A DNA stretch of 50,706 bases, from assembly GCA_030647655.1 (NCBI GenBank), contig JAUSJH010000017.1, forward strand, positions 1 to 50,706, written 5' to 3'. This DNA comes from a bacterium (GTDB lineage Bacteria; Patescibacteriota; Minisyncoccia; Phycocordibacterales; UBA2100). Under the pieces are notes generated by a model. The model was not told where the DNA came from and did not search any database. It saw only the letters and a program-made list of their open reading frames with translations. Each line of letters opens with the position of its first letter. Within the stretch, counting starts at the first letter, position 1. This document shows positions 1 to 50,706 of the stretch, in pieces. Made by a program: the position numbers and the translations under genes.

Positions 1-2488
1 CTCCCGCGTCAGCGAGAGGAATGGCAGAGGTGATGCCTTGGAGGATGGTGGTTCCTGTGACGGTGAGGTTAGTGGAGGTGGCGTCCGTACTCGAGGCATT
101 GACCATTCGGAGGTTGGTGATGGTGGAGGTGCCGGAGTTGATGAGAACGCCGTCTCCTGCAGTGGCAGGAGAGAGGTACGTGCCAATGTCGGTCCAACTG
201 GAACCCGAAATACACGTCCCATTGACCGCCCAGCACCCACCGGTCAGGTTGACGCCGTTGGCGAAGCTCGAGGTCGCGGTACTCGATACGTACAGAGCTT
301 TTGAAAGAGTCGTTGAGGCGTTGGTCAGGGTGAGAATGGTCGAGGTTCCGGTCAAGGCGTCGGAGGAAGTGCCAATCGCAAAAACTCCGGAGGCCGCGGT
401 TAATCCCCAGTGCTTGAGATCCACCCCGGCGTTGGTATCGGAGAGGACGAGCTGCGGGCGGAAGGTGGCCGAGGCGGAACTGCTTGCGACTTGGAGAGAC
501 CAGAACGGAGTGGTCGTCCCGATGCCGACCTTCCCCGCGAAAGTGCTGGAGGCGGTGGTTGAGGTGGCAATGAATGAAGAGGACATCAGTATGTTCTGCA
601 CGTTAAGGTTGCCGCGGAAGAGTGAGTTGCCTGCAACCTCTAATATGTCGCCGGTCGTGGTCGTAGCGGTGGTACCGATCAGGATGACGTAGCCGGTATT
701 GGAGGGGTATACGGCGAGACTGTCGCTCGTGGTCGCGAAGAGATTGCTGCCACTTCCACCACCACCGGTAAGATCGGCGCCCCAGCCGGGAATGCCACCG
801 GATACCTTTAAGACCGTGCCCGAGCTACCGATGCCGAGTCGTGCAAGCGTGGTCGGACTGCTTGCATAGAGAATATCGCCGGCCACGTACACACTTTGGT
901 CAGTGCCGCCGTATACGGTCGACAGTGTTGAAGTAGCGGAGACAACACCGCCGACTGCTTGGAGAGGCCCCGTGAGCGAGCCGATGCCGAGAGTGGTCGT
1001 GGTCGCGTTCGTCGTCTTCAAGTTCAACGCTTCAAGCCAGCCCGTAGAGGTCGCGTTGGTGTTGTACAGAGAGGTCGCGAAGAAGGTGGTGGTCGTCGCG
1101 TTGGTCGCTTGAAGCGTTGTTGCGAAGAAATCCGTGGTCGTCGCGTGAGTTCCTTGGAAGATGGTTGAGAAAAGATTGCTCGATGTGGCATTAGTGACAT
1201 TGAGATTCAGTGCGTTCAGCCAGCCTGTCGAGGTGGCGTTGGTATTTTGCAACGTCGTGGCAAAGAAGTTTGTCGTCGTCGCGTTGGTTGCCTGAAGCGT
1301 TGTTGCGAATAGATTCGTCGAGGTCGCGTTCGTCGCGGTAAGGTTCGTCGTCGTGGCGTTTGTGGTCGTTGCGTTGGTCGCGATGAGATTGGTGGTGGTG
1401 AGATTGGCAATGGCATCAATAACTGCCGTGGAGAAGTGGGCGAGCGTGGCAAAAAGATTGGTCGAGGTCGCATTGGTCGTCGTTGCATTCGTCGCAAAGA
1501 GATTGGTCGAGGAGGAAACAGTAAGTGTGACGGAACCGCCAGTAAAAGCGCCTGTGACTGTGAGATTCCCTGTAACGGTCGTGGATGCAAGATTCGTGTC
1601 GCCACTTGCAGAAAGTGTGGTGGCAGAGACTGAAGCGCCTGATAGAGAGCCGCCGCTGATAGATGCGCCCGTGATGCTGACGTTGGCGAGCTGGTCTATT
1701 TTGTTGGCTTGTGCAGCAACGTTGTAGTTCTGGACGATGGCGGTTGAGTTCGCGCCCGAAAGTGAGAATATCTTGCTCGACAGTTTGTTGTCGAGTTCGT
1801 TGAGATTTTGGTTGAGTATATCTTCGGTGACACCTCCTTGCGCGATGGTGTACGAGGGTAAAGCGCGTTCGATGATGCGTTCGACCACGGGATAGTTGTT
1901 GACTATAGTTGGTCGCTGTGATGCCGGAGCGGACGCAGGTTTCGTTGCTGCAACGACGGGCCTCTCTTCTTCAACTGTCTTCTGCCAACGTGGAGGTATG
2001 TAATCAGATTCGTTCCTCGGAGAACCCCACAGAGAAGTGAGCCAGTCGAAGAAAGAACCTGCCGCACCTCCGGCTGCTGCGAGTTCGCCCTTAGGCAGAA
2101 AATGAGAACCTGACGTGAGACGACTGTAGGTCGCATCTCCTCCAGCAAGGAAACCAACCGTGAGAAGTAGGGCCGCGACGATTGAGACGACTTCTCTTCG
2201 TGACTGTGTTCGAGCTCGCTGTGCTAGCTCCCGAGTTTTGAGACGCTGGTAATCTTGTAGGCGTTTCTGGGCCAGTTGTTCTAGACGCCTCCCATGCTCC
2301 CGCTCCTTATGCAAAAGGAAAGAACGGAGTGCCACCTGACGTACATACCAATGCTGCCCCACTCGTTTTGAGGGTATCTCTCCTTTCCTACAAAATTGAG
2401 TTATGTACTCGTTGGTGACCCCGAAATCACGTCCGGCCTCAACGGCGGAAATATACGCCTCTCCGTTAAAATATATTTTATCTGACAT
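1..2488 (-). CDS. Large repeat-rich surface/fibre protein, 3' end truncated by the window edge: N-terminal HTH-like domain, basic coiled coil, TM helix, then degenerate TNATSTN(L/F)FATTLQ repeats and tail-fibre-like GIGTTTP segments
   Basis: Manual minus-strand translation from CAT at 2486-2488: MSDKIYFNGEAYISAVEAGRDFGVTNEYITQFCRKGEIPSKRVGQHWYVRQ... then REVVSIVAALLLTVGFLAGG (TM), ...NATSTNLFATTLQATNATTTNFFATTLQNTNATSTGWLNALNLN..., ...AGKVGIGTTTPFWSLQV.... The frame stays open to base 2; the ORF track misses it because the stop lies outside the window. Confidence 0.85.
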   Translation of the reverse strand, partial: MSDKIYFNGEAYISAVEAGRDFGVTNEYITQFCRKGEIPSKRVGQHWYVRQVALRSFLLHKEREHGRRLEQLAQKRLQDYQRLKTRELAQRARTQSRREVVSIVAALLLTVGFLAGGDATYSRLTSGSHFLPKGELAAAGGAAGSFFDWLTSLWGSPRNESDYIPPRWQKTVEEERPVVAATKPASAPASQRPTIVNNYPVVERIIERALPSYTIAQGGVTEDILNQNLNELDNKLSSKIFSLSGANSTAIVQNYNVAAQANKIDQLANVSITGASISGGSLSGASVSATTLSASGDTNLASTTVTGNLTVTGAFTGGSVTLTVSSSTNLFATNATTTNATSTNLFATLAHFSTAVIDAIANLTTTNLIATNATTTNATTTNLTATNATSTNLFATTLQATNATTTNFFATTLQNTNATSTGWLNALNLNVTNATSSNLFSTIFQGTHATTTDFFATTLQATNATTTTFFATSLYNTNATSTGWLEALNLKTTNATTTTLGIGSLTGPLQAVGGVVSATSTLSTVYGGTDQSVYVAGDILYASSPTTLARLGIGSSGTVLKVSGGIPGWGADLTGGGGSGSNLFATTSDSLAVYPSNTGYVILIGTTATTTTGDILEVAGNSLFRGNLNVQNILMSSSFIATSTTASSTFAGKVGIGTTTPFWSLQVASSSASATFRPQLVLSDTNAGVDLKHWGLTAASGVFAIGTSSDALTGTSTILTLTNASTTLSKALYVSSTATSSFANGVNLTGGCWAVNGTCISGSSWTDIGTYLSPATAGDGVLINSGTSTITNLRMVNASSTDATSTNLTVTGTTILQGITSAIPLADAG
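1000..1520 (-). repeat. Degenerate tandem repeat region coding NAT(S/T)TN(L/F)FATTLQ-type units; includes a ~183-nt-period duplication (NTNATSTGWL(N/E)ALNL(N/K))
   Basis: gcttcaagccagcc near 1029 and gcgttcagccagcc near 1212 with matching flanks, offset 183 nt = 61 codons; many shorter gtcgtcgcgttggt... copies between. Confidence 0.85.
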
Positions 2489-2624
2489 GAGGCTCGTATT
2501 GACGAATTGTCTATATTTTACGATGCATTTCGCCGACCCGGCCTGCCTTAAAATGGAATCAGTGGATAACAAAAAAGACTCACGGGTTAGCGCGTCAGTG
2601 TATTACACACAATTAGAGAAATAA

Positions 2625-4085
2625 TCAGGCCTCTTTGATCAATTTCAACGTAAGCTCTCTTAGTGTAGACGGGTCCGCAGCTCCCTTGGTGGCCTTCATT
2701 GATTGCCCGACAAGATATTCGAGCGCCGCTAGCTTCCCAGCTCTATAATCAGCGACGACTGAAGGATTTGTGGCGAGCGTACTCCTCACCACAGCCTCAA
2801 AATCGCTTCCTGCGCTCATTTGATATAAATTCTCACTTCTGGCGACCTCTTCTGGATCTCTGCCACTTTTTACCGACTCCGCGAGTATGCCCTTTGCGGC
2901 ACGGGACGATATCTTGCGTTCAGAGAGCATTTCAATGACTTTGCTGAAATTACGTGCCGAGATTGGCATATTAGCTCGATAATCTGTATCTCGTTTCTCG
3001 TCATCTCGGAGTAGCGCTACCAGATCGTTCGCAATGTAGTTACTGGCGAGTACTACACGGGATTTGTCGCCCTTGAAGCCCGCTATAACCCCCTCAAAGA
3101 AGGCCCCGAGCATGGGTTCGCGCATATACAGCTCTGTGTCCTCTCCCTTAACCCCAAGTGCGAGGTAGCGACTGCGCCTCTCTCTCGGTAGCTCCGGCAG
3201 ACTCTTGCGCAGTGTCTCTTCGGAGTACTCTGGAAGCTCAGACAATTTGAGCGATGGGAGATCGGGATCGGGAAAATATCGGTAATCGGCACTACCCTCT
3301 TTTACGCGTTGTACGAATGTCGATTGCTTGCTCTCGTCCCACCCGCGCGTCTCTTGCACTACCTTCTCTCCGCGCTCGAGCAATGCTGTCTGTCTTTTTA
3401 TTTCATACTCAACCGCCCTCTCCATCGCGCGAAATGAATTGAGATTCTTTATTTCTACCTTGGTGCCAAGTTGATTTCCCTTCGAAACCGATACGTTTGC
3501 CTCCACACGCATTTCCCCCTTTTCCATATTGGCATCACTCGCACCAAGGGTGCGCAGAAGAAGCTGTAGTTCGCGCGCGAAGTCTCCTGCTTGTTTAGCA
3601 GAGGTGATGACCGGCTCGGTCACAAGCTCCATAAGCGGGACGCCTGCGCGATTGTAATCTATGGTCGTCACTCCCCCTTGCCCTGAGCTTGTCGAAGGGT
3701 CTTCGGTATGAACAGAGCTCGCTGTGTCTTCTTCGAGATGTATACGCGTGATAGCGATTCCGTTCAGTTCCCCACCTGAGACCAGTGGGTATTCATATTG
3801 TGAAAGCTGGTAGCCTTTGGGCAGGTCGGGATAGAAATAATTCTTACGGTCGAACTCGGTATAATCGGCGAGAGTGGCGCCGAGCGCCACTCCCACGCGC
3901 AATACACTTTTAACGGCTTCTGCATTGATAACGGGGAGCGTGCCCGGATGCGCCATGCATATGGGACAGATATTTACATTGGGTCTCGTCTCATTCGCGT
4001 CGTTCTTCGAGGAGCAAAACATTTTGGTGCGAGTTTTCAACTCAGAGTGTATCTCGAGACCGATAGTGGGGATGTACTCACTCAT
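2625..4085 (-). CDS. gatB: Aspartyl/glutamyl-tRNA(Asn/Gln) amidotransferase subunit B
   Basis: IGLEIHSELKTRTKMFCSSKN, CPICMAHPGTLPV, FYPDLPKGYQLSQYEYPL, DYNRAGVPLMELVTEPV and the C-terminal GatB/Yqey-like domain. Confidence 0.97.
   Translation of the reverse strand: MSEYIPTIGLEIHSELKTRTKMFCSSKNDANETRPNVNICPICMAHPGTLPVINAEAVKSVLRVGVALGATLADYTEFDRKNYFYPDLPKGYQLSQYEYPLVSGGELNGIAITRIHLEEDTASSVHTEDPSTSSGQGGVTTIDYNRAGVPLMELVTEPVITSAKQAGDFARELQLLLRTLGASDANMEKGEMRVEANVSVSKGNQLGTKVEIKNLNSFRAMERAVEYEIKRQTALLERGEKVVQETRGWDESKQSTFVQRVKEGSADYRYFPDPDLPSLKLSELPEYSEETLRKSLPELPRERRSRYLALGVKGEDTELYMREPMLGAFFEGVIAGFKGDKSRVVLASNYIANDLVALLRDDEKRDTDYRANMPISARNFSKVIEMLSERKISSRAAKGILAESVKSGRDPEEVARSENLYQMSAGSDFEAVVRSTLATNPSVVADYRAGKLAALEYLVGQSMKATKGAADPSTLRELTLKLIKEA
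3675..3701 (-). repeat. 27-nt in-frame insertion GACCCTTCGACAAGCTCAGGGCAAGGG (encodes DPSTSSGQG) inside gatB
   Basis: Read directly on the minus strand; interrupts GatB just before the conserved (V)xxxDYNRAGVPL motif. Confidence 0.8.
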
Positions 4086-4125
4086 GTCGCTACTTTACCA
4101 CTCTCACTTATAACTTCCAAAGTGA

Positions 4126-4233
4126 GTAACACCGGCGCACGCTTCAGAGGGGCTCTGCAGCGCGTCGGCGCGAAGCCCGAGGATTTTTCCAGCAGGAAAA
4201 ATCCGTACCCGAAGAAGCGTGCGCCGGTGTTAC
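4126..4233. repeat. 20-bp perfect inverted repeat enclosing internal hairpins, between secA and gatB
   Basis: 4126-4145 GTAACACCGGCGCACGCTTC and 4214-4233 GAAGCGTGCGCCGGTGTTAC are exact reverse complements; inner GGATTTTTCC-AGCA-GGAAAAATCC (4181-4204). Right arm overlaps the secA stop codon (4230-4232). Confidence 0.9.
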
Positions 4234-6734
4234 GGAACGACCCTCCACTCGCCGCTCGCGAGTAAGACTTCGGCTTTTTTGTATTTCATCTCCCGTGTCT
4301 CTGCACCATTGGTAATAGTCACGCGATCGTTGCGTTCATAGACTTTTCTTTGCGCAGAGTCAGTCTGTGTAAGCATGCGTGCAGACGCTTCTACCGCTTT
4401 CCGTTCTGGTGCGGCTCTCACACCTCCCTCCACAAGATTCGGGAGAATATTCCCAATCTGCATCGTATATGTTTCTTCCATGGTTTGGAACAACTTAAGG
4501 CCCTCCTTTTTGTATTCGACGAGGGGGTCGCGTTGGCCGTAGGCGCGCAAATTCACGGAGTTGCGCAAATATTCCATCGCCTCCAAGTGCTCGACCCAGA
4601 GAAAGTCGATAGTTTGTAACAGGAATCGCCGCACGACTGTGTAGAATGAATCCCCGAGTTGTTCTTTCTTCTTGACTATCGAGGTTTCCAAGTCCGTATT
4701 GCCGAGTGCCACGCGCAAAAGCTCTTCGTCGATTGCACTTTGATCACCTGTGAGAAGCGAGCGACGTCGCGCATAGACACTCTGGCGCTGAATGTTCAAG
4801 ACATCGTCATACGCAAGCACGTGTTTGCGCGCATCGAAATTCAACTCCTCAATGCGCGTCTGGGCTTTTTCGAGCGACTTGGTAATCATAGAATTGTAGA
4901 TCGGCTCGTCTTCCGGGATCTTGAAGGTCCCCATCACGCGCTTGATGACGTCGGATGCGAAGACTCGCATGAGAGAATCCTCGAGCGAAACGAAGAATTG
5001 CGTCTCACCCGGATCTCCCTGACGACCGGATCTGCCGCGAAGTTGATTGTCGATACGTCGCGCTTCGTGCCGCTCGGTGCCCAATACGAAGAGCCCGCCC
5101 GTCTTTTTCACTTCTTCGTATGCATCCACACTCCCAGGATTTCCGCCGAGCTTGATGTCGACACCGCGCCCCGCCATGTTGGTCGCGATGGTGACACCGC
5201 CGCGTTTCCCTGCCTGTGCGATGATCTCTCCCTCGCGCTCGTGGTTTTTTGCATTGAGTATCTCGTGCGGAATGCCCTCCTGTTTGAAGTACACCGAGAG
5301 CATTTCATTTTTCTCCACCGATACAGTGCCGACGAGAACAGGCTGGCCCTTCTCGTGCAAACTCCGTACGTGCCGCGCGATGGCTTTGTACTTTCCCGAC
5401 TCCGTCTGGAAGATGAGATCCTCGTGGTCTGTACGCGCAGCCGACTTGTTGGTGGGCACGACGACCGTATTGAGTCCGTAAACCTTGTAGAACTCTTCGG
5501 CGGAGGTCTGCGCGGTGCCCGTCATTCCCGAGAGCTTGGCGTAGAGACGGAAATAATTTTGGAAGGTAATGGAGGCGAACGTGCGGCTCTCTTGCTGCAT
5601 TGGCACACCTTCTTTGGATTCTATAGCCTGATGCAGGCCCTCGGACCATCTGCGCCCCGGCTGGAGACGCCCGGTAAATTCATCCACGATGACAATCTCG
5701 CCATCCTTTACTACATACTCCTTATCGCGCTCAAAAAGCGCCTTTGCCCGCACGGCGGTCTCGAGGTGATGAACATATTTGATACCGGCATCGGTGTATA
5801 TATTTCCGACTCCGAGCATCTCTTGGGCTTTTTCAATGCCGCTATCGGTGAGCGATATCTGCTTATGCTTGTGGTCTATCGTATAATCTTCTTCGGGGGT
5901 AAGTGCAGCAGCTATCGCAGTGAAGCGGCCGTAGAGCGATTCGGCGTCTGAGACCGGCGCGGATATGATAAGCGGCGTACGCGCCTCGTCGATTAATATC
6001 GAGTCTATCTCGTCGACGATGGCGAAGTGATAGCCACGCTGACGCAAAACGCTTGCTTCGTATTCGAGATTATCGCGCAAATAATCGAATCCGAACTCAT
6101 TATTAGTGCCATAGGTAATATCAGCCGCATACGCTTCGCGTCTCGTGCATGGTCGCAAAAAATCCTGCATGACCTTGAATCCGCCCATTTGGTCGCGTTC
6201 TTTTTCTTCCTCCGAACGCTCGTCGGTCGGGACGTGCGCTGGATCATAAATAAATGAAGCTTCGTGATTGAGGATGCCGACCGAGATCCCGAGCGCGTAA
6301 TAGATCTGACCCATCCATACTGCATCGCGGCGCGAGAGATAATCGTTGACAGTGACGATGTGGACGCCAGAGCCATCAAGCGCGTTGAGGTATGCGGGTA
6401 ATGTAGCGACCAAGGTTTTGCCTTCGCCCGTGCGCATTTCACTGATATCACCATGGTGCAGTATCATGCCGCCTACAAGCTGCACGTCGAAATGTCGCTG
6501 GCCCAAGGTGCGTCGAGACGCCTCTCGCACTGTTGCAAATGCCTCCGGAGCAAGGACGTCGAGAGTCGCCCCTTCCCCGAGTCGTTTCCTGAACTCCGCT
6601 GTTTTTGCTTTGAGCGCGTCGTCAGAGAGCGCTTTCGTTTCCTCTTCACGTGCATTAACGGCAGCCACGATAGGCTCGGCGGCACGCAGAGCCGCGAGAT
6701 TTTCATCACCCAAAAGCCGCTTCCAGAATGCCAT
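4230..6734 (-). CDS. secA: Preprotein translocase ATPase SecA (start MAFWKRLLGDEN)
   Basis: LVGGMILHHGDISEMRTGEGKTLVATLPAYLNAL, VHIVTVNDYLSRRDA, FAIVDEIDSILIDEARTPLIIS, TNMAGRGVDIKLGG, RGRSGRQGDPG. ATG at 6734 chosen over the ORF start at 6752 because a TACGAT box sits 6 nt upstream. Confidence 0.97.
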   Translation of the reverse strand: MAFWKRLLGDENLAALRAAEPIVAAVNAREEETKALSDDALKAKTAEFRKRLGEGATLDVLAPEAFATVREASRRTLGQRHFDVQLVGGMILHHGDISEMRTGEGKTLVATLPAYLNALDGSGVHIVTVNDYLSRRDAVWMGQIYYALGISVGILNHEASFIYDPAHVPTDERSEEEKERDQMGGFKVMQDFLRPCTRREAYAADITYGTNNEFGFDYLRDNLEYEASVLRQRGYHFAIVDEIDSILIDEARTPLIISAPVSDAESLYGRFTAIAAALTPEEDYTIDHKHKQISLTDSGIEKAQEMLGVGNIYTDAGIKYVHHLETAVRAKALFERDKEYVVKDGEIVIVDEFTGRLQPGRRWSEGLHQAIESKEGVPMQQESRTFASITFQNYFRLYAKLSGMTGTAQTSAEEFYKVYGLNTVVVPTNKSAARTDHEDLIFQTESGKYKAIARHVRSLHEKGQPVLVGTVSVEKNEMLSVYFKQEGIPHEILNAKNHEREGEIIAQAGKRGGVTIATNMAGRGVDIKLGGNPGSVDAYEEVKKTGGLFVLGTERHEARRIDNQLRGRSGRQGDPGETQFFVSLEDSLMRVFASDVIKRVMGTFKIPEDEPIYNSMITKSLEKAQTRIEELNFDARKHVLAYDDVLNIQRQSVYARRRSLLTGDQSAIDEELLRVALGNTDLETSIVKKKEQLGDSFYTVVRRFLLQTIDFLWVEHLEAMEYLRNSVNLRAYGQRDPLVEYKKEGLKLFQTMEETYTMQIGNILPNLVEGGVRAAPERKAVEASARMLTQTDSAQRKVYERNDRVTITNGAETREMKYKKAEVLLASGEWRVVP

Positions 6735-6789
6735 TGTGGCATCGTACATCAAAACAATCGCTTACGCGATTGGAAATAGGCCCTAAAGA

Positions 6790-6817
6790 AACGATCCCTC
6801 CGAGAGGAGGGATCGTT
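6790..6817 (-). terminator. Strong hairpin downstream of the Lys-rich micro-ORF
   Basis: AACGATCCCTCC-GAGA-GGAGGGATCGTT, perfect 12-bp stem with 4-nt loop; minus-strand continuation is TCTTTAGGG. Confidence 0.75.
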
Positions 6818-6828
6818 CGAGAGAAATA

Positions 6829-6903
6829 CTATCGGCGTCTTTTCTTTGCCTTTTTCGCCTTCTTTCCCTTCTTTGCCTTTCGGGCCTTTTTCTTTTTTGC
6901 CAT
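6829..6903 (-). CDS. 24-aa extremely basic micro-protein MAKKKKARKAKKGKKAKKAKKRRR
   Basis: Codon-by-codon minus-strand translation from CAT 6901-6903 to TAG (cta 6829-6831); followed after ~11 nt by the 6790-6817 hairpin. Confidence 0.55.
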   Translation of the reverse strand: MAKKKKARKAKKGKKAKKAKKRRR

Positions 6904-7119
6904 ATATGTTTGCGCTAAGAGATTTTAAGTCGACCCGCATATCCTGCACGGTGTGCGACGATGCGTTTTACCTTTTCATTATTGCATTCGCGCGCGCATG
7001 TACGGCATTTTGCGCACAACGATGGGGATAACTCTGACGCGCGTAGTGGTCGAAGTCCGACGATTCTGCCGGACTTTATTCTTTTCCGAAATAAAAATAG
7101 TGTGAAATCTTCCGCGAGG

Positions 7120-7240
7120 AAAAATATCTCGAGGAAATTCTTTCTGGAGAGAACGGTAAGGCACAATATGGAGGACGGGTGCGAGCTCCAAAGTGAAAGT
7201 CTTATGTGAGTGCCGCCGCCCTCCACGCTATGCCCTACCA
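7120..7240 (-). ncRNA. Candidate ~120-nt structured small RNA with a 24-position rod-like stem
   Basis: 7239-7216 GGTAGGGCATAGCGTGGAGGGCGG pairs with 7178-7155 CCGTCCTCCATATTGTGCCTTACC (23/24 pairs including 5 G-U). Possible promoter TTGTCA (7274-7269)-N16-TACCCT (7252-7247); possible terminator 7150-7127 followed by TATTTTT. Confidence 0.4.
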
Positions 7241-7303
7241 GTACTAAGGGTATCATTCGCCGTAACTTTGACAACGGCTCAGAAAAGACCTTAAAACGCA
7301 AAC

Positions 7304-7319
7304 CCCGCCGTAAGGCGGG
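7304..7319 (-). terminator. Minus-strand terminator-like hairpin
   Basis: CCCGCC-TTAC-GGCGGG followed by GTTTGCGTTTT on the minus strand. Confidence 0.6.
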
Positions 7320-7321
7320 AT

Positions 7322-7372
7322 CTACGCGACTTTCAATCGAAACCACACTGCACACGAATGTGTGGCACTCAC
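7322..7372 (-). CDS. Possible 16-aa leaderless micro-ORF (MSATHSCAVWFRLKVA) or small RNA, directly upstream of a terminator hairpin
   Basis: TATAAT (7384-7379 minus)-GCGCCC-GTG start; TAG stop 2 nt before the 7304-7319 hairpin. Confidence 0.35.
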   Translation of the reverse strand: MSATHSCAVWFRLKVA

Positions 7373-7415
7373 GGGCGCATTATATCACGCCCGAAACTGT
7401 CAACAACGATTCTGT

Positions 7416-9692
7416 TTAGATTTGCGCCGTGCCGTTGCGTACCTGTTCGATGAATACTTTCACCTGATCAGCAAGCGAGGGCTCGACGACGACAGCGGCC
7501 TCGAGGGCGGAAATAGCCTTCGCGCGCTCCCCCATTCCGTAGTAGGCGGCGGCGAGCGTGAAGTATCCTTGCACATCTTTGGGTTGTGCCTTCATGTGCG
7601 CCTCCCATATATTCGCGATTTTGTCATACCGTTTGCTTACGAGGTAGGCGGCGGCGATACGCGGATCTGCGGCCTCTCCGGTTGCAATAATGGGCTCCAA
7701 GACCTCATCGGCGCGTTTCAAGTTGCCTGCGTGAATGAGTGCGGAGGCATAGAGGATTCGCGCCTGCACAAAGCCAGGCTCGAGTTCGAGGGCTTCTGCA
7801 TACGTCGCAAGTGCGCCCGCGCTGTCGCCGCGAGACTGCTTGTTGGATGCGATAGAGAAAAGTATGGTCTGCTTCTTCGGTGAAAGCTCACGTGCTCGCT
7901 CGAGCGATTGCGCACCGGCAGAATAATTGCCAAATGACTCATGAACTATCCCCTGAAAGAGCGGAAAGCGCGCGTCCTGCGACGAGTCCTTCTGCATTGC
8001 GTCAAGTTCCGTGATGGCGGCCGTGTAGAAATCCTGCTTCGTTTTTGCGTCGACGCCGGAGATGCTCGCCACCTTGCTTGCTATTTGTGACAATTGTTCA
8101 CGTGCCTCCTGCGTCCCGTAAGTGCCCTTTCCTATGGCGTTTGTGATGTATTCAAGATTCTTCGATAACCCTTCTGGATGCGGAGCAAGCGCCTGAAGGA
8201 GTGTCTTATTTTGGGCAAGCGCCGTTGTGTTCACGAACCACGATAGCACCCACACGAGGAGCGCCGCGACGACCGCGACGAAAGGCGCGCTCGTCTCGGG
8301 AAGCGAGCGGCTCCACAAGAGCGGGGCCTCGCTACTTGTACGCCATGCGATATACGCAAGGACGGACGCAAAAAGAATGTAGCTCGTTATATTGTCGAAG
8401 ACGAAGAAATTGTGGAAGAAATATCCAGCGAGCAATCCGGTAAATAAAGCACGTTCGAAAAGCGAGAACCGCCCCTTCACATTCGGCGCGCTCGCCTCAG
8501 TACTTCCTCGCTCACCGCTCGGTCGCCATAGAGCAAAGAGAGCCGCCGCGAATATCGAAAGGTAACTCAAGAGCCCGAGGAAACCGCCTGCGACGAGCCA
8601 ATCGAAGATGATATTGTGCACGCGATCGAACCACTGCTCCTGCGCGTACATTCTAGGGTCGTAATATTTATCAAAGACGATGGCGTAATTCTCCTGTCCC
8701 CACCCCAAAATCGGTCGCTCCTTCACTCCCTGCCATGCGATAGACCAGTTGATGAAGCGCGCCTTCACGGGATTGTCCGAGGTCGAGATGGTGGCGAGAC
8801 GATTGAGGAATCCTACGCGCTCTACCCACGCGGCATCCCGAACCGCCCAGAAACTTCCCGCAACGACGACTATAAACACCACGTAACCCACAGCGATACG
8901 CCACGCCACTGGCGACGTGCGCGCCACGCCACTGGCTGGGCGCGCGAAGAGCACCAGGAGAAATGCCGAGAGGAGCGTGCCGCCGACAAGACCTATCATC
9001 GTACCGCGCGTTCCCGTGAAAAAAAGCGCAACTACGTCGAGGCCGATGACTAATGCATAGAGAAGTGAGAGCGGCAGACGTTTTCCATGGCCCCGCTCTT
9101 CCCACATTTGCGACCACAGCCATACCGCGATGAATATATGGAAGAGCATGTAGACCGCGAGATAAATAGGATTGCCGAACGTGGCATCGATGCGCGCGGT
9201 GAGCCCCGCGGCACCTCCAGCGCCGAGCGCGGATATGCCGGCGACCTGCAGAAATCCGTAGACTGCAAGACATGCCGACAGCGCGAGCGACGTTTGGAAG
9301 AGCCGCCGCCAGAGTACTTCTGTGGTCATCATGGATGCGGCCACATATAGATAGACAAGGAGGTGCGCGAGCGTCACCCAGCCGTCCATGCGCTCGTAAT
9401 TGCTCCAAAAACTCTTAAAAGGATAGACGCCGAATGCATCCGCCACTCCTATTACGAGCACAAAGAGGGCGAATGCCGCGAATATCCACGAGCGACGCGG
9501 CCTATACTGCGGGTAGAGAAGCGCAAGTGTGAGCCATGCGCCACCGATGATCTCGACGATGATGCGGAAAGCGAAGTTCTTGCCCGTGATGTAGGGAAAG
9601 AAGAGTGACGCGGAAACGATGAATGGGACGAGCGTGAGTGCAAATATGCCGCCGATAATGAGCCATCGCAGAGCTTTTTCGAGTGTCGACAT
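7416..9692 (-). CDS. O-antigen ligase/polymerase-like membrane protein with C-terminal TPR region
   Basis: Multiple TM helices, FTGTRGTMIGL, ERPILGWGQENYAIVFDKYY, HNIIFDWLVAGGFLGLL (Wzy_C type); C-terminal TPR motifs (DSAGALATYAEALELEPGFVQARILYASALIHAG...). ORF opens at 9701; ATG at 9692 preferred (TACAAT 7 nt upstream). Confidence 0.85.
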   Translation of the reverse strand: MSTLEKALRWLIIGGIFALTLVPFIVSASLFFPYITGKNFAFRIIVEIIGGAWLTLALLYPQYRPRRSWIFAAFALFVLVIGVADAFGVYPFKSFWSNYERMDGWVTLAHLLVYLYVAASMMTTEVLWRRLFQTSLALSACLAVYGFLQVAGISALGAGGAAGLTARIDATFGNPIYLAVYMLFHIFIAVWLWSQMWEERGHGKRLPLSLLYALVIGLDVVALFFTGTRGTMIGLVGGTLLSAFLLVLFARPASGVARTSPVAWRIAVGYVVFIVVVAGSFWAVRDAAWVERVGFLNRLATISTSDNPVKARFINWSIAWQGVKERPILGWGQENYAIVFDKYYDPRMYAQEQWFDRVHNIIFDWLVAGGFLGLLSYLSIFAAALFALWRPSGERGSTEASAPNVKGRFSLFERALFTGLLAGYFFHNFFVFDNITSYILFASVLAYIAWRTSSEAPLLWSRSLPETSAPFVAVVAALLVWVLSWFVNTTALAQNKTLLQALAPHPEGLSKNLEYITNAIGKGTYGTQEAREQLSQIASKVASISGVDAKTKQDFYTAAITELDAMQKDSSQDARFPLFQGIVHESFGNYSAGAQSLERARELSPKKQTILFSIASNKQSRGDSAGALATYAEALELEPGFVQARILYASALIHAGNLKRADEVLEPIIATGEAADPRIAAAYLVSKRYDKIANIWEAHMKAQPKDVQGYFTLAAAYYGMGERAKAISALEAAVVVEPSLADQVKVFIEQVRNGTAQI

Positions 9693-9705
9693 GGTCGCCA
9701 TTGTA

Positions 9706-10566
9706 TCACCGCCTCTTAGGGGTGGCTATCCGGCCGTGATCATCTTCGAGCCGCACGATGTCGTTCTCGTCGAAGGCTCCGTATGCGACCTCGACCACAA
9801 CGCCGCCTTTCTTGGAGGAAAGACGGTGGACTTGCCCTTTCCCGACACGAAAGACCTCTCCTTTCTTGAGAGCGATAGTGCCTATTTTTCTTCCATCATG
9901 GACGGTCGCTGTGGCATCTCCTTCCACGAGAAGCCACCACTCTTCGCGATGGTGATGGTACTGCAAGCTCAACCGCTTCTTCGGCTTGATATATATCGTC
10001 TTGAGGTTCCACTCTGCCCCTTTATCCCATCCATAATATTCCCCCCACGGACGAAGCGTCTTTGATGCGGGGCGCCGCGCATTACTGATCATCCACGAGG
10101 AAGATTGCACCTTGCCGCCGCGTCCCACGTTGAAAACCATCCTAATGCCGAGCTGTTTGCACAGAGCGACTTCAGGCACGTTTTTCGACACCCGGTCGCC
10201 ACCATTCGCGAAAATCGTAGGACGGACTTTCGCAAGTGTGCGGCAGACACTTTTGTCAGAATCCCCTTTTTTGTGGTCGGTGAAGACAGCTTTGTCGACG
10301 AAAGGCAGGCTGGCGATGATCTCGGCACGTTCTTTCTGCGGCATGAATGTAAACCCTTTTTTCGCGCGAAGCCAGTTATCGTTGTTCACGATAACAACGA
10401 GCTTGTCGCCGAGCTTGCGCGCCTCTTTGAACATACGCACGTGGCCGATATGCAGCGGGTCGAAACCACCGGAAACGGCCACCCATACAGGACTGCGATT
10501 TGTCGCCGCGCTACGCGCGGACAAATCGGGAGCCCATCGTGTATTCTGATGCCTGCCCCTTTTCAT
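9706..10566 (-). CDS. Cytidylyltransferase-like (GGFDPLHIGH) / cupin (type II mannose-6-phosphate isomerase-like) fusion protein
   Basis: N-term VAVSGGFDPLHIGHVRMFKEARKLGDKLVVIVNNDNW; C-term GEYYGWDKGAEWNLKTIYIKPKKRLSLQYHHHREEWWLLVEGDATATVHDGRK. Confidence 0.85.
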   Translation of the reverse strand: MKRGRHQNTRWAPDLSARSAATNRSPVWVAVSGGFDPLHIGHVRMFKEARKLGDKLVVIVNNDNWLRAKKGFTFMPQKERAEIIASLPFVDKAVFTDHKKGDSDKSVCRTLAKVRPTIFANGGDRVSKNVPEVALCKQLGIRMVFNVGRGGKVQSSSWMISNARRPASKTLRPWGEYYGWDKGAEWNLKTIYIKPKKRLSLQYHHHREEWWLLVEGDATATVHDGRKIGTIALKKGEVFRVGKGQVHRLSSKKGGVVVEVAYGAFDENDIVRLEDDHGRIATPKRR

Positions 10567-10646
10567 ACAATATAGAGCAGTCTAGTGTCCTCTGCGGCGA
10601 AAGGCAACTATTCGCGTCCTGATGGATATTCGTTAGAATGTAGGGT

Positions 10647-11537
10647 GTGGGAAAAGGTATAGAAGAACTAGGCAATGGAAATAATGCAAAGATAGAAAAG
10701 CTTCGAAAACTCGACGATGTCGTAATTTTCACGACAACCTTGTACAAAGATGACAAACAATCCCCTGTGCGACAGGAGCTTAGTTTGAAGTTTCTTGCGA
10801 ACGCTTCCGCGCTCGGCGTGCGGGTGGTCGTGGTGGATGGCGGCTCAAATGAGGGATTTCTGGAAAAAGCCCGACAGTTCAAGGGTATTACGCTCGTCCC
10901 CGAAACACCGGGCGCAACAATGGGCGCCGGCAGACGACAGGCCCTTGATGAGGCGATGAAATTGCAAAACGCTTCCGTATTCTTTTGGACAGAACCGGAA
11001 AAAAATACGTTGATAAACAAAACTTCTCTGGGGGACATGGTCCAGAAGATAAAGGCTGGAGAGGCCGATATCGTCGTGCCGCGACGAAGTCAAAAGTGCA
11101 TGGACTCGCTCCCCAAATTTCAGAGATGGGAGGAGGAACGTGCCAACAAGAAGATGGTGTCGCTTCTGGAAAAGAAAGATGAGAAGGAAGCCCCAGATAA
11201 GATTGACTTCTGGTTCGGGCCTAAGATGTTTAGCAGAGATATGGCACGATATTTTTCCGAATACAAAGGCAAAGTCGACAAATGGGACGCGGTACTCCGG
11301 CCAGTCATTGATGCTGTGCGGGACGGCAAAAAACTCGCATCAGTCGACGTCGATTACATCTATGACCCGTCCCAGGTTCGCGCGGAGAAAGGCGACAAAG
11401 CCATGAACTTGAAGAGGGCAGAACAGTACTTGCAAATACTTGCCGCAATCGGTGATCCATGGGCGTCGCAGGAGGGAAAAGGCCTCGAGGGTGGAAAACC
11501 AAGAAGCTTAAAATTGAAAAAGAGCCGCGGACTGTGA
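10647..11537 (+). CDS. GT-A-like glycosyltransferase family protein (GTG start)
   Basis: DVVIFTTTLYKDDKQSPVRQELSLKFLANASALGVRVVVVDGGSNEGFLEKARQ; TAGAAT box 7 nt upstream of GTG. Confidence 0.6.
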   Translation: MGKGIEELGNGNNAKIEKLRKLDDVVIFTTTLYKDDKQSPVRQELSLKFLANASALGVRVVVVDGGSNEGFLEKARQFKGITLVPETPGATMGAGRRQALDEAMKLQNASVFFWTEPEKNTLINKTSLGDMVQKIKAGEADIVVPRRSQKCMDSLPKFQRWEEERANKKMVSLLEKKDEKEAPDKIDFWFGPKMFSRDMARYFSEYKGKVDKWDAVLRPVIDAVRDGKKLASVDVDYIYDPSQVRAEKGDKAMNLKRAEQYLQILAAIGDPWASQEGKGLEGGKPRSLKLKKSRGL

Positions 11538-11592
11538 ATAGTGGATGCAAACTTCTCTGTACGAACGAGGCCAATGACGCGAGAGCTTTTTA

Positions 11593-11622
11593 TTGACCCG
11601 CTTCCTGTTTGAGGCATATAAT
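11593..11622 (+). promoter_or_regulatory. Sigma70-like promoter of gmd: TTGACC-N18-TATAAT, predicted +1 at the ATG
   Basis: TTGACC 11593-11598, TATAAT 11617-11622, ATG at 11630. Confidence 0.75.
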
Positions 11623-11629
11623 GCGCCGA

Positions 11630-12691
11630 ATGGCAAAACCGATAAAACGCAGGAAAGCCCTCATCACGGGCATCACCGGACAGGACGGCTCGTACCTCGC
11701 GGAACTCCTCCTTGCAAAGGGATACGAAGTGCACGGCATCATACGCCGCTCGAGTAGCTTCAATACGGGGCGCATCGACCATATTCGTCAGGACCCTCAC
11801 GAGCGGGGCGCCCGTCTTTTTGGACACTTTGGCGACCTGGCGGACGGCAGTAGCCTCAACCGCATTTTGGAGAAAGTAAAGCCGAATGAGATTTACCACC
11901 TCGGCGCACAGAGCCACGTACGCGTGAGCTTTGATATTCCGGAATACACCGCCGATGTTGACGCACTCGGCACCTTGCGCATACTTGATGCGATCCGCGA
12001 GACCGGTATCAAGACCAAATTTTATCAAGCTTCATCGTCGGAAATGTTCGGGAAAGCGGCAGAGACTCCGCAAAAGGAGACGACACCGTTCCACCCGCGC
12101 TCACCGTACGGATGCGCAAAAGTATTTGGCTACTGGATCGCGAGAAATTACCGCGAGAGCTACGGACTCTTCGTCGCGAACGGCATTCTATTCAATCATG
12201 AATCTCCGCGCCGTGGCGAGACCTTCGTGACGCGCAAGGTGACCGCGGGCCTCTCGCGCATACAGCGCGGATTGCAAGACAAGATCTATCTCGGCAACTT
12301 GGACGCCAAACGCGACTGGGGCTACGCGAAGGATTTCGTGGAGGGCATGTGGCTCATGTTGCAAGAAGACAAGCCTGACGACTATGTACTCGCGACTGGC
12401 GAGACCCATTCCGTGCGTGAGCTCGTGGAGGAAGCGGGCAAACTTCTCGGCTTTAACGTTGTCTGGCGTGGGAAAGGCCGGCAGGAAAAAGGAGTCGATA
12501 AGAACACAGGCAAGGTGCTTATAGAAATAGATCCACACTACTATCGACCGGCAGAAGTGGACGTGCTCTTGGGCGACGCATCCAAGGCTAAGCGCAAACT
12601 CGGCTGGAAACCGAAAGTCAAATTCAAGGAACTCATTCGCATCATGGTGGAGGCCGACCTCGCGGCGCTCGACAAAAAAACGCATGATTAA
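11630..12691 (+). CDS. gmd: GDP-mannose 4,6-dehydratase
   Basis: [84 protein letters not shown]. Confidence 0.96.
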
Positions 12692-13157
12692 AAAAGTCAG
12701 GGAGGAGGAACTCTCGTTCGACGATTACCGCTTTGCGATGGAGAAACTCCCGCTCGCAACCGTTGATATCCTCTTTTTCAACTCTGAAAAAACAAAAACT
12801 CTCCTTGGAAGACGCGAGAACGAACCGTATGCCGGCACGTTTTACAGCTTCGGAGGACGTCTCCTCAAGAACGAGGAACTTGCCGATGCGGCGTGCCGCA
12901 TCGCCAAAAAAGAAACAGGGGTATCGCTCTCCCCATCAAAGCTCACGTTCGTCGGCATTCTCAACGAGATCAGTGATAATTCCCGATTTGACGGGATAAA
13001 TTACCATGCCGTCGACATATATTTCGGATGTGTTATCGAGAAGCAGGCGATTACTCTCGACGAGCAGCACAGCGAGGCGAAGTGGTTCGATGTGAACGAT
13101 CCCACGCTCCATCCAAATGTCCGCGCACGGATAGACGGCGCGCTCCGTGCTTTGTAG
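12684..13157 (+). CDS. NUDIX hydrolase (GDP-mannose mannosyl hydrolase-like)
   Basis: [44 protein letters not shown]; overlaps gmd by 8 nt. Confidence 0.8.
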
Positions 13158-13169
13158 TACTATTGTTGT

Positions 13170-13727
13170 ATGACACTTGATGAATCAGCGGCAAATCTCG
13201 CTCGTGTCGCAAAAGAATGCGCCGACGACGTTGCGAAAGCAACAGATGCGCTTGCAACGAGTTTGAAAGCCGGAGGAACAGCTTTTTTTTGCGGCAACGG
13301 CGGGAGCGCGGCCGACGCACAGCACCTTGCCGCCGAGCTCGCTGGCCGCTTTAATATCGAACGTCCGGCCATGGCGGCTATTGCCCTTACGACTAATACA
13401 TCGTCTATCACAGCCATTGGCAATGACTATGGATACGAATTCGTATTCTCCCGCCAGCTCGAAGGATTGGGAAAGAAAGGCGACGTCTTGGTCGCGATAA
13501 CCACAAGCGGCAGCTCAAAAAATATTCTGGAAGCAGTCAAGGCGGCGCGAAAGCTAGGCATGCTTGTCATCGGCATGACCGGAGAAAAAGGGACAGACTT
13601 TGCAAAGCTGTGTGATATCGCACTTATCACACCGAGCGACAAAACCCCCCGCATACAGGAAGGCCACATCGCGATGGGGCATGCTTTCTGCGAAGAGGTT
13701 GAGCGCGCGCTCTACGGGACATCATGA
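13170..13727 (+). CDS. gmhA: SIS-domain phosphoheptose isomerase (GmhA-like)
   Basis: AFFCGNGGSAADAQHLAAELAGRFNIERPAMAAIALTTNTSSITAIGNDYGYEFVFSRQLEGLGKKGDVLVAITTSGSSKNILEA. Confidence 0.92.
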   Translation: MTLDESAANLARVAKECADDVAKATDALATSLKAGGTAFFCGNGGSAADAQHLAAELAGRFNIERPAMAAIALTTNTSSITAIGNDYGYEFVFSRQLEGLGKKGDVLVAITTSGSSKNILEAVKAARKLGMLVIGMTGEKGTDFAKLCDIALITPSDKTPRIQEGHIAMGHAFCEEVERALYGTS

Positions 13728-14374
13728 ATCTCCTTGAAGCTGCGAAAAATCGTAAGAGCGGCACGCTTTCAAAGTGGGAGAATTATTTCCGCGAATACGA
13801 TACGTACTTTGCAGAATATCGGGAACGTCCGATACGCCTCATGGAAATCGGCGTGCAGGGTGGCGGCTCGCTTTCGATGTGGAAGGAATATTTCCCGAAA
13901 GCAAAAATCGTCGGCGTGGATATCGACGACTGCTCGCGCTTTGCGACGGACGACATCGAAATATTCACGGGTGACCAGGCAAATCCCGCCTTTCTTGGTT
14001 CTATTCCCGGCACATTCGACATCATTATTGATGACGGCGGCCACACGATGAAGCAGCAGCAAATCTCATTCAAGTGTCTTTTTCCGCGGCTCAACGAAGG
14101 CGGCATGTATGTGATAGAGGATTTGCACACCTCATATTGGCCCGAATTCGGCGGAGGATACACGACGATGTCGTTCCTCAAGGACCTCATAGACGACATA
14201 CATGATTGGGCGCGAAAGAGCCACCGCGCTTCTTTTTTCCGCGGCCGCCTGCGCCACTTTCATCAGGCAAAAACTCCCGTGGACAACGGTATTCGTAGCA
14301 TTACCTTCGCCGATAGCATGTGCTTCATCAAAAAAGAGCACGTGGAGAAAGGAAAGCAGATTAAACTCTCGTAG
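13724..14374 (+). CDS. Class I SAM-dependent methyltransferase, macrocin/mycinamicin-type O-methyltransferase-like
   Basis: MEIGVQGGGSLSMWKEYFPKAKIVGVDID, FDIIIDDGGHTMKQQ; ATGA-type overlap with gmhA. Confidence 0.75.
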   Translation: MNLLEAAKNRKSGTLSKWENYFREYDTYFAEYRERPIRLMEIGVQGGGSLSMWKEYFPKAKIVGVDIDDCSRFATDDIEIFTGDQANPAFLGSIPGTFDIIIDDGGHTMKQQQISFKCLFPRLNEGGMYVIEDLHTSYWPEFGGGYTTMSFLKDLIDDIHDWARKSHRASFFRGRLRHFHQAKTPVDNGIRSITFADSMCFIKKEHVEKGKQIKLS

Positions 14375-14377
14375 CGC

Positions 14378-14980
14378 TCACTTGACCGCGAGCATATAGT
14401 AGCCTGCGGTTGTGTTTCTTTTGTGCGTGGCGAAAAGCGCATCGAGCGCTTGCGCGAGTGGATTCAGAAGCCAGCGGAGCTTGTGCTGGAGCGGCACGAA
14501 GAAAGAAAGCGCGAGGAAGTATCCGCCGCGTTTGTGTACCGTGACTTCCGAAAATCCCGCAAAGAGGATCTCCCGCATCGTATCGTCGAAAAATCTCCAG
14601 TAATCCGGATAGTGGCCTTTGCGCGCGTGGTATGGATAGATCGATGGAACGTACAAGAAGATGAGCCCTCCTTTCTTGAGAATGCGCCGCAATTCCGACA
14701 TCGCGGTCAGCGGGTCGCGCACGTGCTCCAAGACGGACGAGCAGATAATGGCATCACAGTATCCATCCGCAATGGGCATCTTATGGATGTCTCCGACAAT
14801 GTCCGCGCCAGTTGAAGCGTCATAGTCAAACGTCTTGTAGTCGCAGTGCTCCAACTCTCTCTTGTACCGCGCGAGCCATTTGGTGAATCGCTCTCCCCCG
14901 CCGACATCGAGAACGATGCCTCCGCCCGCGCCAATTTTTGTCATCGCGTTGTCGATAAAAGATTGGCTCTTTTCGCTCAT
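14378..14980 (-). CDS. Class I SAM-dependent methyltransferase (Methyltransf_11-like)
   Basis: GGGIVLDVGGGERFTKWLARY, AIICSSVLEHVRDPLTAMSELRRILKKGGLIFLYVP. Confidence 0.8.
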   Translation of the reverse strand: MSEKSQSFIDNAMTKIGAGGGIVLDVGGGERFTKWLARYKRELEHCDYKTFDYDASTGADIVGDIHKMPIADGYCDAIICSSVLEHVRDPLTAMSELRRILKKGGLIFLYVPSIYPYHARKGHYPDYWRFFDDTMREILFAGFSEVTVHKRGGYFLALSFFVPLQHKLRWLLNPLAQALDALFATHKRNTTAGYYMLAVK

Positions 14981-15004
14981 CGCGACATCCTACCATTTTT
15001 GTCG

Positions 15005-15033
15005 TTTACAACCATGCTTCACTCCCGTATATT
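15005..15033 (+). promoter_or_regulatory. Promoter TTTACA-N17-TATATT, 6 nt before the ATG at 15040
   Basis: TTTACA 15005-15010, TATATT 15028-15033, ATG 15040; a divergent TAGGAT-GTCGCG-ATG lies on the minus strand for the 14980 gene. Confidence 0.7.
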
Positions 15034-15039
15034 TCCTCC

Positions 15040-16275
15040 ATGAGTGCCCCCTTTCTGCGACGCCATGATTGCCGCCTGTGCGGAAGCACCGACCTCAAAG
15101 AAATTCTTTCATTCGGTGAGACGCCGCTTGCCAACGCCTACCGCTCGCCCGATGACACGAGCCCCGAAGTTTTCGCGCCGCTCGTTGTCAATTTCTGCAA
15201 TTCTTGCAAGCTCGTACAGCTACGCGATGTCGTGGACCCCGAGGTACTTTTCAAGAACTATCTGTATGTATCTGGTACATCGCCCTCGTTCGTGGCGCAT
15301 TTTAGAGATTACGCAAAGACCGTCGCCGAGCGTTTTGCGCTCGGTAAAGATTCGCTCGTTGTCGACGTGGGGAGCAATGACGGCGTACTCCTCTCGCATT
15401 TCAAAGAGTTGGGGATGCGTATCCTCGGCATTGACCCTGCGGAGAATATTGCGGAGGAGGCAACAAAACAAGGAATCCCGACCATTGCGAAATTCTTTAC
15501 CCCACAAACCGCCGGTGAAATCGCGACGGAGCACGGAAAAGCGCACATCATAACGGCCAACAATGTCTTCGCGCACACCGACGACGTCGCAGGATTCGTC
15601 GAGGCGGTAAAAGTGCTTTTGCGCAACGATGGCGTCTTTATCTTCGAAGTGCAATACCTAAAAGATCTCGTTGAGAAGAATCTTTTCGACATCGTCTACC
15701 ACGAACACCTCTGCTACTACCACATCACCCCGCTCGTTCCCCTCTTTGAGCGCCTCGGCCTTCGCATCTTCGACGTCGAGCGTGTTCCTACTCATGGCGG
15801 TTCTATCCGCGTTTTTGTCGGATGGGCTAAGGGGCCACACGCTATTGTTCCGCGCCTCGGCGAATTGCTTTCTCAAGAAACAGCGCTCAACGACTCTGCC
15901 CCCTATGAGGCATTTGCAAAACGTGTAGCGGAAAATCGTACGAAACTACTCGCTATGCTCACAAATATAAAAAAGGAAGGTAGGCGCATCGTCGGATACG
16001 GCGCCCCCGCAAAAGCAACGACTTTCTGCTACGCACTCGGGATAGATGCTTCGACGCTTGATTATATCGTCGACGATGCGCCGATGAAACAAGGCCTCCT
16101 CATGCCGGGAACACATATTCCTATCAAGGCACCGTCAGTGTTGTATGAGGACAAGCCCGACTATTGCCTTATCCTAGCGTGGAATTTCGCAGAACCAATA
16201 ATGAAAAACCATGTGCGATTCATCGATGGTGGTGGAAAATTCATCACTCCCATGCCAGAGCCGCGGATTGTGTAA
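15040..16275 (+). CDS. Sugar C-methyltransferase-like protein (Zn-binding N-term, class I MT core, C-methyltransferase C-term)
   Basis: RHDCRLCGSTDLKEILSFGETPLANAY, LVVDVGSNDGVLLSHFKELGMRILGIDPAENIAEEA, VPTHGGSIRVFVG, IVGYGAPAKATTFCYALGID. Confidence 0.88.
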   Translation: MSAPFLRRHDCRLCGSTDLKEILSFGETPLANAYRSPDDTSPEVFAPLVVNFCNSCKLVQLRDVVDPEVLFKNYLYVSGTSPSFVAHFRDYAKTVAERFALGKDSLVVDVGSNDGVLLSHFKELGMRILGIDPAENIAEEATKQGIPTIAKFFTPQTAGEIATEHGKAHIITANNVFAHTDDVAGFVEAVKVLLRNDGVFIFEVQYLKDLVEKNLFDIVYHEHLCYYHITPLVPLFERLGLRIFDVERVPTHGGSIRVFVGWAKGPHAIVPRLGELLSQETALNDSAPYEAFAKRVAENRTKLLAMLTNIKKEGRRIVGYGAPAKATTFCYALGIDASTLDYIVDDAPMKQGLLMPGTHIPIKAPSVLYEDKPDYCLILAWNFAEPIMKNHVRFIDGGGKFITPMPEPRIV

Positions 16276-16302
16276 GCCCTTTGGATAGAGTATTGTGCGC
16301 GG

Positions 16303-17340
16303 ATGGCAAAGGCAAAGACCGTCCTCATCTTCGGTGCTAACGGCTTCATCGGCCAGCATTTGGTGGAGCGTATCCTCAAAGAAAAGAATTGGCGAGTTAT
16401 CGCCAACGATCTCGGAGATCGAATGCTCGCCAAACACCGCAAAAATCCCCGCTTTGAATTCCACAAGGGCGACATCCGCAACCTGAAGCTCATCAAGAAG
16501 CTTGTCGCGAAGTCGGACGTCGTCGTCCCGCTCGCCGGTATCGCGACACCGAGGACCTACATCGAGAATCCGTTGCGCGTATTCGAGATAGATTTCGAAG
16601 CGAATCTCGTTATCGTCCGCCTGTGCGCCAAACTCAAGAAGCGTGTTATCTGGCCGTCTACATCAGAAGTCTACGGCATGAGCACCGATACCGTCTTCCA
16701 TCCGGAAACCTCGAATCTCGTCATGGGACCTATCAATAAAATGCGCTGGATATACGCAGCGGGCAAACAATTGATGGATCGCGTTGTGACGGCCTACGGC
16801 CGCGATGGCTTGGATTACACGATATTCCGGCCGTTCAATTGGATCGGCTACGGGCAGGACAATCTCCACGACACAAGCGGTACCGCGCGCGTACTCACGC
16901 AATTCTTGGGAAATATCCTGCGCGGCAAAAATCTCGAGCTTGTGGACGGCGGTTCGAACCGCCGCTCATTCACTCACATAGACGACTGCACAGGCGCGCT
17001 TATTAAGATAATCGAGAACAAGGGCGGCATCGCCTCCGGCAAAATCTACAACATCGGCAATCCGCGCAACAACCATTCGATAAAAGAGCTCGCGACTGCC
17101 GCTCTCAAACTCGCGACTTCATACCCATACTTCCGCGACCGTGCGAAAAAGGTCAAGGTCGTTTCCGTGAGCTCAGGCAAACACTACGGCGAAGCCTACC
17201 AAGACATGATAAATCGCACGCCTTACATTACGAACACGATGAAGGACTTGAAGTGGAAGCCGAAAATAAATTTGCGCGAAGCGCTCAAACGCACCTACGC
17301 TGGATACGTTGCGCAGTTGGAAAAAGAAAAGAGAGGCTAG
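16303..17340 (+). CDS. NAD-dependent epimerase/dehydratase
   Basis: VLIFGANGFIGQHLVERIL, PSTSEVYGM, FRPFNWIGYGQDNLHD, NIGNPRNNHSIKELA. Confidence 0.88.
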   Translation: MAKAKTVLIFGANGFIGQHLVERILKEKNWRVIANDLGDRMLAKHRKNPRFEFHKGDIRNLKLIKKLVAKSDVVVPLAGIATPRTYIENPLRVFEIDFEANLVIVRLCAKLKKRVIWPSTSEVYGMSTDTVFHPETSNLVMGPINKMRWIYAAGKQLMDRVVTAYGRDGLDYTIFRPFNWIGYGQDNLHDTSGTARVLTQFLGNILRGKNLELVDGGSNRRSFTHIDDCTGALIKIIENKGGIASGKIYNIGNPRNNHSIKELATAALKLATSYPYFRDRAKKVKVVSVSSGKHYGEAYQDMINRTPYITNTMKDLKWKPKINLREALKRTYAGYVAQLEKEKRG

Positions 17341-18206
17341 CCGAGAGGCACGGCGTCAGAGACATCCCGCTGGTCTGGATATTCGCTACGAAGCCGTTCA
17401 ATGTCCTCCGGCTCCATCCGCCAGCCGACCGCGCCGAGGTTGTCTTTGAGATGCTCGACACTGCTTGATTTCGCGAGCGTAATCACGTTGTCCTGCGAAA
17501 TAAGCCAGTTGATGGCTATTTGCGCCGGCGTCTTTTGGTACTTTTTGCACATCTCGAGAACGATTCCCGGAGGATTTTCAAGAAGCGCGCCCTTCTGCAC
17601 GGGCCGCCACGCGGCGAGCAACACATCGTTCGCCTGACAATATTCCAGAAGCCCTTTTCTCTCCGGTTCGCGAAATTCCAGATTGTAGTGCACCTGATCA
17701 TAGACGATCCTGTTTTCGGTCAATGCTTGCGCTTCAGCAAGATGGTCGGCGCCGAAATTCGCTACCCCGATATTCCGTATCAAACCTTCCGCTTTTAGCG
17801 TATCCATTGCACGCATCGTTTCAGTAAGTGGCACGTCGGCTACGTAGCCGTGCAAGAGATACATATCAAAGTATTCCGTACCCACCCGTTTCAGGCTCGC
17901 TTTGCACGCGGAAAGGGTGTCGTCGTACGACAAATGATTGACGAATACTTTTGTGATAATGCGGAGCGAGGACCTGTCGAATCCTTGTATAGCACGGCCG
18001 ACGAGCTCCTCCGCGTGTCCGCCCGCATACATTTCTGCAGTATCAATACACGTAACACCGAGCTCTATCGCGGCGCGAATCGCCGCAACATCCACCTTGT
18101 CGTCGTTCAAGTAGTTGCGATGGCCTTTCCCTCCCATCCCCCACGTACCAATCCCAAATTCGGGGAGCGAAAATCCGTTCTTTAATTTCTTTTCCGGTAT
18201 GCTCAT
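17337..18206 (-). CDS. Aldo/keto reductase
   Basis: GIGTWGMGGKGH, TCIDTAEMYAGGHAEELVGRAI, YFDMYLLHG, NIGVANFGADHL. Confidence 0.9.
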   Translation of the reverse strand: MSIPEKKLKNGFSLPEFGIGTWGMGGKGHRNYLNDDKVDVAAIRAAIELGVTCIDTAEMYAGGHAEELVGRAIQGFDRSSLRIITKVFVNHLSYDDTLSACKASLKRVGTEYFDMYLLHGYVADVPLTETMRAMDTLKAEGLIRNIGVANFGADHLAEAQALTENRIVYDQVHYNLEFREPERKGLLEYCQANDVLLAAWRPVQKGALLENPPGIVLEMCKKYQKTPAQIAINWLISQDNVITLAKSSSVEHLKDNLGAVGWRMEPEDIERLRSEYPDQRDVSDAVPLG

Positions 18207-18234
18207 AGGTTTTATCCTATCACTTCACTCGATT

Positions 18235-19323
18235 TCACTCTTTTGCCCCGAGCGTTTGATACAGCGCACTTAATTTTCGCTTGGAGGCGGGAAAAAGAAG
18301 ATTCTTGCGTGCATACGCGAGTGCATTCCTGCCCCACTCTTCGCGCTCGCCCGCACTCATACTAGCAACCTTTTCTATCGCCTTCGCGAGCGCTTCGGCG
18401 GTAATCGGTGTTACAACGATGCCACATTTGGCGTCTTGGATTATTTCCACTTGATCACCCGCGCCGGAGGAAATAACCGGGCGCCCTGCCGCCATGTATT
18501 CGGCAAGTTTGAGCGGGAAAAGCAGATTACCGGCTGTCTCTTCCACCCGCGTCGAGAGCATGGCATCGCACGCGGTAATAAAGTTGACGACGTCTTTTCT
18601 CTCAACGTACCCACGATACGAAATATTAGGGATGCGCGGGAAAAGTGCTTCGTCTTTGGGCTCAAACCCCGCGATGACGAACTTGATATCTTTCCGCTCC
18701 GCGAGAATTTTCGCGGCGCCGATGATAAACGGTAGTCCCTGCCACCAGCCCGCTCCTCCGATGTAGCCGACAATGAGCCCCTCGTGCGCAGGAGGCGGGC
18801 TATACTCGACCTCAAATTCCGCCGCGTCCCATATCACCGTGATGCGCTCGGAATTCCATGTGCGTTTTGAGAGAAATGTTTTATACGAATTGCTGACCGC
18901 GATAATGGCATTTGCAGACCAGAGCCCGATGAGGTCGATAAGGTGGAAAAGAAACCTGATGTGCGGCCTCCCCGTCCTACTTTGCTCATACCATGCCCAT
19001 CCATGGACTTCGTAAATAATCTTCACTCTCCAGTGAAAAAATATTTTGTAGAGAAGCATCGGGACGACCGAGAGCGTTGTAAACCCATGGAGGACGTCTG
19101 GGCGGATAGAACGGAGAATCCTTACCGTTCGTCTTGTAAACGTGAAGAAGCCACAGCGGCCGAGCTCGAATCTATGATCGCTCGGTAGATTTACGGTGGC
19201 CGACGAGAATGCGACGAGATATACGTCGGAGACTTCGGAGCGTCCGCGCACTATTGTCTTTGCGCGTATCGGCGTTCCCCGCAGACTGTCCATGCTAAAA
19301 GGCGCAATGAATGCTGTTTTCAT
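18235..19323 (-). CDS. Glycosyltransferase family 4-like
   Basis: MKTAFIAPFSMDSLRGTPIRAKTIVRG, IIAVSNSYKTFL, FPLKLAEYMAAGRPVISSGAGDQVEII. Confidence 0.85.
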   Translation of the reverse strand: MKTAFIAPFSMDSLRGTPIRAKTIVRGRSEVSDVYLVAFSSATVNLPSDHRFELGRCGFFTFTRRTVRILRSIRPDVLHGFTTLSVVPMLLYKIFFHWRVKIIYEVHGWAWYEQSRTGRPHIRFLFHLIDLIGLWSANAIIAVSNSYKTFLSKRTWNSERITVIWDAAEFEVEYSPPPAHEGLIVGYIGGAGWWQGLPFIIGAAKILAERKDIKFVIAGFEPKDEALFPRIPNISYRGYVERKDVVNFITACDAMLSTRVEETAGNLLFPLKLAEYMAAGRPVISSGAGDQVEIIQDAKCGIVVTPITAEALAKAIEKVASMSAGEREEWGRNALAYARKNLLFPASKRKLSALYQTLGAKE

Positions 19324-19326
19324 AAG

Positions 19327-20472
19327 CTATTTCGGTGGCATGAGGACAAAAACCGCATCATACACTTCCTCGAGCGGTTTTCGGTAGCGGACGATATTCA
19401 CGACCTTGCCGTCCTTGTATTCCAGATACTCGCTCCTGAAAAGCCGCAAGAGCGGCTCGACGAATGTATTGAAGACCGTGAGGCCGAGCGAGCCGTGGAA
19501 ATCTTTCTCGGGTAAACCTCCGCGCGGATTTTCGTACGTGAAGTAGTACCAGCGATTCTCTGTCATGAGGATCTTCTTTGTCTGATACCACGAGAGGACG
19601 CAATTCTCCGAGAATTGCGTATGCGCGAAGCTCACCAGCGTATCGCCTTTTTGTATGGGAAGGCGTGAAAGCGGAAACGTAGCAAGCAGTGTATTCAGGA
19701 CGCGCATCGGACGCGCGCTGTACCAGACGCGCGGCACCGGTATCATCGTGTCGAATGCCTTGAGAAGTGGGTCGTCTTTCACCAAATCCCAACGATTGTG
19801 CTCTATCATTAAGAGCCCCGTCTTGATGGGACGCTTCTTGCGAAGATTGTTGACAATGATAGCGTCGCGCATCACGTATGCAGGATCAGACGCGATGAAC
19901 CAGAGGGTCTCCGGATTCCCGACCTCCTTTGAAATCGCTTCCATGGTCTTCTCCTCGTCCTCGATATCGGTCCTGTGCGAATCAGGAAGCGGCGCATCAA
20001 ATGAACGGATGAAAAAACTCTCGGGCAGCCCGTGAAAATAGCTGCGGTACCCCTCGATAGTTTCGTCCGGCACGGAGCCCTTCATCAGATCCAGAAAAAC
20101 CGCCGCGCGATATCCCATCGCATACGAGGAGGCCGCCGCCCATGAACACGACGCGAAGATCCACTCGATGTCGTGGGCACCGTGGAAGAGTAGGTAATCT
20201 GCAATGGTCCGCTTCCCCACCGTGAATCCGTTACCCGCGAGGTCGAGCTTCGTGTATTCATCAGTCTCATTGGGGTGCGGCTGGTAGAGCAGTGTATGCT
20301 CCGGAAGATTTTTTCGGATATACGCGAGCATCGCATTCGTCTGCTTGATGAACAGCGCTTGGTCAGTCCCGATAGGCAAATTATAGAAATCCGTCCCGAA
20401 GAAGACCGCTGTCCGCGCTTCCGGCGAATGTTCGAGGAGATACGGGAAAATGATTTTCTGGACCACGTGCAT
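19327..20472 (-). CDS. Putative (poly)sialyltransferase-like glycosyltransferase with HP-like (YQPHPNE) and S-like (SCSWAAASSYAMG) motifs
   Basis: HTLLYQPHPNETDEY and WIFASCSWAAASSYAMGYRAAVFLDL resemble HP/S motifs of bacterial sialyltransferases; next to a NeuB-like gene. TACACT-CTTTTG-ATG upstream. Confidence 0.45.
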   Translation of the reverse strand: MHVVQKIIFPYLLEHSPEARTAVFFGTDFYNLPIGTDQALFIKQTNAMLAYIRKNLPEHTLLYQPHPNETDEYTKLDLAGNGFTVGKRTIADYLLFHGAHDIEWIFASCSWAAASSYAMGYRAAVFLDLMKGSVPDETIEGYRSYFHGLPESFFIRSFDAPLPDSHRTDIEDEEKTMEAISKEVGNPETLWFIASDPAYVMRDAIIVNNLRKKRPIKTGLLMIEHNRWDLVKDDPLLKAFDTMIPVPRVWYSARPMRVLNTLLATFPLSRLPIQKGDTLVSFAHTQFSENCVLSWYQTKKILMTENRWYYFTYENPRGGLPEKDFHGSLGLTVFNTFVEPLLRLFRSEYLEYKDGKVVNIVRYRKPLEEVYDAVFVLMPPK

Positions 20473-20484
20473 CAAAAGAGTGTA

Positions 20485-21459
20485 TCAGGAAAACAGGGTA
20501 TTCTTGCGGCGCAATTTTGCCGCGATAGGCTTTTCGGATTCGAGAATCTCTTTTACTTCTTTGCCAAGGTATTTGGGCAATACCCGCAGCTCGTTCATGA
20601 GGCGTTGCCATCCGGAGACCTCCAGGCTCGCGGCGTGATCGCTTCCCCACATGGCGCGGTCGAGCGTGATGTGTCGCTCCAAGACGCAGGCGCCGAGCGC
20701 TGCCGCGACAAGAGGCGGATACGCACCGACCTCGTGCCCCGAGTAGCCGATGAGTGCTTTCGGGTATTTTTTGATAAGGCGCGGGATGTTGGCGAGGTGG
20801 AGCTCGTCGTCTTTTGCAGGATACGTCGAAATACAGTGCAGGATGATAAGGCCATTCTCGCCAAGAATTTCAACGATTTTATCTATCATTTTGTCGTCCG
20901 ACATGCCTGTCGAGACTATAATGGGGCGCTTCTTCGATTTGATGTACTTCAAAAGTTCTTTGTCGGTATTCGATGCCGAGGCGACTTTGTAGGCAACCGG
21001 CTTGAATTTTTCGAGAAAATCCACCGACTTCTCGTCCCACGGCGAGGCAAACCACAGGATGCCCTTTTCCTTGCAGTACGCATCTATCTCCTTATACTCG
21101 GGCGCGCCGAATTCAAGGATGCGCTTCAGGTCGCCGTTGGTCGTATCTTCCGGATCTTTGTTGAGGCGCGCCCACGCCTTCTTGTCCAAGATGTTGTACC
21201 CGTATTTCTTCTGGCGCAGACGCGCGGTCGTGATGAGTGTTTGGTCGATGGGTCGCGGACGTGCGAGCTCTTTCTTGGTGTAGACAATATCAATGCTGCG
21301 CTTCTGGAATTTGACGGCATCGCATCCGGCTTCAAAGGCGGCATCGATGAGCTTTTTGGCGAGCTCCACCGAGCCATTGTGATTGATGCCTATCTCTGCA
21401 ATAACAAACGGCGGCAGATTGTAGCCGATTTCCCTCTTTCCTATCTTGACGGCTTTCAT
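20485..21459 (-). CDS. NeuB-like N-acylneuraminate (nonulosonate) synthase, apparently without the C-terminal SAF domain
   Basis: FVIAEIGINHNGSVELAKKLIDAAFEAGCDAVKFQKR, PVAYKVASASNTDKELLKYI, PIIVSTGM, YPKALIGYSGHEVGAYPPLVAAALGACVLERHITLDRAMWGSDHAASLE; ends at KPIAAKLRRKNTLFS. Confidence 0.88.
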   Translation of the reverse strand: MKAVKIGKREIGYNLPPFVIAEIGINHNGSVELAKKLIDAAFEAGCDAVKFQKRSIDIVYTKKELARPRPIDQTLITTARLRQKKYGYNILDKKAWARLNKDPEDTTNGDLKRILEFGAPEYKEIDAYCKEKGILWFASPWDEKSVDFLEKFKPVAYKVASASNTDKELLKYIKSKKRPIIVSTGMSDDKMIDKIVEILGENGLIILHCISTYPAKDDELHLANIPRLIKKYPKALIGYSGHEVGAYPPLVAAALGACVLERHITLDRAMWGSDHAASLEVSGWQRLMNELRVLPKYLGKEVKEILESEKPIAAKLRRKNTLFS

Positions 21460-21549
21460 GATTTCGCCACGATACCACGGGCTCACTGGCTAATCAATGA
21501 TTCTTTTTTCCGCTATGTAAGTAGCGGAGTCTGGTATAAAATCACACCC

Positions 21550-22281
21550 ATGAAAGTTACGTTGTTTATTCCCACGTTCAACGAGATCGTTGGAGTGCGC
21601 GCCGTCATGCCGCGCGTAAAGCGCGAATGGGTGGATGAGATAATCGTCGTGGATAACAATTCGACCGACGGCTCGCGCGAGTACTTCGAAGAGCGCGGTA
21701 TCCCCGTCATCACTCAAAGTCTTCCGGGAACGATCGGTGCGTGGTGGGAGGGCTTTGAGGCGGCGACCGGCGACATTATTATCACATTTAGTCCCGACAA
21801 TAACTCCGTGCCCGAAGTCATTCCGCAACTCATTGAAAAGATGAAAGAGGGATACGACATGGTCATCGCATCACGCTACGCTGAGGGCGCCACGAGTGAG
21901 GACGACACTATGCTGTCCTCCGTCGGTAACTACGTGTTTACAAAGATAATCAATGTCCTTTTCGGTGGCCAGTATACGGATTCACTCGTGATGTATCGTG
22001 CTTTCAAAAAAGATATGCTTAGACAAATTGCGTTTACTTCGGAAACGGGACGAGAGCATAATACGCGTCTACTTGGAATGTTCGATATGCTGAGTTCGAT
22101 ACGATGCGCCAAGTACGGATTGAAAGTCGCGGAAATTCCCGGCGACGAGCCCGCGCGGCTCGACGACAGCGGGAGCCGCGTATTTCCCTACCTCGCAAGT
22201 CGACTCAGGGCAGCGACGCTCATGTTCTATCATGTGGGATACGAGTATTTCCGCAGAGATCTCCCAAAAGCAAACCGATGA
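21550..22281 (+). CDS. Glycosyltransferase family 2
   Basis: MKVTLFIPTFNEIVGVRAVMPRVKREWVDEIIVVDNNSTDGSREYFEERG; the 668-aa track ORF is an antisense upstream extension of this gene. Confidence 0.9.
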   Translation: MKVTLFIPTFNEIVGVRAVMPRVKREWVDEIIVVDNNSTDGSREYFEERGIPVITQSLPGTIGAWWEGFEAATGDIIITFSPDNNSVPEVIPQLIEKMKEGYDMVIASRYAEGATSEDDTMLSSVGNYVFTKIINVLFGGQYTDSLVMYRAFKKDMLRQIAFTSETGREHNTRLLGMFDMLSSIRCAKYGLKVAEIPGDEPARLDDSGSRVFPYLASRLRAATLMFYHVGYEYFRRDLPKANR

Positions 22282-23213
22282 ATACTTCAGACAAAATATT
22301 CGTGGCAGGCCACCGCGGACTCGCGGGAAGCGCTATCGTGCGCGCTTTGCAAAAGGCGGGCTTCAAGAATCTCGTGCTCAAGACGCACGAAGAACTCGAC
22401 CTTCTGGACGCGAAGGCGGTATCCGACTTCTTCTCGAAGGAGAGGCCCGAGTACGTATTTCTCGCCGCGGCACACGTCGGAGGCATCGCGGCCAACAATG
22501 CGTATCCTGCCGATCTCATATACGAGAATCTTGTGATAGAGACCAGCGTCATCCACTCCGCGCACGAATACAAGGTCAAAAAACTCCTCTTCCTCGGCTC
22601 GTCCTGCATGTACCCGCGGCTCGCCGAACAGCCGATGAAAGAAGAGTCGCTTCTGACAGGACCGCTCGAGCCGTCCAACAAGCCGTATGCCGTCGCCAAA
22701 ATCGCGGGTGTGGTCATGTGCCAATCGTTCAACAAACAGTACGGCGATAATTTCATTGCTGTCATGCCGGCGAACCTTTACGGACCAAATGATGATTTCG
22801 ATCTCCAGACCTCGCACGTGGTCGCCGCCCTCATCCGGAAATTCCACGAGGCAAAACAAAGCGGCGTGGCTGATATCACGCTCTGGGGCACCGGAGCGGC
22901 ACGGCGGGAATTCCTTCACGCCGACGACCTCGGCGAGGCTGTGCTCTTTCTTATGAACACGTACAACGATCCGGCGATTATCAATATCGGCACGGGCGAA
23001 GATGTCACGATAAAAGCACTCGCCGAGACGATACAAAAGATCGTCGGCTTCACGGGTGAGATCCGATGGGACAGCGAGAAGCCCGACGGCGCTCCGCGCA
23101 AGGTGGTGGATGTGAGTAAAATCCACGCGCTTGGCTGGCGTCATGCCGTCGCTCTCCCCGAAGGATTGCGAGATGCCTATGAGTGGTACCGAGGAAATAA
23201 CTCAAGGAGGTAG
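22278..23213 (+). CDS. fcl: GDP-L-fucose synthase / GDP-4-keto-6-deoxymannose epimerase-reductase family (Fcl- or ColC-like)
   Basis: KIFVAGHRGLAGSAIVRALQKAGF, AAAHVGGIAANNAYPADLIYENL, FLGSSCMYPRLAEQPMKEESLLTGPLEPSNKPYAVAKIAG, PANLYGPNDDF; ATGA overlap with the GT2. Confidence 0.9.
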   Translation: MNTSDKIFVAGHRGLAGSAIVRALQKAGFKNLVLKTHEELDLLDAKAVSDFFSKERPEYVFLAAAHVGGIAANNAYPADLIYENLVIETSVIHSAHEYKVKKLLFLGSSCMYPRLAEQPMKEESLLTGPLEPSNKPYAVAKIAGVVMCQSFNKQYGDNFIAVMPANLYGPNDDFDLQTSHVVAALIRKFHEAKQSGVADITLWGTGAARREFLHADDLGEAVLFLMNTYNDPAIINIGTGEDVTIKALAETIQKIVGFTGEIRWDSEKPDGAPRKVVDVSKIHALGWRHAVALPEGLRDAYEWYRGNNSRR

Positions 23214-23298
23214 CTATTGCCCCCTCTCTAAAAGCGATATAAAGTGCTTTTTTGACTAAGCGGAGGTCTGCTACGCTGAGGCAATAAAGATACATACT

Positions 23299-24204
23299 AT
23301 GAAAAGTCTCCATAAACGCACGAAAAATCTTGGTCACATACAGGGACTTTCCCGGAAATTCTCCAAGAAAATATCTCTCGAGGTGTTCAAGCGGATGTGC
23401 ATCTCACGCAATTTTGAACTGAAGGTGAAAAAAGCGTACGAAGAAAAATCCGTAAAGGTCCCGATCTACCTCTCGCTGGGCCAAGAGTCCGTCTCGGCCG
23501 CGGTTTCCGTCGCATTTCCAAAGCCGTATATCTTCGCGCAGTATAGATCGCACGACATATACCTAGCGTACGGCGGAGACCCTCTCGCGCTTGCCGACGA
23601 GCTCCTCTCCAAATCTTCCGGGTGTTCCGGCGGCATGGGAGGCTCCGTAGGTATACAGGCGCCCGAAATCGGTATGTTCGGTCATAACGGTCTCGTCGGC
23701 GATCAAGTCCCTATCGCCGTCGGATTTGCACTCGGAACCAATAAAAAGACACTCGCCGTACTGGGCGACGGCGCGGCTGAAGAAGATTACGTACTTGGCG
23801 CGTTGGGGTATGCCGTGCAAAGGAAGCTTCCGATGCTTTTCGTGTGTTTTGATAACAACCTTTCTATACTTACCGAGGTCAAGATCCGAAGGAGCTGGAA
23901 GATCGCTGAAGTCGCCAGAGGGTTTGGCATGGACGCGGTTGATATAGCGGATGATCCGTGGGTCATCATGCACCACATCCAAAAATTGCAGAAGAAATTG
24001 CCGGCCCTTATCAATGTACATACGGTACGGCACTTGTGGCATACTGGCACGGGCATTGATGGGCCGCCGGAGTGGAATCGCTATGAAATGGTGCGGGGGG
24101 AATTGCTACGTTTAGGATATGAGAGAGACGTGGTTCGCATTGAAAAGGCCGCGGAAGTGTCGACTACGGCAATCTGGGATCATGCCCTGAGAGGACTCAA
24201 ATAA
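23299..24204 (+). CDS. ThDP-dependent 2-oxoacid dehydrogenase E1 component, alpha subunit-like
   Basis: AQYRSHDIYLAYGGDP, ThDP/Mg motif GDGAAEEDYVLGALGYAVQRKLPMLFVCFDNNLSI. Confidence 0.88.
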   Translation: MKSLHKRTKNLGHIQGLSRKFSKKISLEVFKRMCISRNFELKVKKAYEEKSVKVPIYLSLGQESVSAAVSVAFPKPYIFAQYRSHDIYLAYGGDPLALADELLSKSSGCSGGMGGSVGIQAPEIGMFGHNGLVGDQVPIAVGFALGTNKKTLAVLGDGAAEEDYVLGALGYAVQRKLPMLFVCFDNNLSILTEVKIRRSWKIAEVARGFGMDAVDIADDPWVIMHHIQKLQKKLPALINVHTVRHLWHTGTGIDGPPEWNRYEMVRGELLRLGYERDVVRIEKAAEVSTTAIWDHALRGLK

Positions 24205-24207
24205 AAA

Positions 24208-25131
24208 ATGACATCCGCCGAAACGATTCGAGAGTTTACCCGTAAACACCTCAAGAAGGGTGGCGTGGTATTGGGCCAATGTCTCACCGCGGTTGGTTGG
24301 GTGGGAGGAACTGTTCCGGAGATGCGGGAAGAGGATGGTCTTATTGAGCTCTCGATTTCAGATGTTTCAAATGGCGGTGAAGCCGTCGGGTTGGCGCTTG
24401 CAGGACGTCGGCCTATCTACATCGTCCGGTACCAAGGTTTTCAGTGTTATAACGCGGCACTCATCATAAATTATGCCGCGCGTTCAAAAGCGATGTGGGG
24501 TGTCCCCTGTCCTGTGTTCGTGCGCTCTATAGGAATGGATGGTTCTGGTCCTGTCACCGGAGGACTTCATCATAGTATCTTTACGCGCATGCCCGGCATC
24601 CCCGTGTGTGCACCAATGACGCCGAAAGAGTATCAAAAAGCGTGGGACCACTTTCTCTCTCATGACGACCCGATCTGCGTAAGTGAACACCGGAGAGCAT
24701 TCCCAATCAATTTCGAGATGAGGAACTCTCTGCATCGAAAAGCTGATTTAACCCTTCTTGCCATTTCAGCTACCAGATTAGAAGCTCTGGATGCGCTGAA
24801 AATACTTGAGAAAGAGGGCGTGGTATGCAACCTCATACATCTTTTTTGGCTGAAACCATTTGTTGTAACAAAAGAGATAAAAAAAGCCCTTGCGTCTTCA
24901 CGCTACGGTGGCCTCGTACTCGACGGAGATTTCGAGGACGGAGTCGTTAAAACCATCGCACACGACATTAATAGTGAGACAGGTGCATCAATGCACGTTC
25001 TCGGACTCGAAGAACGCACGGCAGGATACGCGCCACATCTCGATAATCCGGCACCAAGCGCGGAACGCATATGTGAGACTGTTCGAAAGATCGTGCGGAA
25101 ACAGACGTCCCGTAAACGAGCCATGCAATGA
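24208..25131 (+). CDS. ThDP-dependent E1 component, beta subunit-like (transketolase C-terminal type)
   Basis: ISDVSNGGEAVGLALAGRRPIYIVRYQGFQCYNAALIINYAARSKAMWG, GLHHSIFTRMPGIPVCAPMTPKEYQKAWDHFLSHDDPICVSEHR. Confidence 0.88.
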   Translation: MTSAETIREFTRKHLKKGGVVLGQCLTAVGWVGGTVPEMREEDGLIELSISDVSNGGEAVGLALAGRRPIYIVRYQGFQCYNAALIINYAARSKAMWGVPCPVFVRSIGMDGSGPVTGGLHHSIFTRMPGIPVCAPMTPKEYQKAWDHFLSHDDPICVSEHRRAFPINFEMRNSLHRKADLTLLAISATRLEALDALKILEKEGVVCNLIHLFWLKPFVVTKEIKKALASSRYGGLVLDGDFEDGVVKTIAHDINSETGASMHVLGLEERTAGYAPHLDNPAPSAERICETVRKIVRKQTSRKRAMQ

Positions 25132-26009
25132 AAAACACACACCAAAAGATGAAGGTCGGTATAGTTGGGAGCGGAAACATCGGGACCGATCTGTTGTATA
25201 AAGTCCAACGGTCCAAGCTTTTGGAGTGCAGCATTTTTGCCGGCAGGGATCCGAAGTCCAAAGGCATCAAGCGAGCGAAGGCAATGGGCGTCAATACTTC
25301 ATTCGATTCCATCGAGGCCATCGAGCGGAATCCTGAGTTGTGTGAGATCGTTTTTGACGCGACGTCGGCCCGCGCGCATCTTAAGAACGCTCCTATTCTC
25401 AAAAGACTCGGCAAGCATGTAATTGATCTTACTCCGTCGCGCGTGGGGAAAATGTGTGTGCCAGCTCTCGATATCGAGGACAGCCTAACGGCAGAGAATA
25501 TCAGTATGGTGAGCTGTGGTGGGCAAGCTACTGCGCCGATTGCGCGTGCCATCATGGAGGTGCATCCTGAAACCAGTTATATCGAGGTCATCGGAAGTAT
25601 TTCTTCCAAATCTGCAGGTCCAGGCACGCGCGCAAATATTGATGAATACACTCAGACAACCAAAGACGCGATCCTTCTCTATTCTGGCGTCCCAAAGGCA
25701 AAAGCTATCATTATCTTAAACCCCGCAGAGCCAGAGGTGTGGATGTACAATACCGTGTACGCCACCATCGAGGATCCCAACATTCCGAAACTGACGAAAA
25801 AGATTAGGGACGTGGAGAGGGAAATTCAGAGATACGTGCCGGGCTACCGAGTTACCTTGGGACCAGTTTTTGAGAACGGTCGCCTCATTGTTTCCACGCA
25901 AGTCGAGGGAGCGGGAGATTTTTTGCCCAAATACTCGGGCAATCTCGACATCATCACTAGCGCGGCTGTGCGTGTCGCAGAAGAATACGCCCGAAGTAAG
26001 ATGCGATAA
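25128..26009 (+). CDS. Acetaldehyde (acylating) dehydrogenase, DmpF/MhpF-like
   Basis: VGIVGSGNIGTDLLYKVQRS, FDATSARAH, SMVSCGGQATAPIARAIMEV (catalytic Cys motif), VEGAGDFLPKYSGNLDIITSAAV. Confidence 0.93.
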   Translation: MKNTHQKMKVGIVGSGNIGTDLLYKVQRSKLLECSIFAGRDPKSKGIKRAKAMGVNTSFDSIEAIERNPELCEIVFDATSARAHLKNAPILKRLGKHVIDLTPSRVGKMCVPALDIEDSLTAENISMVSCGGQATAPIARAIMEVHPETSYIEVIGSISSKSAGPGTRANIDEYTQTTKDAILLYSGVPKAKAIIILNPAEPEVWMYNTVYATIEDPNIPKLTKKIRDVEREIQRYVPGYRVTLGPVFENGRLIVSTQVEGAGDFLPKYSGNLDIITSAAVRVAEEYARSKMR

Positions 26010-26010
26010 T

Positions 26011-27051
26011 ATGCAAAAGCTGAAATTCTTCGACTCCACATTGCGTGACGGTTCTCACGCCGTCAAGCATCAGATTACGCTCAAGCAAATAAGTGATTAC
26101 TGCCGAATCGTTGACGGCTCGGGAGTGTACGTGGTCATCGTCGGCCACGGCAACGGGCTCGGCGCTTCATCGCTGCAGGTCGGGCTCTCCCTCCATTCCG
26201 ACAAAGAAATGATAACAACCGCTCGAAAAGAGCTGAAAAAAACAAAGCTCGGCGCACTCTTAATTCCGGGTTTCGGTACTATCAAGGACGACCTCGCTCC
26301 TGCGCTTGAAGCGGGTGTCGATGTCGTCTGCGTCGGCATTCATTGCACAGAAGCCGACATCACGCAACAGCATATTGAATATATCGTGAGTCAGGGCAAA
26401 GAAGCGTACGGGGTGTTGATGATGTACCACATGGCTTCCAAAGAACGGCTATTGGAAGAAGCCAAAAAAATGCAGAGTTACGGAGCGAAAGGCGTCATCA
26501 TCATGGATTCGGCCGGCTCATCAACCCCGAAGATGGTCACTGATGTCATCGGCCACTTATCGGACAACCTGGAGATAGAGATCGGTTTCCACGCCCACAA
26601 CAACTTGAGTATGGCCGTGGCAAGCTCGCTTCTCGCTATAGAATCCGGCGCCACTATCATAGACGGCACGACGCGGGGCTTTGGCGCGGGAGCCGGTAAT
26701 TGCCAGCTGGAGGCACTCCTTGCCTTGATGCAAAAAATGAGTATCGAAACAGACGTAGACCTGTACAAAATGCTGGACGCGAGTGAAGATGTGGTCAGAA
26801 AAATGATGCTCAAGCCGCAGGAGGTGGATCCCGTCAGTATTGTGAGCGGTTTAGCCGGCGTATTTTCGGGTTTTTCCCCGCACGTAAGAAAGGCGGCTGA
26901 TAAAAATGGTATTGATGCGCGCGACATTTTTATGGAGCTCGGGCGGCGCAAGGTGGTGGCGGGACAGGAAGATATCATTTTGGCTGTGGCACAAGAGTTG
27001 GCTAAGAAAAAAATACGAACCCAAAAAACATCTGCGAAGAGAAGCCGGTAA
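26011..27051 (+). CDS. 4-hydroxy-2-oxovalerate aldolase, DmpG/MhpE-like
   Basis: FFDSTLRDGSHAVKHQITLKQI, GHGNGLGASSLQVG, IIMDSAGSSTPKMV, IGFHAHNNLSMAVASSLLAIESGATIIDGTTRGFGAGAGNCQLEAL. Confidence 0.94.
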   Translation: MQKLKFFDSTLRDGSHAVKHQITLKQISDYCRIVDGSGVYVVIVGHGNGLGASSLQVGLSLHSDKEMITTARKELKKTKLGALLIPGFGTIKDDLAPALEAGVDVVCVGIHCTEADITQQHIEYIVSQGKEAYGVLMMYHMASKERLLEEAKKMQSYGAKGVIIMDSAGSSTPKMVTDVIGHLSDNLEIEIGFHAHNNLSMAVASSLLAIESGATIIDGTTRGFGAGAGNCQLEALLALMQKMSIETDVDLYKMLDASEDVVRKMMLKPQEVDPVSIVSGLAGVFSGFSPHVRKAADKNGIDARDIFMELGRRKVVAGQEDIILAVAQELAKKKIRTQKTSAKRSR

Positions 27052-27068
27052 CTAATGCCACACATCTT

Positions 27069-28097
27069 ATGAATTCCGTGATAGAAAACGACTCTCAAGA
27101 CATTCTTCGGCGAGTGGATGTGCGAAAGTTGCGCGGCAAGAAGATTCTTATCACGGGCGCAAGCGGATTTTTGGGTCAGTGTCTTGCGGCAACACTTGCA
27201 CACGCAAACCGCGAGAAAGAGCTCGGTGCCAAGATTGATTGCGTGGGATTTCGCAAAGCTCCGCCGCTCCTCGCCTCACTCGTACGGAGGGATAAAAAGA
27301 TATCGTACCGTCGCGTGGACTTATCCAAGCCATTCCAACTGCGCGGATACGACTACATCTTTCATGCGGCAGGATATGGGCAACCAGCAAAATTCATCGC
27401 TGACCCCCTTTCTCTTGTAAAAATAAATGTGGACGCGACTGCAAACCTCCTTGCAGGTTCGCCGAAAGCGACGTTCGTCTTTTTTAGTTCTGGAGCCGTG
27501 TATGGCGACGTCCCCGTCAAATTGTTGCCCGTACGCGAGGATTACAACGGCAATTGCGACCTGCGCTCACCACGCTCGGTCTACGCGGAAGCAAAGCGCT
27601 TGGGAGAAACACTTTGCGCCGCATACAAGGAAAAAATGGGAGTGGACACAAAAATCGTCCGTATCTTCCACGTATATGGACCGGGGCTTTCATCTTCGGA
27701 CAAACGCGTGATGAGTGAATTCATACGCAAAGCATTGGTAGAAAAGAAGATACAACTTCTCGATGCGGGAAAAGCGGTCAAGACGTACGGTTACATCGCG
27801 GATGTCGTGAGTATGATTCTCTACGTCGCGCTCCACGGCAAAGAGACGGTGTACAACGTCGGGGGCCGTGACAGCATCTCCATCCGCGAGCTGGCGGAAA
27901 AAATCGGGAAGTATTGCAAAGTGCCCGTCGCGGTACCAAAGGTCTCTTCGCGCCTTCGTCACATCGGAAAAGATCCGGCCGTCATAAAACTCGATTTGCG
28001 GAGAATAACGCGCGAGATGAAGAAATTCTCCTTTACCCCTTTCTCAAAAGGCCTCGCACGGACTATAGAATGGACCAACGCGAGGCTTACAGAATAG
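27069..28097 (+). CDS. NAD-dependent epimerase/dehydratase
   Basis: KILITGASGFLGQCLAATLAH, FFSSGAVYGD, SVYAEAKRLGETLCAAYKEKMGVDTKIVRIFHVYGPGL. Confidence 0.9.
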   Translation: MNSVIENDSQDILRRVDVRKLRGKKILITGASGFLGQCLAATLAHANREKELGAKIDCVGFRKAPPLLASLVRRDKKISYRRVDLSKPFQLRGYDYIFHAAGYGQPAKFIADPLSLVKINVDATANLLAGSPKATFVFFSSGAVYGDVPVKLLPVREDYNGNCDLRSPRSVYAEAKRLGETLCAAYKEKMGVDTKIVRIFHVYGPGLSSSDKRVMSEFIRKALVEKKIQLLDAGKAVKTYGYIADVVSMILYVALHGKETVYNVGGRDSISIRELAEKIGKYCKVPVAVPKVSSRLRHIGKDPAVIKLDLRRITREMKKFSFTPFSKGLARTIEWTNARLTE

Positions 28098-28147
28098 GTT
28101 CCTGTGCATAGCGGATACTCTTCCCAAAAAGGGTGTAGTATTGAGGT

Positions 28148-30217
28148 GTGAGAGCATACTCCTTCTCTGCCGGCTTCTTTGTCGCCGTGCTTCTGGCGGG
28201 CTCTTTGGTGTACGCACAGACGACCGCCACCTCGACCACCGATGCCCAAACGGTCATTAAACTTCTTCAGGAACAGGTAAAGGCGCTCCTCACACAGGTC
28301 AAAGAACTTCAAGCCAAGCTTGAATCTACCAATCAACAAATAGCGGCAATACAAACGGAACTCAAGATCAATCGGTTCCTCGAGCGCGGCGTTACCGGCG
28401 ATGACGTAAAAGAGCTCCAAACATTTCTCTCGCAATTTCCCGATATATACCCGGAGGGGCTTGTAACGGGTTACTTCGGCTCGCTTACGGAATCGGCTGT
28501 TAAAAAGTGGCAGGAAAAACAAGGTATCGAGTCCGTCGGGATTGTCGGCCCCAAAACTATCGCGAGAATTAACGAGATTTTTGAGCAAGGCGCCGGCCAA
28601 TCGGGCATTATTCCTCCAGGTCTCCTCACCGCTCCGGGCATCGACGAGAAGAGGGCTACAACGACAAGCGACGCGACGATACCAGCCGCGACCTCCGCTT
28701 CCACATCGGCTATTTCCACCGCTGGAGCGTCCACCACGCTCTCCACTACCTCAGCCTCGTCTACAGCCACAACAACTGCACTTATGTGCACCCGCGATTA
28801 CTTGACCTGCAGTTCAAAGAAAGACTGCGAATCGGCAAAGTTCTTTTGGTACACCGTATCTTGTCACTCTACCCCGCCTCCACCCGTGTCCTGTGCTGCC
28901 TCATATAATTACTGTTCAGTTGGAGCAGAATGCGCGGCAAACGGATGGTATTCGTGTCGAGGTAGTTGTTATAGTTCTGCCGAGGCATGTCTTGGGCAAG
29001 CATATATACCGCCTGCCGTATCGTCTACAGTTTCAACACCGCCACCTTCTTCAGGATCTGGAGCGTCTGCAGTAACAACTACAACAGGGACAACAGCCAC
29101 CGCATCCACCACATCGACAACTACGACTACTTCTACAACTACAACCAGTACGACACCTGACACGACAGCCCCTTCAGTCCCCACCAATCTTTCCGCTGTC
29201 GCTGTTTCATCAAGCCAGATAGATCTTTCGTGGACTGCCTCAACAGACAATGTCGGGGTGTCCGGATATAAGATGTATCGGTTCGGCACGCACGTCGGGA
29301 CGCAATATGCATCCGCTGCGTCTAGTACGATTTCTTTTTCATTTACCGGCCTTCAATACTCAACTGCTTCCACGTATACTGTCGCTGCTTATGACGCAGC
29401 AGGAAATACCAGTGCTCAATCAGCAAGCGCGACAGCTACAACCCAAACACCTCCTCCTCAAATATCGTTTCTTTTGAAATGGGGCTCTTCCGGTACCGGT
29501 GATGGGCAGTTTAGTTTTCCTAGGAACATCGCTGTAGATAGCGCAGGCAATGTTTATGTTTCGGAGGCAAATAATCACCGCGTTCAGAAATTCACCAGTG
29601 ATGGAACCTTTGTTACCAAGTGGGGTTCTTCAGGCACAGGTGATGGGCAGTTCAGAATGCCACGCGACATTGTCGTAGATACCGCAGGCAATGTTTATGT
29701 GACGGACGCATATAATCGTCGCGTCCAAAAATTCACCAGTAACGGCACTTTTATCACCAAGTGGGAATCTTACGGCGAGGGCGATGGGCAGTTTTATAGC
29801 CCCCTGGGCATCGCCGTAGATACAGCAAATAATGTCTATGTGGTAGATGGTGTTAGTATGCGTGTCCAAAAGTTCACTAGTGACGGTACTTTTGTAACTA
29901 AGTGGGGTTCTTCAGGCACAGGTGATGGGCAGTTCAATAACCCTTATGGCATCGCCGTAAACAGTGGAGGCAATATTTATGTGGCGGATATTAGTAATAA
30001 CCGCATCCAGAAATTCGCTCCGGCGCAAATGGCGCTTTTAAATTCACAACAACAGTTTGCTAATAAATCTGTTAACAATCAAAAGACATTTAGTATTTCA
30101 TCTCTGCCAACTTCCTCCCTTGACCTGCGCGCTAGCAATCTGGCGGCTACTTCTCAAGCGCTCTCATCTTTGAGCGCTATACTAGGAAGAATTCTCGAGC
30201 TTCTGGGAGCTCTTTAA
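28148..30217 (+). CDS. Secreted modular protein: signal peptide, coiled coil, peptidoglycan-binding domain, Cys-rich segment, S/T-rich linkers, FnIII-like domain, four NHL repeats
   Basis: LERGVTGDDVKELQTFLSQFPDIYPEGLVTGYFGSLTESAVKKWQEKQGI (PG_binding_1), CTRDYLTCSSKKDCES..., PSVPTNLSAVAVSSSQIDLSWTASTDNVGVSGYKMY, 4x (K)WGSSGTGDGQF..P..IAVD..GNVYV...RVQKFT. Confidence 0.88.
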   Translation: MRAYSFSAGFFVAVLLAGSLVYAQTTATSTTDAQTVIKLLQEQVKALLTQVKELQAKLESTNQQIAAIQTELKINRFLERGVTGDDVKELQTFLSQFPDIYPEGLVTGYFGSLTESAVKKWQEKQGIESVGIVGPKTIARINEIFEQGAGQSGIIPPGLLTAPGIDEKRATTTSDATIPAATSASTSAISTAGASTTLSTTSASSTATTTALMCTRDYLTCSSKKDCESAKFFWYTVSCHSTPPPPVSCAASYNYCSVGAECAANGWYSCRGSCYSSAEACLGQAYIPPAVSSTVSTPPPSSGSGASAVTTTTGTTATASTTSTTTTTSTTTTSTTPDTTAPSVPTNLSAVAVSSSQIDLSWTASTDNVGVSGYKMYRFGTHVGTQYASAASSTISFSFTGLQYSTASTYTVAAYDAAGNTSAQSASATATTQTPPPQISFLLKWGSSGTGDGQFSFPRNIAVDSAGNVYVSEANNHRVQKFTSDGTFVTKWGSSGTGDGQFRMPRDIVVDTAGNVYVTDAYNRRVQKFTSNGTFITKWESYGEGDGQFYSPLGIAVDTANNVYVVDGVSMRVQKFTSDGTFVTKWGSSGTGDGQFNNPYGIAVNSGGNIYVADISNNRIQKFAPAQMALLNSQQQFANKSVNNQKTFSISSLPTSSLDLRASNLAATSQALSSLSAILGRILELLGAL
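29618..29936 (+). repeat. NHL-repeat DNA; 37-nt exact direct repeat between blades 2 and 4 (offset 282 nt = 2 x 141)
   Basis: AAGTGGGGTTCTTCAGGCACAGGTGATGGGCAGTTCA at 29618-29654 and 29900-29936. Confidence 0.9.
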
Positions 30218-31209
30218 CGATTCGGGTGGGGTACTTTTTTCCCATCTTTGGTGTCGGCGACCATGTCCGCCGGCCAATTCTTCGGGTCTACTTGCAGTGG
30301 GTCGTCTATTGCGAGCGCGTGAAGTTCATCTAGGATATCCTGCGAGAGAGATCCCTGTTCGGCCGCGGCAAGGGCTACTTGCATGTGCTTGAGTTTGTTG
30401 GTGCCCACAAGAACGCTCCCTACTTCTGGGCTTGAGAGCGCGAAGCGCAGAGCGAGCGTCGGCAAATCCATGCCAAGCCGCTTGGCGATTTCCTTCGCGG
30501 CATCGGAATTCTTTTTGAGTGGCGCGAGCACAGGAGAGAGATATTGCGCCGCAGGAGTGAGAGCACCTTTCAGTAGAGCCGAGCGGTTGATGATGCCGAT
30601 ATTATGTTTTGCCGCTTCGACAAACACATTTCTTTCCATCCGCTGGTCGAGGATACTGTGCGCAAGCTGGAGCACATCGAAAAATCCAGACTCTATCGCA
30701 GCGAGCGGCGCCTCCTCTCCGCGGGTGGAGATGCCGACATATCGCACAAGCCCCACGTCTTTCAATTTCTGCATCGCACCGATAATGCTTCCGTCTTTGA
30801 TGCGCTCCGCAGTGCCGCCGTGCACTTGCACTAATTCCAAATGGTCGAGCCCGAGCTTTTGCAAACTGTCCTCAACGTTCTTTTTCATTTCCTTCGTCAA
30901 GTCCGCATCGCTGATGGCCTCACCCTTGTCGAGCACATGCCCGCATTTTGTTGTGACGATGACATTGGGAAGTTTCGCGACGCCCGATTTTCCTATGCGC
31001 TCTTCCGCGACGCCATAGAACGAGCCTGTGTCAATGAACGTAACACCAAGCTCGACAACTTGATGTAAAAATGTGATGACCTCGTCTTCCGGTGGCAGCT
31101 CGCGCGGCCCGATGCCGTAGATGTAGCCTATCGTCGTCGTCCCCAGCCCGACTTCGGAAACCTTGAGCCCAGTGCGGCCAAGCGTGCGCTCTTTAGGGAA
31201 GTGCGTCAT
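30214..31209 (-). CDS. Aldo/keto reductase
   Basis: RTLGRTGLKVSEVGLGTTTIGYIYG, TFIDTGSFYGVAEERIGKSG, LVQVHGGTAERI, SVLVGTNKLKHMQVALAAAEQG. Confidence 0.9.
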   Translation of the reverse strand: MTHFPKERTLGRTGLKVSEVGLGTTTIGYIYGIGPRELPPEDEVITFLHQVVELGVTFIDTGSFYGVAEERIGKSGVAKLPNVIVTTKCGHVLDKGEAISDADLTKEMKKNVEDSLQKLGLDHLELVQVHGGTAERIKDGSIIGAMQKLKDVGLVRYVGISTRGEEAPLAAIESGFFDVLQLAHSILDQRMERNVFVEAAKHNIGIINRSALLKGALTPAAQYLSPVLAPLKKNSDAAKEIAKRLGMDLPTLALRFALSSPEVGSVLVGTNKLKHMQVALAAAEQGSLSQDILDELHALAIDDPLQVDPKNWPADMVADTKDGKKVPHPNR

Positions 31210-31301
31210 ATCGTCAGCCAATCATACGCTCGGCGAGAGCGGGAAACAACTGAATGTTTCGGTTGTTGCGCCGCACCGCACGCCACGCTACAGTTCCACA
31301 A

Positions 31302-32816
31302 ATGCCTAAGAAGCGTCGTATCCCGGTCATCATGGCGACCCAGCATCCGGATAACGCCCGTAATCCCTTCTGGCAATCGACTGGCTTTGTGAGTGCCGCA
31401 GAAGAATTGGAAGAGGCCGTAGTGTGCTTTCGCGATCTCTCCGCCGAGGAGGTCATGTGGGATTTCGAAGGCAAATATGCAGATGAGGCAGTTGTGGACA
31501 AGCTGTTTTCAAAGCACTACGCGTATTTCAGAAAGCATCTTCTGGGGAAGGAAAAATTCCTGACATTCCGCTTGCCCAACGTGTGGAAAGAAAAGGGGTA
31601 CAGTCTCATTCGTACGCTCATGGTCATACTTACGAGCGAAGACATCGCTCACGACCTGAAATTCAAGGCGCGGCCGCTGTTCGAAGTCATCTTGCCAATG
31701 ACGGAGAGACCGGAGCAACTTATGTATATTCAAAAGTCATTCCAAAAGCTGGCCCACTTTAAATCAAAGATATTCACCCATCGCTCTGACAGCAATACCG
31801 ACCACGTGGAGATAATCCCACTGATAGAGGGCGTCGAAGATCAATTGCAAATCGCTACGCTCCTTACCCGTTATGTAGCATTGCATAAGAGATTCTTTCA
31901 TCGCAATCCCACTTCCCTCCGACCTTTTTTGGGCCTTTCTGATCCAGCACTCTTAAATGGCCTCATCCCGCGCGTGCTTGCGTGCAAGGTGGCGCTCTCC
32001 GAAATACATCGGTTTGGAAAAACCTATAAGCTTTCCATGTATCCGATCGTTGGGGGAGGTGCTCTCGTCTTCCGCGGTGGCTTGAGCCCTACACGCGCAC
32101 GAAAATTTGTTTCCGAATACAGGGGCGCGCGCACGGTTACCGTCCAATCGGCTTTCCGATATGATTATCCGATGCCGCAGGTCAAAAAAGCTATTTTGTA
32201 TCTGCGCGGCGCAGTGCCAAAGAGTCGCGTTCAGCAAGTGAGTAAGAAAGACCTCCGGTCCCTGCACGCCATAATCGACCTCTTTTCCAGAGTCTACCGC
32301 GCCACCGTCATCGGATTACTTGAAGAAATGCGACCTCTCTTTGCAGCCGTTCCAAAACGGAGGGAACGCCGGGAACAGGCGGGCCGTTTTGCCTATCACC
32401 GGTACATGGGGAAACACCCATTGCCACGTGCCATCGACTTTTCAGCCGCTTGGTATTCAATAGGAATACCGCCGGAATTTATTGGTTTGGGTAGGAGTCT
32501 GGAAGCGCTTAAAGAGTCCGAGATGCAGATATTGAAGAAATACTATATTCATTTCGAGAAAGACCTGACGGAAGCAGGAAGGTACCTTAATCGCTCCAAT
32601 GTGGAGCAGTTGGCGAAGAGCAACCCCTTTTGGCGCTTGATACTGAAAGATGTCGAGCTTGCCGAGAAGATATTGGGCGTTCACTTCGGACCCAAGACAA
32701 AAACAGAGTTGCTCCACTCACGCTTGACGTCCCGACTACTCCGGCATCGTAACAACACAAAAGAAGCGCAGCGCCTTATCGAGGAAACGGGCAAACTACG
32801 AAGGAGTCTGGGTTGA
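31302..32816 (+). CDS. ppcA: Archaeal-type phosphoenolpyruvate carboxylase
   Basis: PKKRRIPVIMATQHPDNARNPFWQ..., DLSAEEVMWDFEGKYADEAVVDKLFSKHYAYFR, IPLIEGVEDQLQIATLL, MYPIVGGGALVFRGGLSP, QSAFRYDYP; ~505 aa, consistent with the short archaeal-type PEPC family. Confidence 0.88.
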   Translation: MPKKRRIPVIMATQHPDNARNPFWQSTGFVSAAEELEEAVVCFRDLSAEEVMWDFEGKYADEAVVDKLFSKHYAYFRKHLLGKEKFLTFRLPNVWKEKGYSLIRTLMVILTSEDIAHDLKFKARPLFEVILPMTERPEQLMYIQKSFQKLAHFKSKIFTHRSDSNTDHVEIIPLIEGVEDQLQIATLLTRYVALHKRFFHRNPTSLRPFLGLSDPALLNGLIPRVLACKVALSEIHRFGKTYKLSMYPIVGGGALVFRGGLSPTRARKFVSEYRGARTVTVQSAFRYDYPMPQVKKAILYLRGAVPKSRVQQVSKKDLRSLHAIIDLFSRVYRATVIGLLEEMRPLFAAVPKRRERREQAGRFAYHRYMGKHPLPRAIDFSAAWYSIGIPPEFIGLGRSLEALKESEMQILKKYYIHFEKDLTEAGRYLNRSNVEQLAKSNPFWRLILKDVELAEKILGVHFGPKTKTELLHSRLTSRLLRHRNNTKEAQRLIEETGKLRRSLG

Positions 32817-32912
32817 GTGATATCGCAACCAGCCGATCGTCGTCCCGAGCCCGATCTCCGATACCTCGAGCCCCGTACGGCCCAACGTGCGCTGTTTTAA
32901 CAACTGTGACAT
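32796..32912 (-). pseudogene. Remnant of a second aldo/keto reductase (N-terminal ~28 residues only)
   Basis: Codon-by-codon minus translation MSQLLKQRTLGRTGLEVSEIGLGTTIGWLRYHSTQTPS*; matches the intact AKR start (MTHFPKERTLGRTGLKVSEVGLGTTTIGYIYG). Confidence 0.8.
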
Positions 32913-32917
32913 AGGGA

Positions 32918-32923
32918 TATAAT
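32918..32923 (+). promoter_or_regulatory. -10 TATAAT, 6 nt before ATG 32930
   Basis: atagggaTATAATgccacgATG. Confidence 0.65.
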
Positions 32924-32929
32924 GCCACG

Positions 32930-33763
32930 ATGAAAGCCAAAGTCCCACCTATTGGCATATTGGAAGGACGGCTGACGCCGTCGCGCGGACGTGGGATACA
33001 ATTCTTTCCCGATGACAATTGGGAGCAGGAATTCGAGGACGCGCGCACGATTGACCTTTCCTCCATCGAATTACTCATACGACCAAAAGGTCTGCGCGAG
33101 CATCCACTGATGACAAAAGAAGGTCGTGCGCGCTTGGGCGAATTAGTTAAGTCAACTGGCGTCGCTATCCCCTCCGTCCACGGCTTCTACATGCCCGAAG
33201 ATCAGTACGCGACCGATTTACTCGACGTCGTACGCGCGACTGCTGAGATTGGTGCCAAAGTGATACTCGTTTCCTTCTTCCACGAGAAAAAACTCTCGCC
33301 CGCGCCGGACGCCACATGGAAACGCGCACACGAGCTTCTCGCTCCTGCTGCTGCGACGGCGAAAGACGTTGGCGTACAGCTTGGCATCGAGGCCGAGCTT
33401 CCGGCACAAACACTCTTAGATTTTATGGCGCAAGCAGTGACACCGGAGGCATTCGGTGTATATTATGACTTGGGCAACGTGTTCGCCTGCGGGTTCCCCG
33501 TCGCCGATGAGATACACCTGCTTCGAGACCGCATTGTGGGCGTGCATATAAAAGACAGGTTGCCTAATACCGACCCCGCTGTGGAAAGTAAGACGGTGTC
33601 ACTCGGAGAAGGATGCGCGGATTTCAAGGCCGCGTTCGTAGCTCTTCGTGAGATCGGCTACACCCGCCCGCTTATCATCCAAGGCGCACGCGGCGAAGAC
33701 GGTGATGAGTTGGAACGAAATAAAACATATAGAGAATTCATAGAAAACATATGGCAAAACTAA
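32930..33763 (+). CDS. Sugar phosphate isomerase/epimerase-like TIM barrel (AP endonuclease family 2 fold)
   Basis: PIGILEGRLTPSRGRGIQFFP, VGVQLGIEAELPAQTLLDFM, YDLGNVFACG, RIVGVHIKDR. Confidence 0.82.
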   Translation: MKAKVPPIGILEGRLTPSRGRGIQFFPDDNWEQEFEDARTIDLSSIELLIRPKGLREHPLMTKEGRARLGELVKSTGVAIPSVHGFYMPEDQYATDLLDVVRATAEIGAKVILVSFFHEKKLSPAPDATWKRAHELLAPAAATAKDVGVQLGIEAELPAQTLLDFMAQAVTPEAFGVYYDLGNVFACGFPVADEIHLLRDRIVGVHIKDRLPNTDPAVESKTVSLGEGCADFKAAFVALREIGYTRPLIIQGARGEDGDELERNKTYREFIENIWQN

Positions 33764-34542
33764 CAGAATTATTTTCCCTCGAAGGTCGCGTCGCCATTAT
33801 CACCGGCGGCGACGGGCGCCTCGGTATCGAACACGCAAAAGCGCTTTCTGCAGCGGGCGCAAAGGTCTACTCTTTTGATACTACGCGCTCGGACGAGCTC
33901 GCGAAAGTCGGCACGCACATTGATGTGGATATCACAAAGCCCGAAGAAATTATCCGCGCCGTTGCGCAGGTGGTGAGCGAAGCGAGCCATATCGATATTC
34001 TCATCAACAATGCCGTGATTGATCCCCCGCTCCCCAAGGAAGGCGAGGCGGGCTGGGAAGACTACACAGAATTTCCCAAGGCGCAGTGGGAGAAGGAAAT
34101 CGCCGTCGGCCTCTCTGGTGCGCAATATACAATCCAAGCCGTGGCGCCGCAGATGAAAAAGCAAAAGAAAGGCTCCATCATCAACATCACCTCCACCTCG
34201 GGCATCACCGCCCCCAATCACTCCAAATATCCCGAAGGCCGCTTCAAATCAGCCGCCTATCCCACCGTAAAGACAGCGCTTCTCGGGCTCACGCGCGCAT
34301 GGGCATCGTACTTCTCCGCAGTTGGGACACCAGATGTACGCGTAAATGCGGTCGCCTTCGGTGCGGTCAATTTCAAAGAAATAACGCCCGAACTTCTAGA
34401 AAAACTCAAAGGCCGCAACATGCTCGGTCGTCCCGCGCGACCTGATGAATATCATGGAGCGATAGTCTTCCTCGCGAGCGATGCCTCCGCATTCATGACC
34501 GCGCAAACGCTCGTGATGGACGCCGGTCAGACCGCTTGGTAG
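33751..34542 (+). CDS. SDR family oxidoreductase
   Basis: GRVAIITGGDGRLGIEHAKALSAAGAKVYSFD, ILINNAVIDPPL, SIINITSTSG, YPTVKTALLGLTRAWA. Confidence 0.9.
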   Translation: MAKLTELFSLEGRVAIITGGDGRLGIEHAKALSAAGAKVYSFDTTRSDELAKVGTHIDVDITKPEEIIRAVAQVVSEASHIDILINNAVIDPPLPKEGEAGWEDYTEFPKAQWEKEIAVGLSGAQYTIQAVAPQMKKQKKGSIINITSTSGITAPNHSKYPEGRFKSAAYPTVKTALLGLTRAWASYFSAVGTPDVRVNAVAFGAVNFKEITPELLEKLKGRNMLGRPARPDEYHGAIVFLASDASAFMTAQTLVMDAGQTAW

Positions 34543-34581
34543 GGCCTCCGCTTCGAATGCGCGTCGCTTTGGGGTCGCTAT

Positions 34582-34599
34582 CTGCGCGTGCTCGCGCAG
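34582..34599. terminator. Hairpin between convergent genes (bidirectional terminator candidate)
   Basis: CTGCGCG-TGCT-CGCGCAG within a structured GC-rich 34543-34662 spacer. Confidence 0.4.
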
Positions 34600-34662
34600 C
34601 GCTCGATCTCGGCGCCAGTCGCGCCTGCGAAGCCCCCAAACCAACGTGCCTCCTCGCTTCGG

Positions 34663-35913
34663 TTATGCAAGTTCAGGCCGTGACTCGAAAAATGCAATTG
34701 TCTTTTTGAGCGCGGTCACTTGTGCCTTTCGCTCGGCCGCGGTTTGCTGGTTCGTTGTAAATTGGAGCATCTTCGGTTGTAGATTTTCGGCAGCCGGACA
34801 TTTTGGCGAACGAAGGTATCCTTTCAGATACTTGCCCTGATCGGGAATATCGGGGAACAATCTTCCTTCTTGCGAAATGATCTCTGACGCCGGTTCGCGA
34901 TAGGCCAAGGCCCATGCTGCGTAGATACCATCACCCCCTAATTCCATGTACTTCTTGCGGAACTCGCGCCAGTCAATCTTTTCTCCGAGGCGCACTGCAA
35001 AGGTAAAGTAGCTGTTGGTCTCTCCCGCAGCGACTTTCTGCGGATGAAGCCATTGAACTCCGCGCATTGCCTTTGCATACTCCTGTGCCATCTTGATGCG
35101 GTTCTCGACAAAGATATCGAGCCGCTCGAGTTGTGCGAGGCCCACCGCCGCGAGTATTTCGGAAAAACGATAATTGTATCCGAGCCCGTTGTGGCGCAGG
35201 TAGTCGGGGTCTTGCACGACATCTTTCATCGCTTTCACCATCCGACGACCCGCCTTCGTATTGATGAATCCATGATTCCCGAATTTCCGGATGCGCTCCG
35301 CCAATTGTTCGTCGTTGGTGAGGATGATGCCGCCGTCTCCGGTCGTCATGTGCTTCGTCGCTTGGAAACTAAAGCTCCCTGCGTGGCCGATCGTGCCGGC
35401 GATGCGCCCCTTCTTGTCTTTCCCCAAGAAACATTCGGCGCAATCTTCAAGCACATAGAGATTGTGCTTCTTCGCAATATCCATTATCGCTTCCATGTCG
35501 CATACGCCGCCGTAGGTGTGTACTGCGATTATTGCTTTCGTGCGGGAAGTTATTTTGCGCTCGATATCTTTCGGGTCTATCAAGAACGTCTCGGGGTCGA
35601 CGTCCGCATATACGGGAGTCGCGCCAGTCATAAGAATGGTCGAGGTACACATAAAGGGCGTGAGCGGCGGCGTTATGACCTCGTCCCCTGGCGCGACACC
35701 GAATGCCGTGAGCGTCTGATGGAGCGCGGCGGTACCGGAATTGGTGGTGATGGCATACTTCGCCCCGAACTTGTTCGTGAATGCCTCTTCGAAACGCGCG
35801 TTCATGCTCCCCGCAGGGCCGCCAGAGAGACCGCTCCGGAGTACCTCGCGGAGGTATTTCAGCTCGTTGCCCTTGAACCGCCACGCATTGCTTGGTTTTA
35901 TTGTTTGAGCCAT
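34663..35913 (-). CDS. DegT/DnrJ/EryC1/StrS aminotransferase (retains PLP Lys)
   Basis: ITTNSGTAALHQTLTAFGVAPGDEVITPPLT, VLEDCAECFLG, GSFSFQATKHMTTGDGGIILTND; Shine-Dalgarno-like AGGAG upstream. Confidence 0.92.
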   Translation of the reverse strand: MAQTIKPSNAWRFKGNELKYLREVLRSGLSGGPAGSMNARFEEAFTNKFGAKYAITTNSGTAALHQTLTAFGVAPGDEVITPPLTPFMCTSTILMTGATPVYADVDPETFLIDPKDIERKITSRTKAIIAVHTYGGVCDMEAIMDIAKKHNLYVLEDCAECFLGKDKKGRIAGTIGHAGSFSFQATKHMTTGDGGIILTNDEQLAERIRKFGNHGFINTKAGRRMVKAMKDVVQDPDYLRHNGLGYNYRFSEILAAVGLAQLERLDIFVENRIKMAQEYAKAMRGVQWLHPQKVAAGETNSYFTFAVRLGEKIDWREFRKKYMELGGDGIYAAWALAYREPASEIISQEGRLFPDIPDQGKYLKGYLRSPKCPAAENLQPKMLQFTTNQQTAAERKAQVTALKKTIAFFESRPELA

Positions 35914-35920
35914 AACGAAA

Positions 35921-36682
35921 TCACTCCTTTAACTTCAATGTCGTCTTTTTTCGCTGATTGTCAAGAAATTCGGCTTGTCGGAAATAATTGATCTCGTTGA
36001 TTTCCGGTTTCTCTCGCAACAGGTTCAGGATGTTCGGTGTTGATGCAGTATTGCGGTCCGTGCCAAGCTCATCGAACACGCGCTCGAAAAATGCGAGGTC
36101 TTCGGGATAATCCAGCGTCATGCGCACGCCGTCCAAATGGTAGACGGGGTCTTCCACCTTCAATTCGGCGATTTTGAAAAGTCCTGTGTCGGTAAAGTAA
36201 ACCCACATCATCTCGGTATCGGTGCTGTCTTTTATTTCGCATACTTTTTTGAGTGCAGACGCAGAGAAACAATATGTAAAAGCACCGCACGCGAGCGTCT
36301 TTGGCCCTTGGATAAAATCCGGCGTATCTTGTTTCGCCTGTTCTATCGCAAGCTCGCACAGCTCCGGCGCAAAGAAAAGATCGTCGGCGTCTATCGTCAA
36401 AATATAGTCTGCGCCGCACATCTCCGAGGCGCCGTGCCATCGCTCAAGTTTGTCCTCGAGACTTCCGCGGAAACACAGGATGCCTTCATTTTTCGCTATC
36501 TCCTCCAAAACATCGTCCTGCGGTCTGTCCGAAGTGCAGAGCACAATACCATCGAGCCCACGTATCATCTTTGCGCGGTCTATGACGTGCTCGATGACCT
36601 TTCTCCCCTTAATGGGTAAAAGCATTTTCTGCGGCAGGCGGTTGGAATCCGTCCGCGCGGTGATGAAGGCAAAAAATCTCAT
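35921..36682 (-). CDS. SpsF/acylneuraminate cytidylyltransferase-like nucleotidyltransferase
   Basis: FFAFITARTDSNRLPQKMLLPIKGRKVIEHVIDRAK, GADYILTIDADDLFFAPEL, RMTLDYPEDLAFFERVFDELG. Confidence 0.82.
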   Translation of the reverse strand: MRFFAFITARTDSNRLPQKMLLPIKGRKVIEHVIDRAKMIRGLDGIVLCTSDRPQDDVLEEIAKNEGILCFRGSLEDKLERWHGASEMCGADYILTIDADDLFFAPELCELAIEQAKQDTPDFIQGPKTLACGAFTYCFSASALKKVCEIKDSTDTEMMWVYFTDTGLFKIAELKVEDPVYHLDGVRMTLDYPEDLAFFERVFDELGTDRNTASTPNILNLLREKPEINEINYFRQAEFLDNQRKKTTLKLKE

Positions 36683-36736
36683 CGAAAATCAACTATAGGA
36701 TGTGCTGAAGGGTGCGTCAAACAGGCTACAGTGTGG

Positions 36737-36803
36737 TATACCCCATGAGATAAGCTTCCCGTTATTTTGTTCCCAGTTTTTAGTTTCTATCTCACGGGGT
36801 ATA
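36737..36803. promoter_or_regulatory. 16-bp inverted repeat (15/16) in the divergent spsF-like / GT83 intergenic region
   Basis: 36737-36752 TATACCCCATGAGATA vs reverse complement of 36788-36803 TATACCCCGTGAGATA; 35-nt spacer; right arm overlaps the TATAGA/TAGAAT box of the 36817 gene. Confidence 0.7.
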
Positions 36804-36816
36804 GAATGGACCCATC

Positions 36817-38235
36817 ATGGAAATGACGCCATTCTGGGGAAAAGTCTTTTGCGCATGCGTACTTGTGGCCAGCGCCTTTCTGTTCCTATTTCAGCTCAAT
36901 GCGCGCCCCTTCTGGGATTACGACGAGGCGATTTTTGCGCAGGTCAATCGCGAGACGGTGCAAAGCGAAAATCCGCTCATCCTTACGTATCTTGGGAAAC
37001 CTTTCTTCGAGAAACCGCCGCTTTATTTTTGGTTGAGCATGGCGACCGATAGGATATTCAACCAACCGGAGCTCTCCTACCGCCTGCCGGCCGCGCTCTT
37101 CGGGATACTCTCGATAGCGCTCGTGATGCTGATAACCTTAACCATCACAGGAAGTTTGTTCGCGAGCGGATTAGCCGGCCTCGCGCTCCTTACGATCGGA
37201 CCGTTCATTGACGAAGGCAGGCAGGTGCGGCTCGACGTGCCCGCCATCGCGATGATACTCCTCGGCGTCTATTCATTCTTGAAAGGGTTGAAGAAGCCTA
37301 TGTGGTTCCTCGGCATTGGCGTCAGCCTTGCGCTCGGATTCCTCTTCAAAAGTGTCGTCGGGCTTCTCGGCGTGCTTTTTATTTTAATATGGTCACTTTT
37401 TTACCGAGATTTCCGGTGGCTGAAAAATAGATATTTCTGGGCCGGATTAGCGCTCGGTGGTGGGCTCTTGGGGCTTTGGTTTGGGTATGAGACATACTAT
37501 TTCGGCGCAACGTTCTGGAATACGCATTTCGCGTGGTACATCTTCGGCCTCGCGGTTGGGGGTGTTGTAACGACCGAACTCACGGGATTTGCGTATGTAC
37601 GGTACGTATTTTACTACCTCGCACCGTGGAGTTGGGTATTCGTCGCCGCTTTCGTGTGGACTTCCATAAAGTACAAGCAGGTGAGCGAGCGGCACGCGCC
37701 TATTATCATTTTTGGCCTTACTTCACTCGCTATTCTAGCGCTTTTCACCATCGCATCCGCAAAATACTATCGCTATCTTCTACCGAGCTATCCTTTTATC
37801 GCCATCACGGTCGCTCTCGCAATCTACGCGTTTCTTCAGGAAAAAAGGTCGCGGCTACGCATCTCACTCGTTGCGTTGTTATTCGCTACCGCGTCCGTCA
37901 ATACATACCTATACTCATCCCACGCGTACAGCATGCTGCTGGTGAACGACCTCATAACAAAAGAAGAGGCCGACATCGGACTTTTCCTTGCAAGACCCGA
38001 GAATACGGACGAAATATATACTTACCAGCATGATTACTGGGATACCATCCGTTACTATAGCGGCGGACGTATGATTAGAGGTATAGAGCTCGATCAGATT
38101 TTGGACAAACCGTTTTTTCTCGTCATGCCGCGTCCTCTCTTCTACAAGCACTCGCCCTTCCCGCCGGAGTTGGACGCGCACTTCACTTCGCTGTACGGTG
38201 GCGAGATAGTCGTACTGCTGCACTTCACGCCGTAG
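36817..38235 (+). CDS. ArnT/GT39-83-like polyprenyl-phosphate-sugar glycosyltransferase
   Basis: ARPFWDYDEAIFAQVNRETVQSENPLILTYLGKPFFEKPPLYFWLSMATDRIF; many TM helices. Confidence 0.88.
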   Translation: MEMTPFWGKVFCACVLVASAFLFLFQLNARPFWDYDEAIFAQVNRETVQSENPLILTYLGKPFFEKPPLYFWLSMATDRIFNQPELSYRLPAALFGILSIALVMLITLTITGSLFASGLAGLALLTIGPFIDEGRQVRLDVPAIAMILLGVYSFLKGLKKPMWFLGIGVSLALGFLFKSVVGLLGVLFILIWSLFYRDFRWLKNRYFWAGLALGGGLLGLWFGYETYYFGATFWNTHFAWYIFGLAVGGVVTTELTGFAYVRYVFYYLAPWSWVFVAAFVWTSIKYKQVSERHAPIIIFGLTSLAILALFTIASAKYYRYLLPSYPFIAITVALAIYAFLQEKRSRLRISLVALLFATASVNTYLYSSHAYSMLLVNDLITKEEADIGLFLARPENTDEIYTYQHDYWDTIRYYSGGRMIRGIELDQILDKPFFLVMPRPLFYKHSPFPPELDAHFTSLYGGEIVVLLHFTP

Positions 38236-38260
38236 CTCTAATGCGATAGCATGAGCCGAT

Positions 38261-39523
38261 ATGTTCGCACGGCTCAAAGATACGCTCCACGATACGCTCC
38301 GCTGGAGCGAGACCTACACGAAGACCGACATGCTCTACATGACGCATGGCGGATTCTGGCTCTCGCTCGCAAAGGGCGTGGGTCTCTTCTCGTCACTTTT
38401 GTTTGCCGTTGCAATGGCAAACCTCATCCCGCCGGAGGTATTCGGGACCTACAAATTCGTGCTTTCGGGAGCCGCAATTATCGGAGCATTTTCTTTGACC
38501 GGCATGGGAGCAGCGATCACGCAGGCGGTAGCACGCGGATTCGAAGGAGCATTGCAGGAAGGCACCAGAGCGTATTTCAAGTGGAGCTGGGGCGTTATCG
38601 GCATCTCGATCGCTGTCGCAATCTATTATTTCATCAATGACAACTTTGTACTCGCGATCTCATTCCTAATTGCCGGTGCGTGTAGCCCCATCATCACCGG
38701 TTTTTCGTTCTTCGCACAATTCATCTCGGGGAAAAAAGACTTCAGAACGCAGGCCCTGTATGACAGCGTCCGGAACGTTACTCCTGCCGCAGTTCTCATA
38801 CTGACCATTTTTCTGACAAGGGACCCAATACTGATAATCCTTGCGTATTTTGTCTCGAGTGCGCTCTGTAATTTCCTCCTCCATCTCTCGACCGTGCAAA
38901 GATACCGGCCGAACGAGCGAGTCGACCCCGACACCGTTGTATACGGTAAACATGCGAGTGTAACTGGAATACTGGCAAAGGTCGCCGAACAGGTCGACAA
39001 GGTCCTCGTCTTCCATTACCTCGGTGCGGCACAACTGGCAGTCTACGCATTCGCGCAAACGCCGATAAACAACCTCAAATTGCTGAACGACATCCCCTCG
39101 CGACTCGCGCTCCCCAAATTAAGTGCGCGGGGATTGCCTGAATTGCAAGAATCGCTTCCGAGGAAAGTCTTTCTGCTCGTCGGCATTATGCTTGTAATCG
39201 CCATCATTTATATCGTTGCCGCTCCTTTCGTCTTCCGGCTTCTGTTCCCTCAATATCTCGACGCTATCGTTTTTACCCAAATCTTGGCCATCTCACTTAT
39301 ATTCGCACCCGGCTCGATGTTCAATGAGGCACTCACGGCACATCTTAAAAAACGGGAGATGTATATCTCGCAAACGGTTCTCCCCGTTACGCGGATTGCC
39401 CTCCTAATCGTCCTTCTGCCGCTCTATGGCATCTGGGGAGCTGTCGGCGCTCTTATTGTCTCGCAAGCGCTTATGTTCGCGCTCGCGGGGTTCCTCTTCT
39501 GGCAGGCAAAACACGAAGCCTAG
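38261..39523 (+). CDS. Polysaccharide flippase (Wzx/MATE-like)
   Basis: Multi-TM: GGFWLSLAKGVGLFSSLLFAVAMANLIPPEVFGTYKFVLSGAAIIGAFSLTGMGAAITQAVARG; polysaccharide biosynthesis protein pattern. Confidence 0.85.
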   Translation: MFARLKDTLHDTLRWSETYTKTDMLYMTHGGFWLSLAKGVGLFSSLLFAVAMANLIPPEVFGTYKFVLSGAAIIGAFSLTGMGAAITQAVARGFEGALQEGTRAYFKWSWGVIGISIAVAIYYFINDNFVLAISFLIAGACSPIITGFSFFAQFISGKKDFRTQALYDSVRNVTPAAVLILTIFLTRDPILIILAYFVSSALCNFLLHLSTVQRYRPNERVDPDTVVYGKHASVTGILAKVAEQVDKVLVFHYLGAAQLAVYAFAQTPINNLKLLNDIPSRLALPKLSARGLPELQESLPRKVFLLVGIMLVIAIIYIVAAPFVFRLLFPQYLDAIVFTQILAISLIFAPGSMFNEALTAHLKKREMYISQTVLPVTRIALLIVLLPLYGIWGAVGALIVSQALMFALAGFLFWQAKHEA

Positions 39524-40701
39524 ACCTCCGAGAACGTCTCGATGATGATCTTCTTGTCTTCATCCGTCATTTCCGGATAGATTGGCAAATAGAAACCTCG
39601 CCTGTGTACTTTCGCCGCCACGGGACACATGCCCGGCTCTATCATGTGTTTCTGCCACTTTGAGAAGAACGGCTGGAACACCATGCTCCCCGCAACCATC
39701 GGACGGACTTCGACTTTGTCATTTGCGCGTTCAACGACGCGCGCCCGAACCTCGGGAGACACGCACACAAGCGGGAACGCCATCGCGGACGCGGTCTCCA
39801 TCTGCTCGTACCGAAGTGGCATATACAAATCGTTCTTTGTGTAGAGCACTTCGGCGAAATGTCGGAATATCTTCTCGCGCTTCGCGACTATCTCATCCGC
39901 ATACGCGATCTGCGCATTGCCCAAGAGGCCGGTAATCTCGGTCGGACGCAGATTGTATCCGAGTTCGTAGAACGTATAGAGACCGTAGAAAGGCTCAATC
40001 TTGTGCTTTGCACGAAGTGCTTTTTGATGTTTCTCATCGAGCTGTCGGTCCCACCCGTGTGCGCGGACTATCTGCAAAGCGACGGCAAGCTCTTCGTCGT
40101 CGGTGCAGACCGCGCCCCCTTCGATGGTAGAAAGATGGTGCCCGATAAAAAAAGAGAACGTGCTCGCAAGCCCCGCATTTCCGAGCTTTATCCCGCTCGA
40201 CACACTCCCGAGAGACTCGCAGTTATCTTCCAGTAGCATCACGTGTGCCTCCGCGCATACACGCTTGATGACAGCGATGTCGTCGCAAAACCCGAGCAAA
40301 TTCGTAAGAAATACCGCCTTCACGGGAGTGCGCTTAAGTGCGCGCTGTATCTCTGCGCTTGAAACGTTCAGGGTGTCCTCGGTGACGTCGAGCGGGAGCG
40401 CGTTCAAGCCGAGTTGAATAAGCGGCATCACGTTGGTAGACCACGTGACAGCGGAAAACGCGACGGTATCTTCACGCTTGAGACGGCCCAGATTAATGAG
40501 CGCCTGAATGAGAGCCAGATTCGCGGAGCTACCGCTGTTGAAAAGCACGCTGTATTTTCTTCCCTGCCACTTTGCAAAGGCCCGCTCAAATGTTTTGCAT
40601 TCATCACCGAACGAGAATCGCTCGGTCGTGAGCATGAACCGGGCGAGCTTCTCCCGCATTTCTTTCTCGTGATAGAACGCCGAGCCGACGAGTTTGATCA
40701 T
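39520..40701 (-). CDS. DegT-fold sugar 3-dehydratase-like (ColD/RfbH type; His replaces PLP Lys)
   Basis: TTERFSFGDECKTFERAFAKWQGRKYSVLFNSGSSANLALIQAL, LLEDNCESLGS, STFSFFIGHHLSTIEGGAVCTDDEEL where aminotransferases have ..K....GEGG. Confidence 0.78.
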   Translation of the reverse strand: MIKLVGSAFYHEKEMREKLARFMLTTERFSFGDECKTFERAFAKWQGRKYSVLFNSGSSANLALIQALINLGRLKREDTVAFSAVTWSTNVMPLIQLGLNALPLDVTEDTLNVSSAEIQRALKRTPVKAVFLTNLLGFCDDIAVIKRVCAEAHVMLLEDNCESLGSVSSGIKLGNAGLASTFSFFIGHHLSTIEGGAVCTDDEELAVALQIVRAHGWDRQLDEKHQKALRAKHKIEPFYGLYTFYELGYNLRPTEITGLLGNAQIAYADEIVAKREKIFRHFAEVLYTKNDLYMPLRYEQMETASAMAFPLVCVSPEVRARVVERANDKVEVRPMVAGSMVFQPFFSKWQKHMIEPGMCPVAAKVHRRGFYLPIYPEMTDEDKKIIIETFSEV

Positions 40702-40707
40702 AGAGTA

Positions 40708-42783
40708 TTACTGTACCATTTTCGTGCTCGGACACTCATACACGCGTGCGGTAATTGCGCCCGAAGACGAAGAAAAAAGACTTGTGCACGACGCGAAAAA
40801 ATGTCCATAAAAGCTCCCGTCACTCCAGCGCGGAATATCAACGACTAAGTACTGCCCTGTGTGTGCGGCAAAAAGCTTCTGGTGCTCTTCTTCGTACTGC
40901 GGCGCGGCATAGAAGCGGCCGGTATATTTCCCCATCCGCCACAGTTCATATGCCCCGATATCGTTGTATGTGATGACCGACGTGACGCTTTCCGAACTTC
41001 CGACATAGGTGAGCGCCTCCTGTATAACTTTCTGTGTGTTGCCATTGATGCGCCCGAAAAAAAGCTCCTCCGTAAAGACACCTGCATAGAGAAGTGCAAG
41101 TACGAGGAGCGCCCCGGCGATGAGCGCGCGTAGCGATTCGCGGAAATATGCCGCGACCGAAAGCGCCGCACCTGCCACAAACGAAAGCGCTATAAAGAGG
41201 AAGGAGACGTAAAAGCCCGCGGGGCCAGAACCTCCCATGAATGGAAGCAGGACGTTCCAATGAAGCGAGAGCACTTCTTTTGCCCACGCGGATTTCGGAT
41301 ATAGTGGCAACACATCATGCGGCAAGAAATTCACCGCAAGGAGTGCAGCGCCGCCAAATATAAGTACCGCACAATATGTAACAGAAAATTCGGAACGCTT
41401 TGGAAGATAGGGGGCCAGCGTGACGCCGACGACGGCACAAAGTGGCACGATGAGGAACATCAGATACTTGTCCAGCGCTCCGGCGGAAAAATCAAAGAGT
41501 ACGAGATAGAAGACGAGACCGAGGCCGAGGTAGATGAAAAAGAATCTCGTCTTTTCGAATACGTCTCGCGACATGAACACAAGCGCCGAGAGAACAAGTG
41601 GTCCGAGATACATGAGAGCTTTCGCGCCTTGGAACGCTATCTGTCCCCAATTTCGGTCGAATCCCTGCACGTAGGAGAGCGCGTGCCGTACCATTGCGCC
41701 GGTATCGAAGTATGGATTGAGTGCGCGCACTGCCTCGAAAAGAGCCGCGAAGACGGCGAGGAACACGAGCAGGGCGCCGCCCAAGCGCCACGCTTCACGA
41801 GGCGTTATATCTCGCCGACGCTCGTAGAGATAATCCAGTAAAATTGCTCCGACGACCAAGACGAAGCTCAATTTCACAAGAAGACCTACGAGGAGGGCCG
41901 CGAGAAGGAGCGCTCCGAAAAGTAAGCTCGTTCTTCCTTTACTCTCGAGGAATCGGTCGTATGCATACACAGCGCACAGCATGAAGAACGGGAGCACTGC
42001 GCCGTCGGTGTCGAGCATGAGCGCGGCGAGTGTTCCGTACGCGACGGTGCCGAAAAGTACCAGCGAAAGAAATGCTGCGCGCGCACTAGCTCGAGCCTCG
42101 ATGATAAGGTACAAAAGTCCGTACGAGAGAGCGGTGAACGCGAGCGGCATCATGCGCAGGAGCTCCGCGGGAATGAGCCAGCCCGCGATGCGGAATAAAA
42201 GCTCCGTGAGAGGCGGGTGATGGAAGGTACCGGCCATGCTCGCGGGGTCAACGACGAAATGTGCGACTTTCCACTCATCCTGATGGTACGGCAGTTCAAT
42301 GCCGAAGAACTTCATCACTACAAGAAAGAAGGCAACGCCTCCGGCAATGATGAGCGCACGCTCGTAATCGCCGAGCTCCTCGCGCCAGAGAGCCTTGAGC
42401 GAGCGGCGGGCGGCACCGCGGAATATCATGTGATAAAAGACGAAATTCCCGAGCGCGATGAAACCGCCGACAAGAAATTGCGCCAAGAGATAATGAATGC
42501 CCGCGTATTCCACTAGTCCGTACACCGCGGCCGCGTTGAACACGAGTCCGCCGAGCGCAACAAGAATGAATTGCGCCGCCTCAATATGCACGCGGTCAAC
42601 ATGAGTGTGCCGGAATGTCCAAAATTTCTGGAGCGTAAAACTCACAGAAATGGCGATGCAAAAGCCCGCGACAGAAGAAAAAAGGTACCATACGCCGAAC
42701 ATATCCGTGAGGATGTACGTCGTAAGAAGGCTCGCCGCGGTCGCCGAAACTCCCGAGAGCACGTAGCGGACTATCTTCATCAT
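40708..42783 (-). CDS. GtrA-like domain fused to GT39/83-type membrane glycosyltransferase
   Basis: N-term IVRYVLSGVSATAASLLTTYILTDMFGVWYLFSSVAGFCIAISVSFTLQKFWTFR (GtrA); then GIELPYHQDEWKVAHFVVDPASMAGTFHHPPLTELLFRIAGWLI. Confidence 0.85.
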   Translation of the reverse strand: MMKIVRYVLSGVSATAASLLTTYILTDMFGVWYLFSSVAGFCIAISVSFTLQKFWTFRHTHVDRVHIEAAQFILVALGGLVFNAAAVYGLVEYAGIHYLLAQFLVGGFIALGNFVFYHMIFRGAARRSLKALWREELGDYERALIIAGGVAFFLVVMKFFGIELPYHQDEWKVAHFVVDPASMAGTFHHPPLTELLFRIAGWLIPAELLRMMPLAFTALSYGLLYLIIEARASARAAFLSLVLFGTVAYGTLAALMLDTDGAVLPFFMLCAVYAYDRFLESKGRTSLLFGALLLAALLVGLLVKLSFVLVVGAILLDYLYERRRDITPREAWRLGGALLVFLAVFAALFEAVRALNPYFDTGAMVRHALSYVQGFDRNWGQIAFQGAKALMYLGPLVLSALVFMSRDVFEKTRFFFIYLGLGLVFYLVLFDFSAGALDKYLMFLIVPLCAVVGVTLAPYLPKRSEFSVTYCAVLIFGGAALLAVNFLPHDVLPLYPKSAWAKEVLSLHWNVLLPFMGGSGPAGFYVSFLFIALSFVAGAALSVAAYFRESLRALIAGALLVLALLYAGVFTEELFFGRINGNTQKVIQEALTYVGSSESVTSVITYNDIGAYELWRMGKYTGRFYAAPQYEEEHQKLFAAHTGQYLVVDIPRWSDGSFYGHFFASCTSLFSSSSGAITARVYECPSTKMVQ

Positions 42784-43805
42784 ACGATTTCCGTCGCAAT
42801 ACGTGCCCCGAGCGTGTGCAGACTGTGACCCTTGAGAGTGACCTCGCGCACTAAGCCGGCGAGAGCCGCTCGCTCATTTTCAGGAAGCATCAATATCTCG
42901 CGCAGTTTGTTCGCGACCGACGCCGCTGTGGCCTCGACGAGGAGGCGCTCTCCTGCTATCTGCGCAAAGTCTTCGCTTGCGGCTATGACGAGACAGCCGC
43001 TCGCGGCGGCCTCGAATATCGTTTTGTCGTACATGCCGCTTGAAGAAAGATTGACGAACATTTCGTGAGCCGCAAATATCTTTGGCGCTTCTTCATGCGG
43101 TACGCCATCGTAAAATTTAACGACGTTCTCAAGCTCAAGCTCCTTTGCACGCGCGATAAGACTCTCGCGGTATCTGACGTCTTCCGGAAGCGCGGAACCA
43201 TAAAATGAAGCCCAGAACGAAATGCCGTCGTGACGAAGAATGTTGAGCGCTTCAAGCACGACGTCCGGTTTCTTGGATGGCGCAAAGCGACCGAAGAAGA
43301 GAATGGAGCGCGGAGCGCGAACACTGCTCGGTGTGAATAATTCCGTATCCACGCCGACCGGCATCACAACTGTTTTCCTGTATCGTGCGGTGTATGAGAA
43401 GCGCGACGTACAAAACACCTTCGTCGCGAAAAGTACCGCGACGTCGGTGAGGAAGCCGCCTGCATAGTGGTTGCGCCAGAGATATATGCGTTTGCCGAGA
43501 AGTTTCCAAAGCCATCCGGCGGCAAGTACGTACTCCTGATTCATGTGGATTAAAACGGCGTCGTATTCATGACGCAGCTGCCAGGAATAGCGGAAAAGCC
43601 GGGAGAGATACCCGATACGCGACGCGCCACGTTCCTTACCAAGAGAGTGCACGTGGACATTGGACGGCAGAGCGTGTTCACCTTCGCGTAGACATATGAC
43701 CTCGATGCGTTCGAAGTGCTTCGCAAATTCCTCGAGCCATTCCGTAAAAAACCCCAAATAAGGGTCCTTACGGTCAACGACTTGCGTCACAATAAGGAGA
43801 CGCAT
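42780..43805 (-). CDS. Glycosyltransferase family 4
   Basis: ILFFGRFAPSKKPDVVLEALNIL, VPHEEAPKIFAAHEMFVNLSSSGMYDKTIFEAAASGCLVIAAS. Confidence 0.92.
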   Translation of the reverse strand: MRLLIVTQVVDRKDPYLGFFTEWLEEFAKHFERIEVICLREGEHALPSNVHVHSLGKERGASRIGYLSRLFRYSWQLRHEYDAVLIHMNQEYVLAAGWLWKLLGKRIYLWRNHYAGGFLTDVAVLFATKVFCTSRFSYTARYRKTVVMPVGVDTELFTPSSVRAPRSILFFGRFAPSKKPDVVLEALNILRHDGISFWASFYGSALPEDVRYRESLIARAKELELENVVKFYDGVPHEEAPKIFAAHEMFVNLSSSGMYDKTIFEAAASGCLVIAASEDFAQIAGERLLVEATAASVANKLREILMLPENERAALAGLVREVTLKGHSLHTLGARIATEIV

Positions 43806-43811
43806 AACAGT

Positions 43812-45749
43812 TTACTTACCGTACACGCCTTCGAGAAGATCGAGGTCCTTGCCCGTGTCGCGCAAGAGCTTCACATTCTTCTCCTCCATTGCTTTCAGAG
43901 CTTCAATGCCGAGAGTGTCTTCAGGGAATGTCTTTTCATACATCGCTCGGAATGCGGCAAAATCCTTTATGAAACAGTGTCCGCCGGCTCCTCTCCCCGG
44001 AGGCCCGCCGTGCCCGCTTTGGTGTATGGGGTCAAGATGCGAGCGGCCCATGCGAGGGTCAGCGGCGAAGGCATCGCGCACATGTTCATAATTACCGCCG
44101 AGTTTTTTCACGAAATCATAGAGGATATTGATGTACACGACTTTGAGGTAAAGCCAGTTGTTACCGGCATATTTCACGAATTCCGCCTCAACCGCGGAGC
44201 AAATGAGCTCGAAGGGCGCGGGTGGAAGTATTGAAAGCACTCTCTGCGCCTGCGCGCGCACCTCCGGTGTATCAGTGCAAATACCGATGATGTTGCGATC
44301 GGGATGCGCGGCGTCGTAGGTAGCCGTCGCTTCGCGTAAGAATTCCGGCGAGTGCATCACGATTTTTTTGGGAAATTGCTTCTGGATTTTCTCCGTCATA
44401 CCGGGGAGCATGGTGGATTTGATGACGGCGACCTTGCCGTCTCCCACGAGCCCTAGCGCCTCACGCACTATCTCATCACTAAAGCCTAGGGGTGTGGTGG
44501 GCGTGGGCACCGCGATAAACACGATGTCGCAATCTTTGATTTTGTTTTTGTTATTCTTATACTCTTTCTCCAAGGAATACCGGACGACGGGAAATCCGCG
44601 GTTCTCGAGCTCATCCGCGTAATTCTTCCCAATGAAGCCCTGTCCTACGTAGCCGACCGTCGGTCGCGTTTCGCTTTTCTTTTCGCCAGTGCGCGCTTCG
44701 GTGCCCGAAGCCGAGAGGGATATGTCCGCATACCACAGCTCGCGATATTCGGCTTCTGTGGGGAATTCTATAGAAAGCTTGCCCAGCTTCCCTTCCGAAA
44801 GGACGGCGATTGCAACACGCGGCAGACTCTCCGGTGTGGCAATAATTGCCCCCGCTTCGCGCGCAAGCCCGACGTCATAGGAAACGACGGGGCAGCCCGC
44901 GGCAAGCGCTTCTACAAGTACCATGCCAAAGCCTTCGTACGACGAGGTGAGGAGAAAAAGGTCTGCAGCTTTGTAAAATGGGAACGGGTCCTGCGCGCCT
45001 TCGAACACGACTTTCTTCTCAATTCTCAATTCGCGCGCGAGCGACTCGAGCGCCACGCGCTCCGAGCCGCTACCAATGATGACAAGTCCCGCCGTAGCGT
45101 CTGCTTTCGCAATTTCCGCAAATGCACGGATAGACGCTGAAACGTTCTTTTCTTTTTCCAATCGCGCGACGACAAGTACGAGCTTCTTGAACTGCGGGTA
45201 CCGTGCGCGCTTATCCAGTGGCTCGGCTTTCTTGAGATTTTCGAGGTCTACAAAAACGGGCAGGACCGTGACTGGTGCTTTAATGCCGCGCGCCGCGAGC
45301 GAATCCGCAATGCGCTTGGAAACGACACGGACAGAATCGGCACGCGATAGGAGAAATCGAGCGAGCAGGACTTTGAGGCGATTGCCTAGTGAGAGGGAGG
45401 AGAAGTAGGGGTCAAAGAGGTCGGTGTGCACTTGCAGATGGAGTTTGCTTCCGCGCATGCCTGCGATGATCCATGCTAAAAGTCCGGTCAAGAATGGGTC
45501 TTGGGCGGAAACGACATCGGGCCTTTGAAGCCGCCACCCCGCCGCAATCGAGCGCAGGGAGCCCAAGACGCGCCCGAGGCCAAAGCCTCGCACCGAGGCG
45601 TTTCCTGATATCTGGACGAGCTGGCGTGGCCCGTGGGGCACAAGGACGTCCATGCGCTCCACCGTGCGCGCCTGCATACGCAGGCGCTTTGTGACAGCGC
45701 TCGTCTCGTTGAACGCGTTCCAATCCGTGGAGAGTACCAGTACGCGCAT
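43812..45749 (-). CDS. Bifunctional fusion: N-terminal GT4 glycosyltransferase + C-terminal UDP-glucose/GDP-mannose dehydrogenase family
   Basis: GT4: VVARLEKEKNVSASIRAFAEI, YKAADLFLLTSSYEGFGMVLVEALAAGCPVVSYD; UGDH: TVGYVGQGFIGKNYADELENRGF, FIAVPTPTT, GGHCFIKDF catalytic-Cys motif. Confidence 0.9.
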   Translation of the reverse strand: MRVLVLSTDWNAFNETSAVTKRLRMQARTVERMDVLVPHGPRQLVQISGNASVRGFGLGRVLGSLRSIAAGWRLQRPDVVSAQDPFLTGLLAWIIAGMRGSKLHLQVHTDLFDPYFSSLSLGNRLKVLLARFLLSRADSVRVVSKRIADSLAARGIKAPVTVLPVFVDLENLKKAEPLDKRARYPQFKKLVLVVARLEKEKNVSASIRAFAEIAKADATAGLVIIGSGSERVALESLARELRIEKKVVFEGAQDPFPFYKAADLFLLTSSYEGFGMVLVEALAAGCPVVSYDVGLAREAGAIIATPESLPRVAIAVLSEGKLGKLSIEFPTEAEYRELWYADISLSASGTEARTGEKKSETRPTVGYVGQGFIGKNYADELENRGFPVVRYSLEKEYKNNKNKIKDCDIVFIAVPTPTTPLGFSDEIVREALGLVGDGKVAVIKSTMLPGMTEKIQKQFPKKIVMHSPEFLREATATYDAAHPDRNIIGICTDTPEVRAQAQRVLSILPPAPFELICSAVEAEFVKYAGNNWLYLKVVYINILYDFVKKLGGNYEHVRDAFAADPRMGRSHLDPIHQSGHGGPPGRGAGGHCFIKDFAAFRAMYEKTFPEDTLGIEALKAMEEKNVKLLRDTGKDLDLLEGVYGK

Positions 45750-45785
45750 GGGCGCATTCTAGCCGTTTTCCGCGCTTTTTCAAAC
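45750..45785 (-). promoter_or_regulatory. Promoter cassette A: GTTTGAAAAAGCGCGGAAAACGGCTAGAATGCGCCC-ATG
   Basis: Nearly identical to cassette B upstream of 46589. Confidence 0.65.
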
Positions 45786-45794
45786 CAAAAGCGC

Positions 45795-46589
45795 TTACGA
45801 AGACTTTTCCAATATGTCTTTCTTGAAGTGCTTCAGATAGGCCACCAAGATGAAACTAATGATGACCATCAGGAACCACGAGGTGACCTTTTGCGTGGAT
45901 ACCACATTCCATGCATGTATCTGATTGGGATATTGCCACGCGCCGAGATACGTAGAAATGTTCTCGGCGATCCAGATGAAAAAAGCAATCAGGACAAATG
46001 CGACACTTAGCGGCATCCATCGCCTCTGCTCGATGACCGTAAAATACACTTTTACTTTCCAGAACAAGGTGAAAACGGCAGTTATAAGGAATAGCCGGAA
46101 GTCGTAGATGTAGTGGTTGGTAAAGAAATTGAGATAAATGAGCGCGCAGAGTATGACACTCCATACGTAGTGGTCATAATTCTTCATCTCCAGTTTCATC
46201 ACTTTCCAAGATTGACTGATGTAACTCCCTACTGCCGCATACATAAATCCGCTGTAGAGGGGTACGGTCGCTATCTTGAGAAATCCATCTTCTGGATAAC
46301 TCCAGGAGCCGACCATCGCACTCGTCTTGTACAACTCGAGAACGAGCCCGATGATGTGGAATAGAAAAATGACTTTTACCTCATCCTTCGTCTCGAGCTT
46401 CGTGTAGTACAGGATTACCTGTATGAGTATGGCGGCGAGAAAGAGAAAGTCGTAGCGGGCGAGGCCGAAGAGCGGGATGTGGTTGGAGACGAGAAGCAAG
46501 AACAAAAACGAACCGGCAAAGATAGCCGCCCGCGCCTGCTTGAGCCCGAAAACAAAGAACTCTTTCGTATATTCCTGCAGACGTCCCAT
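45795..46589 (-). CDS. DUF817-like integral membrane protein
   Basis: Multi-TM with ELYKTSAMVGSWSYPEDGFLKIATVPLYSGFMYAAVGSYISQSWK. Confidence 0.8.
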   Translation of the reverse strand: MGRLQEYTKEFFVFGLKQARAAIFAGSFLFLLLVSNHIPLFGLARYDFLFLAAILIQVILYYTKLETKDEVKVIFLFHIIGLVLELYKTSAMVGSWSYPEDGFLKIATVPLYSGFMYAAVGSYISQSWKVMKLEMKNYDHYVWSVILCALIYLNFFTNHYIYDFRLFLITAVFTLFWKVKVYFTVIEQRRWMPLSVAFVLIAFFIWIAENISTYLGAWQYPNQIHAWNVVSTQKVTSWFLMVIISFILVAYLKHFKKDILEKSS

Positions 46590-46625
46590 CCCCGCACTCT
46601 AGCCGTTTTTAGTGCTTTTTCAAAC
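46590..46625 (-). promoter_or_regulatory. Promoter cassette B: GTTTGAAAAAGCACTAAAAACGGCTAGAGTGCGGGG-ATG
   Basis: Conserved block shared with cassette A; its -35-like TTGAAA overlaps the TGA stop of the upstream ATP-grasp gene. Confidence 0.65.
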
Positions 46626-47417
46626 AAAAACTGCTTTCATCGAACGGACAATCTCGTGTGTGATACGCACTCTGTCGGGCTCCTTCAAATCGAGCAAATA
46701 CAGCGTTTCCGATTCGTCTTCAATTTCAGTAAGTAGCAGCTTCCCGTCTTTGGTTCGTAACGCATCGATTCTTTGAAGACCATAAGGCAGTGCGTTCCAG
46801 TCTACAAACGATTGCGCGAACTGAAGCTCCGCAGCCGTAGGTCTATAAATCTCAATAGTCTTATGACTCAGTCGATTCGGCATCGTAATCGCGTAGGAAA
46901 AGTGGTTATCGAGGTAGAAAAAGGATGGCTCTGACTCGAATTCAACGAAAGGCTGTATCACATAGTCCGTAAGGTCAGCCGTTTCCAATCCAGCTCTTGT
47001 AAGTTTCTTAGAGCCTGTGCCATCACAACTCATCTTGGGTTTTATGAAATAGTACTCACAGTCGGGTAGTTTTCCGAGGTCATTCAGTGAATCTACGGTG
47101 GGAATCACCTGATACCCCTCACTGAAAAGTTCGACGACATGGTCCTTCCCTTTCTGGTCTCCTTTACCTGTAAGAGGGTTGTACACCGGTTTCCCCGACG
47201 CCCTGAGGAGTCGCTCTACTTCACGCCACTCTGCCAAGTACTCGTGCGTCGGCCAGATATTTCTGATAATGACACCGTCGACTGATTCAAGATACTTCTT
47301 ACAGTCGAGAGGGTGAGAAACTACTATCTCAAAATCCGACCTTAAGATATCGATAAGGTAAGCATCCTCGTTCTGCCTGCTGTTTTTAGAATTAGTTAGA
47401 AAGAGAATTTTTTTCAT
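46620..47417 (-). CDS. ATP-grasp-like (glutathione synthetase/RimK-fold) protein
   Basis: MKKILFLTNSKNSRQNEDAYLIDILRSDFEIVV, YYFIKPKMSCDGTGSKKL, DYVIQPFVEFESEPSFFYL, GLQRIDALRTKDGKLLLTEIEDESETLYL; start overlaps the upstream GT. Confidence 0.7.
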   Translation of the reverse strand: MKKILFLTNSKNSRQNEDAYLIDILRSDFEIVVSHPLDCKKYLESVDGVIIRNIWPTHEYLAEWREVERLLRASGKPVYNPLTGKGDQKGKDHVVELFSEGYQVIPTVDSLNDLGKLPDCEYYFIKPKMSCDGTGSKKLTRAGLETADLTDYVIQPFVEFESEPSFFYLDNHFSYAITMPNRLSHKTIEIYRPTAAELQFAQSFVDWNALPYGLQRIDALRTKDGKLLLTEIEDESETLYLLDLKEPDRVRITHEIVRSMKAVFV

Positions 47418-48531
47418 AGCGGGCAGACTTACGAACGATATCGGCGTGTTGGGCGACGACTTTGTCCCATGTTTGGTCCATCGGAAGCTGGGCGACAAAA
47501 TCGAGGGCTCTTTGATAGTTGGCAGATTCGATTATGTGCTCCATAGCGTTCTGGAGTGAATTGTCGTCCATAGGATCAAATTCCATGTGCGGAGAGAGTT
47601 TTGCGGAAAGGCCGTTGTCGCGGCTGATGAGCGCGGGCTTACCGAGCGCGAGCGCTTCGAGGATGAAATTTGGATTGAATTCGGTGAGCGCGGGAGCGAG
47701 TGCGACCGATGAAGCATTGATGCGCGCGAAGAGCGCGCGCTGGTCCACCTTTGGAATTATCTCCACCTTGCCCCCGAGCGCCGCCGCTTGTTTCTTCAGC
47801 TCCCCTTCTTCCGGCCCATCCCCGATAAGCACAAGGCGCGCATTCGGGTGTTTAACAGAAATGTTTCCAAAAGCTTTGAGAACGCGCTGGAGATTCTTGT
47901 ATGAGACAAATCTGCCGGCAAAAAGGAAGGTGAATGTATTTTTTTCCAGAGTCGGCGCGACTTTCTGCGGGAACGGATTCTTGATTTGAACGATTCTTTT
48001 CTCATCCACTCCGTAGTACTTCACATAAATATCTTTTAGAAAATCACAGTACGTTACTACGGTGTCTGCAGAGCGCACGACAGAGCGGATGATGCGGGAG
48101 AGGGATGGCTTATCTTTTTTGTAGAGCCCCTGCTCGTAGTACGAGCGCATCGGGAGAAACCGTTGCCCATCCTCGACAATGCGCTCCCAGATTGGGTCTC
48201 CTCCGATTCTCAATATAAAAGGCTTGCGGAGAAGCTTCGCGAAAAATGCGCTCGGGATACCGGCGGTCGTGAGGTCAAATGCATAAATGACATCGGCGCG
48301 CAGTGACGCGCGGGCGACGGCGAGCGCGTAGAGAAACCACGAAATGAGCTTGCCCCACCTTCGGCTCACACGCACCACGCGATACTTTTCCGGACTGGCT
48401 GTGTGGTCGCCGAAGGCGATCACCGTTACTTGCCACCCAAGAGTGGCAAAATGCTCCGCGATCTTGCGCACATGGGTAGCAGGCCCCCCGACGTCGGGAA
48501 AAAAGATGCCTGTGGTAAGAAGCACGCGCAT
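47392..48531 (-). CDS. Glycosyltransferase family 4
   Basis: MRVLLTTGIFFPDVGGPATHVRKIAEHFATLGWQVTVIAF, FAGRFVSYKNLQRVLKAFGNI, GDGPEEGELKKQAAAL, PNFILEALALGKPALISR. The track ORF extends spuriously to 48804. Confidence 0.93.
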   Translation of the reverse strand: MRVLLTTGIFFPDVGGPATHVRKIAEHFATLGWQVTVIAFGDHTASPEKYRVVRVSRRWGKLISWFLYALAVARASLRADVIYAFDLTTAGIPSAFFAKLLRKPFILRIGGDPIWERIVEDGQRFLPMRSYYEQGLYKKDKPSLSRIIRSVVRSADTVVTYCDFLKDIYVKYYGVDEKRIVQIKNPFPQKVAPTLEKNTFTFLFAGRFVSYKNLQRVLKAFGNISVKHPNARLVLIGDGPEEGELKKQAAALGGKVEIIPKVDQRALFARINASSVALAPALTEFNPNFILEALALGKPALISRDNGLSAKLSPHMEFDPMDDNSLQNAMEHIIESANYQRALDFVAQLPMDQTWDKVVAQHADIVRKSARYEKNSLSN

Positions 48532-48556
48532 TACTTCTATGCTACCGTAGAGTGCA

Positions 48557-49408
48557 ATGGAACAAAAGGCCATCAAAACCGCGATAATCGGGGTGGGGCG
48601 ATGGGGCAAAAATGTCGCCCGCGAGCTTGGCAGTGCAAGTGAGCTCGTGTATTTCGCTTCAAAAGAGAGCGATACTGCCGTGGCAGGTGCCAAGCGCGCG
48701 AGCGTGGAAGAAATTTGTGCCGATTCGTCAATCGAAGCGGTCGCCATTGCAACGCCCATCACTACGCACGCAGAAATCGTCCGCAAAGTACTGGAAGCTG
48801 GCAAACACGTGCTGTGTGAAAAACCGCTCGCCGAAACTTCCGTACAGGCTCGCGAGCTCGTTGAGCGTGCGGAAAAAGATAATCTTGTGCTCGCGACTGG
48901 ATATGTGTTCGTCTATCACCCTGCGTACCATGAATTGAAATTGCGCGTGCAAGGCAAAGCGATAAAGCGCGTCGAGTGCGTGTGGAGAAAATATGGCACG
49001 TTCACGGAATCCATCGAGATGAATCTTCTCACCCATCACCTCTCGCTCGCCTACGACATGCTCGGGCTACCCAAGGCCGCCGCGCTCGTTTATCGCGAAG
49101 GGAGTGAGGCGGCGGGCGATCGTATCGAAGCTCGCCTCTCGTACCCGTCGTGTGAATTTACTTCAGAGATAGACCGCCTTTCGCAGGAAAAAACGCATAC
49201 TGTGAAGGTAACGCTCGAAGATGGAGAGATATTCATATGGGACGGCCCTCGCTTGTACCGCGGGGAAGAAATACTTCTCGACAGCGCGGATACGCCACTT
49301 CGAAGAGAAATAGAAGCATTTTTCGATGCGATAAGGGGCGGCCCGATTCCTGCAACCGGCGGGGATTTCGGCGTACATGTGTTGGAAATTCACGAAATGC
49401 TCAAATAA
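48557..49408 (+). CDS. Gfo/Idh/MocA family oxidoreductase
   Basis: IKTAIIGVGRWGKNVARELG, VLEAGKHVLCEKPLAETSVQARELV, LATGYVFVYHPAYHELK. Confidence 0.92.
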   Translation: MEQKAIKTAIIGVGRWGKNVARELGSASELVYFASKESDTAVAGAKRASVEEICADSSIEAVAIATPITTHAEIVRKVLEAGKHVLCEKPLAETSVQARELVERAEKDNLVLATGYVFVYHPAYHELKLRVQGKAIKRVECVWRKYGTFTESIEMNLLTHHLSLAYDMLGLPKAAALVYREGSEAAGDRIEARLSYPSCEFTSEIDRLSQEKTHTVKVTLEDGEIFIWDGPRLYRGEEILLDSADTPLRREIEAFFDAIRGGPIPATGGDFGVHVLEIHEMLK

Positions 49409-50447
49409 GATCAACGACTTCTTTTGCAGCCTCTACACAGTTGCCAATTTTTCCTGAGAAAATCCTGATGAAGCGCTCCGAAAGCTCGGTCACGATGGTC
49501 GGGCGCGCGTCGGTCTTCTCAAGACGCGGAAGTACGGTCCGGATGGTGAAGAGTGAGCCGATGTGTTCTGCGTTTGCGAGCAGAGGTATGTAGCGCGCGC
49601 CGCTATCTATAAAATCCTTGAACTTCGTGATGGGCGGCTTTTTGATGAGGCCTCGATCAAGGGACGGCGCAAGTGTTTCGGGAATAATAGGCGTCGCCCC
49701 GATATTCGTCGCATGTATCGCATGCACGACATTGCCGAGTACGTGGAAACTGCTTTTCCCCCATGGGTCCACGCACATAAAGGGGCCGTCAAGAACGACG
49801 ATGCCCGTGTTTTCGAGGCCGGACAATCGAACGACAGGTTTCTCGCACACTTCATATTGGTATTCCTGCGTTATCCCGATCTCCGGCGGAATAAGCTCGT
49901 TGAGGTGCGCATATGTGGCAAGAATTACTTTATCGAACGGTTTAAACGTCTCTGGTTTGGCGATTGTGTTTAGGTGTAGTGTTACGCCAGCATTCTTGAG
50001 TTTCTCCCGAACGATCCGACGCAGAGCTTCCGGATCCATCCACGACTCCTGCCCTTCAACAACGAGCGCGACCGTTTCAGGCGCAAGCAGCGGCGCTGGA
50101 GCGATTTCGCGGACGGAAAGCCCCTGCTCGCGACAGAATGCGAGGAACGCATCCGGCCCCACCAAGCTTCCCTCTTTGGCGATGGCGTAGATGTGCCGGC
50201 CGTTCTGAATTACCGCCTCCCCATATTCTGCACGGAATGAATTGTCCGCATGCTTCGCTGACTGCGCTGTATCAGACGAACGCGGGTAGTGATAGCCGCG
50301 ATGCAGACGGTATTGATTGATGCCGGAAGCGGCTTGCAAAAGGTCTCCCTCTTTCTCAAAGAGATGTACTTCGTGCCCCGCGCGCGCGGCATAGAGCGCG
50401 GCCGTGGCACCGAATATCCCGCCCCCGACAATTGCAACGCGCTTCAT
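49401..50447 (-). CDS. FAD-dependent oxidoreductase (DAO family)
   Basis: RVAIVGGGIFGATAALYAARAGHEVHLFEKEGDLLQAASGINQYRLHRGYHYPRS, WGKSSFHVLGNV. Confidence 0.9.
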   Translation of the reverse strand: MKRVAIVGGGIFGATAALYAARAGHEVHLFEKEGDLLQAASGINQYRLHRGYHYPRSSDTAQSAKHADNSFRAEYGEAVIQNGRHIYAIAKEGSLVGPDAFLAFCREQGLSVREIAPAPLLAPETVALVVEGQESWMDPEALRRIVREKLKNAGVTLHLNTIAKPETFKPFDKVILATYAHLNELIPPEIGITQEYQYEVCEKPVVRLSGLENTGIVVLDGPFMCVDPWGKSSFHVLGNVVHAIHATNIGATPIIPETLAPSLDRGLIKKPPITKFKDFIDSGARYIPLLANAEHIGSLFTIRTVLPRLEKTDARPTIVTELSERFIRIFSGKIGNCVEAAKEVVDLI

Positions 50448-50483
50448 CGAAGCATTCTAGCGTTCATAAATGGAAAAGCGAAG

Positions 50484-50504
50484 CCGGGCGCAAGAGGCGC
50501 CCGG
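50484..50504 (-). terminator. Terminator-like hairpin downstream of the right-edge gene
   Basis: CCGGGCGC-AAGAG-GCGCCCGG, 8-bp stem; minus continuation CTTCGCTTTTCC. Confidence 0.5.
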
Positions 50505-50527
50505 GGGTTCTTCGAGAACGGATGGAC

Positions 50528-50706
50528 TCATCGTCCAAACTCCACCTCGATGACTTTGTGCTTGCCGAAGGGCGATGCGCTCACGTGCGTGATTGCACGT
50601 CGGCCTTTGGACGGAAACATGGTCTGAAAGAACATCTCCCCAATCTCCGCGGCAACGGCAAATGTGAGGTCCGTCACCTCGAACATCGGGCGTCGCGCGA
50701 CATAGC
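50528..50706 (-). CDS. Partial CDS of unknown function (5' end beyond the window)
   Basis: Minus frame ...YVARRPMFEVTDLTFAVAAEIGEMFFQTMFPSKGRRAITHVSASPFGKHKVIEVEFGR*, open to the edge. Confidence 0.65.
   Translation of the reverse strand, partial: YVARRPMFEVTDLTFAVAAEIGEMFFQTMFPSKGRRAITHVSASPFGKHKVIEVEFGR

Follow-up and report, generated by a model that had tools for sequence, protein, structure and literature searches.

Why do so many genes in one stretch of DNA from an uncultured bacterium carry a TANNNT hexamer six or seven nucleotides before the start codon, and does transcription of these genes begin at the start codon itself? The stretch, called the window below, is 50,706 nucleotides long and is contig 1 of a Kaiserbacteria-type Patescibacterium with a reduced genome, a MAG of 904,636 bases that is 99% complete and has 53% GC; all 21 contigs of the genome were analysed. 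The relatives of its SecA are found in Candidatus Kaiserbacteria and their kin, Patescibacteria. We called 840 genes with a home-made codon-model caller that was blind to upstream sequence. Where a gene offered more than one candidate start, the box had a part in fixing the final one; the counts of unselected ATGs given below are free of such choice.

An earlier note on this DNA had claimed a TANNNT box 6-7 nt before about 19 starts, and all 19 of these box-spacer-start strings were found, with open frames of 185 to 834 codons (Table 1). It had also conceded that some of the starts were picked by the box, which is true for two of the 19, at 21550 on the plus strand and at 48531 on the minus strand; the caller found no gene at the former and placed the start of the latter gene at 48759.

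Table 1. Putative -10 boxes of the window with their predicted starts; rows marked extra were added in the present analysis
Box	Sequence	Positions	Strand	Spacer	Start	Gene or remark
TAAAGT		4092..4097	-	N6	ATG 4085	gatB
TACGAT	TGTACGAT	6741..6746	-	N6	ATG 6734	secA; upstream TG
TACAAT		9700..9705	-	N7	ATG 9692	second ATG; O-antigen ligase/TPR gene
TAGAAT		10634..10639	+	N7	GTG 10647	glycosyltransferase 2
TATAAT		11617..11622	+	N7	ATG 11630	gmd per earlier note
TACTAT		13158..13163	+	N6	ATG 13170	SIS_2 domain, gmhA-like
TAGGAT		14987..14992	-	N6	ATG 14980	
TATATT		15028..15033	+	N6	ATG 15040	C-methyltransferase; divergent to 14980
TATTGT		16291..16296	+	N6	ATG 16303	
TAGGAT	TGATAGGAT	18214..18219	-	N7	ATG 18206	
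TACACT	TGATACACT	20479..20484	-	N6	ATG 20472	
TAAAAT		21537..21542	+	N7	ATG 21550	243-codon frame, uncalled by caller; less certain
TAGTAT	TGTAGTAT	28136..28141	+	N6	GTG 28148	
TACAGT		31289..31294	+	N7	ATG 31302	
TATAAT		32918..32923	+	N6	ATG 32930	AP-endonuclease-2-like TIM barrel
TAGAAT		45756..45761	-	N6	ATG 45749	
TAGAGT		46596..46601	-	N6	ATG 46589	DUF817
TAGCAT		48539..48544	-	N7	ATG 48531	alternative start within longer frame; less certain
TAGAAT		50454..50459	-	N6	ATG 50447	FAD-dependent oxidoreductase
TATAGT		36692..36697	-	N9	ATG 36682	extra; absent from earlier note
TAGAAT		36802..36807	+	N9	ATG 36817	extra
TAGCAT		38247..38252	+	N8	ATG 38261	extra
TACAGT	TGGTACAGT	40710..40715	-	N8	ATG 40701	extra

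Within the window, 16 of the 38 called genes have TANNNT at a spacing of 6 or 7 before some candidate start, whereas decoy spacings give 2.1 such genes on average and never more than 5. Over the whole genome, first genes are strongly enriched for TANNNT at positions -12 to -7 relative to internal ATGs, as the earlier note would have it. Among 638 unselected candidate ATGs of first genes the hexamer occurred at a distance of 6 nt in 15.5% and of 7 nt in 7.8%, while the corresponding rates were 0.6% and 1.4% for in-frame internal ATGs and 0.7% and 0.6% for out-of-frame ATGs (Fisher p 7e-63 for spacing 6, first-gene candidates against in-frame internal ATGs). Counted per first gene, 31% have a box at 6 or 7, and spacings beyond 11 nt give about 3-6%. 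An artefact of AT-rich intergenic DNA and box-guided start choice, for which the admission and the two box-dependent starts mentioned above would speak, is ruled out by these spacing-specific controls and has virtually no chance of being the explanation, since the unselected candidates peak sharply at 6-7 nt and are near-flat beyond about 12 nt, genes with a single candidate start also have TA at -12/-11, and E. coli run through the same code gave no leaderless excess.

A two-motif mixture with random initial values, applied to 816 genes, recovered T(.90)A(.97)TAAT(.96) with spacers of 6, 7, 8 and 9 nt in 46, 21, 11 and 8%, and recovered no Shine-Dalgarno (SD) motif over the same genes. By motif score 331 of the 816 genes (about 41%) qualify, against roughly 3-7% at shifted decoy spacings, and the share is 45% in first genes, 58% in genes behind gaps of 25-59 nt and 25% in operon-internal genes. 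The claim that operon-internal genes lack the box did not survive, as 20-25% of them carry one compared with about 3-4% at decoy spacings. The -10 box about 12 nt upstream that characterizes TA-led leaderless bacterial genes is found here above decoy expectation.

The 3' end of the 16S rRNA, which we located by pattern search and Rfam at contig level, lies on contig 4 and reads GTGGAATCATTCAAAAAAATC, with the tail ...CTCGTGGAATCATTCAAAAAAATC; it has no CCTCC, and the usual GGATCACCTCCTTT is gone. SD words precede 7% of 763 genes in this genome, the same as the 7% of the control, and the same pipeline yielded 33% against 8% in E. coli. With a tail that lacks CCUCC and no SD enrichment before its starts, next to a positive E. 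coli control, the genome has the features of SD-scarce organisms lacking CCUCC (class iv). Since the 16S is without CCTCC and SD words are unenriched, the genes that are not leaderless apparently do not use SD either. The AGGAG-like site at 35913, offered previously as the type for internal genes, is for the same reason not representative of the genome, and the implied contrast with SD-led internal genes is the weak point of that note. Outright loss of S1 or bS21 was rejected as a cause, since the genome encodes proteins with S1 domains and has a bS21-like match, albeit a weak one that at 24.8 bits stays under the cut-off of the family. The 16S sits at the end of a 6-kb MAG contig, so an error of assembly or binning, with a true 16S that carries CCTCC, was considered; we find it extremely unlikely, since the loss is seen with varied tails in independent genomes of the same genus, order and class, including the single-contig genome G026, and since SD words are absent too.

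Aligning 275 boxes brought out further elements, neither of which had been used in selecting the boxes. The dinucleotide TG stands at -3 from the box in 110 of them, where most other offsets give about 17. TTG stands at -23 and at -22 in 24 each (about 5 elsewhere), which would separate the -35 from the -10 by 17 and 16 nt, respectively. A -35 TTG at 16-18 nt and an extended -10 TG, the marks of a sigma70-type promoter, were therefore both found. The frequency of the box is highest, at 72-80%, in genes that have a divergent neighbour across a gap of 15-99 nt, and is about 10% in overlapping genes. No second extended -10 was seen upstream of the box in first genes that carry one. Unboxed first genes, on the other hand, have a modest excess of extended -10 elements at 20-100 nt before the start (31, with about 9 expected), and a minority of first genes may accordingly be leadered. 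Judged by its sequence context, we take the box to be the -10 element of a promoter. A translational signal, that is, a non-SD ribosome-binding site as in Bacteroidota, would also hold a fixed position relative to the start codon, and the absence of SD and the boxes of some operon-internal genes would agree with it. We nevertheless regard it as very unlikely, since the TTG at 16-17 nt and the TG at -3 are promoter features that ribosome binding does not need, since the box is rare in overlapping genes and most frequent behind divergent neighbours, and since a preference for T at -1, described next, is lost where that base would be untranscribed.

The base at -1 played no part in the choice of starts. 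T occupies this position in 28% of boxed genes with a spacer of 6 (C in 44%), in 38% with a spacer of 7 and in 45% with a spacer of 8-9. In unboxed genes T is found in 57% of first genes, 70-75% of closely spaced operon genes and 48% of genes that overlap the preceding one, and the controls gave 17-22% for internal ATGs and 20% for E. coli. The difference between spacer 6 and unboxed genes is significant (p 1.6e-11, and p 5e-8 when restricted to first genes). With a spacer of 6, where the T preference is absent, the -1 base would lie just outside the predicted mRNA; the preference comes back stepwise at the longer spacers. This result suggests that transcription would begin at the ATG in genes with a 6-nt spacer. 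A U(-1)–A37 interaction with the initiator tRNA has been proposed before (Esposito et al. 2003, as cited in PMC9841429). The anticodon loops in same-genus genomes read CTCATAA, consistent with A37; the initiator tRNA was not found in the assembly under study, so that A37 is visible only in the same-genus genomes.

Intergenic compression could by itself place start sites 1-10 nt upstream of the ATG, in which case short leaders would be the rule. In its favour, gaps are short in streamlined genomes, and spacers of 7-9 nt are found in nearly half of the boxed genes, in which the -1 T preference is partly back. We still consider this unlikely. Spacers of 6 are the most frequent, only 1 gene has a spacer of 5, and the numbers drop above 7, which argues that the start site is set against the ATG and not spread over the gap, and boxes also occur behind gaps of at least 100 nt (44% of divergent and 32% of same-strand cases). 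The leaderless reading put forward in the earlier note is thus supported by the TANNNT enrichment, by the -35 and extended -10 elements, by the loss of T at -1 and by conservation among orthologues.

In Kaiserbacteria orthologues of boxed genes, a box at 6-9 nt is kept in 72% of pairs, against 18% for unboxed genes and 5% at a decoy spacing. The secA box is seen in most Kaiserbacteria relatives as TGnTAGGAT or similar. Often the box itself contains a TAG in frame with the gene, which makes a translation start upstream impossible. Summed over 24 same-genus genomes, TATAAT-N6-ATG occurs 452 times against 68 for the reversed pattern, and the excess is present in nearly all of them.

In a sample of the class Paceibacteria the 16S tail was readable in 111 genomes, of which 43 have CCTCC, 18 have a degenerate core and 50 lack it; in the phylum sample CCTCC is kept in nearly all genomes outside the class. 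The class medians of the ratio of TATAAT-N6-ATG to its control, pattern counts that depend on base composition, are 3.8 where CCTCC is lost, 3.3 where it is degenerate and 1.7 where it is kept (lost against kept, p 4e-7 by genome and 0.002 by family means, shared descent ignored). At the level of genes in sampled stretches, the leaderless excess is 0.19 with CCTCC lost and 0.03 with it kept (p 0.014, shared descent ignored), 7 CCTCC-retaining class members having been sampled. One genome of the same order that keeps CCTCC (G217) has an unusual h45, and its 16S may be foreign; it was included in the test. IF3 C-domain scores have a median of 41.5 bits in genomes without CCTCC against 66.2 bits in those that keep it (p 5e-5, shared descent ignored); four members of the kept set do not belong to the class, and for some genomes the CCTCC state was inferred from relatives. 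Two class members without CCTCC (G402 and G411) have little leaderless excess in small samples. Members of family f45 keep CCTCC and have a strong leaderless signal, and G145 has both leaderless genes and SD enrichment (members of its family keep TTACCTCC; its own tail was unrecovered). Loss of the anti-SD is unnecessary for the leaderless signal.

The best explanation, which we hold to be highly probable from the sequence evidence, is that leaderless genes are transcribed from housekeeping-sigma promoters at their start codons and that initiation elsewhere is SD-free. The boxes would be the -10 elements of ordinary housekeeping-sigma promoters with an extended -10, TGnTAtaaT, and a weak -35. 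Since the promoter is set against the start codon, the message should begin there, and transcription would probably start at the start codon or within 0-3 nt of it. Leaderless mRNAs would come from about 40% of genes, those that follow short intergenic gaps among them, and their 5'-terminal AUG would be recognized by the ribosome with initiator tRNA, perhaps in a 70S/IF2-type manner. The remaining genes would be leadered or operon-internal and would be read with no SD pairing, because the 16S tail has lost CCUCC; these would favor U just before the AUG in a somewhat A-rich context, and in leadered messages this U plausibly pairs with A37 of the initiator tRNA. IF3 antagonises leaderless initiation in E. 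coli (reviewed in PMC4611024), and a weakened IF3 may ease it here. We further think it somewhat probable that a large part of the class gave up mRNA-rRNA pairing in a sequence in which leaderless genes became common, SD became useless and the anti-SD decayed, perhaps on many occasions, while IF3 grew weaker and leadered genes came to rely on U-AUG/initiator tRNA pairing.

Since cultivated Patescibacteria exist, for example a member of the same class (PMC12281837), transcript mapping is feasible. We predict that many starts in Patescibacteria are wrongly placed by standard gene finders, that genes cloned from them will need a ribosome-binding site supplied for use in E. coli, and that Patescibacteria ribosomes should load 5'-terminal AUGs well.

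The established cases of TA-led leaderless genes come from Actinobacteria and Deinococcus-Thermus (Zheng et al. 2011, PMC3160421), in agreement with the earlier note's mention of a similar architecture in Deinococcus and some Actinobacteria, and a leaderless bacterial group is defined in GeneMarkS-2, as summarised in PMC9581028. The likeness lies in a TANNNT/TATAAT about 12 nt before the start codon and in the leaderless share, with averages of about 19-39% and values up to 46% given in PMC3160421 for those phyla and about 41% found here; the portion of that paper's survey table consulted here has no entry for the group under study. In this reduced-genome Patescibacterium, unlike in those phyla, CCTCC and SD enrichment are gone. 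Actinobacteria and Deinococcus-Thermus generally retain the anti-SD, with SD serving many of their remaining genes. Neither the mixture nor the SD-word count found SD-led genes beside the leaderless ones in our genome. The loss of the SD system as such makes the case both stronger and more unusual than the earlier note had made it.

Anti-SD loss has been listed for scattered bacteria, among them one genome each of Campbellbacteria and Wolfebacteria (PMC10783764), and in an earlier survey (PMC6107228). The cases of PMC10783764 resemble ours in a 16S tail without CCUCC and in the lack of SD pairing; Kaiserbacteria are not named in its table, and in the text available from it a tie between the loss and leaderless mRNAs is drawn for archaea (Nanoarchaeia) only, whereas here the loss extends across many families and goes with the promoter signature of leaderless genes. 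Likewise, the transcripts of Haloferax volcanii (PMC3986360) are mostly leaderless, and its leadered ones mostly without SD, but it uses archaeal promoters and initiation factors in place of the bacterial sigma70-type -10 box predicted here. The SD-independent initiation of Bacteroidota (PMC6847099) also involves mRNAs without SD; in that group the anti-SD is retained and Kozak-like bases tune leadered starts, while our genome has lost the anti-SD and shows U at -1 as its chief preference. In the open-access literature we found no paper on leaderless genes in Patescibacteria or on their link to anti-SD loss there. Leaderless bacteria and anti-SD loss were thus each known already, and what is new is that these two oddities are joined in one bacterial lineage with intermediates, from which the order of events should be readable in trees.

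In the family f45, leaderless and SD signals exist together. Counts of the leaderless pattern TATAAT-N6-ATG are very high in G145 and in other members of this family (G190, G275, G283 and G316), with one example giving 60/64 versus 6/4; SD enrichment is seen in G145 and the anti-SD core CCTCC is present in the members G201, G283 and G299. Outside the class Paceibacteria, two genomes of another family, f72 (G085 and G273), have a variant anti-SD, ACCGCC in place of ACCTCC.

The partial 16S rRNA of the genome under study ends in GGAATCATTCAAAAAAATC. The match to the IF3 C-terminal domain is stronger where a genome has CCTCC, and no match to this domain was found in the relatives G007 and G015. 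Several genes of the surface-polysaccharide cluster have a box of their own.

Location of features in the genome under study
Feature	Location	Strand	Description
Surface-polysaccharide gene cluster	window 7416-16275		O-antigen ligase-like Wzy_C/TPR, glycosyltransferase, SIS/GmhA-like, C-methyltransferase
IF3 C-terminal domain	contig C5, 21965-22168		weak match, 31 bits, positions 2-68 of 86
Partial 16S rRNA 3' end (L003)	contig C4, 5936-6169	minus	at contig end, without anti-SD

ARAGORN runs on the whole genome (21 contigs, 99% completeness) returned 41-43 tRNA lines, none of them a tRNA-Met (CAT) of any kind. In candidates from the same genus the T-arm is unusual (GGTGCAA), and this feature may keep such genes from being detected.

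Genome-wide, starts lacking the box show a strong preference for T at -1 (U-AUG). This preference is absent in E. coli, and is found likewise in the class members that retain CCTCC and in two other families of Patescibacteria.
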